A stretch of 64,000 nt of DNA from positions 21,486,922-21,550,921 of the forward strand of contig NC_092678.1 of the NCBI RefSeq assembly GCF_964355755.1. The letters run 5' to 3'. The notes under the pieces were generated by a model, which saw only the letters and a program-made list of their open reading frames with translations, was not told the origin of the DNA and ran no database searches. The stretch's first letter is position 1. Each line of letters starts with the position of its first letter. This DNA comes from Antedon mediterranea. Its lineage: Eukaryota; Echinodermata; Crinoidea; Comatulida; Antedonidae. Shown here piece after piece: positions 1-64,000 of this stretch. The position numbers were made by a program, and so were the translations under genes.

Positions 1-149
1 ATATAAATAATTAAGAGGCAACACCAAGAAAGTAATAACATTTGGAGGTTTCCCTCCAAAAAAACTTGTGACGGGTAGCCAGTTAAGAAATTGTAATCAT
101 ATTGGAGTTTAAACAAACAGAAACAAAACAAGACAATCAAACATGTAAA

Positions 150-2404
150 GCAAGACAACGACAAATTAATAATAATAAAATACTATGGAAGCACAGAAAA
201 CCCAGAATAAACATGTTGTTTTATTATTACAGTATTAGTTATTTATGGAGTAGAATTTGTTTAAGTTTAAAAGAAAATGTATTTTTTGAAGGTGCCAATT
301 TGATTTCGTCGGGGAGATCATTAAATAATTTGGTGCCACTATAACGGATATTATGTTGCATTAATGTTAATTTGGTAAGGGGAGGGTGGAGATTACAGGA
401 GGATCTAGTTTTATGGGTATGAATGCTATTATTTTTTATAAAGCTGCAAGAAAGTTTGGGTGGAAGTAGACAGTTGACATGTTCATAGACGAAGGTGCAT
501 TGTTGGAGGATATTGATGTTTTGGACAGTTAATAATTTAAGGTCAGAGAAAAGCTCACTAGTGTGATCTAGGCGTGACGCACCAGAGATGAGGCGAATAG
601 CTTTTTTTGGAGAATAAAAATTTTGTTGAGGGTTGAAACATAGTTGTTTGCCCAGACAATATTACAGTAAGAAATAAAAGGTAAAACAAGGGAACAATAA
701 ATCATGCGAAGGACTTCTTTGGGCAAGTAAAATGAAAGACGATATAAAATTCCAATACTTTTCGAAATTTTAGTTTCGATTTCTTTAATGTGATGTTTGA
801 AGTTTAGTTCTTCGTCTATTTCTACTCCAAGAAATTTCGTATGCTTAACAAGAGGAATTTTGTGGGCAGCAAGGTAAACATTATGAGTGTCGTTAATCAA
901 ATCTTGGTGTCGAAAACCAAAAAGCATAAAATGGCATTTGTTAATATTTATTGAAAGTTTGTTTGCATTGAAATAATCGTTCACGTTCTTCAATTCCCTA
1001 TTAAAAGTATTGAAAATGAAATCAAAATTAGTGTGTGAATAAAAAATGGTTGTGTCATCAGCATAAAGATAAAAAGAAAGGATGTCAGATGCATTTGGTA
1101 AATCATTGATATACAATAAAAAAAGAAGAGGGCCTAATAGAGACCCTTCAGGAACACCACAAACAATAGGTTTAAAATAGGAAGAAACATTGTTGATATA
1201 GGTGCATTGAAGTCGATTGGACAGATAATCTTTAAAAAGGTCAAGAGTAATGCCACGGATAAAATAAAATAAATAAATAAAGTAAAATAGTGTGATAAAT
1301 GGTATCGAATGCCTTAGAAAGATCTCTGAATAGGCCAGACGAAAACAACTTATTATGAATAGCATCCACAATGTTGTTGGTAAGATCAATTAAAGCAAAA
1401 GAAGTGGAATAATTTTGTCTGAAACCGTATTGTTTATTGTAGAGAATGTTGTGTTGGTTAATGAAATCATACGTACGGTCATAGATAAGTTTTTCAAGAA
1501 TCTTTGAAAAGAAAGTAAGAACAGAAATTGGTCGATAATTGTTGGGATCAGATTTGTTACGTTTTTTGTATATAGGAGTGACCTTTGCTGTTTTCATGCT
1601 TTTAGGGAAGGATCCTGTGGATAAAGATAAGTTGCAAATATGAGTAAGTGGAGAAAGAATAAGGTCTATTGATTTTTTAACAACATTGCCACATATATCA
1701 TCAATTCCAGCAGCCTTGTTGTTTTTGAAAGAGTTGACAATTTTAAGAACCTCATGTTCCGAAACTGGAGATAAAAAAAGGGAATTTGGAGTAGGAGGAC
1801 TATTAAGATAGTGACGGAAACTATTGATAGAACTAGTGTCGATTTCTTTTGCTAATTCAGGCCCTATATTGGTAAAATGGTTATTTAATAAGTTGGACAC
1901 CATTTTCGGGTCTTTTGTTAGATTTCCATTACTCATTATCTCAATGTTAGGAATTGTGTTGTTTGATGGTTTAAGTATAGAGTTTATAGTACGCCAAGTA
2001 GCTTTAATATTGGATTTGTTTTCATTAAAAAAGTTTTTATAATAATCCACTTTAACACTTTTTAGAAGATTATTTAACTTATTACGATACTTTTTTGTAT
2101 TTCAATATATTAGCGTTGGAAGGGTGCCGAATGCTCTTGAGATAAAGTTTTTGTTTGTATGAGATGGAGGTTAAAAGCCCGTTGGTCATCCAAGGTTTTA
2201 ATTTCTTTTTAGTTTTAGGTGGATCTAACAAAGGGAAGTTCCTATCATATAGGGCTTTGTACTTTACGAAAAAAGTATCATACGCTTCGTCAGGGTCTAA
2301 TTTATCTAAGACATCATTCCACGATGTTATTGACAGATCATTTCGAAAGTGATGAATATTGTTTTCATTAAATTTTCTAAATTTACGCTTCACTTTGTCT
2401 GTAG
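150..2404 (-). mobile_element. Decayed non-LTR retrotransposon (CR1/Jockey superfamily)
   Basis: Reverse transcriptase coding sequence runs on the minus strand in three frames: 2393-2082 (pre-RT region), 2050-1241 (RT fingers and palm with NYRPIS, YGFR and DLSKAFDT) and 1389-568 (GVPEGSLLGPLLF, then the catalytic YADD box). Degenerate C-terminal coding continues to about position 240. The frame breaks near 1255-1290, where an A/T-rich TAAA-like run replaces part of the palm. The element is 5'-truncated at about 2404, against a MITE. The 3' end lies near the window edge and was not located. It has no intact ORF and is inferred to be dead. Clade assignment is by eye. Confidence 0.85.
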
Positions 2405-2413
2405 ACTTTACTT

Positions 2414-2737
2414 GGCTCTAAGCTTGGTTCCCACTTGACGTAACCTAACGACGCTTGTGGGCTGGCAGATCACAAGTTACAGTTTGATGATCCATTGATT
2501 GCGTCGTGACTAGTCAAATTGCTAAAGCGTGGTTCCCACTTGCGACGCAACGCAACGACGTATTGGCGCAAAGTGCTGTATTGCGTAATCACAAGTGGGA
2601 ACCGACGACGCAATAGTGCTGCAAACATCGTAGGTTTGATTTCACGCAGGCGGGGGCTAACACAATTATTGGAAGGGCATTTGCTTATGTTGCGTAGATT
2701 GCGTTACGTTGCGTCGCTAGTAGGAACCAAGCTTTAA
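2414..2737. mobile_element. MITE-1 composite (GGTTCCCAC family)
   Basis: The stretch starts with AAGCTTGGTTCCCACTTG and ends with the inverted form CTAGTAGGAACCAAGCTTT. A further internal end, AAAGCGTGGTTCCCACTTG, lies at 2522-2541, so this looks like two adjacent or nested palindromic copies. Subterminal motifs are GACGCAACGCAA-like. There is no coding capacity. The same family recurs at least ten times in the window. Confidence 0.75.
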
Positions 2738-2889
2738 GATTACTTACGTTCTTGCATTGCGCCCAGAAGTCATCAAACCAAAAATCGATTTGCATACATA
2801 AATAATGTACTCCGTTCAGACGGAACAATCCATTTTCTTAAAGTGATGTATATCCCTGGCATGAGTAATCCCTGAAAGTAATGCTTGGT

Positions 2890-2917
2890 TCCCACTAGAA
2901 ACGCAACGCAAGGACGT
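2890..2917. repeat. Left 28-bp target-site duplication of the LINE
   Basis: Identical over 28 bp to 4424-4451 (starts TCCCACTAGAAACGC, ends AAGGACGT). A run of T follows directly, as expected for the poly(A) end of a minus-strand LINE. The target itself is a MITE-1 end. Confidence 0.8.
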
Positions 2918-4423
2918 TTTTTTTTTCTCTTTTGTGGCGCAAACACCACTTTTATTCACATTCATATTATCTCATATTACATAAAATCGTATTATTTAAC
3001 TTGTAAATGTCGTTACAGTTCATAAGTAACATTTTTACATATATGAATTCTGTATTACTCCTTTTTTTATTAATTTTCTTATATTTTGTTATACACTTGA
3101 CAGGATCATCATTATCATCTATCCCGTTTTAAAATAGTTCACACATTTTCATTTGTTTGTTTTCATTTTACAACCCGGATTATACAATATATTTATATAC
3201 ATGATAAAAAAAACAATAATAGCTCAGTACCACCAGTAACCCGTATCACTGTAATTCTTTTTCAGTTAATCGTATCAAATTAGAAATTATATTATCATAA
3301 TCTTATTTCTTAAAGCTACCCATTTTTCTATACTTGTTTCTTTATTGTTATATGTTTCACATTCAATGTTATATAACATATTGCTTTTAAATGAATTCCC
3401 TAAAGATTTACCCACTGGCTTATTTAGTGCAGATAACATTTTTATTTTATAAATAGTAAATGCTGCAAAAGTGTAAATATAATCTATTAGCTTATCTCCC
3501 GTTCCTAGTATTAATTGTTTAAATGATATATTATTGTGATTTAAACTTACAAAGATACTAAGCATTTTCCTCCAATATTTCTGAATAAATCTACAACTAA
3601 AAAACAAATGATTTTCATTTTCAATTTCTCCACATTTGTCACACGTTTGTGTTTCCTTAACTTTCCACTGATACAGCCGTTTGTTGGTAGGCAGTATTCT
3701 ATGTAACATCTTATAATTGAATTGTGCTAGTTTCTTATCTTTCATTTTACATACTTTTCGTAACCAAGAAGTTTTCCAATCAATGTTGTTATCATTGAAG
3801 TACTCTTCCCATTTTAGTTGTGACATTGGAATAATGAATATTCTTTCACAAACCATGAGTATATTAGTTTGGTAGTATTAATCTCATACTTGGTCCCAAC
3901 TAATTCATCATTATCATCACAATTGAAAATATCTACCTCCTTAATAATACGTTTCCATTTAATTGGTATTGCCTTAATAATGCACAAATACTCATTTAAC
4001 CAGTTTGTTTTACATTGTAGTTTCACCAGTATTTCGTTTGATGTTAAAAAAGTGTTCTTATTAACAATGTCTTTAATACTGATAATGCCACTGTCAATCC
4101 AATGCTTGTAGAAAAGCGATTTTTTTTTTAGTTTAACGTAGTGGTTTCCCCACAGTTGCTCATTCATTATATCGTTATAAGTTTCAGTTTTTTTTTTAGA
4201 GATTCTGTTATAATTTATGTAGGCTTTTATCATATTTTTGTAAAACAGTGGAATTTTATCAGAATTAACATCAATAATGTTATAACATGACATATTAAGT
4301 AAAACATTAACATCACATATTTTTTTAATATAATACATTGGAATATTTTTCCATTTAGCACCATCATCATTCATAATTCTTTTTAACCAGCCACACATGA
4401 GTGCGTTAATATGAAGAGTAAAA
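2918..4423 (-). mobile_element. 5'-truncated L1/Tx1-like LINE inserted in a MITE
   Basis: Minus-strand frames 4398-3814 and 3856-3287 encode the region downstream of an L1-type reverse transcriptase. They include a zf-RVT zinc-binding motif (CDKCGEIENENHLFFSC, pattern CxxC...H....C), followed by FIQKYWRKM. A frameshift lies in the 3814-3856 overlap. The plus-strand T run at 2918 is the poly(A) tail. Perfect 28-bp direct repeats flank the insert. The RT core itself is absent because of 5' truncation. It lies in intron 2 of the SLC17 remnant. Confidence 0.85.
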
Positions 4424-4451
4424 TCCCACTAGAAACGCAACGCAAGGACGT
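4424..4451. repeat. Right 28-bp target-site duplication of the LINE
   Basis: Exact copy of 2890-2917, shared including the unusual ACTAGAAACGC variant. That favours a target-site duplication over two independent MITE ends. Confidence 0.8.
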
Positions 4452-4462
4452 AACGAAATGTA

Positions 4463-4757
4463 AAGCTTGGTTCCCACTAGAACGTAACGCAAGGACGTAA
4501 ACGCAACGCAAGCATTTTAACCAATGACAAGCGAAGTTATAGACAGTTAGCAATCACAAGCGAATAAGCCATCGCTTTTGATTGGTCAATTCACTTGCGT
4601 TGCGTTACGTCCTTGCGTTGCGACGCTAGTGGGAACCACGCGTAAGTGAGTTGACCAATCACAAGCGATAGATTATTCGAACTCTTGTTTGTCATTAGTC
4701 AACACCCTTGCGTTTCGTTTACGTCCTTGCGTTGCGTCCTAGTAGGAACCAAGCTTT
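4463..4757. mobile_element. MITE-1, full copy plus half copy
   Basis: TAAAGCTTGGTTCCCACTAG starts at 4463. An inverted end, CTAGTGGGAACC, lies near 4630, and a second inverted end, CTAGTAGGAACCAAGCTTTA, closes the unit at about 4757. The interior contains CCAATCACAAGCGA motifs on both arms. There is no ORF of its own. Confidence 0.8.
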
Positions 4758-5315
4758 AGGAAGGAGTTGTTTACGTCACTAGTGCATGAACGGCGTATTA
4801 CCGTTACGCATCACATCAAAGAAATCACATCACATGTGTTGCGTAACGTCCGTTACACCTTATCGTTATCGTTTTGACGTTAATAATCATGTATGTAAAT
4901 AGTGCGTGAACTGGTAATAAAGACACTAACTTCTATGACGCCTTGTAAAACCCGTACAATAATCAGAAGACTTGTTCCAACGCCTGCAGCCCTATGTATC
5001 ATGGCAGACAAACTTTCCAACATAAGAACTATTACAATCGTTTTCCGCCAATTTTACCAGCAAACCAACCGCCCGGCAGTCCGCTTATTATAACCGTAAT
5101 AAAACGATCCAAGTATAAGTTGTTGGGTTTGGTCGTCCCAATCTAATGTTGGTATCTAGAGAACGAAAACGTAAACACAAATTATCAAATAATCCCTATA
5201 AAAAAATGATCCTACTACTGTATAAGGAAAAAATCTTAGACACCGACCATAACGTTGTTTGATCGTGACCGACATTGTGTTAAAAAAGTTTACCGAATGT
5301 GCTTTACTTTGATCT

Positions 5316-5636
5316 GAAATTGAATTGAAATTGAAATATATATTTATACTGGTTAACCTCTTCAGTCAAAGACTGGTCTCCCAGAGGGCCCAGTTGGTGA
5401 TCAGTGGCTGTGATGTACTAATACACCGGGGTAACCCCCTACTCGTCTCGAAAGATGTACTAGGTTCTTTAAAGTGCAAACGAGCTAGATGTGTACACTG
5501 GACCTACGGTTTATAGTCCTTATCCGAGAAGACTCGTTCTACCACCAGAACCATGGAGTAAGTGAGCCTCGAACCCTTGCCGATATTATGGCTACGTAAT
5601 TACGGTTCCACTGGCTCGGCCACTCACTCATCTTTG
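5316..5636 (-). mobile_element. tRNA-derived SINE (Leu/Ser tRNA-like head)
   Basis: On the minus strand the 5' head at about 5630 has an A-box-like TGGCCGAGCCAG (5611-5622) and a B-box-like GGTTCGAGGC (5566-5575), spaced as in a class II tRNA. The body follows and ends in a TTGAA-rich tail near 5316-5340. Part of the body (around 5423-5480) recurs at 45296-45375 in a BDP1 intron, so it is a dispersed family. The insertion has destroyed the end of exon 1 in the SLC17 remnant. Confidence 0.75.
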
Positions 5637-5771
5637 TCACATTTGATTTATGTTCTTCTGTGGTGGTGTTCCATCTTTTTACCATGCTTATAATTGTAAT
5701 GTTGAGGTTCTGGTACAGAAAATACAAATATATGCTAAGTAACACGTTACTGCTGCAAAATATCGTTTCAT

Positions 5772-7035
5772 TTTTAAACTGATTATTATTTGAATTTAGA
5801 ATGAATGCGGATTGGAAGCCATACTTTTATTAATAGTAGTGTTGTTGTAATCTTTTATTATCTATCAAACGTAGTCGTTTTAGTTGAAGAAAGAACAATT
5901 AGTGACTTTAAGAAAGATGACGGTTAAGATTATCTTGTGATCGCTAGAGCGTAACAATTCCAGTCATTTTAGCCTAACATTTAACTTGGATCTAATTGCA
6001 ACAGAAATTGTTTCAATGCAATGCCGTTCTTTGAGGTCCCCAGAACACCATACTAAAAGTCCCAACAAATTCTAATAGGGGAAAGAAATGACCGCCAATA
6101 TTCAATTAACATATGTTGACTTCTAAACGGCCTATATGAATGCTTTAAAGTTACGGGGGGGGGGGGGGACGGGGGCGTTGGCCCGTGGGCTTTCATTCGA
6201 AAAAGGTTACAATTTGATTCATTACTGTTACTGTAATTTGCATAATAATTCTATATACTAGCAAGTAGCATACTTTAAATGACCGCTAAATGTGTTTATT
6301 GATCCTATTATCTCATGCTGGTTTCTGGTTTATATTATGATTAATGTTTCCATATACCTTTTCAAGTAGAAAGATAATTTGTGGCTTCTCGAAAAGCATG
6401 TTTAGAATGATGCTGAATATCATAAATGCAATACGGCCACCAGAATTAAATTTAGTTACCCTCACTTAGCGGATAACCATTGTGATTGTCATGATCTTTT
6501 TTTTATTATTATTATTCTTTCTTTCTGCAACTTGTGTCTGGAAGGCTTGTCTAAAACTTGTACCCCTATTTTGTAATTTTGAATAAAATAGACCTTTATG
6601 TGATGTGTGCAGCAACCTTTGGTTTATGACTGTGTGGGGGGGGGGGGGGGCGAAGAGGTCCTTCGGGGGGTACTTTTAAGAGTAAAAAAACCCAAAATAT
6701 AAAAATTGATATTCAAATCACAATTTTTTTTTTCTTTTAGGTTTATTGATTTATAATGTTTTCCCAATGTGATTTCGTTAGTATAATTACTATATTAAGT
6801 AGATTTTAATCAAATTAATTATTTATAATGACATTTATATGACTTAATACAAGTTATGTTTGTTAAAATGCATAAAAAAATGTATAAAAAATGCATACAA
6901 AGTTAATATGACTCATAAGCTAGATTAATATTAATATTTAGCTTAATTAATAATATTTCAACTAAAAATGTGTTTATTTTGTATTGTACTCTGTAAAATG
7001 TACCTTTTTCCTGAATTTTTTCATTCTTTTATTTC
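5772..7035. other. Intergenic spacer, SLC17 copy 0 to copy 1
   Basis: No coding sequence is supported. The stretch is homologous to 19560-20230 and 28893-29520, the equivalent spacers of the other array units. It contains G homopolymer runs at about 6156-6168 and 6637-6650 that are absent from those spacers. Confidence 0.7.
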
Positions 7036-7255
7036 AGATAAATATCCACAGAGAGAAAACATACCGGTACTGTACATAACAAAAACCAATTGATAAATAT
7101 CCACAGAGAGAAAACATACCGGTACTGTACATAACAAAAACCAATTGATAAATATTCACAGAGAGAAAACATACCGGTACTGTACATAACAAAAATAAAT
7201 TGATAAATATCCACAGAGAGAGAACATACCGGTACTGTACATAACAAAAATAAAT
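7036..7255. repeat. 55-bp tandem repeat, four units
   Basis: ACATACCGGTACTGTACAT recurs at 55-bp spacing (TACCGGTAC at about 7062, 7117, 7172, 7227). The equivalent positions downstream of copies 2 and 3 hold only two units (about 20228-20320 and 29519-29608). The repeat lies just downstream of the stop codon of SLC17 copy 1, close to the predicted poly(A) signal. Confidence 0.9.
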
Positions 7256-7260
7256 TTATT
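7255..7260 (-). promoter_or_regulatory. Candidate poly(A) signal, SLC17 copy 1
   Basis: TTTATT on the plus strand, AATAAA on the gene strand, about 195 bases after the stop codon. It is conserved at 20320-20325 and 29609-29614 after the stops of copies 2 and 3. Confidence 0.5.
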
Positions 7261-7453
7261 CTGAGAAATATCAGACTATAAAAACTTTAATTTAATTTAA
7301 ACATTAATCAATTATACTATGGTACAATTTCGAATCTTAACAATGTTAGTGATTGTTCTAATTAAATTAGTAACCGCTTTCATCTTGTATAGTGTCATAA
7401 TACAGCAGAGTGTTTCACGTCGCTAGACGTAATACCGTACGAGAACCTACTTA

Positions 7454-10400
7454 TTAGTTTGCATTGTCATCGTGTATAGTGTTGTATGATTTCATCTCTT
7501 GTTTTGTAATATTTCCATGTGACCATTCTTGTTGCTCTGCTTTTGCAAATATTAGAAAGAAAATCATTGCAAAAATATGGAAAGCAGCAATTATTCTAAA
7601 CATCAAAGACCACTGATTGGCTGTATTCTGGAAAAAAACAAACAAAAAAACTCAGATTTAAACTCGTAAACAGGACGCGTGATAGATGGTTGTTTCAATC
7701 AAACTTAATACTTACATCTTCTTTGATCAAAGCTCCAAGAATAAGTGGACCAATAAAACCAACCGCAGCGGCTCCAGTTGTTACCATTCCTACGATTATT
7801 TGCGAGTGTTCCTTTGATATCTCCATTATATTTGTAAATGTGCTCGTCGCATATATTCCACCAGAAGCAAACGCCACTGTAAGAAGTATAACAACGAATG
7901 CATGGTTTTCAAAGAATCCAATACAGCACAGACACAGGGCAGGTATTCCCATATCTACAAAAAAAGTCATGGAAATTTGTACCAAAGTTTATAATCATAA
8001 AATTTCTTCTGAGAATCATAACAGAATGTTAACATTTCTATTTCGAAATATTTCTGTATAATAAAAAAAATATAACGCAAAAGAAGGTGGGAATCTCCAA
8101 AAGGCAAGCCTGAGTTGGAGGAGTGTATCAATCAAGGTACGAACATTAAAAAAACAAACCACAACAATTAACCGTTTCATCTTACGTACGATTATAAAAA
8201 TTATAAAGCACTAAAAACGAGTAAATGAATTAAATCATAATAAAAAAAAAAGTTATGACCCTTTAATCTTACGTAAAATCATAAAAAACTTCCTAGTATT
8301 TAGAACATTCATGTATTCCCGCCGAATGATGACATCAGCAACCACACCAGACAGCAGGGTAACTGCAAATTCCAGAATCGGTGGAATTGATGTTAAAATT
8401 GCAATCTAGAAGTACAAAACAAAATGGTATAGTCCTATTAGGATCTCGCATTCTATGTTTCTGAAAATTAAAATTAACTGCACCACCGAAGGATGACGTC
8501 AAATAAAACAGGTCAAAGCGACACCAGAGCTAGTAGACTTGCCCAAATTCTGTATAGTAGTGATTGTCTTGTTTAAGTCGGCGTTTGGATTTTTGTAAAC
8601 AGACTACGGAATTGTGAGCTCAAGTATTATACGTCTATGAAACACTATAGATGCAAAAATCTTTTTACAAATCTCGGTCTAGAGGTAGATGTAGAAAAGA
8701 AGTAAAAAACAAAAGTGACTGCAGATTGCTACTGGAAAATGATATAGGCCTATATTTATATATATTTCCAATGTCTTACAGTTAGAAACCATGAATAAAT
8801 AAATGGACATAATTATTGTGTAAATGACATAAGTAAGACATTTTATTTTTGTGTTTTCCTAGGCTTTAGTTTATAAAAGTTGGAACAATAGTTTTTAATC
8901 TCCTATGCTGTCGTCAAATCCCTGAAGTTTAAGCAGAAAACGGATAAATGGATAAAAAGAGATTCACTTACCTTTGTTGTATTAAATCCTAATAGAAATA
9001 AAAAAATTGGTTCTTCAACAAGTATGAAGTAAAAACTGAAACAGTACGCCGTGTAAGCAAAGATGAGAGACCACACTGCAGTTGATGTCAACATATCACA
9101 CCATGGAGCCGGTATGCCCTACAAAGAAATACAGTTTGAATTGAATGTTGATCACAGCAAAGCAATCTAACAACTAACTGAGCTCACCTTACCAAGATAG
9201 GAACTCGCAACAGTCCTTTGATCTTATGTCTGGCTGCGACAAATACCAACAGTAACTGTAATAATTTATTTAAAGTATCAACAGTTTTGCAAAATCTGAT
9301 AGAGCTCGGTAGAGCATTCCATAGACGAGGAGCAGTAACGGTGAAAGCTCTGTCTCCCCATGAGTGGTGAGACTTAGGTTGATGTAGAAGCAGCGTATCA
9401 CTAGAACGCAGATTCCGTCTGGGAACATACAGCCTAAGCATGTCAGAAATATATTCAGGAGCCATGCCATTAATAGACTTAAAAACAAAGAGTAATATTT
9501 TAAAAACAATGCGGTACCTAACAGGAAGCCAATGCAATGTTTCCAAGGTATTTGATATGTGTGCATATCTTGGTAGTTTTTTAACAACTCGTGCCGCTGT
9601 ATTTTGAATCAGCTGAAGCCTGTTGAGTTGTTTTTGTGGTAGCCCATATAGCAATGAGTTTCCCATATCCAGTCATGAAGTGACAAAAGCATGAACAAGT
9701 TGTTTAGCTGCTGCCTCGTTAATAAACTTTCGAATCCTTCGGATGTTTCGTAATTGAAAAGACGACGTAGAAATAGTTTTTGAGATATGAGAAATCATAG
9801 TCATACCCGCATCCATTTCAACCCCTAGATTTCTAACCTGCCTAGCCGGGTCTATTTGGGTTTCACCAATGTAAATAAAACTTGGTGGCAGTTTTTCCAA
9901 CTGCAGCTTTGATCCAAAGAGAATATATTCTGTTTTTTCATCATTTAATTTAAGAAAGTTGTTTTTCATCCAGACACGCAATTCATAGATACAATGTTGG
10001 AGCAATTCCAAAGAAATGTCACTGTGTGTCATTGTAGGTTTAAAAGAAATATAAATCTGAGTATCATCAGCGTAAACATGATAGTACAGATCATATTTAC
10101 TAATGGTATCCCGTATTGGGTGTAAATAAATTGTGAACTATTGCGGCCCAAGAACAGATCCTTGTGGTACCGAAAAGTTTTAAAAAGAAGCTTTTGAGAT
10201 AGCATCACCAATACATACGTGTTGAGGCCTTTTTTCCAAATATAACCGACACCAATCAAGTGCTTTTCCTTCAATACCAATATACGTACTGAGTTTATTT
10301 AACAACACGGATGGTCAACCGTATCAAATGCTGCACTTAAGTCTAATAATACTAGAGCAGTTAGCTTTCCATCATCCATTGCACGTAGGATATCGTTATT

Positions 10401-13400
10401 TACACGAAGTAATGCAGTTTCAGTACTATGATGCACTTTGTAGGCAGATTGATACGGATCAAGTAGACTATGGTTTTGTACATGCGACAATATCCGTTTA
10501 GAAACAACCTTCTCAATTATTTTTCCTAAAAAACCAAGATTCGAGATAGGTCTGTAGTTTTTCAGATTCTCGGAATCAAGACCTGTTTTTTTCAATGTGG
10601 GTCAAACATGAGTGACTTTAAGAGACTCTGGGAAAGAACCACTTTAAAGAGACTTATTTACAATATGTGTGATTAATGGAATAAATGCAGAAGTACATTT
10701 CTTTATCAGTGAAGTTGGTACCGGGTCAAGTGCACACGATTTTGAGGGAGAATTTTTGACAATATTGAAAATTTCCTCCTCACTTGCAGGTTCGAACTGA
10801 GAAAACTGTATGGACCTAGTTAAATCATAAGATTTATTTATATTTATACATTTATCAGAAGCAGTTGTAACTTCTGCTGTATTTTCATTTTCTAATCACG
10901 AATTGATTTAATTTTATTTATAAAAAATACAGAAAATCTTTCAGCAAGAGCTTCATCTGAGACAGACGAAGGAAGGACTGATGACTTGGAACGATGTAAA
11001 AGTTTATTTACTAAATCGAAAAGTTTCTTTTGATCACCTGTACAGTCACTAACCATACTAGAGTAATACCGCGTCTTGGCCTTTTCAATCAGTCCATATA
11101 CATCTTTGGTCACAGTATTCCTGTCTATCCTTAAGAAGCTTTGATTTCATCCACTTACGTTCAAGTTGACGACGTAATTTCCTTTCAGATCGAATTTCAT
11201 CTGTATACCACGGTTTAGCTTCCTTTTGCCTAATTGTTTTTTTCTGAACTGGCGCATCTAAATCAAGTACAGCTCTGAGATGAGAATAGTTTTCTACACT
11301 ATCTTCAAGAATCACACTTACATCGGTTATATTAGACACACAAGCTTGATTGTCATTTTTGAATTTCTCAATATCAATTTGTTTTAGGTTGCGACTTTTT
11401 CTTACTGTGTCTGTTAAGGGGCGTGGAATTGATCGTGTCACAGACACAGATAGCCATTTGATTCCTGAAGTTCAGCGTCCTGTTGTTAGATTGCATTAAT
11501 CACAACAAAATAAATGAAGGAGTAAGTCAACAGTGTACTACACCAGTCGCCTTAAGCGATTGGTTCCCACGAAAAGACGCAGGCGCATGGGTCGGGCGCT
11601 ACAATCGTATTCGGACAAATCGCGTCCTGATTGGAACTTGCTGTGCGCTTTCAAGAACGAAGCGTTACGATGATTATAACAATGCGTCATATTCATTACC
11701 TTATTACTTGAGACTTTACCTTATTTTCTTCAAGTTGAAAACTTTTCAAATATTCAACCTCATTCGTTGAAACATAAGGATCGTCAACCGGGTCGTCGTA
11801 AATGAAAGTTTTGAATATTATTGCGAATAAAAAACCAACGGTACCTAAAAACAAGAAGAAAATGTTTTTTTAGAAAAAAATTTGATAGTGAAAAACTAGT
11901 TGTGCTTACTGATTTGCTATATTAAACTAAAGCTTTGTTCCCACAAGGACGCAACGCAAAATAATATACAATGTAATTGAGGAGACCTCAACCTATTGGG
12001 GGGGGGGGGGGGGAGTAAAAACTTACCGAAAGTGTAGTATGATGTCGGCCATCCACCTAAACGGGAAAAGTCAGAAATCCACGTAGATAGTGGGTAACAG
12101 AAAACTTCAGCTATACACGAGCCTGTAAAGAAAATAAACGGTATATAGAGTTTGATTTCATCAGGTTTCGATTTAACCCTCGTTCTAAATATCCTTCTGT
12201 CCCTCACATCGATCGTTGTTTCAACTTTTAGCTTTTACAATGTCAGTTGCCTCTACAAGGCGGGAAACAGATTTGATTGTGTGAACAAAGAGAGATTTCT
12301 TTTTTCTAAACTTTAACATTGGTTCCTACTACCTGGGACTAACGCGATGACGTAAGCGCAACGCAAGTAATTTGACAAATCACAAGCGATGGATTATTAT
12401 TACTGTTAACTCACGTCTCGTGTGTTACGTATACGTCTTTTTTAGGCAGAATGATTTCCTCAATCTACTCTAATAATCTAGGCCATAGGTTTCTGCTACG
12501 CCATGAGTCGAACTTACCAGAATATGCAATAGATACTAATGTACTCCGTTCAGACGGAACAAGCCATTTTCGTAAAGTGATGTATATCGCTGGCATGGTT
12601 AATCCCTGAAAGTAAAATATCTAAAATGATAACGTTTCCAGAAACGTATTACCGTTACGCAACACATCATGTAGTCATTTTATGGTGTTTTACGTTTTGG
12701 GGGTGTTAGTAACGTACGTGTTACGCACTATCGCCATTGTCGTCTGAAACCTTATCGTTATAACGGTATAGTGTTGTTACGGTAAATAATGCGTAAACGT
12801 ATGGTACACAAGACACACATCACATTATTTTCATTGTTTATTGGGTGTGTTGCGTAATGTTGTTTGACGCACTACAGCCATTGTTTTCTGAAAGGTTTTT
12901 GTGTGTGAGCGCGCGTGTAAATAGTGCGTAAACGTTACCGTCCTTGTGAAAATGCTGTAGTACAAAACTGCAAATATCTTGGATACTAACTTCTATGACG
13001 CCTTGTAAAACCCGTACGATGGTCAGAAGACTGGTTCCAACGCCGGCAGCCCAAGGTATCATGGCAGACAGTAAACCTTGCAACAGAAGAACTATTACAA
13101 TTGATCGTTTTCCGCCAATTTCACCAGCAAACCAACCGCCCGGCAGTCCGCCTATTATATAACCGTAAAAAAACGATCCAAGTATTTGCTGTTGTGTTTG
13201 GTCGTCCCAATCATAGGTTGGTATCTGGAGAACGAAATCGTAAACACAGAACATCTAATCAATATAATGTGTACAACATGTTTTAAACTAATAATTTACA
13301 CGGGATTAGATTTATTATTTCCATTTTATCTAAATCAAAACCGACCATAACTCAGAAAATTAAACTTGTTTGCAAGGACCGAAATTGTGTTCTAGAGAAC

Positions 13401-16400
13401 GAAAACGTAAATACAAACAAGCAAATATTTCCTGTACTGTATATCTATAAAATGAAAACGTAACCGAAATTTGTGTTGTTTTATAGTTTCAATGTTTATA
13501 AAAATCTCTGAAACCGATCTCATGACATAAATCAGAAAACTTAACTAAACGAGTTGTATCACCCACTTACGTAACAAAAACCAACCACTAATGTAACAAT
13601 CCATTTACCACTAACGTAACAACAGTCAGGGGAAAAATATTAAGAAATCGTAAACATTAAAAAACTCTTTATCATCATATGTTTTGTTTCGAATGTTGGA
13701 AATCTAGATCTCTCTAACGTCAGATCTCTTTAATTGGATAAATAATGGTGTTACACGTATATAATATATAAATTTACGTAAGGGCAAAATTCGGTAAATT
13801 GCGCGCTACTTCTAGAATTTTTATTCGATGGTATAAAGTTGGTTCACTCTTTTGGTACTGATTTTAACCACCTGATGTAACCCTGTTTACTAATTAAGTT
13901 GAGTTAGATAATTAATTATTGACGAATAAAACGAATTTAGGTTCAACGATTTGCCCCAAATAGGGGTGTTTTCCGATCGTGGTATACACTGTCTAATGGA
14001 TGTCCATCTTGAAAAATATCCGCAAAAATGATACGAGGATGCTTCGCATTTACCTATCTCCTCCGATAATTGTTTTTAATAGCTGGCAATTGGTTAAACA
14101 GCTCGAGTATTCCACATTCCACATTTATTTAGTCATCAATGTTTTTTAGAGCTGTATCCGAGTCCGATATCATTAAATACATTAATGACTTAAATGTAAA
14201 TAAGTCAAGTGGTTGTGATGACATAGGTACCATTTATATAAAAAATAACTCAGATATACTGGCTAAACCGTTATCTCATATAATCAATGTATCCCTTCAA
14301 TCGGGTGTATTTCCTTGTCAACTAAAAATTGCTAAAACAATTCCTGTGAATAAAAAAGGAGCAAGGGAGAACATAGAAAATTATAGACCAATATCGATAT
14401 TACCATGTATATCTAAGGTATTTGAAAGGGTCGTATATGACCAAACAATCGCTTTTTTGTGTAAATATGATATGTTACATGAATCTCAATATGGATTCAG
14501 GGCAGGTCATTCAACTAACCACGCCCTCCTACAAGTCCTTGATAAAATAACAACAGCCGTTGACAACAAGCAATTTATGATTGGCGTATTTTTGGATTTA
14601 TCCAAGGCGTTCGATTCGATAGATCATGAATTATTGCTCACAAAATTGCCCCATTATGGAATAAGAGGCGTGGTTCTTGATTGGTACCGAAGCTACCTTA
14701 GAGAAAGACAACAATTCGTACAAATTGGGAAGTGTCAGTCTGTAACCAAAATAATAAAACAAGGCGTTCCACAAGGGTCAATCCTTGGACCCCTGCTGTT
14801 TTTGATTTTCATAAATGACATGTTTTCTGTAAGTAATGTCGTTGATTTAATAATGTTTGCAGATGATACGAATATGTTTTTACAACACAATGATATCGTC
14901 ACTGCCTTTACAATAATGACAAATGAACTAAATAAAATTGAGAAATGGTGTAAAACTAATAGATTAACTATTAATACAACCAAGACTACGTATATGTTAT
15001 TTAGTGGAAAGAATACCAACATTGACACATCCCAATTTGTACTTTCAATAAATAGAGTTTCAATAGACAGAGTACCATATACTAAATTTCTCGGTGTCGT
15101 CATTGATGAGAAACTGAACTTTAGACACCATACAAATGCAGTTTCTTGTAAAGCATCCTCAATAATTGGTGCCATGTGTCATATAAAAAAATTAGTATCT
15201 ACTGAAGTGTTACTTACCATATACAAGACACTTATATTACCAGTGTTGACATATGGTATTATTGTATGGGGTGCGGGGAACAAAGACAATTTGGATCGCC
15301 TTCTATTGCTTCAAAAAAAAGCTCTTAGGATCATTTGTAAGGTAGACTTTCATCATCCCTCTTCTCAGCTCTTTGTGAAAACGGGCACATTTAATATATT
15401 TGATTTGTATAAAAACAGTGTTTTAAATTTTATGTTTAAATACCAAAAAGGACAACTTCCAAAATGTTTTAATTCTTTATTCAGTTTATTTGATAATTAT
15501 CATACATATAACACTCGAAATAAAGACAATTATTGTATAAAATTAAAATCAACTAATATGGGTCAGCAAAGTATAGCATATAGAGGACCTAAGCTATGGA
15601 ATCAACTTATAAGAAATATAAGAGAGAGTGAAAATATATCAATATTTAAAAAACTATTACTAAATAAGTGCATTAATAGTTATAAAGAAACAATATATCT
15701 ATGCGAAAACAACATTTGTAAAATATGTCTAACTTTAACTTAATTAATTACAATTTTGTATATATTCTGAGACTGATGTATATATATATGTTATATTATA
15801 GTACGTTGTATTTTCCTTCATTTATTTACTACATGAAAACATTTTTTGTAATATATTTGTAAATTTATATTTTAAGTTAGGGTGCCACAGATTAAAAGCT
15901 TTGCTTGCTTGTGGTTATCCTGTTTTTCACACTTTATTGTACTTAATCTTTTATTTATATTTTTAAGAATGTTGTGTGAAAAATAAAAGAATCAATCAAT
16001 CAATCAATCAATCAATTACAGTACATCATAATTACAGTACAACTGAGAACAGGGATCCTGCATAAAAAAGCTGTAGCTTCGTTTTTTTGTAGGACCCTTT
16101 TACATAAGAACAAGTATATAGAACTTAAATAAACAAAGGTGTTGTTAATCAGCATATAGTGATAAAAAGTATTTTTTGACCTGTTTTTTTATACATTTAT
16201 TTTGTTTCTTTAAGATAACCGGTTTATTACCACCATTACAAGTGAATTCTTTCCACAATTTTGGTCCATATATGTGTATAAACTGTTGACTGCAAGTTAT
16301 TCTTGTGAAGGGAATTTCGAATTCAGTTTCTGTTCTGAGGTTATGAGTAGGCCTAATACTGTCACAGTAATTAAAAATATTTAAAATGTGATGTGGTAAT

Positions 16401-19400
16401 TCATTGAATTTTACGTTTGCCATAAATTCTATGACGTTTACTTTGTAAATATCATAAACGTTTAATATTTTTAGTTTCTTAAACAGTGGCTCTGAGGCTT
16501 GTCTGGATTTAGAGAAGGTAATGCATTTTACAGCTCTCTTTTGGAGTTTTAGTATTACTTCTAACGTGCTCTTGTATGTATTTCCCCATATTAAGTTACC
16601 ATACTGAAGGTGAGGTAATACTAAGGTGTTATAAAGACTAATACGGACTTTATGAGGAAAGAATTCTCTTACTTTTAAAAGTATACCAATTGCCCTAGAC
16701 ATTTTTTTCCTAATAAGCTGTATGTGATGTTTCCAGTTAAGATTTTCGTTTAAAATTACACCTAGAAATGTCACATTTTCTTTTCTATGTAATAACACAT
16801 TATTCATTTTTATTTTAAACTGGTTTTTGTCAAAGTTCTTTTGGTTAGTTCTAAAAACAACGTAATTAGTTTTGCTGACATTCAGTAACAGCTTATTTGC
16901 TTTAAGCCATACGTTTATTTTTTCTAGTTCAATATTCATAGTATGGTTTAACATTGTAGGGTCATCTCCCCTTGTTATACAAGTTGTGTCGTCAGCAAAA
17001 CTAATTATATCTATTTTACTACTTGCTCGACTTATATCATTGATGTAAATTAAAAACAAAAGTGGTCCTAAAACAGAACCCTGTGGCACCCCTATATTGG
17101 TGTCTTTTAAACATGATGATCTACCGTTGGCATAAACATATTGTTTGCGGCCACTTTAATAGTAGAGCACCATAATGTTGAAGACAAGTCGATTTTCTTT
17201 AAAAAATACTATTTTGATCGATTTAATATACGTTTATACAAACGTATTGCTTGGCGATGAATGGAACATTCCAATCTCTCTTCCAGGTATTTTTACTCGG
17301 GGTACCCAAGTCTAGGACTCACTCATCTTCTCCTCTTCTTCTTCCTCTTCTTCCTCTTCCATCAGGACACTATATATTGAGCCAACTTCCAAAGTCCTAC
17401 TAGTTCTTTACGCGTCGTCTGACGGCTCTGAAACATGGCATGCATATACTAGGGTAATAGGTGAACAAAGCTATAGAGAGAAAATGTTCGTACTTCGAGT
17501 GGCGGATGGAGAAATATGACGTCATAAACATGGTATCAATCGGAAAAAAAGTGCGATTTATAAAAAACTACTCCTCCCTTCTTATAACGTCGTTACAGCT
17601 TCTTTTGCTGTACCCCGAGTATCGCACATTCGTGCTTGTTTTAGAGATAACAGATAATAAGCTAGCGTTTAGTCGCCGTCTATATCTGTACAATCAACTT
17701 TGTTATTGCAGTTCAACCACCACCACCCACACCACCACCCCTCCCCTCAATGTCATGAGTATAGCGTTGTAAAGACAGCACTTCATATTTCAGACACGGA
17801 TAAAATATAAAATTATTATAATATGTAACACTGAAAATGCTATTAAGACCAGTAGAGTATGATTATATATTATATATAATATTCCTTGTTGTAAGAAAAC
17901 AATCCATGTTTGATACGAATTTTATAAATATGAAGATAACAATCCATCATAAAATAATGAGACAGGAATGTCGCACAGGCCGATACCATGCAATACAGAC
18001 AATTCAAGTCTAAAGTTTATTTTTAATTTAAAATTTATTTATTTATTTATTATCTATTTATTCAATTTCTGCCATATACATTACAAAGAAGACAAAATAA
18101 TTATAAAAGGAGGCACGGAAAAACCAAACAAGTGCTAAACACCTATGCTAGTTTGTCAACCCAGAACTCAGAATTCTCATGATGGCAATTATATTTGGCT
18201 ACAGATTACATCGTGTTGGATTGTATTCATTCGCTCTGTGTTCATTTTTACAATTTCCAGTTAATTATTAACACTAAATTTCAAGAAGCCATCTGGGCAA
18301 TTGATAAAGCGTATGTATACATTTACGTAAGGACGTAGGTTTTTATAGGACGTATTTAGAGTTTTATTCTTATTCGACGGACATTTCATCACGCTTAACC
18401 TTTTTTCTCAATAATTTAGAAAGTGGGTTTATACTTTCCGTACTAGATTGTATCAGCAATCAGAAACCATTAGGCCTACTAATTAAGTTGAATTAGATAT
18501 TTATTGATGATTAAAGACAAATTAGTTTAAATGATTTGCCGCGAAGATAGGTGTTTTTCACAACTGTTTTACATTATATAAACACATAATATACAAATAA
18601 ACTTTATTACTGACAGTTGCTTCTCAACGTTTGTATTAATTAATACTGCAATTGCAAAAAAATATAAACGTCGTAGTGGTGTATCGTTACATCCTACTTT
18701 TACTATTTCAATCGAATAAAAAACACACAGGATTTAAAACAAAAGAAGAAATTTCCAACTTAAAGGAAGTTCAAACATATTTCAACATTTTCTACTGTTG
18801 CTACGTTTGTGGTTACATTTTGCTACGTTAGTGATTAATGAAGTTGGTTACGTTAGTGGTTAAACTGTTGTTACGTTAGTGCTTAGATTTGTTACGTTAG
18901 TGGTTAATGAAGTTGGTTACGTTAGTGGTTAAACTGTTGTTACGTTAGTGCTTAGATTTGTTACGTTAGTGGTTAATGAAGTTTGTGACGTAAGTGGTTA
19001 AAATGTTGTTACGGTAGTGGTTAATGAAGTTTGTTACGTTAGTAGTTTAACTGCATGTTGTTACGTTAGTGGTTGATGAAATTGTTACATTAGTGGTTGA
19101 TTTTTGTTACGTTAGTGGTTATATTAATGTTACGTTAGTGGGTGGTGATACACGAGTAATTATTATTTATTTTTTTGTTTCTTAATTTATTCTGACATAA
19201 AATCATAGGATAAAAACACAATAAAGTACCGATACGGTAAACTTATTTCCATTGTGGTCCTAAACAAATATTACAGAATAAACAAGAAAACCACACTTAA
19301 TTAAACATAATAAAACATACAAATGTCATCCATGACAGAATTGAAAGAAGGCCGATGGCTTGAGCTTACCGAGTTTGTTGCACTGGCATTCGAAATCTCA

Positions 19401-19546
19401 TTACATGTATTATTTGATTCCAATTCTTCTGTGGTGGCATTCCATCTTTTTACCATGCTTATTATAGTAATGTTGATGTTCAATCTGGTACAAGTAACAC
19501 AAATACAAGCTACACAACACGATACTGCTACAAAATATCGTTTCAT
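7454..19546 (-). CDS. SLC17-type (sialin-like) anion transporter, array copy 1
   Basis: Nine coding exons in transcript order: 19370-19546, 12991-13224, 12518-12605, 12027-12122, 11720-11844, 8972-9118, 8273-8405, 7716-7954, 7454-7627. All phases close to 470 aa with GT-AG introns. Family marks are an Arg in TM1 (CTRLNINITIISM), DWDDQTQQQILGSFFYGYI, a GGLPGG turn, GGKR, and RVLQGVIEGLTMPA followed by WLVPSERS, which is the RxxxGxxEG signature of SLC17. The C-terminus is a TM12-like segment ending FLIFAKAEQQEW. Known members are vesicular, lysosomal or plasma-membrane anion carriers (sialic acid, glutamate, phosphate, nucleotides); the substrate here cannot be told. A start further upstream is unlikely, because an in-frame stop lies just before the ATG in the near-identical copy 2. 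Intron 1 holds a large element with two LINEs and intron 5 holds a CR1/L2-like LINE, yet no exon is damaged. Confidence 0.85.
9259..11424 (-). mobile_element. CR1/L2-like LINE in intron 5 of SLC17 copy 1
   Basis: Broken minus-strand ORFs encode a CR1/L2-type polymerase. 11447-11085 and 11113-10892 are pre-RT. 10595-10299 has NYRPISNLGFLGK, QSAYKVHHSTETALL and LLDLSAAFDTVDH. 10032-9673 follows the YADD region and includes NLGVEMD. 9666-9184 is the C-terminal region (LFVFKSINGMAPEY, then LWNALPSSIR). Several frameshifts make it non-coding. SLC17 copies 2 and 3 lack it at the matching site (about 22396 and 31790), so it is specific to copy 1. Exact ends are uncertain because the junctions share short sequence with the empty sites. 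Confidence 0.85.
11931..11960. mobile_element. MITE-1 end fragment
   Basis: AAAGCTTTGTTCCCAC followed by GGACGCAACGCAA, in intron 4 of SLC17 copy 1. Copies 2 and 3 retain only the AACGCAAAAGAATA part. Confidence 0.55.
12317..12450. mobile_element. Degenerate MITE-1 in SLC17 intron 3
   Basis: ATTGGTTCCTACTACCTGG is followed by GACGTAAGCGCAACGCAAG and ACAAATCACAAGCGATGG. Counterparts lie at 23251-23372 and 32649-32770, so this insertion predates duplication of the three intact genes. Confidence 0.6.
14111..16016 (+). mobile_element. LINE (CR1/Jockey superfamily), 5'-truncated
   Basis: Homology to copies 2 and 3 stops after CAGCTCGAGTA at 14110 and resumes at AGCACCATAATG near 17166. The insert starts with this plus-strand LINE, which has a long RT ORF (separate entry) and a 3' tail of AATC repeats at about 15993-16016. 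The endonuclease region is missing. Short AGTA direct repeats may flank the whole insert. Confidence 0.9.
14139..15743 (+). CDS. LINE reverse transcriptase, N-truncated, uninterrupted
   Basis: A 534-residue open frame with no stops. RT motifs in order: IENYRPISILPCISK, YGFRAGHSTNHALL, FLDLSKAFDSIDH (first catalytic Asp), QGVPQGSILGPLLFL, FADD (catalytic pair, residues about 242-245), then TKFLGVVID. The C-terminal part (YGIIVWGAG, RNKDNYC, YRGPKLWNQL) is typical of the Jockey/CR1 superfamily. The apurinic endonuclease domain and any ORF1 are absent through 5' truncation, so it is probably not autonomous. The intact frame suggests a fairly recent insertion. It lies antisense to the host SLC17 gene, inside intron 1. 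Confidence 0.85.
   Translation: MFFRAVSESDIIKYINDLNVNKSSGCDDIGTIYIKNNSDILAKPLSHIINVSLQSGVFPCQLKIAKTIPVNKKGARENIENYRPISILPCISKVFERVVYDQTIAFLCKYDMLHESQYGFRAGHSTNHALLQVLDKITTAVDNKQFMIGVFLDLSKAFDSIDHELLLTKLPHYGIRGVVLDWYRSYLRERQQFVQIGKCQSVTKIIKQGVPQGSILGPLLFLIFINDMFSVSNVVDLIMFADDTNMFLQHNDIVTAFTIMTNELNKIEKWCKTNRLTINTTKTTYMLFSGKNTNIDTSQFVLSINRVSIDRVPYTKFLGVVIDEKLNFRHHTNAVSCKASSIIGAMCHIKKLVSTEVLLTIYKTLILPVLTYGIIVWGAGNKDNLDRLLLLQKKALRIICKVDFHHPSSQLFVKTGTFNIFDLYKNSVLNFMFKYQKGQLPKCFNSLFSLFDNYHTYNTRNKDNYCIKLKSTNMGQQSIAYRGPKLWNQLIRNIRESENISIFKKLLLNKCINSYKETIYLCENNICKICLTLT
16017..17160 (-). mobile_element. Second LINE fragment, opposite strand, tail to tail
   Basis: A different LINE of the same superfamily, on the minus strand, 5'-truncated near 17160 within the RT domain. 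Its 3' end meets the AATC tail of the plus-strand LINE at about 16016. Copies 2 and 3 lack both. Confidence 0.85.
16145..17089 (-). CDS. LINE reverse transcriptase, C-terminal part
   Basis: A 314-residue open frame starting within the RT palm: PQGSVLGPLLFLIYINDI, then the catalytic FADD at residues about 28-31, NVSKTNYVVF, FLGVILNENLNWKHH, and a C-terminal YGPKLWKEF box. The fingers and first catalytic Asp are missing because of truncation, so it cannot be active alone. It is no closer than superfamily level to the neighbouring 14139-15743 element. Confidence 0.8.
   Translation of the reverse strand: MPQGSVLGPLLFLIYINDISRASSKIDIISFADDTTCITRGDDPTMLNHTMNIELEKINVWLKANKLLLNVSKTNYVVFRTNQKNFDKNQFKIKMNNVLLHRKENVTFLGVILNENLNWKHHIQLIRKKMSRAIGILLKVREFFPHKVRISLYNTLVLPHLQYGNLIWGNTYKSTLEVILKLQKRAVKCITFSKSRQASEPLFKKLKILNVYDIYKVNVIEFMANVKFNELPHHILNIFNYCDSIRPTHNLRTETEFEIPFTRITCSQQFIHIYGPKLWKEFTCNGGNKPVILKKQNKCIKKQVKKYFLSLYAD
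18055..18185. repeat. Dispersed repeat (TTTCTGCCATA...GTGCTAAACACC)
   Basis: The same unit occurs at 25915-26040, 35318-35445 and, outside the array, at 48535-48640 in an EEFSEC intron. Marks are AATTATAAAAGGAGGCACGG and GTGCTAAACACCTA. It may be the 3' end of a LINE or a SINE. It sits inside the intron-1 element in the SLC17 copies. Confidence 0.65.
18785..19150. repeat. TTACGTTAGTGGTTA minisatellite, right array of copy 1
   Basis: Imperfect repeats of GTTACGTTAGTGGTTA separated by variable linkers (ATGAAGTTG, AACTGTT). Only one 23-bp GTTACGTTAGTGGTTATATTAAT unit is present. It forms the right subterminal array of the intron-1 element. Confidence 0.9.
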
Positions 19547-20319
19547 TTTGAAACTGATTCGTATTTGAATTTAGAAGGAATGCGGATTGGAAGCTATACT
19601 GGTAGTAGTGGCTTGTTTTGTAGCATTTTATTATCTATCAAACGTTAGTCGTTTGTGTTGAAGAAAGAACAATTAGGGACTTTACGACGATTATCTTGTG
19701 TTCGCTAGAGCGTAAAAAGGTCAGTCATTTTAGCCTAAAATTTAGCCAAACATGGAACTAATTGCAACAGAATGTTTGTCAATCAATGCGATGCATTTCT
19801 TTAAGGTCCAAGAACACCATACTAAAAGTCCCAACAAATTCTAATAGGGAAAAGAAATGGCCGCCAACATTCAATAATTTGACATATGTTCGGACTTCTA
19901 AACGGCCTAGGCTATACGAATGCTTTAAAGTTGCAGAGTGGCCCGTGGGCTTTCATTCGAAAAAGGTTACAATTTGATTTATTGCTGTTATTTTGCATAA
20001 TAATTCTATATACTAGCAGGTAGCATACTTTAAATGGCCGCTAAATGTGTTTATTGATCCTATTATCTCATGCTGGTTTCTGGTTTATATTATGACTAAT
20101 GTTTCAATATACCTTTTTAAGTAGAAAGATATTTTGTGTCTTTTTGATAGGTGGTAAAAGCATGTTTAGAATGGTTCTGAATATCATAAATATCGGCCAC
20201 CAGAATTAAATTTAGTTATCCTCCTTAACATACCGGTACTATGTACATAACAAAAATCAATTGATAAATATCCACAGAGAGAGAGAACATACCGGTACTA
20301 TGTACACAACAAAAATCAA

Positions 20320-20325
20320 TTTATT
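20320..20325 (-). promoter_or_regulatory. Candidate poly(A) signal, SLC17 copy 2
   Basis: AATAAA on the gene strand about 250 bases after the stop, at the same place relative to the 55-bp repeats as in copies 1 and 3. Confidence 0.5.
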
Positions 20326-20575
20326 CCGAGAAGTATCAGACTATAAAAACAAATTATTTTACAATTTTGACTCTTTAACAATGATAGTGATTGTTCTAAT
20401 TGAATTAGTCACCGCTTTCATATTGTATAGTGTCTTAAGCTGCCATCAGCAGACGTAATACCACATGTTGTTTAACGTCACTATACGTAATATAGCCGGA
20501 TGTTTCACGTCGATAGACGTGATACAGAGTGTGTTTTCAGGTCGCTAGACGTAATACCGTACGAGAATTTGCTTA

Positions 20576-23500
20576 TTAGCTTGCATTGCCATCCTGTATA
20601 GTGTTGTATGATTTCATCTCTTGTTTTGTAATATTTCCATGTGACCATTCTTGTTGCTCTGCTTTTGCAAATATTAGAAAGAAAATCATTGCAAAAATAT
20701 GGAAAGCAGCAATTATTAAAAACATCAAAGACCACTGATTGGCTGTATTCTGGAAAAAAAACAACAAAAAAACTCAGATTTAAACTCGTAAACAGGACGC
20801 GTGATGGATGGTTGTTTCAATCAAACTTAATACTTACATCTTCTTTGATCAAAGCTCCAAGAATAAGTGGACCAATAAAACCAACCGCAGCGGCTCCGGT
20901 TGTTACCATTCCTACGATTATTTGTGAGTGTTCCTTTGATATCTCCATTATATTTGTAAATGTGCTCGTCGCATATATTCCACCAGAAGCAAACGCCACT
21001 GTAAGAAGTATAACAACGAGTGCATGGTTTTCAAAGAATCTAATACAGCACAGACACAGGGCAGGTATTCCCATATCTACAAAAAAAAGTCATGGAAATT
21101 TGTACCAAAGTTTATAATCATAACATTTCTTCTGAGAATCATAACAGAATGTTAACATTTCTATTTCAAAATATTTCTGTATAATAATAAACAAAATATA
21201 ACGCAAAAGAAGGTGGGAATCTCCAAAAGGCAAGCCTGAGTTGGAGGAGTGTATCAATCAAGGTACGAACATTAAAAAAACAAACCACAAAAATTAACCG
21301 TTTCATCTTACGTACGATTATAAAAATTATAAAGCACTAAAAACGAGTAAATGAATTAAATCATAATTAAAAAAAAAAATTATAACCCTTTAATCTTACG
21401 TAAAATCATAAAAAACTTCCTAGTATTTAGAACATTCATGTATTCCCGCCGAATGATGACATCAGCAACCACACCAGACAGCAGGGTAACTGCAAATTCC
21501 AGAATCGGTGGAATTGATGTTAAAATTGCAATCTAGAAGTACAAAACAAAATGGTATAGTCCTAGGATCTCGCATTCTATGTTTCTGAAAATTAAAATTA
21601 ACTGCACCACCGAAGGATGACGTCAAATAAAAAAGGTCAAAGCGACACCAGAGCTAGTAGACTTGCCCAAATTCTGTATAGTAGTGATTGTCTTGTTTAA
21701 GTCGGCGTTTGGATTTTTGTAAACAGAATACGGAATTGTGAGCTCAAGTATTATACGTCTCTGAAACACCATAGATGCAAAAATATTTGTCTTTTTACAA
21801 ATCTCGGTCTAGAGGTTAGATGTAGAAAGAAGTAAAAAACAAAAGTGACTGCAGATTGCTACTGGAAAATGATATAGGCCTATATTTATAATATATATTT
21901 CCAATGTCTTACAGTTAGAAACCATGAATAAATAAATGGACATAATTATTGTGTAAATGACATAAGTAAGACATTTTATTTTTGTGTTTTCCTAGGCTTT
22001 AGTTTATAAAAGTTGGAACAATAGTTTTTAATCTCCTATGCTGTCGTCAAATCCCTGAAGTTTAAGCAGAAAACGGATAAATGGATGAAAAGAGATTCAC
22101 TTACATTTGTTGTATTAAATCCTAATAGAAATAACAAAATTGGTTCTTCAACAAGTATGAAGTAAAAACTGAAACAGTACGCCGTGTAAGCAAAGATGAG
22201 AGACCACACTGCAGTTGATGTCAACATATCACACCATGGAACCGGTATGTCCTACAAAGAAATACAGTTTGAATTGAATGTTGATCACAGCAAAGCAATC
22301 TAACAACGGTACACTGAGCTCACCTTACCAAGATAGGAACTCGTAACAGTCCTTTGATCTTATGTCTGGCTGCGACAAATACCAACAGTAACTGTACATA
22401 ATTTCCGCGGCGCGCTGTGGAACTGATCGTGTCACAGACACAGATAGCCATTTGATTCCTGAAGTTCAGCATCCTGTTGTTAGATTGCATTAATCACAAC
22501 AGAATAAATGAAGGAGTAAGTCAACAGTGTACTACACCAGTCGCCTTAAGCGATTGGTTCCCACGAAACGACGCAGGCGCATGGGTCGGGCGCTACAATC
22601 GTATTCGGAAAATTCGCGTCCTGATTGGAACTTGCTGTGCGCTTTCAAGAACGAAGCGTTATGACAATTATAACAATGCATCATATTCAGTACCTTATTA
22701 CTTGAGACTTTACCTTATTTTCTTCAAGTTGAAAACTTTTCAAATATTCAACCTCATTCGTTGAAACATAAGGATCGTCAACCGGGTCGTCGTAAATGAA
22801 AGTTTTGAATATTATTGCGAATAAAACACCAACGGTACCTAAAAACAAGAAGAAAATGTTTTTTTAGAAAAAAGAACGCAAAAGAATATACAATGTAATT
22901 GAGGAGACCTCAACCTATAGGGGGGAGGGGGGGGTGTAAGAGAGTAAAAACTTACTGAAAGTGTAGTATGATGTCGGCCATCCACCTAAACGGGAAGAGT
23001 CAGAAATCCACGTAGATAGTGGGTAACAGAAAACTTCAGCTATACACGAGCCTGTAAAGAAAATAAACGGTATATACAGTTTGATTTCATCAGGTTTCGA
23101 TTTAACCTTCGTTCTAAATACCCTTCTGTCCCCCACATCGATCGTTGTTTCAACTTTTAGCTTTTACAATGTCAGTTGCCTCTACAAGGCGGGAAACTGA
23201 AACAGACTTGAATGTGTGAAAAATTAGAGATTTCTTTTTTTTAAACTTTAACATTGGTTCCTACTATCTGGGAATAACGCGATGACGTAAGCGAAACGCA
23301 ATTAATTTGACAAATCACAAGCGATGGATTATTAATGCTGTCAACTCACGTCTCACGTGTGTTACGTATACGTCCTTTTTAGGCAGGATGATTTCCTCAC
23401 TCTATACTCTAATAATCTAGGCCATAGCTTTCTGTTACGCCATGAGTCGAACTTACCAGAAAATGCAATAGATACTAATGTACTCCGTTCAGACGGAACA

Positions 23501-26500
23501 ATCCATTTTCGTAAAGTGATGTATATCGCTGGCATGCCTATTCCCTGAAAGTAAAATGTCTAAAATGATAACGTTTTCAGAAACGTATTACCGTTACGCA
23601 ACACATCATGTAGTCATTTTATGGTGTTTTACGTTTTGGGGGTGTTAGTAACGTACGTGTTACGCACTATCGCCATTGTCGTCTGAAACGTTATTGTTAT
23701 AACGGTATAGTGTTGTTACGGTAAATAATGCGTAAACGTATGGTACGCAAGACACACATCACATTATTTTCATTGTTTATTGGGTGTGTTGCGTAATGCT
23801 GTTTGACGCACTACAGCCATTGTTTTCTGAAAGGGTTTTGTGTGTGAGCGTGTAAATAGTGGGTAAACGTTACCGTCCTTGTGAAAATGCTGGAGTACAA
23901 AAGTGCAAATATCTTAGTTACTAACTTCTATGAAGCCTTGTAAAACCCGTACGATGGTCAGGAGACTGGTCCCAACGTCTGCAGCCCACGGGATCATGGC
24001 ACACAACAAACTTTCCAACAGAAGAACTATTAAAATTGATCGTTTTCCACCAATTTTACCAGCAAACCAACCGCCCGGCAGTCCGCCTATTATATAGCCG
24101 TAAAAAATCGATCCAAGTATTTGCTGTTGTGTTTGGTCGTCCCAATCATAGGTTGGTATCTGGAAAACGAAATCGTAAACACAGAATATCTAATCACTAT
24201 AATGTGTAGAACACGCGATTAGATTTATTATTTCCATTTTATCTAAATCAAAACCGACCATAACTCAGAAAACTAAACTTGTTTGCAAGGACCGAAATTG
24301 TGTTCTAGAGAACGAAAACGTAAATACAAATAAGCAAATATTAACTGTATATCTATAAAATGAAAACGTAACCGAAATTTGTGTTGTTTTAGTTGAGTTT
24401 CAATGTTTATAAATATCTCTGAAACCGATCTCATGACATAACTCAGAAAACTAAACGAATTAACGAGTTGTATCACCCACTAACGTAAGAAAAACCAACC
24501 ACTAATGTAACAATCCATTTACCACTAACGTAACAAGTTTAACAGGGGAAAATATTAAGAAATCGTAAACATTAAAAACTCTTTATCATCATATGTTTTG
24601 ATTCGAATGTTGGAAATCTAGGAATTGAGTTTATTCATGTTTGTTTGTTCGTCAGCTCTTTAACTGGATAATTAATAGTGTTACACCTATATAATATATA
24701 CATTTACGTAAGGGCAAAATTCGGTAAATCGCGCGTTACTTCTAGAATTTTTACTCGATGGTATAAAGTTGGTTCACTCTTTTGGTACTGATTTTAACCA
24801 CCTGATGTAACCCTGTTTACTAATTAAGTTGAGTTAGATAATTAATTATTGACGAATAAAACGAATTTAGGTTCAACGATTTGCCCCAAATAGGGGTGTT
24901 TTCCGATCGTGGTATACACTGTCTAATGGATGTCCATCTTGAAAAATACCCGCCAAAATGATACGAGGATGCTTCGCATTTACCTATCTCCTCCGATAAT
25001 TGTTTTTAATAGCTGGCAATTGGTTAAACAGCTCGAGTACAGCACCATAATGTTGAAGACAAGTCGATTTTTAAAAAAAAAAATACTATAAAATTGGTGA
25101 CTGCAGAAGTGAGATATCGGTATTTTTACTCGGGGTACCCAAGTCTAGGACTCACTCATCTTCTCCTCCTCCTCTTCTTCCTCTTCTTCCTCTTCCATCA
25201 GGACACTATATATTGAGCCAACTTCTAAGTCCTACTAGTTCTTTACGCGTCGTCTGACGGCTCTGAAACATGGCATGCATATACTAAGGTAGGTGAACAA
25301 AGCTATAGAGAGAAAATGTTCGTACTTCGAGTGGCGGATGGAGAATTATGACGTCATAAACCTGGTATCAATCGAAAAAAAGTGCGATTTATAAAGAACT
25401 ACTTCTCCTTTCTTATAACGTCATTACAGCTTCTTTTGCTGTACCCCCCGAGTATCGCACATGCGTGGTTGTTGTAGAGATAACAGATAATAAGCTAGCG
25501 TTTTAGTCGCCGTCTATATCTGTACAATCAGCTTTGTTATTGCAGTTCAACCACCACCACCCACACCACCACCCTTCCCCTCAATGTCATGAGTATAGCG
25601 TTGTAAAGACAGCACTTCTTATTTCAATCAGACACGGATAAAATATAAAATTATTATAATATGTAACACTGAAAATGCTATTAAGACCAGTAGAGTATGA
25701 GTATATATTATATATAATATTCCTTAATTGCAAGACGTTGTTGTAAGAAAACAATCCATGTTTGATACGAATTTTATAAATATGAAGATAGCAATCCATC
25801 ATAAAAATAATGAGACAGGAATGTGGCACAGGCCGATACCATGCAATACAGACAATTCAAGTCTAAAGTTTTATTTTAATTTTAAAATTTATTTATTTAT
25901 TTTTTATCTATTTATTCAATTTCTGCCATATACATTACAAAGAAGACAAAATAATTATAAAAGGAGGCACGGAAAAACCAAACAAGTGCTAAACACCTAT
26001 GCTAGTTTGTCAACCCAGAACTCAGAATTCTCATGATGGCAATTATATTTGGCTACAGATTACATCGTGTTTGACTATATTCATTCGCTCTGTGTTCATT
26101 TTTACAATTTCCAGTTAATTATTAACACTAAATTTCAAGAAGCCATCTGGGCAATTGAAAGAGCGTATGTATACATTTACGTAAGGACGTAGGTTTTTAT
26201 AGGACGTATTTAGAGTTTTATTCTTATTCGACGGACATTTCATCGCGCTTAACCTTTTTTCTCAATAATTTAGAAAGTGGGTTTATACTTTCCGTACTAA
26301 ATCGTATCAGCAATCAGAAACCATTAGGCCTACTAATTAAGTTGAATTAGATAATTATTTATTGATGATTAAAGAGAATTTAGTTTAAATGATTTGCCTC
26401 GAAGATAGGTGTTTTTCACAACTGTTTTACATTATATAAACACATAATATACAAATAAACTTTATTACTGACAGTTGCTTCACAACGTTTGTATTAATTA

Positions 26501-27924
26501 ATACTGTAATTACAAAAAATATAAACGTCGTAGTGGTGTATCGTTTCATCCTACTTTACTATTTCAATCGACTAAAAAACACACAGGATTAAAACTGAGA
26601 GATTTCCAACTTAAAGGAAGTTCAAACATATCTCAACATTTTCTACTGTTGCTACGTTTGTGGTTACATTTTGCTACGTTAGTGATTAATGAAGTTGGTT
26701 ACGTTAGTGGTTAAACTGTTGTTACGTTAGTGGTTAATGAAGTTTGTGACGTAAGTGGTTAAACTGTTGTTACGTTAGTGGTTACATTTTGTTACGGTAG
26801 TGGTTAATGAAGTTGGTTACGTTAGTGGTTAAACTGTTGTTACGTTAGTGCTTAGATTTGTTACGTTAGTGGTTAATGAAGTTTGTGACGTAAGTGGTTA
26901 AACTGTTGTTACGTTAGTGGTTAATGAAGTTTGTTACGTTAGTGTTTAGATTTGTTACGTTAGTGGGTAATGAAGTTTGTGACGTAAGTGGTTAAACTGT
27001 TGTTACGGTAGTGGTTAATGAAGTTTGTCACGTTAGTAGTTTAACTGTTGTTACGTTAGTGGTTAATGAAATTGTTACATTAGTGGTTGATTTTTGTTAC
27101 GTTAGTGGTTATATTAATGTTACGTTAGTGGTTATATTAATGTTACGTTAGTGGTTATATTAATGTTACGTTAGTGGTTATATTAATGTTACGTTAGTGG
27201 TTATATTAATGTTACGTTAGTGGTTATATTAATGTTACGTTAGTGGTTATATTAATGTTACGTTAGTGGTTATATTAATGTTACGTTAGTGGTTATATTA
27301 ATGTTACGTTAGTGGTTATATTAATGTTACGTTAGTGGTTATATTAATGTTACGTTAGTGGTTATATTAATGTTACGTTAGTGGTTATATTAATGTTACG
27401 TTAGTGGTTATATTAATGTTACGTTAGTGGTTATATTAATGTTACGTTAGTGGTTATATTAATGTTACGTTAGTGGTTATATTAATGTTACGTTAGTGGT
27501 TATATTAATGTTACGTTAGTGGGTGGTGATACACGAGTAATCATTATTTATTTTTTTATTTCTTTGTTCTGACATAAAATCAATAGGATAAAAACACAAT
27601 AAAGTACCGATACGGCAAACTTATTTCCATTGTGGTCCTAAACAAATATTACAGAATAAACAAGAAAATCACACTTAATTAAACATAATAAAACATACAA
27701 ATGTCATCCATGACAGAATTGAAAGAAGGCCGATGGCTTGAGCTTACCGAGTTTGTTGCACTGGCATTCGAAATCTCATTACATGTATTATTTGATTCCA
27801 ATTCTTCTGTGGTGGCATTCCATCTTTTTACCATGCTTATTATAGTAATGTTGATGTTCAATCTGGTACAAGTAACACAAATACAAGCTACACAACACGA
27901 TACTGCTACAAAATATCGTTTCAT
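20576..27924 (-). CDS. SLC17-type (sialin-like) anion transporter, array copy 2
   Basis: Nine coding exons: 27748-27924, 23926-24159, 23457-23544, 22956-23051, 22714-22838, 22105-22251, 21400-21532, 20838-21076, 20576-20749. The frame closes at 470 aa and introns are GT-AG. An in-frame TAA 24 bases upstream of the ATG supports the start unless an unseen acceptor lies between. Domain marks match copy 1: TM1 Arg, DWDDQTQQQILGS, GGKR, RVLQGFIE joined to GIGMPA, and PSERST. Exon 1 is translationally identical to copy 1, while exons 2-4 are almost identical to copy 3, a mosaic pattern. A Gly found in copies 1 and 3 is Arg here (residue about 346, CCIRFF), inside a predicted membrane helix. Intron 1 is mostly the inverted-array element. 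The substrate is unknown. Confidence 0.85.
24470..27532. mobile_element. Intron-1 inverted-array element, copy 2 (uninterrupted, 3.06 kb)
   Basis: It begins GTATCACCCACTAACGTAAG and ends GTTACGTTAGTGGGTGGTGATAC. ACGAGT direct repeats lie at 24463-24468 and 27533-27538. The left subterminal array is short (24476-24540). The right array is long (26640-27526). The middle holds CT-rich and CCACC microsatellites and the dispersed GTGCTAAACACC repeat, with no long ORF. It is the best copy for defining the family because it has no later insertion. Confidence 0.72.
27096..27526. repeat. 23-bp satellite, 18 homogeneous units
   Basis: GTTACGTTAGTGGTTATATT (plus AAT) repeats at exact 23-bp steps starting at 27096. 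The last full unit starts at 27487 and a partial unit at 27510. I see no differences between units. The same position in copies 1 and 3 has a single unit, so this is a local expansion. Confidence 0.95.
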
Positions 27925-27981
27925 TTTGAAACTAATTGGTATTTGAATTTAGAAGGGAATGTGAATTGGAAGCTATACTTA

Positions 27982-28892
27982 TTAACACTTTGACTGCACA
28001 ACGCTTGACTGCCAAACACACGAAGATCTTCGTGTTTCGCGTTTTTTTACGAAATCCGGTAGATAGGTTAATTATTGGTATATACTATAAATATGGACAC
28101 TATATTCGGTCTCGACCGTTAATATTTTACTTTTTGAAAGTAACTAATCTGGTTACGAACGATTGTCAAAATGGTACCTGTCGAAATAACATACACCGCG
28201 CATCACAGCGCAATATGAAGTCTTTAATTTTATTATTGTATGTATACCCTAATTGTTTTGGTGTTTCACTGTAAGTGGCCGAGTTTAACGCAACAGACTT
28301 GTTTAGAAATGGTATGAACATTATCATCAGTTTACTAGCTAGGCTCTAGTACGTGTACTATAGAGACTAGCCTAGGCCTAGTCGTAAAACGGCTCCGGGC
28401 CAAATTTAGGCCTAGAGTTAACTAGGCCTGGTGTCTTTACTATGTGGATTTTGGCGAAACATTGATGTAAGATTATGATTTATAAAATGTAATACATTTT
28501 TCGATAGTGATAACTTGTTTTTATAGGCCTATCGGTGCCGTGTAACGGTGTAAGTAACTTTTTCGCTGTTTGTTGATCTCACCGGGCGATATTTTCATAT
28601 TGTGATGTCTTGCACAAAATCGCGAATATCTCGACTTTCTTGCGCGAAACTACGAAAAACTCAAAAAGTGGGTTACTTTCATTTTACTATTACGATTTAC
28701 ATATTGCGATTTGAAAATCGTTCTTGGTACCATTGTAAATCTAAAATCTTTATGATTATTTTAGTCTTAATTACATGTAAATCAGATCAGATACATAGTA
28801 TCAATCAGCATTAATAAAAACATCGAATTGAGCTAAAAACGCTGGCGGTGGCAGTTTCTAACTGGAAAAACCTCTGGCAGTCAAAGTGTTTA
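27982..28892. mobile_element. piggyBac-like non-autonomous element
   Basis: The left end TTAACACTTTGACTGC and right end GCAGTCAAAGTGTTTA form a 13-bp inverted terminal repeat (ACACTTTGACTGC), with a second TTGACTGCC just inside the left end. TTAA at the left end and TTTAG at the right suggest a decayed TTAA target site. The roughly 0.9-kb insert is absent from the equivalent sites upstream of SLC17 copies 1 and 3. The interior has TAGGCCTA-rich sequence and no convincing transposase. Confidence 0.7.
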
Positions 28893-29518
28893 GTTTAGTG
28901 GTGGTAGTGGCTTGTTTTGTAGCCTTTTATTATCTATCAAACGTAGTCGTTTGTGTTGAAGAAAGAACAATTAGGGACTTTACGACGATTATCTTGTGTT
29001 CGCTAGAGCGTAAAAAGGTCAGTCATTTTAGCCTAAAATTTAGCCAAACATGGAACTAATTGCAACAGAATGTTTGTCAATCAATGCGATGCATTTCTTT
29101 AAGGTCCAAGAACACCATACTAAAAGTCCCAACAAATTCTAATAGGGAACCAACATTCAATAATTTGACATTGAATTTTTGAATTGTTGACTTCTAAACG
29201 GCATATACGAATGCTTTAAAGTTGCAGAGTGGCCCGTGGGCTTTCATTCGAAAAAGGTTACAATTTGATTTATTGCTGTTATTTTGCATAATAATTCTAT
29301 ATACTAGCAAGTAGCATACTTTAAATGGCCGCTAAATGTGTTTATTGATCCTATTATCTCATGCTGGTTTCTGGTTTATATTATGACTAATGTTTCAATA
29401 TACCTTTTTAAGTAGAAAGATATTTTGTGTCTTTTTGATAGGTGGTACAAGCATGTTTAGAATGGTTCTGAATATCATAAATATCGGCCACCAGAATTAA
29501 ATTTAGTTATCCTCCTTA
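28893..29518. other. Intergenic spacer, SLC17 copy 2 to copy 3
   Basis: Homologous to 19600-20225 and 5860-6480. No coding sequence is supported. It presumably holds the promoter of copy 2; no TATA box is assigned. Confidence 0.6.
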
Positions 29519-29608
29519 ACATACCGGTACTATGTACACAACAAAAACCAATTGATAAATATCCAGAGAGAGAGAACATACCGGTACTATGTACATAACA
29601 AAAATCAA

Positions 29609-29614
29609 TTTATT
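29609..29614 (-). promoter_or_regulatory. Candidate poly(A) signal, SLC17 copy 3
   Basis: AATAAA on the gene strand about 255 bases after the stop, at the same place relative to the 55-bp repeat as in the other copies. Confidence 0.5.
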
Positions 29615-29869
29615 CCGAGAATTATCAGACTATAAAAACAAATTATTTTACATGGTACAATTTTGACTCTTTAACAATGATAGTGATTGTTCTAATTTAA
29701 TTAGTCACCGCTTTCATCTTGTATAGTGTCTTAAGCTGCCATCAGCAGACGTAATACCACATGTTGTTTAACGTCACTATACGTAATATAGCAGGATGTT
29801 TCACGTCGATAGACGTGATACAGAGTGTTTTTACGTCGCTAGACGTAATACCGTACGAGAATTTGCTTG

Positions 29870-32800
29870 TTAGCTTGCATTGCCATCCTGTATAGTGTTG
29901 TATGATTTCATCTCTTGTTTTGTAATATTTCCATGTGACCATTCTTGTTGCTCTGCTTTTGCAAATATTAAAAAGAAAATCATTGCAAAAATATGGAAAG
30001 CAGCAATTATTCTAAACATCAAAGACCACTGATTGGCTGTATTCTGGAAAAAAAACAAACAAAAAAACTCAGATTTAAACTCGTAAACAGGACGCGTGAT
30101 GGATGGTTGTTTCAATCAAACTTAATACTTACATCTTCTTTGATCAAAGCTCCAAGAATAAGTGGACCAATAAAACCAACCGCAGCGGCTCCAGTTGTCA
30201 CCATTCCTACGATTATTTGTGAGTGTTCCTTTGATATCTCCATTATATTTGTAAATGTGCTCGTCGCATATATTCCACCGGAAGCAAACGCCACTGTAAG
30301 AAGTATAACAACGAGTGCATGGTTTTCAAAGAATCCAATACAGCACAGACACAGGGCAGGTATTCCCATATCTACAAAAAAAGTCAAGGAAATTCGTACC
30401 AAAGTTTATAATACAAACCTATCAAAATAAACATTTATTTCCTTCAAAAGCAGAAACAAAAACAATGAAACGTAAACAGATTTAAAGAAAATGTACCGTA
30501 CAAATCATAAAATTTCTTCTGAGAATCATAACAGAATGTTAACATTTCTATTTCAAAATATTTCTGTATAATAAAAAAAATATAACGCAAAAGAAGGTGG
30601 GAATCTCCAAAAGGCAAGCCTGAGTTGGAGGAGTGTATCAATCAAGATACAAACATTAAATAAACAAACCACAAAAATTAACCGTTTCATCTTACGTACG
30701 ATTATAAAAATTATAAAGCACTAAAAACGAGTAAATGAATTAAATCATAATTTAAAAAAAAAAAAGTTATAACCCTTTAATCTTACGTAAAATCATAAAA
30801 AACTTCCTAGTATTTAGAACATTCATGTATTCCCGCCGAATGATGACATCAGCAACCACACCAGACAGCAGGGTAACTGCAAATTCCAGAATCGGTGGAA
30901 TTGATGTTAAAATTGCAATCTAGAAGTACAAAACAAAATGGTATAGTCCTATAAGGATGCATTCTATGTTTCTGAAAATTAAAATTAACTGCACCACCGA
31001 AGGATGACGTCAACTAAAAAAGGTCAAAGCGACACCAGAGCTAGTAGACTTGCCCAAATTCTGTATAGTAGTGATTGTCTTGTTTAAGTCGGCGTTTGGA
31101 TTTTTGTAAACAGAATACGGAATTGTGAGCTCAAGTATTATACGTCTCTGAAACACCATAGATGCAAAAATATTTGTCTTTTTACAAATCTCGGTCTAGA
31201 GGTAGATGTAGAAAGAAGTAAAAAACAAAAGTGACTGCAGATTGCTACTGGAAAATGGGCCTATATTTATATATATTTCCTATGTCTTACAGTTATAAAC
31301 TATGAATAAATAAATGGACATAATTATTGTGTAAATGACATAAGTAAGACATTTTATTTTTGTGCTTTCCTACGTTTTAGTTTATAAAAGTTGGAACAAT
31401 AGTTTTTAATCTCCTATGCTGTCGACAAATCCCTGAAGTTTAAGCAGAAAGCGGATAAATGGATAAAAAGAGATTCACTTACATTTGTTGTATTAAATCC
31501 TAATAGAAATAACAAAATTGGTTCTTCAACAAGTATGAAGTAAAAACTGAAACAGTACGCCGTGTAAGCAAAGATGAGAGACCACACTGCAGTTGATGTC
31601 AACATATCACACCATGGAACCGGTATGTCCTACAAAGAAATACAGTTTGAATTTAATGTTGATCACAGCAAAGCAATCTAACAACGGTACACTGAGCTCA
31701 CCTTACAAAGATAGGAACTCGCAACAGTCCTTTGATCTTATGTCTGGCTGCGACAAATACCAACAGTAACTGTACATAATTTCCGCGGCGCGCTGTGTCT
31801 GTTGAGGGGCGTGGAACAGATCGTGTCGCAGCCACAGATAGCCATTTGATTCCTGAAGTGCAGCATCCTGTTGTTAGATTGCATTAATCACAACAGAATA
31901 AATGAAGGAGTAAGTCAACAGTGTACTACACCAGTCGCCTTAAGAGATTGGTTCCCACGAAACGACGCAGGCGCATGGGTCGGGCGCTACAATCGTATTC
32001 GGAAAATTCGCGTCCTGATTGGAACTTGCTGTGCGCTTTCAAGAACGAAGCGTTACGACAATTATAACAATGCATCATATTCAGTACCTTATTACTTGAG
32101 ACTTTACCTTATTTTCTTCAAGTTGAAAACTTTTCAAATATTCAACCTCATTCGTTGAAACATAAGGATCGTCAACCGGGTCGTCGTAAATGAAAGTTTT
32201 GAATATTATTGCGAATAAAACACCAACGGTACCTAAAAACAAGAAGAAAATGTTTTTTTAGAAAAAAGAACGCAAAAGAATATACAATGTAATTGAGGAG
32301 ACCTCAACCTATATGGGGGAGGGGGGGGGGGGTGTAAGAGAGTAAAAACTTACTGAAAGTGTAGTATGATGTCGGCCATCCACCTAAACGGGAAGAGTCA
32401 GAAATCCACGTAGATAGTGGGTAACAGAAAACTTCAGCTATACACGAGCCTGTAAAGAAAGTAAACGGTATATACAGTTTGATTTCATCAGGTTTCGATT
32501 TAACCTTCGTTCTAAATACCCTTCTGTCCCCCACATCGATCGTTGTTTCAACTTTTAGCTTTTACAATGTCAGTTGCCTCTACAAGGCGGGAAACTGAAA
32601 CAGATTTGAATGTGTGAAAAATTAGAGATTTCTTTTTTTTAAACTTTAACATTGGTTCCTACTATCTGGGAATAACGCGATGACGTAAGCGAAACGCAAT
32701 TAATTTGACAAATCACAAGCGATGGATTATTAATGCTGTCAACTCACGTCTCACGTGTGTTACGTATACGTCCTTTTTAGGCAGGATGATTTCCTCACTC

Positions 32801-35800
32801 TATACTCTAATAATCTAGGCCATAGCTTTCTGTTACGCCATGAGTCGAACTTACCAGAAAATGCAATAGATACTAATGTACTCCGTTCAGACGGAACAAT
32901 CCATTTTCGTAAAGTGATGTATATCGCTGGCATGCCTATTCCCTGAAAGTAAAATGTCTAAAATGATAACGTTTTCAGAAACGTATTACCGTTACGCAAC
33001 ACATCATGTAGTCATTTTATGGTGTTTTACGTTTTGGGGGTGTTAGTAACGTACGTGTTACGCACTATCGCCATTGTCGTCTGAAACGTTATTGTTATAA
33101 CGGTATAGTGTTGTTACGGTAAATAATGCGTAAACGTATGGTACGCAAGACACACATCACATTATTTTCATTGTTTATTGGGTGTGTTGCGTAATGCTGT
33201 TTGACGCACTACAGCCATTGTTTTCTGAAAGGGTTTTGTGTGTGAGCGTGTAAATAGTGGGTAAACGTTACCGTCCTTGTGAAAATGCTGGAGTACAAAA
33301 GTGCAAATATCTTAGTTACTAACTTCTATGAAGCCTTGTAAAACCCGTACGATGGTCAGGAGACTGGTCCCAACGTCTGCAGCCCACGGGATCATGGCAC
33401 ACAACAAACTTTCCAACAGAAGAACTATTAAAATTGATCGTTTTCCGCCAATTTTACCAGCAAACCAACCGCCCGGCAGTCCGCCTATTATATAGCCGTA
33501 AAAAATCGATCCAAGTATTTGCTGTTGTGTTTGGTCGTCCCAATCATAGGTTGGTATCTGGAAAACGAAATCGTAAACACAGAATATCTAATCACTATAA
33601 TGTGTAGAACACGCGATTAGATTTATTATTTCCATTTTATCTAAATCAAAACCGACCATAACTCAGAAAACTAAACTTGTTTGCAAGGACCGAAATTGTG
33701 TTCTAGAGAACGAAAACGTAAATACAAATAAGCAAATATTAACTGTATATCTATAAAATGAAAACGTAACCGAAATTTGTGTTGTTTTAGTTGAGTTTCA
33801 ATGTTTATAAATATCTCTGAAACCGATCTCATGACATAACTCAGAAAACTAAACGAATTAACGAGTTGTATCACCCACTAACGTAAGAAAAACCAACCAC
33901 TAATGTAACAATCCATTTACCACTAACGTAACAAGTTTAACAGGGGAAAATATTAAGAAATCGTAAACATTAAAAACTCTTTATCATCATATGTTTTGAT
34001 TCGAATGTTGGAAATCTAGGAATTGAGTTTATTCATGTTTGTTTATTCGTCAGCTCTTTAACTGGATAATTAATAGTGTTACACCTATATAATATATACA
34101 TTTACGTAAGGGCAAAATTCGGTAAATCGCGCGTTACTTCTAGAATTTTTACTCGATGGTATAAAGTTGGTTCACTCTTTTGGTACTGATTTTAACCACC
34201 TGATGTAACCCTGTTTACTAATTAAGTTGAGTTAGATAATTAATTATTGACGAATAAAACGAATTTAGGTTCAACGATTTGCCCCAAATAGGGGTGTTTT
34301 CCGATCGTGGTATACACTGTCTAATGGATGTCCATCTTGAAAAATACCCGCCAAAATGATACGAGGATCGATGCTTCGCATTTACCTATCTCCTCCGATA
34401 ATTGTTTTTAATAGCTGGCAATTGGTTAAACAGCTCGAGTACAGCACCATAATGTTGAAGACAAGTCGATTTTTAAAAAAAAAAATACTATAAAATTGGT
34501 GACTGCAGAAGTGAGATATCGGTATTTTTACTCGGGGTACCCAAGTCTAGGACTCACTCATCTTCTCCTCCTCCTCTTCTTCCTCTTCTTCCTCTTCCAT
34601 CAGGACACTATATATTGAGCCAACTTCTAAGTCCTACTAGTTCTTTACGCGTCGTCTGACGGCTCTGAAACATGGCATGCATATACTAAGGTAGGTGAAC
34701 AAAGCTATAGAGAGAAAATGTTCGTACTTCGAGTGGCGGATGGAGAATTATGACGTCATAAACCTGGTATCAATCGAAAAAAAGTGCGATTTATAAAGAA
34801 CTACTTCTCCTTTCTTATAACGTCATTACAGCTTCTTTTGCTGTACCCCCCGAGTATCGCACATGCGTGGTTGTTGTAGAGATAACAGATAATAAGCTAG
34901 CGTTTTAGTCGCCGTCTATATCTGTACAATCAGCTTTGTTATTGCAGTTCAACCACCACCACCCACACCACCACCCTTCCCCTCAATGTCATGAGTATAG
35001 CGTTGTAAAGACAGCACTTCTTATTTCAATCAGACACGGATAAAATATAAAATTATTATAATATGTAACACTGAAAATGCTATTAAGACCAGTAGAGTAT
35101 GAGTATATATTATATATAATATTCCTTAATTGCAAGACGTTGTTGTAAGAAAACAATCCATGTTTGATACGAATTTTATAAATATGAAGATAGCAATCCA
35201 TCATAAAAATAATGAGACAGGAATGTGGCACAGGCCGATACCATGCAATACAGACAATTCAAGTCTAAAGTTTTATTTTAATTTTAAAATTTATTTATTT
35301 ATTTTTTATCTATTTATTCAATTTCTGCCATATACATTACAAAGAAGACAAAATAATTATAAAAGGAGGCACGGAAAAACCAAACAGGTGCTAAACACCT
35401 ATGCTAGTTTGTCAACCCAGAACTCAGAATTCTCATGATGGCAATTATATTTGGCTACAGATTACATCGTGTTTGACTATATTCATTCGCTCTGTGTTCA
35501 TTTTTACAATTTCCAGTTAATTATTAAAACTAAATTTCAAGAAGCCATCTGGGCAATTGAAAGAGCGTATGTATACATTTACGTAAGGACGTAGGTTTTT
35601 ATAGGACGTATTTAGAGTTTTGTTCTTATTCGACGGACATTTCATCGCGCTTAACCTTTTTTCTCAATAATTTAGAAAGTGGGTTTATACTTTCCGTACT
35701 AAATCGTATCAGCAATCAGAAACCATTAGGCCTACTAATTAAGTTGAATTAGATATTTATTGATGATTAAAAGAGAATTTAGTTTAAATGATTTTCCTCG

Positions 35801-37893
35801 AAGATAGGTGTTTTTCACAACTGTTTTACATTATATAAACACATAATATACAAATAAACTTTATTACTGACAGTTGCTTCTCAACGTTTGTATTAATTAA
35901 TACTGTAATTACAAAAAAATATAAACGTCGTAGCGGTGTATCGTTTCATCCTACTTTACTATTTCAATCGACTAAAAAACACACAGGATTTCCAACTTAA
36001 AGGAAGTTCAAACATATCTCAACATTTTCTACTGTTGCTACGTTAGTGGTTAATGAAGTTGGTTACGTTAGTGGTTAACTGTTGGTTACATGTTGTTACG
36101 TTAGTGGTTAATGAAGTTGGTTACGTTAGTGGTTAAACTGTTGTTACGTTAGTGCTTAGATTTGTTACGTTAGTGATTAATGAAGTTTGTGACGTAAGTG
36201 GTTAACCTGTTGTTACGGTAGTGGTTAATGAAGTTTGTTACTGAATACTGAAATGCTTTATTTGTCCATCATCATAATAAAATAACAACAGAAATTCTTT
36301 TTGAAGATTGACAATTATTAGTAAAATAATAAATAGATATACAATATAATATATTATGTACACACACATAATTGCACCAAAAAAAATATAAGTTATGAAA
36401 CACGGTGTAAAAATGACAAGGATTAAAATTGAATAGGATTCAGGAGATTAAAATAGTTTAAAACAGCTTTAAAAGGATTAAAACAGCTTTAAAAGGATTC
36501 AAACCATTAGAATGTTCCTAAAACCTTACAATTTATAAATTGCTAAAATTTCAAATAGGCTAAAATGTTAAAAACGTTTAAAAATATTAAAAATATAAAA
36601 ACATTTTATAAAGTTTCATTGTTTACATAGTCTTGTATAACATAACATTTTATCGATGGTGACGTGACGTGAATTAATAGCATTTGCAACAAAGGCATAT
36701 CATATCTCGATCTGTTTGTCTTAGTTATTGGAACATGTATTCTACCATGCGTTTGATAATAAAGTATTTGCTAAGGGGATGATCAACATCCTTAATTATT
36801 TTATGAGCTGCCTTCACTATCTAATCTATCTATATTTCATCTAACTGCACCAACGGATCTTTAACAATATATTCAGCTTTCTTTGTAATGCGATTCAATT
36901 TCTTTTTTTCTTTTTTTTTAAATATTTTCATAATTGCATATCAAACAGAAAGACATAATACTTTGGATCATGGTGGTATAAAACAATTTTAACAGGGAGC
37001 TATCAATACTAAAGCTTGGTTCCCACTAGAACGTAACGCAAGGACGTAAACGCAACGCAAGCGTTTTAACAAATGACAAGCGAAGTTATAGACAGTTAGA
37101 AATCACAAGCGAATAAGCCATCGCTTGTGATTGGTCAATTCATTTGCGTTGCGTTACGTCCTTGCGTTGCGTCGCTAGTGGGAACCACGTACGCTTTAGT
37201 GATTTCATTTTGCGAAGTATAAACATTCTTTGATTGGCTCTTTTAACTATTCTATTTGTATTGGTTTCCCACGACAGTTTGTGGTCCATGACAAAACCTA
37301 AGTATTTATGTTCTTCTACTCTATCTAATTCGTTACCATCAATCAGAACTGGAATAATAGGATCTTTCTTTACTCTAAAGTCTAGGACCATCTCCTTAGT
37401 TTTACCAACATTTAACTTTAAATTATTCAATTTGCTCCAATTTACAAAATCTGATATCAATTTACGGTAGTCATATTCATTATCATGCTTATCACCTAAA
37501 ATGTATCCTGTGATAACAGTATCGTCTGCATATTTAATCACAGAACATGACTACGTTAGTAGTTTAACTGTTGTTACGTTAGTGGTTAATGAAATTGTTA
37601 CATTAGTGGTTGATTTTTGTTACGTTAGTGGTTATAGTAATGTTACGTTAGTGGGTGGTGATACACGAGTAATCATCCATGACAGAATTGAAAGAAGGCC
37701 GATGGCTGGAGCTTACCGAGTTTATTGCACTGGCATTTGGAATCTCATTACATGTATTATTTGATTTCTGTTCCTCTGTGGTGGCATTCCATCTTTTTAC
37801 CATGCTTATTATAGTAATGTTGATGTTCAATCTGATACAGGTAAAACAAATACAAGCTATACAACACGATACTGCTACAAAATATCGTTTCAT
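29870..37893 (-). CDS. SLC17-type (sialin-like) anion transporter, array copy 3
   Basis: Nine coding exons: 37717-37893, 33324-33557, 32855-32942, 32354-32449, 32108-32232, 31483-31629, 30787-30919, 30133-30371, 29870-30043. Exon lengths equal those of copies 1 and 2, and the frame closes at 470 aa. Exon 1 differs from copies 1 and 2 at several residues (for example CFTCIRLN), whereas exons 2-4 and most of intron 1 are nearly base-identical to copy 2 at an offset of about 9398 bases. All SLC17 motifs are kept: TM1 Arg, GGLPGGWFAGK, GGKR, RVLQGFIE with GIGMPA, PSERST. Intron 1 carries the inverted-array element, broken by a Rex1-like LINE that is itself broken by a MITE. It is the outermost, 5'-most gene of the array. 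Confidence 0.85.
36241..37550 (-). mobile_element. Rex1-like LINE fragment with nested MITE
   Basis: On the minus strand, RT sequence starts at IKYADDTVITG (37541 leftwards), then LNVGKTKEMVLDF and HKYLGFVMDHKLSWETN up to RKMKSL. It is broken by MITE-1 at 37010-37198 and resumes as LLKLFYTTMIQSIMSF and KLNRITKKAEYIVKDP. These are typical of the C-terminal half of Rex1/Babar-type LINEs. It is 5'-truncated inside the RT domain. It sits within the minisatellite of the intron-1 element, which is continuous in copies 1 and 2. Confidence 0.8.
37010..37198. mobile_element. MITE-1, well preserved, inside a LINE ORF
   Basis: CTAAAGCTTGGTTCCCACTAG opens the element, and the inverted GTGGGAACC with a distal CTTTAG closes it. 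The interior has TTGCGTTACGTCCTTGCGTTGC arms and CAATCACAAGCGAATAAG. It interrupts the Rex1-like RT frame cleanly, so it is younger than that LINE. I could not settle the target duplication. Confidence 0.85.
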
Positions 37894-38049
37894 TTTGTGA
37901 TTCGTTGCTGATATTCGGTAGAATTTATAAAGGAATGAGGCTTGGAGAGCCGCCTTTTGTTATATTAGTAGTGGTTTTGTAACTTGTATTAATCTATTGA
38001 AATTAATCTGTGCAGATCATCGACATAAAGGTCACTAACTATTGTCATA

Positions 38050-38299
38050 CAGTGGTGGCGCCAGCGGGGTATCGCACAGTATTTTATCATACAAAAAAAG
38101 CTGGTTACCCTAAATCTGATTAAAACGGCCTCAAATTACGCTATAACGCGTTGCTTCCGGGGGCGTCGCCCCCTGGACCCTCCACCGGGGGCCCTTGGCG
38201 GCCCCCTGTTCCCCAGCCTAGCGATGCTCGCTTCGCTCGTATAGCCCCTCCGTCGGGGAATTTAGCCCCCCCGTCGGAAAGATCCTGGCGCCACCGCTG
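38050..38299. mobile_element. hAT-like MITE with 8-bp TSD
   Basis: The 250-bp element begins CAGTGGTGGCGCCAG and ends CTGGCGCCACCGCTG, an inverted repeat with one mismatch in 15. Perfect 8-bp direct repeats TTGTCATA flank it (38042-38049, 38300-38307). The interior is GC-rich, unlike its surroundings. Eight-base duplications and CAG-type ends fit hAT. Confidence 0.85.
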
Positions 38300-38307
38300 T
38301 TGTCATA

Positions 38308-39480
38308 TACTGTATAAAAATACCATTTAGTTAAAAATAGGAACTAAATTGTTTGTTTAAATAAATTCTTCCTCCTATATCGATGCTGTTTGATGTAGCC
38401 TATTTTGTTGTGACATGAAAAATAAAAACTGAATGCTATCTGAGGCTGCGAGGTCTCAATGCTAATAACATTTAACATTGACTTCCATACACTGTAACAC
38501 AGTACCTGCGTAGATTGTATGTTGTTAGATCGAGGATTGTGGGTCACATGATATTCAGTAACTACTCTATTGAACTCTGACGTCATCGAGAGTGCCGTAT
38601 TCGACATTGTAAAATAAGAATATTAATGTTAATTATTTATGAGTCAGACACTAAGATGCAAGATCAATCATTGTGAAATTATGATTAAAAGATCATCAGA
38701 TCAATAGAATGTGATATTATATTGTAGGCCTACGATAGGCATACCTAAAGCGCTGTCTATACACTATCAAAAAAAGTGCGATCTACCCAAATATGGTAGT
38801 GATATGCTTAAATATGGCATTGATATGTATTTGTCCATATACGTAAATTTTGATACTAGTGTGGACAGATCTTTTAGTTTTTACACAACAGTGTATATTT
38901 CTTTTATGACAAGCGCCCTCAGTATACGAGTGTGTCGCGTGTGTTTGTTGTGTGATGCAGTGTGGTGACTGAATGAGCAGGCATTACCTAAATCAATTTC
39001 CAAGTTTTTTACATTTGCATGCCAAGTTTAATACATAATCAATTAAATAAGCACCGTCTGTCTATGTGAAATACAAGAATTGTAAGTTCAAATGTTAATC
39101 TTATGTATTGTGTTTGAGTAGGCTAGGTAAACTAGTAGAAAAAAATGGCTAGGCTAGCCTATCTAGGCCTACCTAGCTAGAGGCAGGCCTCTCTACTATA
39201 TTAGTAGAGCGAGGCCCACGCACAGAGCCTGGCCTGGTGGTGGCTAGCCTTGTTACTCTTTTGTTTTTACCTATCTAGGCTAGAGTAGAAGGGCCTAGCC
39301 TAGTAGTCTACCACTATATACAACTAGGCCTCTACACGGTATGCTTATGCTCTGTCTATTCTGTGTGCTTTTTTTGGGTGAACCCATTTTTGTACTAGCT
39401 AGTAGTAGGATGGTCAAATATAATCTCTAGGCATATACGTCTGCTATCCTTACCACATTTAAATGAAATTGTCTTTATTT
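38308..39480. other. Spacer and probable SEM1 5' region
   Basis: No ORF is supported. A degenerate MITE-2-like stretch lies at about 38750-38870 (GCTGTCTATACACTATCAAA). Dense TAGGCCTA/CTAGCC-type words occupy about 39115-39330. TTTATTTTGCAG at 39474-39485 is a good splice acceptor just upstream of SEM1. Confidence 0.6.
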
Positions 39481-39515
39481 TGCAGATTAGAATTTATTAA
39501 AGACACTGTACAACT

Positions 39516-39755
39516 ATGGAAGATAAAAAAAAATCAGACAAAAAAGTTGACTTGGGCTTATTGGAGGAAGATGATGAATTTGAAGAATTCCAAGCGGAAG
39601 AGTGGAATGAGGATGAAGAGGATTCGGAAGATGTGAATGTATGGGAAGACAACTGGGATGACGATGTTGTTGAAGATGATTTCTCACAACAGCTACGAGC
39701 AGAGCTGCAGATACAAGGGAATAAGGTCAACCAACAAGAACCAATGAAAACATAA
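39516..39755 (+). CDS. SEM1: SEM1/DSS1, 26S proteasome lid subunit
   Basis: A 79-residue, very acidic protein with both conserved blocks: [15 protein letters not shown] near the N-terminus and [16 protein letters not shown] followed by QLRAEL. SEM1 is a small, largely disordered subunit of the proteasome regulatory particle lid; the same protein works with BRCA2 and in the TREX-2 mRNA-export complex. Length is close to the usual 70-80 residues. The coding region is in one piece. A splice acceptor 30 bases upstream suggests an intron in the 5'UTR. The start is the first ATG after that acceptor. A poly(A) signal follows at 39809-39814. It lies upstream of BDP1 on the same strand. Identification is secure. 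Confidence 0.95.
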
Positions 39756-39808
39756 CAAAAAACAGAAAAGTTCACCTACTGTATAAATGATGATTAGAAC
39801 GGCAAAAT

Positions 39809-39814
39809 AATAAA
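39809..39814 (+). promoter_or_regulatory. SEM1: Candidate poly(A) signal of SEM1
   Basis: AATAAA 54 bases after the SEM1 stop codon. Confidence 0.55.
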
Positions 39815-39839
39815 AAATGTTAAAAAAATGTTAAACAGA

Positions 39840-41510
39840 ACAAGTATATATTAAATAAGTCAGCACAAACCCTGAAAATGCACTGTATAAAAATTTTACT
39901 GTAGCTGGGAATTCAAAAGAACAATATTGGGAATGAAAAATCAATGAATACACACATTGATGATGAATAATAGAATGGACAGCGAAGAGTAACTCTATAA
40001 TATACTGTAATAGTAATACTGGCTATTGTTTAAGGCAAAATATATTAACAGTTTCTACCAAAACTAGTTTTTTTTTTTGTATTTGTTGATTTTTGATACT
40101 GAAAAGCCTATTAAATGTCTGGTAAAAATTCTGCAGTAATAGTTGTATAATAGTTTGATATTGACATAGAAGTTTATATAATATTAATTATTAATATCAA
40201 AGCATATTTTTTGTTGAATAGGCCATTAATATAATTTATAATAGTTATATTACGGTATTCAAAAAATTGGATCAGAACTAAATATATCTGAAATATATTT
40301 TATGTTTATTTTTTCTTTTTGGCAAAAGTGAATCTAGTAACTTTATAAACTACAAAATGGCCTATTCAAAATGTTGTATTTTTCATGTTTTCTGGGAACA
40401 ATCCATTTTGTTTATTTGATCAACTCTCGCGTCCATATTTAGGAATTATTTTTATTTTTTACGTAATATTTGTAAAACACCACCAATCTTGAATAAGCTT
40501 CAACGGACGAATTTAATATTTTATGCTGTTAGGTCCATGCTGCTACTTCTGCTTGTCTTTATAAATCGAGTTCTAAACAAAAGATGTAATTTTTTCCGAA
40601 AAAAATTCAATTGATAGAGCTGTTTTTGTGTGATGATGCATGAGAGCTGCATGCTAGAGAGATGAAAATGTGCCTAGCGCCCTCACACTTTGTTGGCGAT
40701 CAAAGAAGATTCTTATTTTGATGATCGATGAAATTAAAGTAAACATTCTCTCACAATATGCCAGTGAAATAATTTCAAAAGGTAATATGATCAGTCGTAT
40801 ATTTAATATATACAAACTGGGCACCTGATCCTACAAACTGTTATAATATTTTGATTATTATGTAAAATTCAGACATATTTAACTAGCTTTACGTAACAAC
40901 TACCCACTCACTGTGTTGCTATATTATGCAACGACAGCGCCGGCAAGAACTCTCTGTCTCCGGTTTAATTATACTTTAGGCCCCCTCGATAATGCATTTC
41001 AAGGGAGCCTAGACTAAATTATGCAACATATATTTATAAACGGTCATAATCTTATCTAGGCATAGAACTTGGCTTTAGGTAAGCCTAGATAGAGGCTTGT
41101 AGGCTATTTATGCCTATAATATATAGGAGTAGGAGTATGTAGGAAATTATGCTTTTTAAACAAAAATTAATCGATATTTATTATTAAATTCCAAATGGAT
41201 AAAAAAGACCCTATTCTATACTGTATATGGATACGTGGTTTAACCGTTTTCACTGAAAAAAATTAATCAATAATTATCTCATTTAAATCGAATAGGCATA
41301 GAGATATTATAGTTCACTATAATATCTCCTACGGATATAGGCCTACTAAATGTGACAGGCCATAATAAATAAAATTAAAGTAAGCTAGCTACTACTAAAG
41401 CTACAATAGGGGTACAGTACTAAGTTAATTATTATTAATTGTGCTTCTCTGGAAATCAACAATTAAAATCAACTGGCCTTTATTTATATGTCATTGTTAT
41501 TTTCTTTTAG
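39840..41510. other. SEM1-BDP1 spacer
   Basis: AT-rich, with no supported ORF. It probably contains the BDP1 promoter and a 5'UTR exon, since a polypyrimidine tract and AG at 41497-41510 precede the first coding exon. No core promoter element could be assigned. Confidence 0.55.
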
Positions 41511-41540
41511 ATATTGACAATTGAAATCAACACCATCATC

Positions 41541-44500
41541 ATGAGACGTGCTAAGATCAAGCCTTCTATCAATCTCGCTGCTTCCAGAAGGTCATCGCAG
41601 GTGGTCAAGCCGGACAGTAAAGCCAAGAATACACCATCAAACTCCTACACTCCTACTGAAACAGGCATTCCTATAGCAGACCACAATGGATCATCTAAGG
41701 CCAAGAATTCACTTGAAGTGTCTAAGCCCCAGGTGCCCAGCCTGGAATTTTCTAAGCCCCAGGTCACCAGCCCCAGAGTGTCTAAGCCCCAGGTAACTAG
41801 CCCCAAAGTGTCTAAGCCCCAGGTCGCCAGCCCCGAAGTTTCTAAGCCCCTGGTGGCTGTGCAACAAGTATCAAAACCCCAGTTGTCTTGCACAAAACCT
41901 ATAACAGCAGGAGCTTCTGGTGACAAGTCTTCCAAACCTTTATTGCGAACCGAGTCTGAAGAAATCGCAACAAACGTAAGATAGTTCAAATATATCATTT
42001 ATTTCGCCAATAAACAAAACAAATATATAAAAACAAATTTAAAGTAAAGATGTACAGTATAATCACCATATGCAATTTGTTTACATTTTAGTTGAAAAAG
42101 TGTTTGTTTTAAATAATGTAAGTGAATTCCATGTATTTTGATCTACAGGAGCAAGAATTGGATACTTCTAGTAAAGTTGGTGAATCACCTACAGCGCCTT
42201 CACAGTCAAAAGAAAGCTTAAATCCGCAACGTAGGAGAAAATTCTCCGCTAAACCAAATCTTGGTCAAAATAGAATGCGTTTACCGTTACCATCAAGAAA
42301 GGAAAAGACATCTGTAATTTCTCATCAAAATACTGCCAATGGTACATCAGAAAGTTGTGGTGCTATAGCTAATGCGGATTCTGATAAGCCATTTGATCCA
42401 CCCAACGTAAGGAGAGTGGTTCCTGTATCCCTTGAGAAGTCTGCAGGTATGCTTTGTCTTTATAGTCTTTGCACAAGATTGTTGGCAATAAATATGTATG
42501 TTAAGCATGGTTCCCACTAGGACGCAAAGCAAGAACATAAGTGCAATGATGACAGTAATTTTTTAAATATTTTTAAAGTTCAAATCCCCTTCTTATCTTT
42601 CCGACCTACTTCCTTTTCACATACCTTCCCGTCGCCTTTGCTTGTCTTCAAAAAATCTTCTTTCCATTCAAACTTTTAATACTAAAACGTATGACCTAAG
42701 CACCTTTACTTCTCGCTTATGGAATGACTCACCCGCCTCTATTAGGTCATGTTCTTCTGCCATCGCCTTTAAATTTGCCTTGAATACTCATCTTTTTCTT
42801 TCAAATTGAAACTCTCTCTCGCGCCTTTGATCACTTACTGCTGGAATTGGCGCATTACAAATTCATATTATTATTATTAATTGCTTGTCATTGGTCAACT
42901 CATTTGCATTGCATCTAAGTGGGAACCAAACTTCAGATGTAAGACAGAGAAACCATGTGTATTTAGGCATTTGATAACTAAGGTAGCCAAAAACCTATAG
43001 AGCACAAAGGTTTCGAGAACTGTGCATTTTAGTATGGTAGCAGTAACCATTGTTTTCCATTTCTAGCTGTATTGCAAAATAAACATGTGGTGGACAAGCC
43101 ACAGAAAAACATCAGGGAAATATTATCTACCTCAACCCAACCAAAGCCTCAAATGTCTAAACCAACGGTTCACCCCAAATCAACCCAACAACCATCACGG
43201 CCAGAACGCTTGGTGGAGAAACGAGGTGCACTACCTCCAACCATCCAAGATAAACGATTACGTGATCTCAAAGCGCTTGAGACTGAGGTATTGTTTGCTA
43301 TTGGTATTTTAAAACTAAAGCTCTGTCTACACTATCAAACTAGTTTGACAAAATAAGTGTGATGTGCCCAAATATGGTAGTAATATGACATCATGTCCAT
43401 ATATGGGCATATCACATTTTTTTGTCACATAAAGTTTGATAGTGTAGACAAGGCTTCGGAAGTTGTTGGCTTTTATAATGCAACTCTGATTCGATCAGAG
43501 GAAAATTCTGTGGTACAGCATCTCATGTCTTTCCCATGCGACACCTGTATTATAGACACTTAACCTAACCTTCCATTATACAGCCCCACATGTGATACAC
43601 CTAACACTGTATTATAATTCAAAATTGTTTTATAGACACCAGCCAAACGACGCAAACGATACATAAAGAAGACATCGCCACCAGACCGCAGCAAGATGAC
43701 GATGAGCGATCTAATTTATTATAATCCAAAAGCAAATCCAATGAAGTAAGTTGTAGCTTGGTTGTTAAAATGTATATCTTTCAATCCCAAGGTCCAGTAT
43801 TCAATCCTTACCTAGTGCCAGGGTTGTAACTCACGACTCTTTTTAAGTCCATTACCTAAGCCATAAATGAGACTTATGCTTTGTTCCCACTAGAGACAAA
43901 ATGTAAATACTTAGCGCAAGTAAGGGATTTGTCAAATCACAAACAATGGATCATTTGAACATTGGTCAACTCACTATAATATATTCCTTCTACATTCAAT
44001 CCCTAATCCCTAATCCGGTTCTACTGATATTGACTATCTTTCAGGTCGTCGTTGGAATCCCAAGAAAAAGCTAAACCAAATAATAACAATAATGATGATA
44101 ATAATGTAAAGGAAAAACCAAGGTTTGTTGTTTATTGTTTTTTCTCACTGTTTGTAACAACTAATATATTAATTATTCTAAAGCGTGGTTCCCACTAGCG
44201 ACGCAACGCAAGGACGTAACGCAACGCAAGTGAATTGACCAATCACAAGCGATGGCTTATTCGCTTGTGATTGCTAACTGTCTATAACTTCGCTTGTCAT
44301 TGGTTAAAACGCCCTTGCGTTACGTTCTTAAATCAATAACATTATTTGTATGTTATATTGTATGTAAATCAAGGTCATTCATTTTTGCTGCAATTTTTGG
44401 AACGTGTCAAAGGTCAAAGTTTGTCATTAGCTCAGACTCTTTTTTCCACATTTTTTTCTTGTTGATTTCCTTACAAAATGTTGGTCTCTGGCAAAAGCTC

Positions 44501-46845
44501 TTATTAAAATCAAACTACAACTAATATGTTAATATTGTGTTATTTTGTAGTGTTGTAAATGCAGTGGATGAGGTTGCAGAGGAGGAGTCCAATCAAATGG
44601 CACCGCAAGTTAGAATTGATGCAGATGGGAAAATAGTTATCGACAAAGACAGGTAAAGCACACACTAAACTTAACTTACAAAAACAAATTAACTGGTCAT
44701 TTTTTTTTAATACACTAATCCGATTACTCAATTTGATTGACAGTTTAACGATCGAGGCATCGCCTGCAAGAACTTTTGTGACGGAAAATGCTGAAGTCGT
44801 TCATGAGGATCAGTCAAACGTAACCTACGCAAGTTTCAGAAAGCGAACTCACACGTCAGCATGGACAAAAATGGGTAAGTGATCTTTAATGATTCATTCT
44901 CGACAATAAAACACATAATTCACACATTTCTTGCCATTATTAAACTTCCAAAATCCATTTTTTAGAGACTGAAAGGTTCTTCTTGGCGTTGAGCATGGTT
45001 GGCACAGACTTCACAATGGTAAATGCACTTTTTCCAAAACGAACCCGACATCAAATCAAGAACAAGTTTAAACGCGAAGAGCGCATGAACCGAACACGCA
45101 TTGATAAAGCTATACGTGAGTATTACTACCGAAACCACAAGAAAGTGTCGCTCTAATAAGGATTTCTTCTAAGTATTGGTTCGTTAGATGTAGTGTTGAC
45201 AAATATATTTCCCTCATTTGTTTCATGAGAAAGTGTCCCCTTATTTGCCAAGGATTACCTATAGTAAATTAATCACTGTCCTATCGAATAGGGGGTAATC
45301 TTTTTGTGAACCAGTTTAACGGAGTAACCCCCAACTCGTCTCAAATTACTATAAACTAGGTTCTTTAAAGTGCCTCAAACCCATGCATACATTGTTCGCA
45401 TTGTACGGTTAACGGCGCCCCTGCCAATGAAAGGAGCTCTACTATGTTTTTATGTGTTATCTAATATAAAAACCCCTTCTTCTTTGTGTCTGCAGTGAAG
45501 TATTTTTCATTCAATCATTGTCATTTTGATTAATTTAGGAGAAAAACAACGTTTGGACAGATCAATGTTTGAGGCGTCAGAGGATTCAGATGAAGAAAGT
45601 GTTGTGGGCGTCACGATAACCAAAGGAAAGAAACGAGGTATCAAATTAGTAACAAACAAATTAAAAGTGATGGACATGTATTTAATACGATAACTGTCTC
45701 AATGTGCTGTTGACTACATTTTTAAAATTTTCTTTTTATTAGGACCAAAGCAAGCAGCGACTTCAAAAGAAAAACGAGTTGAAGATGAGGAATCCGAGTT
45801 CAATGAAAATCTTCTGGATAATAACTCTGATCAGGATGGTAGTGATGTCGAGGTCACTAACATTCTGGCAAGACCTACACGCTCAGGTCGAATTCCAAAG
45901 GTCCGAATTGACTACGCTAACATTGTCGAAGTTGATGATGAAGAGGAGGAGACTGGTGCAATTGTAAGAGAAATTGGCTCTTCGCCGTTGGTAAATGGAA
46001 ATGTGCAGAAAACACCAGGTGGGTTGTCACCTGGTAAATCTGGTCACATGACACCTGCACAAGGCACACCCACAACACCTATGCAAACGGTATATGTTGT
46101 TACTCCTTTACAAGGTGGTAAACAGTTTATGATTAGACAGCATAATGTACCACAGCCGTCACCGGACAGCATTCAAGCAGCCTTAGCACATCATACAGGA
46201 GGCACAACCTCACAGTTTCAAACAGGTGGTCAATCGCCGTTAATCCAGCTGCAACATCGTAACTCCCCAGCAACTTCAACTCTACAGCTGAGAATGCCTT
46301 CTCCTCAAAATCCAATTAACTCCCCGACGGGATCACACACAGTTTTGAAACAAAAAGTAGGGAATACCGAAATCATCGTAATGTCGCCAGCAAGAGGAGG
46401 TCCTGGCAGTTCAGGGCAAGTTGATTTCAATCATCCCTTGTCAACAGGTGTCCAAAACACTCTGCATACTAACAATACACCACCTGTGCACTCGGCCAAT
46501 CAAAGAACGTTTATCAGAATTCAACCAGGTGACATAAGAATGTCTCCCAACAACACTGCCATTTCAGTGCAACAACATCAAACTGCCAATAGCCATACAA
46601 AACGTAGACCAACCCAAACTTTAGAGGTAGCGCTTAATGAACCGTTTGTACCACCCTCAATGAAACCAAAATCGTGCCAGAGAGACAGTGCTAACAAAAA
46701 TCTGCAAAAGGTGATTGTACAGAGTCTACCACAGAGTCTGGAGTCTGATCCAGAGGTTCTTTTGTTGGATGATGTCAGTCTTGCAGCACAGACAGAGGTC
46801 GTGTCAGAGGTCGTGATGGAGGTTGAAGCAGAATGTACCAATTGA
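41541..46845 (+). CDS. BDP1: BDP1, TFIIIB B'' subunit
   Basis: Ten coding exons: 41541-41975, 42149-42446, 43067-43287, 43636-43745, 44045-44122, 44551-44652, 44744-44874, 44966-45115, 45539-45637, 45743-46845. All introns are GT-AG and the frame closes at 908 aa. BDP1 joins TBP and BRF1/BRF2 in TFIIIB and places RNA polymerase III at tRNA, 5S and snRNA promoters. The N-terminus MRRAKIKPSINL is the conserved start. PPDRSKMTMSDLIYY (about residues 332-350) is the motif before the SANT region. The extended SANT domain (about 454-508) runs from TSAWTKMETERFF through GTDFTMVNALFPKRTRHQIK to FKREERM. An N-terminal block repeats VSKPQV(A/T)SP about five times. The protein is far shorter than vertebrate BDP1, whose tail carries long internal repeats. 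Introns hold MITEs and a LINE fragment. It converges with EEFSEC. Confidence 0.93.
42503..42937. mobile_element. MITE-1 split by a LINE fragment, BDP1 intron 2
   Basis: The left half (ATGGTTCCCACTAGGACGCAAAGCAAG, 42507-42560) and right half (TTGCTTGTCATTGGTCAACTC to AAGTGGGAACCAAACTTC, 42880-42937) flank foreign sequence. Confidence 0.7.
42575..42880 (+). mobile_element. LINE 3'-end fragment (CR1/L2-like)
   Basis: The plus strand encodes a C-terminal LINE signature (FTSRLWNDSPASIRS, then FKFALNTHLF) and ends in an ATT repeat tail (about 42868-42881). It is inserted within a MITE-1 copy in BDP1 intron 2. Confidence 0.7.
43317..43457. mobile_element. MITE-2 (GTCTACACTATCAAACT palindrome)
   Basis: AGCTCTGTCTACACTATCAAACT at the left and AGTTTGATAGTGTAGACAAGGCTT at the right form inverted ends of a roughly 140-bp element in BDP1 intron 3. 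The interior has paired CCATATATGG and GGCATATCACA words. Relatives lie at about 38750, 49900 and 52262. Confidence 0.8.
43750..43875 (+). mobile_element. Degenerate tRNA-derived SINE, BDP1 intron 4
   Basis: Matches the SINE at 49545-49690: TAGCTTGGTTGTTAA head, TATTCAATCCT (B-box-like), CCTAGTGCCAGGGTTGTAACTC and AATGAGACTTA. Confidence 0.6.
43879..43990. mobile_element. Degenerate MITE-1, BDP1 intron 4
   Basis: TGCTTTGTTCCCACTAGAGAC at the left, with TTGTCAAATCACAAACAATGG inside. The right terminus is lost. Confidence 0.55.
44180..44335. mobile_element. MITE-1, BDP1 intron 5
   Basis: CTAAAGCGTGGTTCCCACTAG opens it, followed by GCGACGCAACGCAAGGACG, CCAATCACAAGCGATGG and the inverted arm CGCCCTTGCGTTACGTTCT. 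The outermost right end is missing. Confidence 0.75.
45280..45420 (-). mobile_element. SINE body fragment, BDP1 intron 8
   Basis: GGAGTAACCCCCAACTCGTCTC and ACTAGGTTCTTTAAAGTGC match the body of the tRNA-headed SINE at 5316-5636. The tRNA head is not recognisable here. Confidence 0.55.
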
Positions 46846-46865
46846 TGACTATTTTTTAGGAGTTA

Positions 46866-47007
46866 ATGCTCGATTCCCACTATGACGCAACACAACGATG
46901 TAAACGAAACACAAGTGACCAATCATAAGAGATGGATTATTCAAACTGGCGTTGTGACTTGCTTGTGTTAATTCTATGTCTTGCATCCTAGTGGGAACCA
47001 AGCTTTC
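46866..47007. mobile_element. MITE-1 in the BDP1 3'UTR
   Basis: It begins ATGCTCGATTCCCACTATGACG and ends CATCCTAGTGGGAACCAAGC, about 20 bases after the BDP1 stop and before the poly(A) signal candidate at 47047. It would be transcribed as part of the mRNA and could fold as a hairpin. Confidence 0.75.
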
Positions 47008-47046
47008 TAGCTAGTTATGAATATAAAACTACCTGGTCTGATCACT

Positions 47047-47052
47047 AATAAA
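47047..47052 (+). promoter_or_regulatory. BDP1: Candidate poly(A) signal of BDP1
   Basis: AATAAA about 200 bases after the stop, just past the MITE. A second AATAAA lies at 47162-47167. Confidence 0.45.
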
Positions 47053-47621
47053 CTATACGTGTAAAGAGTATATATATGTTGAAGAAAAGTTAATTAATAA
47101 GAAATTTGTGACCTAAATTGACAAAAAAAAATTATTATGTTAAAAGAATTTATAAAATTGAAATAAATTGTTTTATAATTTGTATAGGCATGGTTTATAA
47201 AAAGTGTACAAATTGTAATTTATTTGAGAGAACTTATAAATGAATTATCTTGGGAGGTATTTTCTCATTTTTTTTTATTTACGATTGAACAATGTGTCGA
47301 TTTTATTTTCTTTTATATATTAAATATGTGCTGGAATTTGCGATCCATCATTCCCGTCCTGCAGCTGTGCGTAATCGTGATTTTGTTCAGTCAAGCATAT
47401 CAATATCATGTAAATTCATTAATTTTCCATGGTATTTTATTGTTTTGTCAAACCCTTTCATACTGTAAGGTTACAATATATTCTTGTAAAATCTCATATG
47501 AATACTAGTTTTGTTGTTGCTAAGTGTGAAAAGGGCTTAAGACTTTCACATAGCATTCCAAAGACTATCTCACTATCTAATTTTCCATTACACGTATTTA
47601 TATATATATATTTTATAGTCC
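47053..47621. other. Convergent BDP1/EEFSEC 3' region
   Basis: AT-rich sequence holding the 3' ends of two convergent genes. Short ORFs here have no recognisable similarity. TTTATT at 47436-47441 (AATAAA on the minus strand) may be the EEFSEC poly(A) signal. Confidence 0.5.
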
Positions 47622-50600
47622 TCAGGATTGGATCATTTGTTTCTTTGCATCAAATATGTATCGTTTAAAATGAAGGATGATTTTGATTGGCTGATGGTCA
47701 TCTGGCAATGAAGAAACTTCTTCAGAGTCTGAAAGAATAACATAGTTCTAGTTAATAATTTTACATTTGGTGGTCTATAATTTATCACCTGGCTCCCAAA
47801 AATTAAGGCGGGTTTCCCACCCCTCACTTATATCCACATGTGGGTTAATGGTAGTGATTGTGTCGGTTCTCTGTACCGTCATGAATATTCATTACCCCTA
47901 CATTATACTTTGAAGTAACACCATGAACATTTATTGTTTGCTCAACCAGGTAACATAGTTAGCTTTTCCCAGGTCAAATATGCCATTTATACCATTTATT
48001 CTTTTCAAATACCACTTTTGATATACCTTGTTTTTTCTTTCCTTTTTTCTTCGATAATATTGATAGCTGTTTTGATGCTTCATCACCCAGTCCACCTAAA
48101 GAAATATTGTTTTATTTTAATAGTTTGATATATTAATAGGATCCAATTTTATTTTATGTCAACTTGAACTCAACCCCCAACCTCTTACTTCCGATCCCAT
48201 TAACAGAGAGAAGGAATGATCTATAGCAGTAGTATTAACATACTCACTTGGTATTCGAACTTTGAACTTTCCACTTTGACCAAATCCTCCTTCAATGACC
48301 CCTTCTTCCCCTGTAGATAGATTAACCTTCAGGCCCACAAATAACTGAATATTTGTTTCTTTCTTAAACAATGAACGACCTATGACACTATATTCATCAG
48401 TCATCTAAAAGTGTATAACAAAAATATATGGTATATAAAAATCGAATCTCGATTGGGGTTGCTTTTTCTCATTCTCTGTATAATTTTCACTGTTTATAAA
48501 TGAATTTTATTTTATTTTTTTTATTTCTTCAATTTCTGCCATAAACATAAGAAGACAAAACAATTATAAAAGGAGGCACGGAAAGACCAAACAGGTGCTA
48601 AACACCTAGTTGGTCAACCCAGAAAAGAGAAAAATAAATAAATTACGTTCTACAATAAAAGCATCGACAAGAAAGCTACCAACTAACAGAAATATTTAAG
48701 TTGCGGATTTCACTGAATTCTTAATGTCATCATTTGGTTCCTTTATGTATTGGCGGTTTAGACTTCCTTCTATGCCTGTCAAATGTATTTTTATCCAATT
48801 CTTTATTATTTAAAAAATATTTCAATCTCACCCTTTCAACAAATCCCTCACGACATTTTGTCTTAAAAATCTTCAATTGAGGTAGTACTGTGTCTAGGTA
48901 GTTCTGTAATGCAAAAATACATTTTATTTTGATATTTCAAAATCATACAATCGTTATATGTATTTACAAGAAATTTATAAATGTAGTCTACTGATTTAAT
49001 TTGAAATCCCAATCAACATTTGTTTTGTATACTACGTATCATTTGCTATAGATGATGTGAATTAATATATGCAGTATACAAACGAATAACAATACCTTCT
49101 CGGTCATGTGATTAACTAGTCTTCCGTGAAATGCCAAACGGCAGGTGTTTGAATGTAAAATGTAAAGTTAAGAAAAATAACAAATAAATAAATTAGTATC
49201 TCCCCTTATTATGGGGTGCCCTTTGAATACAGGTTGGCTGTAGTGTTAAAACCTATATTTCCCCTCATTTGTTTCCCCAATGCAATAAAGGATATGAATA
49301 TCTGTATCAAGTTTTGAACCAATCACAAGACAGGCTTCTGGACATGTGACTGGTTTTTCAAACTCTAACAAAGCCCATTGATGATTGGCTGTCTGTGGTT
49401 GATCAAAATCACCTGACTTCTCAGTTTCTTTGTTACATAAAGGCTTTAATAATTCAGCTTGATAAATAAACTCTTTTGAAAAACTAAATTCTGTAAATAG
49501 ATTTAAAAATGTATCCAAATTTAAAACTCATATGCAAAATATTTTGCTTGGTGGTTAACGTCCTTGCCTTCCAATCTAAGGTCGGGGTTCAATCCTGACC
49601 TAGTGCCATGGTTGTAACTCAACTCTTTTTAACTCCACTCCCTAAGGCTCAAATGAGACTTAGTTTATAAGCACGAAAACTTGTAAAATAGTTTATCCAT
49701 CCTGTAATTTGCGACTTACTTGCTGTTGGAAAACGTACCTGGATTGGAGTCCTCTTGATCTGTAAGGCACCGAAAGAAAGTGACCTTTGACATTACCGTA
49801 TCATGTCCCATCGTTACTGTAATATTGAAATATTTTGTTCATTACTGTATTTTGTATGTTGCTGTATTTTTACAGAATTGTAAACTTGATTCTCATTAAC
49901 AGCTCCTACCATATTTAGGCATATCACTACCATATTTAGGCATATCATGCTTTATACACCACCTAAAGTAACTGGAAAAACTTACCATGAAACTTGGCTT
50001 TAGTTGTGCAAGCGCCTTTGAAATAACTAATTTTTTTCACTGATATAATTCCAGCTGAAAATAAAGCTTTACTATTAGTAACTTTAAATATATTGTAACA
50101 GAGAAAACATCGTTATCAAAAAAGCAAATAGCAATCTATCTGTTTTTTATTGATCTTTTATTTTCGTCAATCTCACCACATATTGTTGGCAATGTGCCTG
50201 GCGTACACACCAGGCCTCGCTCAAGTTGTTTGGGGTCAAACTGGGTCACACAGATCCCGGCACGGTCACCTTGTGATATGGAGGTTACAGGTTTATGAAA
50301 CATTTGCATGGATTTTACTTTCTTGTTTACTTTTAGTGCAGGGATTTCTACCGTCTGTAAAGCAGAAAACATTTTGTTTTAGTTTTATTTTTATAAATTT
50401 CAGTTTCAGTTTTATTTTGTTTTGTCTATCATTGTCACTTTGCTACTTACATCATTAACTGTCACTTTGCCACTTAGCATTGTCCCCGTCATGACCGTTC
50501 CCTGACCTCGTATTGCGAAGCAGTGATCCAAAGAAAATAACAGAGGACCCGACGAATCACGGGCTGGAATATATGTTTGATGCTTTAGCTCCTGTATGTC

Positions 50601-53600
50601 AATGTAATGGAACAGTTTTCAGATTAGGAAATGTTTAATTTATTTGTATATTTTAATTTTAGCGAAATTTTTAATTAAGATATTCCCACAAATATGTTGA
50701 ATCAATACCTCAATAAGTTGATCAATTCCTTCAGAACATTCCTCTCCCCCATCTGGTCCCCCTGGTTTGGCAGCTACAGCTATCACGGGAGACCCAGGAA
50801 AGCATGTACATTCTAGCGTCTTTAACATTCTTTTTGTCATCTATAAATTTTTGAGTGTATAGTCAAAGAACTTATAACACAAGAATCTCCTGTTCTTCAA
50901 TTTGCATTCAAAACACAGTATCGGAAGTACAGGGTTAAAAGGTCAAACTGGGCGACGCCATTTCACAGCATGGAGTATTAGCAGATCCCCTCTATGATTT
51001 TGACTTTCTAATTTGATGCGGGCACCCTACTCCATGGCTCACAATGGCGCCACCCATAGCTCTATTCTATCCCACAATGCCTTTCGAAATTGTTACGCGC
51101 TTCGGACAAACAGGAGTACATAATTACATAATTACATTAGAATTTCTTCTATTAAAGGGACATTTTCCAATGTTTTATCATTATGACACTTTCAGGACAC
51201 ACTAATATGGTTCTACTGTATTTTTCATTTCGGCCAAATGTAACAAATTTATTTAGCAGAGTATATCTATTTTATAGAGTGACTGAGAGGTTTAGAAATC
51301 TTTTCGTGGAAAACCCAACCCATTTTTTTCAGAAGAGTAACAATTTTCCTCTATATCTGATCTTGGAGGCAATTTTACCTGCTTTGATGTTAGAGGGGTA
51401 GAAATATTGTGGTACATAAAATCAGAAATTTGATAAAGTAACCTTATCTATAGTAGCTTGTTTTTTCTGTGCCGGCAACAGATCAACTTTATTCAAAACG
51501 ACCACCATCTTTTTACACGTTATTTCACCAATAATCAAGCACTGAAAATAAAAAAATGATAAATTACATTGAGGTTTCAGCCTTGTGAATATGAGTCCCT
51601 GGTTCAAATCCATAATAAAATTTATTTTCCAAAACTTTTTTTTAAAGTAACATTTCATTCTGTACAAAATGGCAAAATCAGAATTCTTTTACTGCAGTAA
51701 CTACATTTTGTTTAAAGATGTATTGTCCCTTGAAACACAAAAAATGAAAAAAATAATATTCTAAATTAAAATGGACCATATCAAAGTAATATTAAAGTTA
51801 TTCACTTTAAGTCGAAAATTTGAGGCAAAAACAACAAGTTTACGTCACGGATGAGAAGGTGTTTTCACACAGATCGCAAGGAAGTTTTATGATTATGCAT
51901 ACAGAGTAGCCAAACAAGCGCGTTGCATTATGAGATATGTTTTGATCGAAAACTTTGACTGGAAGTCAAAGTTATTTTTTGAACAAAAAAACGTCCGTAT
52001 TTTGGTTAAATTATTTTTTTTCCAACTAATTTTTTGTGAAAGTTAATAACTATTATGATACTTAGACCCACTTTTTTTCGAAATTAAAAAAACAAATTTT
52101 TTTAAAATTAGTAAAGGGGCAATTAATGTAATGATTGCATTAAACGATAAACTTCTATCTACCATTGAAACAAATTCATGCATTGCATTTAAACAGCTGT
52201 GTTTATTAATATTACATAAATTATTATTCTTTATTAGGTATTTGCATGCTAACTCAACATCTTAAGCTCTGTTTACACTATCAAACTTTATGTGATAAAT
52301 ATATGTGATGTGTCCATATATGGACATGATGATATCACTATCATATTTAGGCATATCACTACCATATTTAGGCATATCATGCTTTATACACCACCTCTGC
52401 AGATTGAGTTTGCATTCCTTTTGTGACATCGATAACAAGCATCATTAGGTCAATAATTTGTGCACCTTGAAAAGTGAAAAAAAATGTCATCATTATTATT
52501 ATTATCTTAATAGGTAAATACAGTTAGTAATAATAATTAAATGGTGTTAGCACTGGTCCTTGTAACCATGATACTAGATCACATATGGTGGCTATTGACT
52601 GTGTACAGTTAGCACTGCATGTTGATGCTTAAAACAATATCACTCCTGCATTCCACTAGACCACTATCATGTATATATATACATTTTTTTTTTAGGACAG
52701 CTATCGCAACTTTCATTGGTACGCATGAGTAGATTCTCATCACTTTTGCTTTCTTCACAAATCTTAAAACGTGGCGCTATCATAAGGTTAGTAATTCTAG
52801 TTTTGTTAGTAATAATACTATTAACTAACCTCCAATGATGGTCCTGATTAGTGAAGCATGTCCAGGGCAGTCAACGAGTGTGAACTGAAGCTTATCATAA
52901 GCATTGCCATTTAAATGATCAGGAATCGACACGGAAAATGATGAAAAACCTTGATATATAAATAACATTAAATATTGAAGTTGTTCCTATATCTAATAGT
53001 AATTCTAATCTAACATTAATTACTGTATATGATGCCGTTTGTTTGTATTGGACAGAGAGTTGTAGTATGTGGTGTATGTACTTTTAAACTAGGAATGTTT
53101 TTGGTTAAAGGGACGTGTATTATCGTCTTCTATGTTGAATATTGTGAATATACTGTACAGTATATTTGTTTAGGCCTATAATAATACGCTGTGGCTAAAG
53201 ATACGGTACCGTATTCTAACTTCTGTTTACTAAAGATACGGTAAAATTGCATTACGTCATAACCAGCCAATGGGGTGCTGGTACGTGTGTGACGTCATCG
53301 TATAAGGACTTTGTGGATTTTTTTCATATCGCGAAAACCATGGAGGTATGGCGAAAACAGTGATCAACCGCATTTTCTTTATGCTTTATTTATCGCTATT
53401 ATCGCCGTCGTGTGTGACAAAAACTAAATGTAGCCTACGTCTGTTATTATTATTGAAAATCCATGTTGATTTTAATTCTAGAATAGAGAAAACCGTTTTA
53501 AAAGAGGCCTAGGCCTACTTACTACGTACTATGTATAACCTCATTATATGAGTTTGTTTGTGTAGGGAAAGCGATGCCAGGCTGTGGCCAGCTGCATATG

Positions 53601-54850
53601 TGTGCTGTGCGCTGATTTCTGTGACTCGTCAGCCCTGGGGCTACACTGCTGTCTAAATCATAGTATTTAAGGGCCCCTTTATTGTCCGCATTTGCTTGTT
53701 GTTTATGGTCACCATTGTAAACAAAGTTTTAAAAAAATATAGGCCTAAATAGGCCATTTTGAATAAAAATAAAACCCTCATCTGCAGCGCACACACATCC
53801 ACGCAGCCTGGCGCCGCCGATAGGAATTCTCTACATATACAACCAAACAACAGACGCGATATGAAAAAAAATCCAAAGTCCTTATACGATGACGTCACAC
53901 ACGTACCAGCACCCCATTGGCTGATTATGACGTAATGCAATTTTACCGTACCTTTAGTAAACAGAAGTTAGAATACGGTACCGTATCTTTAGCCACGGCG
54001 ATAATAATAAAGCAGTAAAATTGTCGTATTCGAGTGGACCGTTGAGTACTTCCTTAACAAAGTATTTTGAGCGTTGAGATTGTTCTTAACGAAAAAGCTT
54101 TCGTTGTCAACGTTTTCTATTCGAATGACTTTCTGTTGAGCACAAATTTACAATTCGAATACAAAAAGTACTCAACGAATCTTTACGTTGACAACGAAAG
54201 TTCCCAATCAAATACGACAAATGACTCACCTAGATCTAAAGTTATGCCACGTTCTTTACTCTGTGGGTTTTTATCAAAACTGGCAGTTGATGCTGTTGTA
54301 CTTAGTGCTTTTGCTATTTAAAGAATACAAAGTAATAAACTATTTAAAATAGGCCTATTATTAAAGGCCTACTTCTACTACTAGTAGCCTCAGTCAGGCT
54401 CGGCCCTAAACCTCTTTTTAGGCCTCTAACTCTAATAAGGCTAGGCCTAGCCCTTTTTTCTTATTAAAATGCCTAGCTAGCTAGAATCTTATGAAATGTA
54501 CAGTATAGTATAAGTAGCCTATACACAATTATGCAGCTACGGTGTAGCATTTAAAAGTTAAATGTTGTTAGATAAATTCGGCTAGGCCTACGTTAGTCAT
54601 TCAGAACCACCACAGCAGTCATTCAGTCCTGGTGCGTCAGTCGTGTCGTGATTGCAGATTCGAAGGCCTAGCAAATAAGTTGGCTTAGCCTAGCCATGCA
54701 ATTAGTAACTCATTGATTATGGAGTATATATATTATGATGACAACGGTTTATGAAGACAAATAATTACCAAGAGAAGTTTTCCCACTGTCAATGTGGCCC
54801 AAAACTCCAACATTAAAATTCAGCACTGAATTTTCCGTGGCGGCTGCCAT
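47622..54850 (-). CDS. EEFSEC: EEFSEC, selenocysteine-specific elongation factor
   Basis: Sixteen coding exons: 54769-54850, 54230-54313, 52830-52949, 52395-52465, 51443-51541, 50709-50840, 50451-50591, 50177-50354, 49986-50054, 49739-49816, 49296-49490, 49096-49154, 48832-48903, 48248-48404, 48027-48095, 47622-47728. The frame closes at 570 aa (human about 596). This GTPase carries Sec-tRNA to ribosomes at UGA codons with SECISBP2. The G domain has GHIDSGKT (18-25), RGIT (49-52), DCPGH (82-86) and NKVD (136-139). Domain II follows (DHCFAIRGQGTVMTGT), then VEFDPK-type and FEKPVTCPE segments. The Sec-specific C-terminal domain has YSVIGRSLFKKETNIQ, GFGQSGKFKV and the end FKRYIFDAKKQMIQS. Fourteen introns are GT-AG; the one between exons 11 and 12 reads AT-AC. 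The start ATG is directly followed by AAATENS. Introns carry several MITEs. Confidence 0.94.
48535..48640. repeat. Dispersed GTGCTAAACACC repeat, EEFSEC intron 13
   Basis: Matches 18055-18185 and its array counterparts (AATTATAAAAGGAGGCACGG, AACAGGTGCTAAACACC). This shows the sequence is a dispersed family rather than part of the SLC17 unit. Confidence 0.7.
49155..49295 (-). other. EEFSEC: Candidate U12-type AT-AC intron in EEFSEC
   Basis: The exon 11/12 junction can only be joined in frame at C|ATATCCTTT (5' site at 49295) and TTTTAC|ATTCAAAC (3' site at 49155). ATATCCTT is the U12-dependent 5' consensus. TTCTTAAC (49174-49167), close to the U12 branch-site consensus, lies 13-14 bases before the AC. 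There is no AG between the branch site and exon 12. The join reads DIHSNTCRLAFHG, matching the family. Confidence 0.85.
49545..49690 (+). mobile_element. tRNA-derived SINE, EEFSEC intron 10
   Basis: The head TTGGTGGTTAACG resembles an A box and GGGGTTCAATCC a B box, at tRNA-like spacing. They are followed by CTAGTGCCATGGTTGTAACTC and AATGAGACTTAG, shared with 43750-43875. It is antisense to EEFSEC. Confidence 0.65.
49896..49968. mobile_element. MITE-2 partial copy
   Basis: TACCATATTTAGGCATATCACTACC through ATGCTTTATACACCACC is shared with 52345-52397. The GTCTACACTATC end is missing. Confidence 0.6.
50948..51057. repeat. Imperfect inverted repeat, EEFSEC intron 5
   Basis: The GGGCGACGCCATTTCACAGC arm pairs with GCTCACAATGGCGCCACCC; ATGGAGTA and TACTCCAT extend the arms. 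It is probably a small foldback element. Confidence 0.55.
52262..52397. mobile_element. MITE-2-like copy abutting EEFSEC exon 4
   Basis: It starts AAGCTCTGTTTACACTATCAAAC and runs through two GGCATATCA units to ATGCTTTATACACCACC, which reaches the exon 4 donor (exon end 52395). The same terminal sequence occurs at 49950-49968. Confidence 0.65.
53187..54000. mobile_element. Mutator-like element with about 147-bp terminal inverted repeats
   Basis: The left arm (53187-53335) and right arm (53855-54000) are near-perfect inverted repeats starting CGCTGTGGCTAAAG and CGCCGTGGCTAAAG. ATAATAATA lies immediately outside both ends (53178-53186 and 54001-54009), a 9-bp direct repeat. Long inverted repeats plus a 9-bp duplication fit Mutator-like elements. 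The 814 bp hold no transposase. It lies in EEFSEC intron 2. The duplicated triplet is low-complexity, which weakens the TSD argument. Confidence 0.75.
54021..54220. mobile_element. 200-bp foldback MITE beside EEFSEC exon 2
   Basis: TTGTCGTATT at 54021 and AATACGACAA at 54220 are inverted ends. Inner arms also pair: CTTTCGTTGTCAACG (54098-54112) with CGTTGACAACGAAAG (54186-54200), and CGTTGAGTACTT with AAGTACTCAACG. Its end is eight bases from the exon 2 splice donor. Confidence 0.8.
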
Positions 54851-55432
54851 CTTGAAAAGTGTTGTCGGTAGCACCCTCAATTGTTCATCTTAGGAGAAAG
54901 GGAATTTCCCTATTGCATCATCCAATAATCTGTCATCGTCACACGTTGATTTAATTTATTTTGACATGGCGCCTCATATTTGGCCTACAGGCTTGTTCCG
55001 TTAATGTTTGTATTGTTCAATTGTGAGTGAAATACCAGGGAAGAGTTACTCTTCCCTGGAAATACGAAATAAATTGAAATGAATTGTCATGTAATCTGTC
55101 ATCAACATCAAGAAATCATACCTGAATATATAGATTAATAAAAATAATTTATTAGGCAGCTTACAACTTGTGTCTAGCCTATACACCGAATATTACAATT
55201 ATTACCCCTCCTATCATTTAAGTTTGTAGCCTATATCGTTCTGAAGAATCCTTACCGGCTTAGCTGGTCCGTCTAAATAATATTACTCTTTTAACTGGAT
55301 ACAGCAGTTAGAGGAGGCATAAAGCATGCATACAGTATACGTGCAGTAAAACGCATCATCGTATCATTTTCATCTCTTATTGAACATCAGTATCAGTGTC
55401 TGTATCCATCCGTTTCTCTATACCATGGTCTT
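54851..55432. other. EEFSEC upstream region / SLC16-A downstream region
   Basis: No ORF is supported. It contains a perfect 11-bp-arm hairpin CCAGGGAAGAG...CTCTTCCCTGG at 55034-55058. It should hold the EEFSEC promoter and the end of the SLC16-A transcript. Confidence 0.5.
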
Positions 55433-58400
55433 TTATAAAATGGGAGATGAATTATTTATTTTCTTTTTATTCATTATTTTTAATATTAACATGAGAAATA
55501 CAGCAAATAGAAGACAAGCGCTGGTCATATAAAATGGATTGTTGTAGTTCTGGGTCAAATCGTAAATCCAACCTAAAACAAAAATAAAATAATGAATGAA
55601 TTATTTGGTGATAAAGATTTGTAACGCGCACATCTATTGTTGGTTTCCATGAGACGCAAGAAAGTAGACGCAACGCAAGAGCAAGTTGACCATTCACAAC
55701 CGACAGTTCGATTAATCCATCACCTGTGATTGGTCAAATCACTTGCGTTGCCCTTACGTCTATCTCTAGTGGGAACCGAGCATTAAGGCATGCACTGTAT
55801 TTGTTTTTATTGGTTAGTTAGTGTGAACGCATCTATTCTTCGACAACACTCAGCACTAACTATACCCATTTTTCATGGTTTTGTTTTTCTCCGACTTAGG
55901 CCTACGGACCGGAAACCTGCCTCGGTGTGATTGTTATTTTATTATTGTTAAAATGTCCAGGTGTTTTTAAAATTGTTCCATTGTAGTTTACAATGTCTTA
56001 GTCAGCGGAAATGACCGGACGATCTGTTGTAGGTTCTCAATCATCTTTTTTTTATTTTCCAACATACATCTTGTGTCTTCATCAACAATGGGCAACTTGC
56101 CGAATATCATTGACTCACCTGCCAACCCTGTATTATCCAACAGTAAATTATTTTAGACGTGTCCGAAAATTAAATTATCGGTATTATTGCCGTATATGCT
56201 GTACCAGATATACTGCGGGGATCCAGTCGAGTCTCCATAATGCAAAAATCGGCCTATTTAAAGTCGCGTGACCTTTTCAAAGTCGCCCCCTTTCAAGTCG
56301 CCCCCTTCTTCGACACTGAGTTGCCCCGTTTATAGGTCGTCCATTCCCAAAAGTCGCCCCTTTTCAAGTCGCCCCTTCTTCGACATTGATTCGCCCTATT
56401 TATAGGTCGTCCATTCACAAAGTCGCCCCTTTTCAAGTTGCCCCTTCTTCGACGCTGAGTCGCCCCTTTTATAAGTCGTCCATTCATAAAGTCGCCCCTT
56501 CCTAAATCATTCGTTGCTGTATACTTATACTAACCTGTAAGTAAACTTGCTGTAAAGTCGGCAAAACCATAGGACAAAATCGTGAAACCAAAAGCGCTGT
56601 TGAATCTCTCGATACCAACTTTCTCCTTGACAATAACTGGACCAAGTGGCGCAAAAAAACCCATCGACAAACCAATACAAAACGACAAGATTTGACTCCA
56701 GAGATACGAAGATACGAACGTCAAAATTAACAATAATATTGCAGTTAGTACCAAGCTTGAAATAAACAAGTTAATCGCTGTTATATAATGTCTGTCCACA
56801 AGGAACCCGTGAGTGAGACGAGATACTATACCTCCGATGCCCATCAAAGAGAGGAGGAAACTAGACTTTGCTGGTGTGAACCCTACCCATTCAAATCTTG
56901 CAACAATGTGTACAATAGTTCCCATGTAACCTACTGAAAAAAAGAACATGACTGCGAATATGATGACAAAATCCAGATTGCGGAATAGGCGTATTTCAAA
57001 CACTGTACAAAAGGCGTCCGGAATCCGTGCCATATATGACAATATTCGTCGTAGGTCAGAGTTCATAGTTTCCTCTTGCGTATCATCTGTAGATATGTTA
57101 ATTTCTGAAGTCTCGTCGTTTTGGTGCTCGGCTAATTCGTCGAAATCATGTAAAGTCTCATCAAACTGATTGCTATCGTCTTCTAAAGGATTCAATTCGT
57201 CTCTAGTGTTAGCTATTGAATATTTGACTTGATCATTCGTCTCGTTTCCATGGTCTACCTTATCCTTCTTTAGGCATACGTTCGTCGATTTTTCTAAGTC
57301 TGAATCTATAGCAGGATGAGGAGCAATAAGGGCGCCTGCCACACAATTATGAAGGCACACAGCAGCGATTATTCTGTAGCATTGTCGCCATGTATAATAC
57401 AACCTCAGAAATTCAAAAAACGGTGGAATGGCGAAAATTCCTGTAGACACGCCAGCGAAGACAATTCCATTTGCCAACACGTAATGTCTTCGAAAGTAGA
57501 ACCCCATAATAACCGAGCAAGTTGTAAAGGCAAAACTGACCCCACAGCCTATAACAAAAATATAAATATACAGTTTTTATATTATATGTACCTTGTATAA
57601 TAATTCGTGACACCACAACCAGACAGTTACACGCGCATTCAAATAGTAACGAAATATGTACGCTTTCCTTTCCTAACATTAATGAATGTACGTGCGCGTG
57701 TAAAAACCAATGAAATATTTATGTGCGTGTTCAAACACTGATGTACGCGCGCGTTCAAACACCAATGAAATATGTACGCGTGCGTTCTCTTGATTGAAAT
57801 TGAAGGTTTCGGTACAGTGTTCGTTCTCCAAAATGTTGTAGTACTATTATAGAAGTATATTACATATAATTTATAATTTTACCTGTTAATGCTGAAGTAC
57901 AGAACATCTGAGAGTATGTTGCCGTAACAGAACTTAATACAATCGAAAGTGCTACTAATGAACCACTGCTCATGAGTGTGACACGAAATCCAAACTTGTT
58001 ACACACAAAGCTTGCCACAGGACCTTTAAAAGAATTATATTTACGTTTCGGTCCTTTCTTCTATCTTATTTAATATTGAAGGCCTACAATTTAATTTATA
58101 TTTCTAGGATATTGCGTGGCACTTAGAAATACTATTACTATTTTAAACGATTGACAGGGAACTCTTGGCCATTGATATATATAAAACGAATAATAAAAGA
58201 ATTTGACAGTCTTTACTTTTCATGCTTTTATAAAAATCTGTTGTAATGCTGTAATGATCTGTGACGAAAATACAAAAGTTAATTTTTTTGAGAGACCATT
58301 CAACTATAACACAACTTAAAAAGACAACGGATAAGAAACACTGCCAATACCATAATTCTGTAAACGATAACTAATCCATTTACGGCTTGTAATTTTCTTT

Positions 58401-58838
58401 TTTGGGTAAAATAAATACTTAATACTGTCATGACTTCATGACGCAACGCAAACCACACCGCCATTAATTTGACCAATCAGGACGCGATGATCATTGCGAA
58501 CTGCGTCTACGTCATCGTTGCGTCCAACGGTCCTACCGTGGGCACCAAACTTTAGTGAACTAGTTATCTTGTTTTTATTTTCAACTACTAAATAAATTAT
58601 TTGTATACCCAGAAACAATTTCGGTAATTAACTTACTCATAAATGCAGTAAAGAAGAGAGAAATGCCAGTAATCATGCCAGCTTCCCGAGATCCAACGTC
58701 AAACTCTTGTTTGAAATCCTCCAGGAAAACGGTTAAACTCAAAGTAACACCTTGACCTAGTGCCATCCCCATAAATGCAGAAAAGAGCACAACCCATGAC
58801 CAACCACGGTCTAACGCTAGATTTCTTCCACAACTCAT
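55433..58838 (-). CDS. SLC16 family (monocarboxylate transporter-like) protein A
   Basis: Four coding exons: 58637-58838, 57883-58023, 56535-57548, 55433-55572, closing at 498 aa with GT-AG introns. This is the major facilitator, SLC16 branch. TM1 carries DRGWSWVVLFSAF, the family's D-G-W-x-W motif. FYFRRHYVLANGIVFAG (TM5) is the second family motif. A long charged acidic loop separates TM6 and TM7. TM8 reads GIGGIVSRLTHGFLVDR: the Arg matches the substrate/proton Arg of MCT1, but the Asp four residues earlier is Gly. TM12 lies in exon 4 (WIYDLTQNYNNPFYM onwards), ending in a Lys/Asn-rich tail. SLC16 members move lactate, ketone bodies, aromatic amino acids, thyroid hormone or creatine; the substrate here is unknown. 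It is paired head to tail with protein B. Confidence 0.88.
55640..55786. mobile_element. MITE-1 in SLC16-A intron 3
   Basis: It begins TTGGTTTCCATGAGACGCAAG and ends CTCTAGTGGGAACCGAGCATTA, with CCATCACCTGTGATTGGTCAAA inside. Arms are moderately diverged. Confidence 0.7.
56275..56510. repeat. About 70-bp tandem repeat, three units, SLC16-A intron 3
   Basis: CAAGTCGCCCCTTCTTCGAC recurs at about 56305, 56375 and 56444, each followed by a TATAGGTCGTCCATTC block. It lies just downstream of exon 3 on the gene strand. Confidence 0.85.
58437..58556. mobile_element. MITE-1, short diverged copy, SLC16-A intron 1
   Basis: CATGACGCAACGCAAACC at the left and CCGTGGGCACCAAACTTTAG at the right, with GACCAATCAGGACGCGATG between. 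The left terminus is truncated. Confidence 0.6.
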
Positions 58839-59762
58839 TCTCCTCTTATCCTCTGATATCTTTCTCCAGTGATCTACGCCTTCTCTTACCGTCTGCTCTC
58901 TCTACCAAAATGTCCAATTTCTCAGTCGTTTTTTGGTCTTATCATTTTGAATAATATTAACAATTGTATATATGACATTACAAATTGCACCTGTACTGTA
59001 CGTACTTTCTCAACCGATCAGGCCTCTTCAATATTAATAGTTTAATCTACCAGCAATGGATTAAACCATTCTAATATGGGGGCTTGTACTTTTTTTTGGC
59101 TGGATGATACTTTTATGTATACCGCTGGAGTGAAGTACTGAAAATACCGAAACGTTTCAATTCGGGCAGATGAATAAATACAGTGTAAAGTAAAGGAATA
59201 TATTTTTCTACTATCCATATTTTGCCACCATATTATCGTTTACCAGTTAATTAAAAGCAGTAATATATTGAATAAAAGCACGAGGCCCGACGAGGAATCG
59301 TCGGTGAGTTGAATCCCGACGAGACGAGTCTTGATATAGCATCGGGCATATTTTTTAGTTCGTCTCGGGCCTCTTCGTACGGCGCTGCATGAGTTGGCCT
59401 TATGGAAGTTATGAGCTAAGTTTGTCACTCACTGTGTTGATCCGATTAAACTAGCAACATAGTGGTTCACTCTTCTCCGATTATATCCCAAAATAATTTT
59501 AAAACATGTACATTAACCATATATTTTTTTTTATTGAATTCTTTCTCCAATAAATCCATTCATTATATTTTCCTTACAAACATATTACATATGAGATCCT
59601 TCTTTTCTACGTCGTGCAGCTGTTAAGCACTAAGATATTAACAAAAATTATTATTGATAATTGGTAATCAACCCCATCTCCATCCCTTGGGCTCACCTTG
59701 TATCATGTCTGTTCACACAACTCGACTTATAAGAATTAGGGTGACACTAGTTGATATACTGT
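58839..59762. other. Spacer between SLC16-A and SLC16-B
   Basis: No coding sequence is supported. It contains a foldback at 59276-59386 in which GAGGCCCGACGAG pairs with the inverted CTCGGGCCTC arm. TTTATT near 59529-59534 (AATAAA on the minus strand) may be the SLC16-B poly(A) signal. Confidence 0.5.
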
Positions 59763-59900
59763 TAAGAATTAGGCGACCCTCCCAACTTTCGGTTAGCTCG
59801 GACTGTTGGGAATTAGGTGACCCTCAGTTCTTTGATTGGTTCGCACTGTTGGAGAATTAGGCGACTCGCATTCTTTAGATAGCTCGGACTGTTGATCATC
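59763..59900. repeat. About 50-bp tandem repeat across the SLC16-B stop codon
   Basis: GAATTAGGCGACCCTC, GAATTAGGTGACCCTC and GAATTAGGCGACTCGC recur at about 50-bp steps, each followed by a (G/C)CTCGGACTGTTGG-type word. The repeat encodes the last ~30 residues of SLC16-B and continues past its stop. Confidence 0.8.
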
Positions 59901-62663
59901 AGCACTATCGGTACCTATTTCATATAATGGCAAGCTGAGATTTTCTTTCTTTCTATTCATTATGATTAATATCAACATTAAGAGAGCACCAGACAAAAGA
60001 CAAGTGCTAGTCATATAGAACGATTTGTTGTAGTCTTCTGTCAAATCGTATATCCAACCTGTAAAAAAAAAATATATACATGATTTAATAACTATTTCTA
60101 TGGACAAGCTAACCTGAAGGAAATGATACAGGCATAGGCATGATGTCTGGTATTGAACTTTTCAATAATCAATATACCTTTTGAAACGTAACACATGATG
60201 TACCACAGACTTTATTTCAATGAATACTTTTTTTATTTTTTATATATATTTTGAGTGATAAAACGTATACCAACCTACAGATAAGCTACCAGTAAAATCA
60301 GCAAGTCCATAAGATACAATCGTCAATCCAAACGCGCTGTTGAATCGTTTGATCCCCACCAGATCCTTGATAATAACTGGAGCAAGCGGAGGTAATAACC
60401 CCAACGATATACCAATACAAAATGACAATATTTGGCTCCATAGATACGAGGATACGAATGTTAGTAAAAATACGAACAATGCAGACATTACCAGGTTTAT
60501 AAAGAAAAGGTTAATCGCTGTTATACAATGTCTGTCCACAAGGAACCCGTGAGTGAGACGAGATACTATACCTCCGATGCCCATCAAAGAGAGGAGGAAA
60601 CTAGACTTTGCTGGTGTGAACCCGACCCATTCAAATCTTGCAACAAAGTATACAATAGTTCCCATGTAACCTGCTGTATAGATGTAAATAATTGAGAATA
60701 AAATTATAAAATCCAATTTGAGAAACAGCCTAAGTTCAAAGACTCTACAAAAAGCGTTAAGAAAATGTGCCTCATACGAAACTGTAGAATTTGTTTTAGT
60801 ATTTCCTGGTGTAGGCCCTTCCATGTCTGGGTCTGAGCTTTTCTCATAAATCTGCTGATGCTGTATATCGACGTCATCTGATGCTTCAGGAAGTTCGTTA
60901 TTTTGATCTTCTAAAGACATTGTTTCTTTATCTTCGTTAGTGTTAGCGACTGTATATTCAATTGAGTTTATTGTTTGGTTGTCACCGTCCGGTCCTGGCT
61001 GCTTTGTGTCTACTCGCCTCGGTTTCGTCAAATCCGAGTCTACAGGAGGATGAGGAACAATAAGGGCCCCTGTCACAGAAATATGAAGACAGATAGCGGC
61101 GATTATTCTGTAGCATTGTCTCCAAGTATATTGAGAATTAAGAAATTCAAATAAAACGGGAAGAGCAAACATTCCTGTAGAAACTCCAGCGAACACAATT
61201 CCATTTGCCAACACGTAGTACCGCCTGAAGTAGAACCCCATAATAACCGAGCATGTTGTATAGGCAAGACTGACTCCACAACCTATAAAGAAAACATGAA
61301 CATTTGAAAACAAACCACGCCCATTCGGGTACGCGCTTTAAAAAAAAGACTTTGTGATGGAAGGTAGATTTTCACGGTAAAATACACTTATAACGCTTAC
61401 AACGTCACATTTATAACAATGTATGTTGAAAGCATTGACAATGTAGAGTAGTATTGAAACGTCATGGGTCCAAACTAAGACGTCTTCTACAGTATACTTA
61501 CTTGCTGAAAGTCTAAACTAACTCTTCTTCTACAGTATACTTACTTGCTGTAAGTCTAAACTAATTCTTCTTCTACAGTATACTTACTTGCTTAAAAGCC
61601 AAACTAGTTCTTCTTCTACAGTATACTTACTTGCTTAAAAGCCAAACTAGTTCTTCTTCTACAGTATACTTACTTGCTTAAAAGCCAAACTAGTTCTTCT
61701 TCTACAGTATACTTACTTGTTGAACAGCCAAACTAATTCTTCTTCTACAGTATACTTACTTGCTTAAAAGCCAAACTAGTTCTTCTTCTACAGTATACTT
61801 ACTTGCTGAAAGTCCAAACTAACTCTTCTTCTACAGTACTTACTTGCTGAAAGTTCAAATTAATTCTTCTTCTACAGTATAGGCCTACTTATCATTAGTT
61901 GTATTTTTCGCCAAATTTACCTTTTAACGCGAACGTTGTTTAAATTATTTTTAACACGTCTTTTGTCCCGAAACTCTTTCTATACGTCTGTAAACCAAGT
62001 CTAGCAAACTTTAGTACATCAACAAAGTTATGTTTGCAAGCGATTACGTACCTGTTAATGCTGAAGAACATAAGATCTGAGGGTATGTTGTCGTAAAAGA
62101 ACTCAGAATCATTGAAACTGTTATAATCAAACCACTGCTCGTGATTGTGGCGCGAAAACCAAATATGTTGCAAACATAACTTGCTACAGGACCTTTGAAA
62201 AAAACAAACAAATTAACATTTTTTGTAGGCCTACTAACTTGCCCATGTTTTACCAATTCAATTACTGCAATACCCCGTTACACAGGGACTTGGTCACCTA
62301 ACTTTACAGGCAGATGTACCGTATATATATATTTTTTCTTTTACTGTATCAGCCTCACATGCTTCGAATTCATTAGTTAGATACTGTAGGCCTACTGTTT
62401 GACGCACCGTGGCTGTATTGATATGCATGAGTGAACAATGAGGAAGAAATATACATACTTATAAATGTAGTGAATAACAAGCTAATGCCAGCGATCATCC
62501 CAGCTCCTCGTGATCCAACGTCGAACTCTTCTTTCAAATCGTCCAGATATACCGTTAAGCTCAGAATAACTCCCAAACTCAGTGCCATACCGACAAACGC
62601 AGAGCAGAGAACAACCCATGACCAGCCATGGTCTAAGTTCGCTACCCTTTTTCCAAAACTCAT
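59793..62663 (-). CDS. SLC16 family (monocarboxylate transporter-like) protein B
   Basis: Four coding exons: 62459-62663, 62052-62192, 60275-61282, 59793-60058, closing at 539 aa, with the same exon structure as protein A. TM1 has DHGWSWVVLCSAF, TM5 FYFRRYYVLANGIVFAGVS, TM8 GIGGIVSRLTHGFLVDR. As in A, the Arg is kept and the MCT1-type Asp is Gly. The TM6-TM7 loop is acidic and unlike A. The C-terminal tail is longer than in A and carries repeats ending PNSPTVR and PNSPS, built from a DNA tandem repeat. I chose the ATG at 62663 because it aligns with the MS-x-G start of A; a GTG just upstream is in frame but unlikely. Intron 2 holds a 43-bp minisatellite. Substrate unknown. Confidence 0.88.
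61478..61885. repeat. 43-bp minisatellite, 9-10 units, SLC16-B intron 2
   Basis: TTCTACAGTATACTTACTTG recurs at 43-bp steps from about 61484 to 61875. On the gene strand each unit reads CAAGTAAGTATACTGTAGAA, close to a 5' splice-site consensus. Units differ by a few bases and one is slightly shorter. Confidence 0.92.
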
Positions 62664-63049
62664 ATTCACCTAATGATCCGGATTGCCCTTTCTGTTCTGT
62701 TTTATATGTAATACAAATTAAAAACTGTGATTTTTAAAAATGTTAACCCTATTCCACCTGCTCTAAGCATCATACAAGTTCACCCGTTGTACAACAACCG
62801 TATCGTGAATTAAAATCTCTCACAAAAATCATAATGACATATCGACCGACCCTTTGGTGACTTGTACTTTGTAATGTGTATTGCTGGATTGTTGAATGAA
62901 CAATGAAATTTACACCGTCAGGCTCAAATGCACCTATTTTTTGCTTAATTCCTTTGTACAGTAACACCACCAATATAACCTGTTAGCAATTTTTGATAAC
63001 CGCATGTATTGCTCTGTCTGTTCCATAATTTGACCTTCAACAGCATTGT
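62664..63049. other. SLC16-B upstream region
   Basis: No ORF is supported; presumed 5'UTR and promoter. No TATA or initiator could be assigned with confidence. Confidence 0.45.
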
Positions 63050-63255
63050 GGACGCAACCATTCTAACATACGGATTCTGTTTATGCATTTAACAGTAATA
63101 TAGCAATATGGACGCAGCCATTCTAACATACGGATATGGTTTTTTTACAGTAATATAGCAATATGGACGCAACCATTCTAACATACGACGGATATGTTTT
63201 TTACAGTAATATATGGACGCAACCATTCTAACATACGGACATATTTGTTTATTTA
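63050..63255. repeat. 50-60-bp tandem repeat, four units
   Basis: GGACGCAACCATTCTAACAT starts units at about 63050, 63110, 63165 and 63215. Lengths shrink (60, 55, 50) through loss within the TTTTACAGTAATATAGCAA linker. Confidence 0.9.
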
Positions 63256-63521
63256 GTGTAATGTAAATATTTTCGTCTACGGTACCAGTAACCAGCAATT
63301 ATGGATTCAACCATTGTCTACATGGGGATGTATACCTACTTTCAATACTGTATAGTAAATGAAAATATTAAATTCTAAAAATACAAATGTTCCACTTCAG
63401 AGAATTTGTATTTTGCATGTTACCTTTTGTAAGTTTTGATCTGGATTGTAACTTTCTATTTGTTATAATTTAAAAGATTACAATAATATAATACACACTC
63501 AATAGTGTAATAGCCACAATA

Positions 63522-63771
63522 TTTTTTGTTTTTTTTTAAATTTTTTTTTTACCATATTTAATGAGGGTAATCCATCCAGCTATTGCTGATCATTAGGGAC
63601 CCTCAGAGGTTCACAAGACAAACATGCACAAGATGCTCTACATAAACAAAGTCTTACTACAAGTCTTTGGGAGTGGAGTTTTAATTTAGTCCTTAGAAAA
63701 AATCCTGACATGTGACGGGACTTGAACCCAGGACCCTTGGAGTGGTAGCCAAGCATCATAACCACCAAGCC
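63522..63771 (-). mobile_element. tRNA-derived SINE
   Basis: On the minus strand TGGCTTGGTGGTTATG (A-box-like, about 63755-63770) is followed by GGGTTCAAGTCCCG (B box, about 63716-63732) and a body that ends in an A-rich tail (T-rich on the plus strand, 63522-63552). The length of about 250 bp fits a SINE. Confidence 0.75.
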
Positions 63772-63815
63772 ACAACCCTAACCCCTAACCCCTTACCCTG
63801 AACCCTAACCCCTAA
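63772..63815. repeat. Telomere-like CCCTAA/CCCCTAA repeat
   Basis: Seven or so degenerate units of CCCTAA, CCCCTAA and CCCTGAA directly abut the SINE's tRNA head. Too short and irregular to be a true telomere. Confidence 0.7.
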
Positions 63816-64000
63816 CCATATTCATAGTCCGTGTATAACGTTTAGAGAGCCAATTAAGCACATATCTACTAAATAATAACTAAGACTCGGGGGTATTTAG
63901 TCACTCATTATAGGCTATTTGAATAGGAAAAAGAGTGAGATTCACTCTTCTCTGATTAAACCTGTAAATATCGTTGTCATCAAACCCATATCATCGACAA
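63816..64000. other. Window end, no feature seen
   Basis: Short AT-rich sequence without a supported gene or repeat. Confidence 0.4.

Follow-up and report, generated by a model that had tools for sequence, protein, structure and literature searches.

A probable non-autonomous, foldback-like TIR transposon in tandem SLC17-like genes of Antedon mediterranea and the growth of its subterminal repeats into minisatellites

A block of DNA carried by three SLC17-like genes of the crinoid Antedon mediterranea is, with a probability that we put at about 0.92, a non-autonomous cut-and-paste transposon with TGT...ACA ends that inserted once into an SLC17 gene, was multiplied by tandem duplication, and underwent expansion of its repeat arrays. 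We analyzed a 64,000-nucleotide stretch (the window) together with the source genome, which comprises 354 Mb and 11 chromosome-sized contigs. The three paralogous gene copies in the window are designated copies 1, 2, and 3, and a remnant is designated copy 0. The element is best filed as a non-autonomous, foldback-like terminal inverted repeat (TIR) DNA transposon family, a kind of element that is already familiar.

All three copies showed ACGAGT and the end sequences exactly at the sites given in the initial annotation (13549/19152, 24463/27533, and 33861/37665). Read symmetrically as TGT...ACA, the element starts with TGTATCACC and finishes with GGTGATACA, and its 20-bp end, TGTATCACCCACTAACGTAA, is inverted at both termini. 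Once the ends are read in this way, the target-site duplication becomes the 5-bp CGAGT that flanks all three copies, in place of the 6- to 7-bp duplication (ACGAGT) first proposed. The features of the window copies are collected in Table 1.

Table 1. Element copies, their flanking duplications, and their internal features, in window positions
Feature	Copy	Start	End	Strand	Remark
Left target-site duplication	1	13550	13554	+	CGAGT
Element	1	13555	19152	+	TGT...ACA, with nested insertions
Nested repeat	1	about 13755	about 18717		
Insertion within nested repeat	1	14110	17285	.	3.2 kb; two non-LTR retrotransposon pieces; copy 1 only
Right subterminal array	1	18794	19141	-	degenerate 23- to 25-bp units, TTACGTTAGTGG core
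Right target-site duplication	1	19153	19157	+	CGAGT
Left target-site duplication	2	24464	24468	+	CGAGT
Element	2	24469	27533	+	TGT...ACA
Left arm	2	24469	24693	+	inverted terminus plus CCACTAA(C/T)GTAAC motifs
Nested repeat	2	24694	26574	+	unrelated, highly abundant; outside element proper
Right subterminal minisatellite	2	26649	27522	-	period 23, 37.7 copies
Right target-site duplication	2	27534	27538	+	CGAGT
Left target-site duplication	3	33862	33866	+	CGAGT
Element	3	33867	37665	+	
Nested repeat	3	about 34092	about 35974		
Right array, inner piece	3	36031	36241	-	interrupted by later insertion of about 1.3 kb
Right array, outer piece	3	37552	37654	-	
Right target-site duplication	3	37666	37670	+	CGAGT

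The host genes lie on the minus strand. In copy 1, the block separates a putative first exon (within 19301-19570), which had no Pfam match, from a major facilitator exon (within 12841-13254), which matched Pfam MFS_1. First-exon status and the SLC17 name come from reading the sequence, and the placement is consistent with intron 1 of an SLC17-like gene. Across copies 1 to 3, the left flanks are 90 to 99.9% identical and the right flanks 93 to 97% identical, and the right end of each copy bears a private 3-bp GGT duplication (GTGGGTGGTGATACA), of which a genome search found no further full match anywhere. Being private to the three right ends, this duplication supports a single ancestral insertion; together with the flank homology, it reduces the initial observation of one site occupied in three paralogs to one insertion copied. 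We conclude that the three SLC17 copies represent one insertion multiplied by tandem gene duplication. Copy 0 indeed lacks the block, with only a short stretch from 5190 to 5641; as an empty site it serves only to that extent, its sequence being too diverged for the target to be recognized at the base level.

That the three window copies stem from gene duplication is also what would be expected of an immobile, minisatellite-bearing intron segment amplified by SLC17 gene duplication only. Such an account is refuted, because dozens of dispersed copies have distinct flanks and several have 5-bp duplications of their own. Far from being confined to the SLC17 array, TGTATCACCCACTAACGTAA ends were found at dozens of loci spread across at least 10 of the 11 chromosome-sized contigs, with 20 exact matches in the genome and 29 with one mismatch; at up to three mismatches there were 141 matches, versus 19 for a reversed control pattern. 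When the initial 238 bp of copy 2 served as the query, matches were obtained on ten chromosome-sized contigs besides C9. The two-ended copies of this family (family A) that we read were between 51 bp and about 4 kb long and differed in their flanks.

Among 14 two-ended family-A copies, 6 had exact 5-bp duplications (CGAGT in the window, TCAGC at L011, TCCCT at L014, ACTGT at L016, TCCCC at L018, and GGGGA at L042), 3 had one mismatch, and 5 had two or more; the chance of an exact 5-bp duplication is about 0.0016 per copy. When families A and B (the latter described below) were taken together, 5 bp was the sole exact duplication length above 3 bp, occurring in 14 of the 24 two-ended copies. In addition, 65 distinct family-A end flanks revealed a palindromic target, S-T-N-[GGNCC]-N-A-S, centered on the duplication, with C at position -1 in 37 of 65 (p about 3e-13) and G at position -5 in 30 of 65 (p about 2e-8). 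Since this palindrome is independent of how ends are paired, it supports the view that the cut is staggered by 5 bp. The dispersed copies, their independent 5-bp duplications, and the palindromic target preference demonstrate that the element has been mobile, and they uphold, along with the inverted ends, the initial annotation's reading of a non-autonomous DNA transposon and its prediction that other loci would share the same termini and have their own duplications. Many family-A ends lack a recognizable partner, and the duplication is imperfect or missing in 8 of the 14 two-ended copies; family A is therefore old or often rearranged. Two family-A copies with exact 5-bp duplications, at L018 (216-275, 60 bp) and L042 (51 bp), extend barely beyond both ends.

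Searches with variant patterns uncovered a more abundant sister family, family B, with ends TGTTGAACCCACAAATGTGAAAAC (TGTTGAACCCAC...). At up to two mismatches in 27 bases, 146 family-B ends were found and none with the control. Among 100 listed family-B ends there were 34 convergent pairs, the lengths of which cluster at 0.8 to 0.93 and 1.9 to 2.5 kb. The 5-bp duplication was exact in 8 of 10 family-B copies read, with a single mismatch in one. The core ACCCAC(T/A)AA(C/T)GT(A/G)A is common to the two families, as are the TGT..ACA ends, the 5-bp duplications, and a spacing that alternates between 18 and 22 to 23 bp in the subterminal arrays. When the core TGT-NNN-ACCCAC was used to look for a further sister family, only families A and B were recovered.

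Family B has the long inverted tandem-repeat arms of foldback architecture; in four measured copies they span 333 to 1,014 bp and contain 41-bp minisatellites (18 + 23) at both ends; family-A arms are shorter and vary by copy. In Drosophila, the Foldback (FB) and Galileo elements have inverted arms that consist of short tandem repeats, the number of which differs from copy to copy; their duplications are about 9 and 7 bp, and their superfamilies are Mutator and P. Families A and B resemble FB and Galileo in their copy-variable short-tandem-repeat arms and differ from them in duplication length. The closest architectural analogue is Tetris/DAIBAM of Drosophila virilis and D. americana, which is likewise non-autonomous, has inverted arms with expanding tandem repeats, includes a small derivative with common ends, and has no autonomous partner found; unlike the present families, it makes 8- to 10-bp duplications, has been suggested to belong to Mutator, and has other ends and another repeat unit (PMC4079207). 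Most foldbacks are considered to be of the Mutator type, and such an assignment would explain the long inverted arms, internal tandem repeats, and non-coding middle, all of which are present in Tetris, yet with no exact duplication longer than 5 bp here against 8 to 10 bp in Tetris (PMC4079207), it is highly improbable. Families A and B are two related families whose 5-bp duplication departs from the usual assignment of foldbacks to Mutator.

The block in the window is a nested composite and not the single 3-kb element that it first seemed to be, about 1.9 kb of the interior being an unrelated repeat. Without this repeat, the copy-2 element consists of a left arm of about 225 bp and a right arm of about 960 bp. 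A genome search with the interior of copy 2 as the query yielded 4,475 first-look candidates, with matches beginning at query position 95 and ending at 1975; copies elsewhere start with TCTATATATAAATTTACGTAAGGGC, and the start is constant. Its 5' TC start suggests that it may be Helitron-like. Since all three window copies contain the repeat, it entered before the gene duplication. The retrotransposon insertion within it in copy 1 contains Pfam RVT_1 matches at 14133-15740 (+) and 16148-17155 (-) (1e-34 and 1.5e-14) and is absent from copy 2 (between 25040 and 25118). A self-complementary repeat, about 180 bp long, was observed at 37010-37189 and 4461-4640 of the window and at L013, L019, L021, L038, L048, and L060; one copy lies within the insertion that splits the right array of copy 3. 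At L010, a Ty3/gypsy LTR element (1215-8825) is situated within a family-A copy.

Arrays of the CCACTAACGTAAC motif had been described as pointing inward from both ends. The orientation and the arrays themselves were confirmed, but the left array is short, holding about 3 motifs within some 75 bp, and only the right one is a true minisatellite, measuring 348 bp in copy 1 and 874 bp in copy 2 and split by an insertion in copy 3. The left arm of copy 2 matches the right array in inverted orientation (92% over 61 bp), and its sequence was also found at other loci. The minisatellite of copy 2 includes 18 near-identical units of the 23-bp GTTACGTTAGTGGTTATATTAAT, whereas copies 1 and 3 have one unit each, and for this reason the expansion is most simply placed after the gene duplication. 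This comparison of three paralogous copies bears out the earlier suggestion that subterminal repeats had grown into minisatellites, and the window copies record both nesting and, after the duplication, array expansion. Other loci have other unit lengths (40 bp x 35 at L011; 19 bp x 13 plus 25 bp x 9 at L009; 39 bp x 7 at L021). The ancestral state was likely a degenerate series of motifs, with homogeneous minisatellites arising locally and repeatedly. One insertion copied by gene duplication thereby offers a clear case of minisatellite birth from transposon subterminal repeats.

In our reading, the element entered intron 1 of an SLC17-like (major facilitator) ancestor gene in a single event, making the 5-bp CGAGT duplication, and tandem gene duplication then yielded three element copies. 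Other elements later inserted into the interior, and head-to-tail motifs expanded to minisatellites in individual copies, probably by slippage, repair, or unequal exchange. The TTACGTTAGTGG motifs beside the ends most likely bind a transposase that is provided in trans and would be of the DDE/integrase type.

No transposase was found between family-A or family-B ends in the loci read, and the caution of the initial annotation in leaving the superfamily unassigned was justified. No transposase domain was seen in the two-ended family-A copies read. The short copies are too small for a transposase, and the longer copies examined in both families are lengthened by insertion of other repeats; the 6.1- and 6.3-kb family-B interiors held nested repeats or no long open reading frame (ORF), and no transposase. 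A Pfam search with 10 ORFs chosen near ends returned nothing relevant. The ORFs of L009 and L010, where array pairs are 7 to 9 kb apart, were rejected as transposase candidates and belong to a host gene, which we take to be Na+/H+ exchanger-like, and to the Ty3/gypsy insertion. A literature search for the end sequences matched only papers on unrelated subjects. It is conceivable, though rather unlikely, that families A (TGTATCACCC) and B (TGTTGAACCC) are moved by an undescribed animal transposase lineage that would make a 5-bp-staggered cut, bind arrays of the shared core, and in family A select palindromic STN-GGNCC-NAS targets, with array growth as a by-product of the multiplicity of binding sites. 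The missing transposase, if found, would place the foldback lineage to which these families belong.

Within the preferred reading of a non-autonomous TGT...ACA transposon, a superfamily-level alternative is a retroviral-integrase-like lineage of the Ginger2/TDD type with an rve-type transposase, a possibility that we regard as doubtful. Ginger2/TDD elements also have TGT..ACA ends, with inverted repeats of 50 to 180 bp and 4- to 5-bp duplications (PMC2836005), and the TGTTG of family B fits their TGTNR, whereas family A starts with TGTAT. Duplications of 5 bp, as here, are made by TDD-4/TDD-5, and Ginger2 makes 4 or 5 bp (PMC2836005, PMC10045372). Animal Ginger2 elements, however, make 4-bp duplications at AT-rich RTATAY targets and encode an integrase (PMC2836005), while the target here is GC-rich GGNCC and, apart from that of the gypsy insertion at L010, no integrase was found in the loci read. 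When the gypsy integrase of L010 was used as a query, no similar integrase appeared in any other locus read, although a distant one could be missed by this search.

Transib/RAG transposition produces 5-bp, GC-rich duplications, resembling the 5-bp duplication and GC-rich target seen here. A Transib/RAG-like transposon is nonetheless very unlikely, for the ends here are TG..CA, whereas most members of the clade including Transib end in CA..TG (PMC12730594). A RAG1 Pfam search gave no match, but its controls were equally silent, which makes the search uninformative.

Derivation from hAT5, a hAT lineage with 5-bp duplications (PMC12730594), is unlikely as well, albeit less so. The duplication length matches, and the genome contains a hAT-like family with 5-bp duplications, but the ends of that family are CAGGGGCGCAGCCA, unlike TGTATCACC. 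A search for the hAT C-terminal domain gave 59 matches, and of the 30 loci fetched and read, none had the ends of families A and B or a genuine array. L083, a hAT locus with many motif matches, proved to contain a different minisatellite. The hAT-like family, seen at L077, L085, L086, and L091, is non-autonomous, about 1.3 kb long, and has 14-bp ends; it is flanked by the duplications GGGGT, CATTT, CTCAC, and TTATT and lies near a hAT dimerization-domain remnant. The window also contains three unrelated tandem arrays, at 41716-41882, 56278-56500, and 61468-61881, with units of 30, 69, and 43 bp, respectively.
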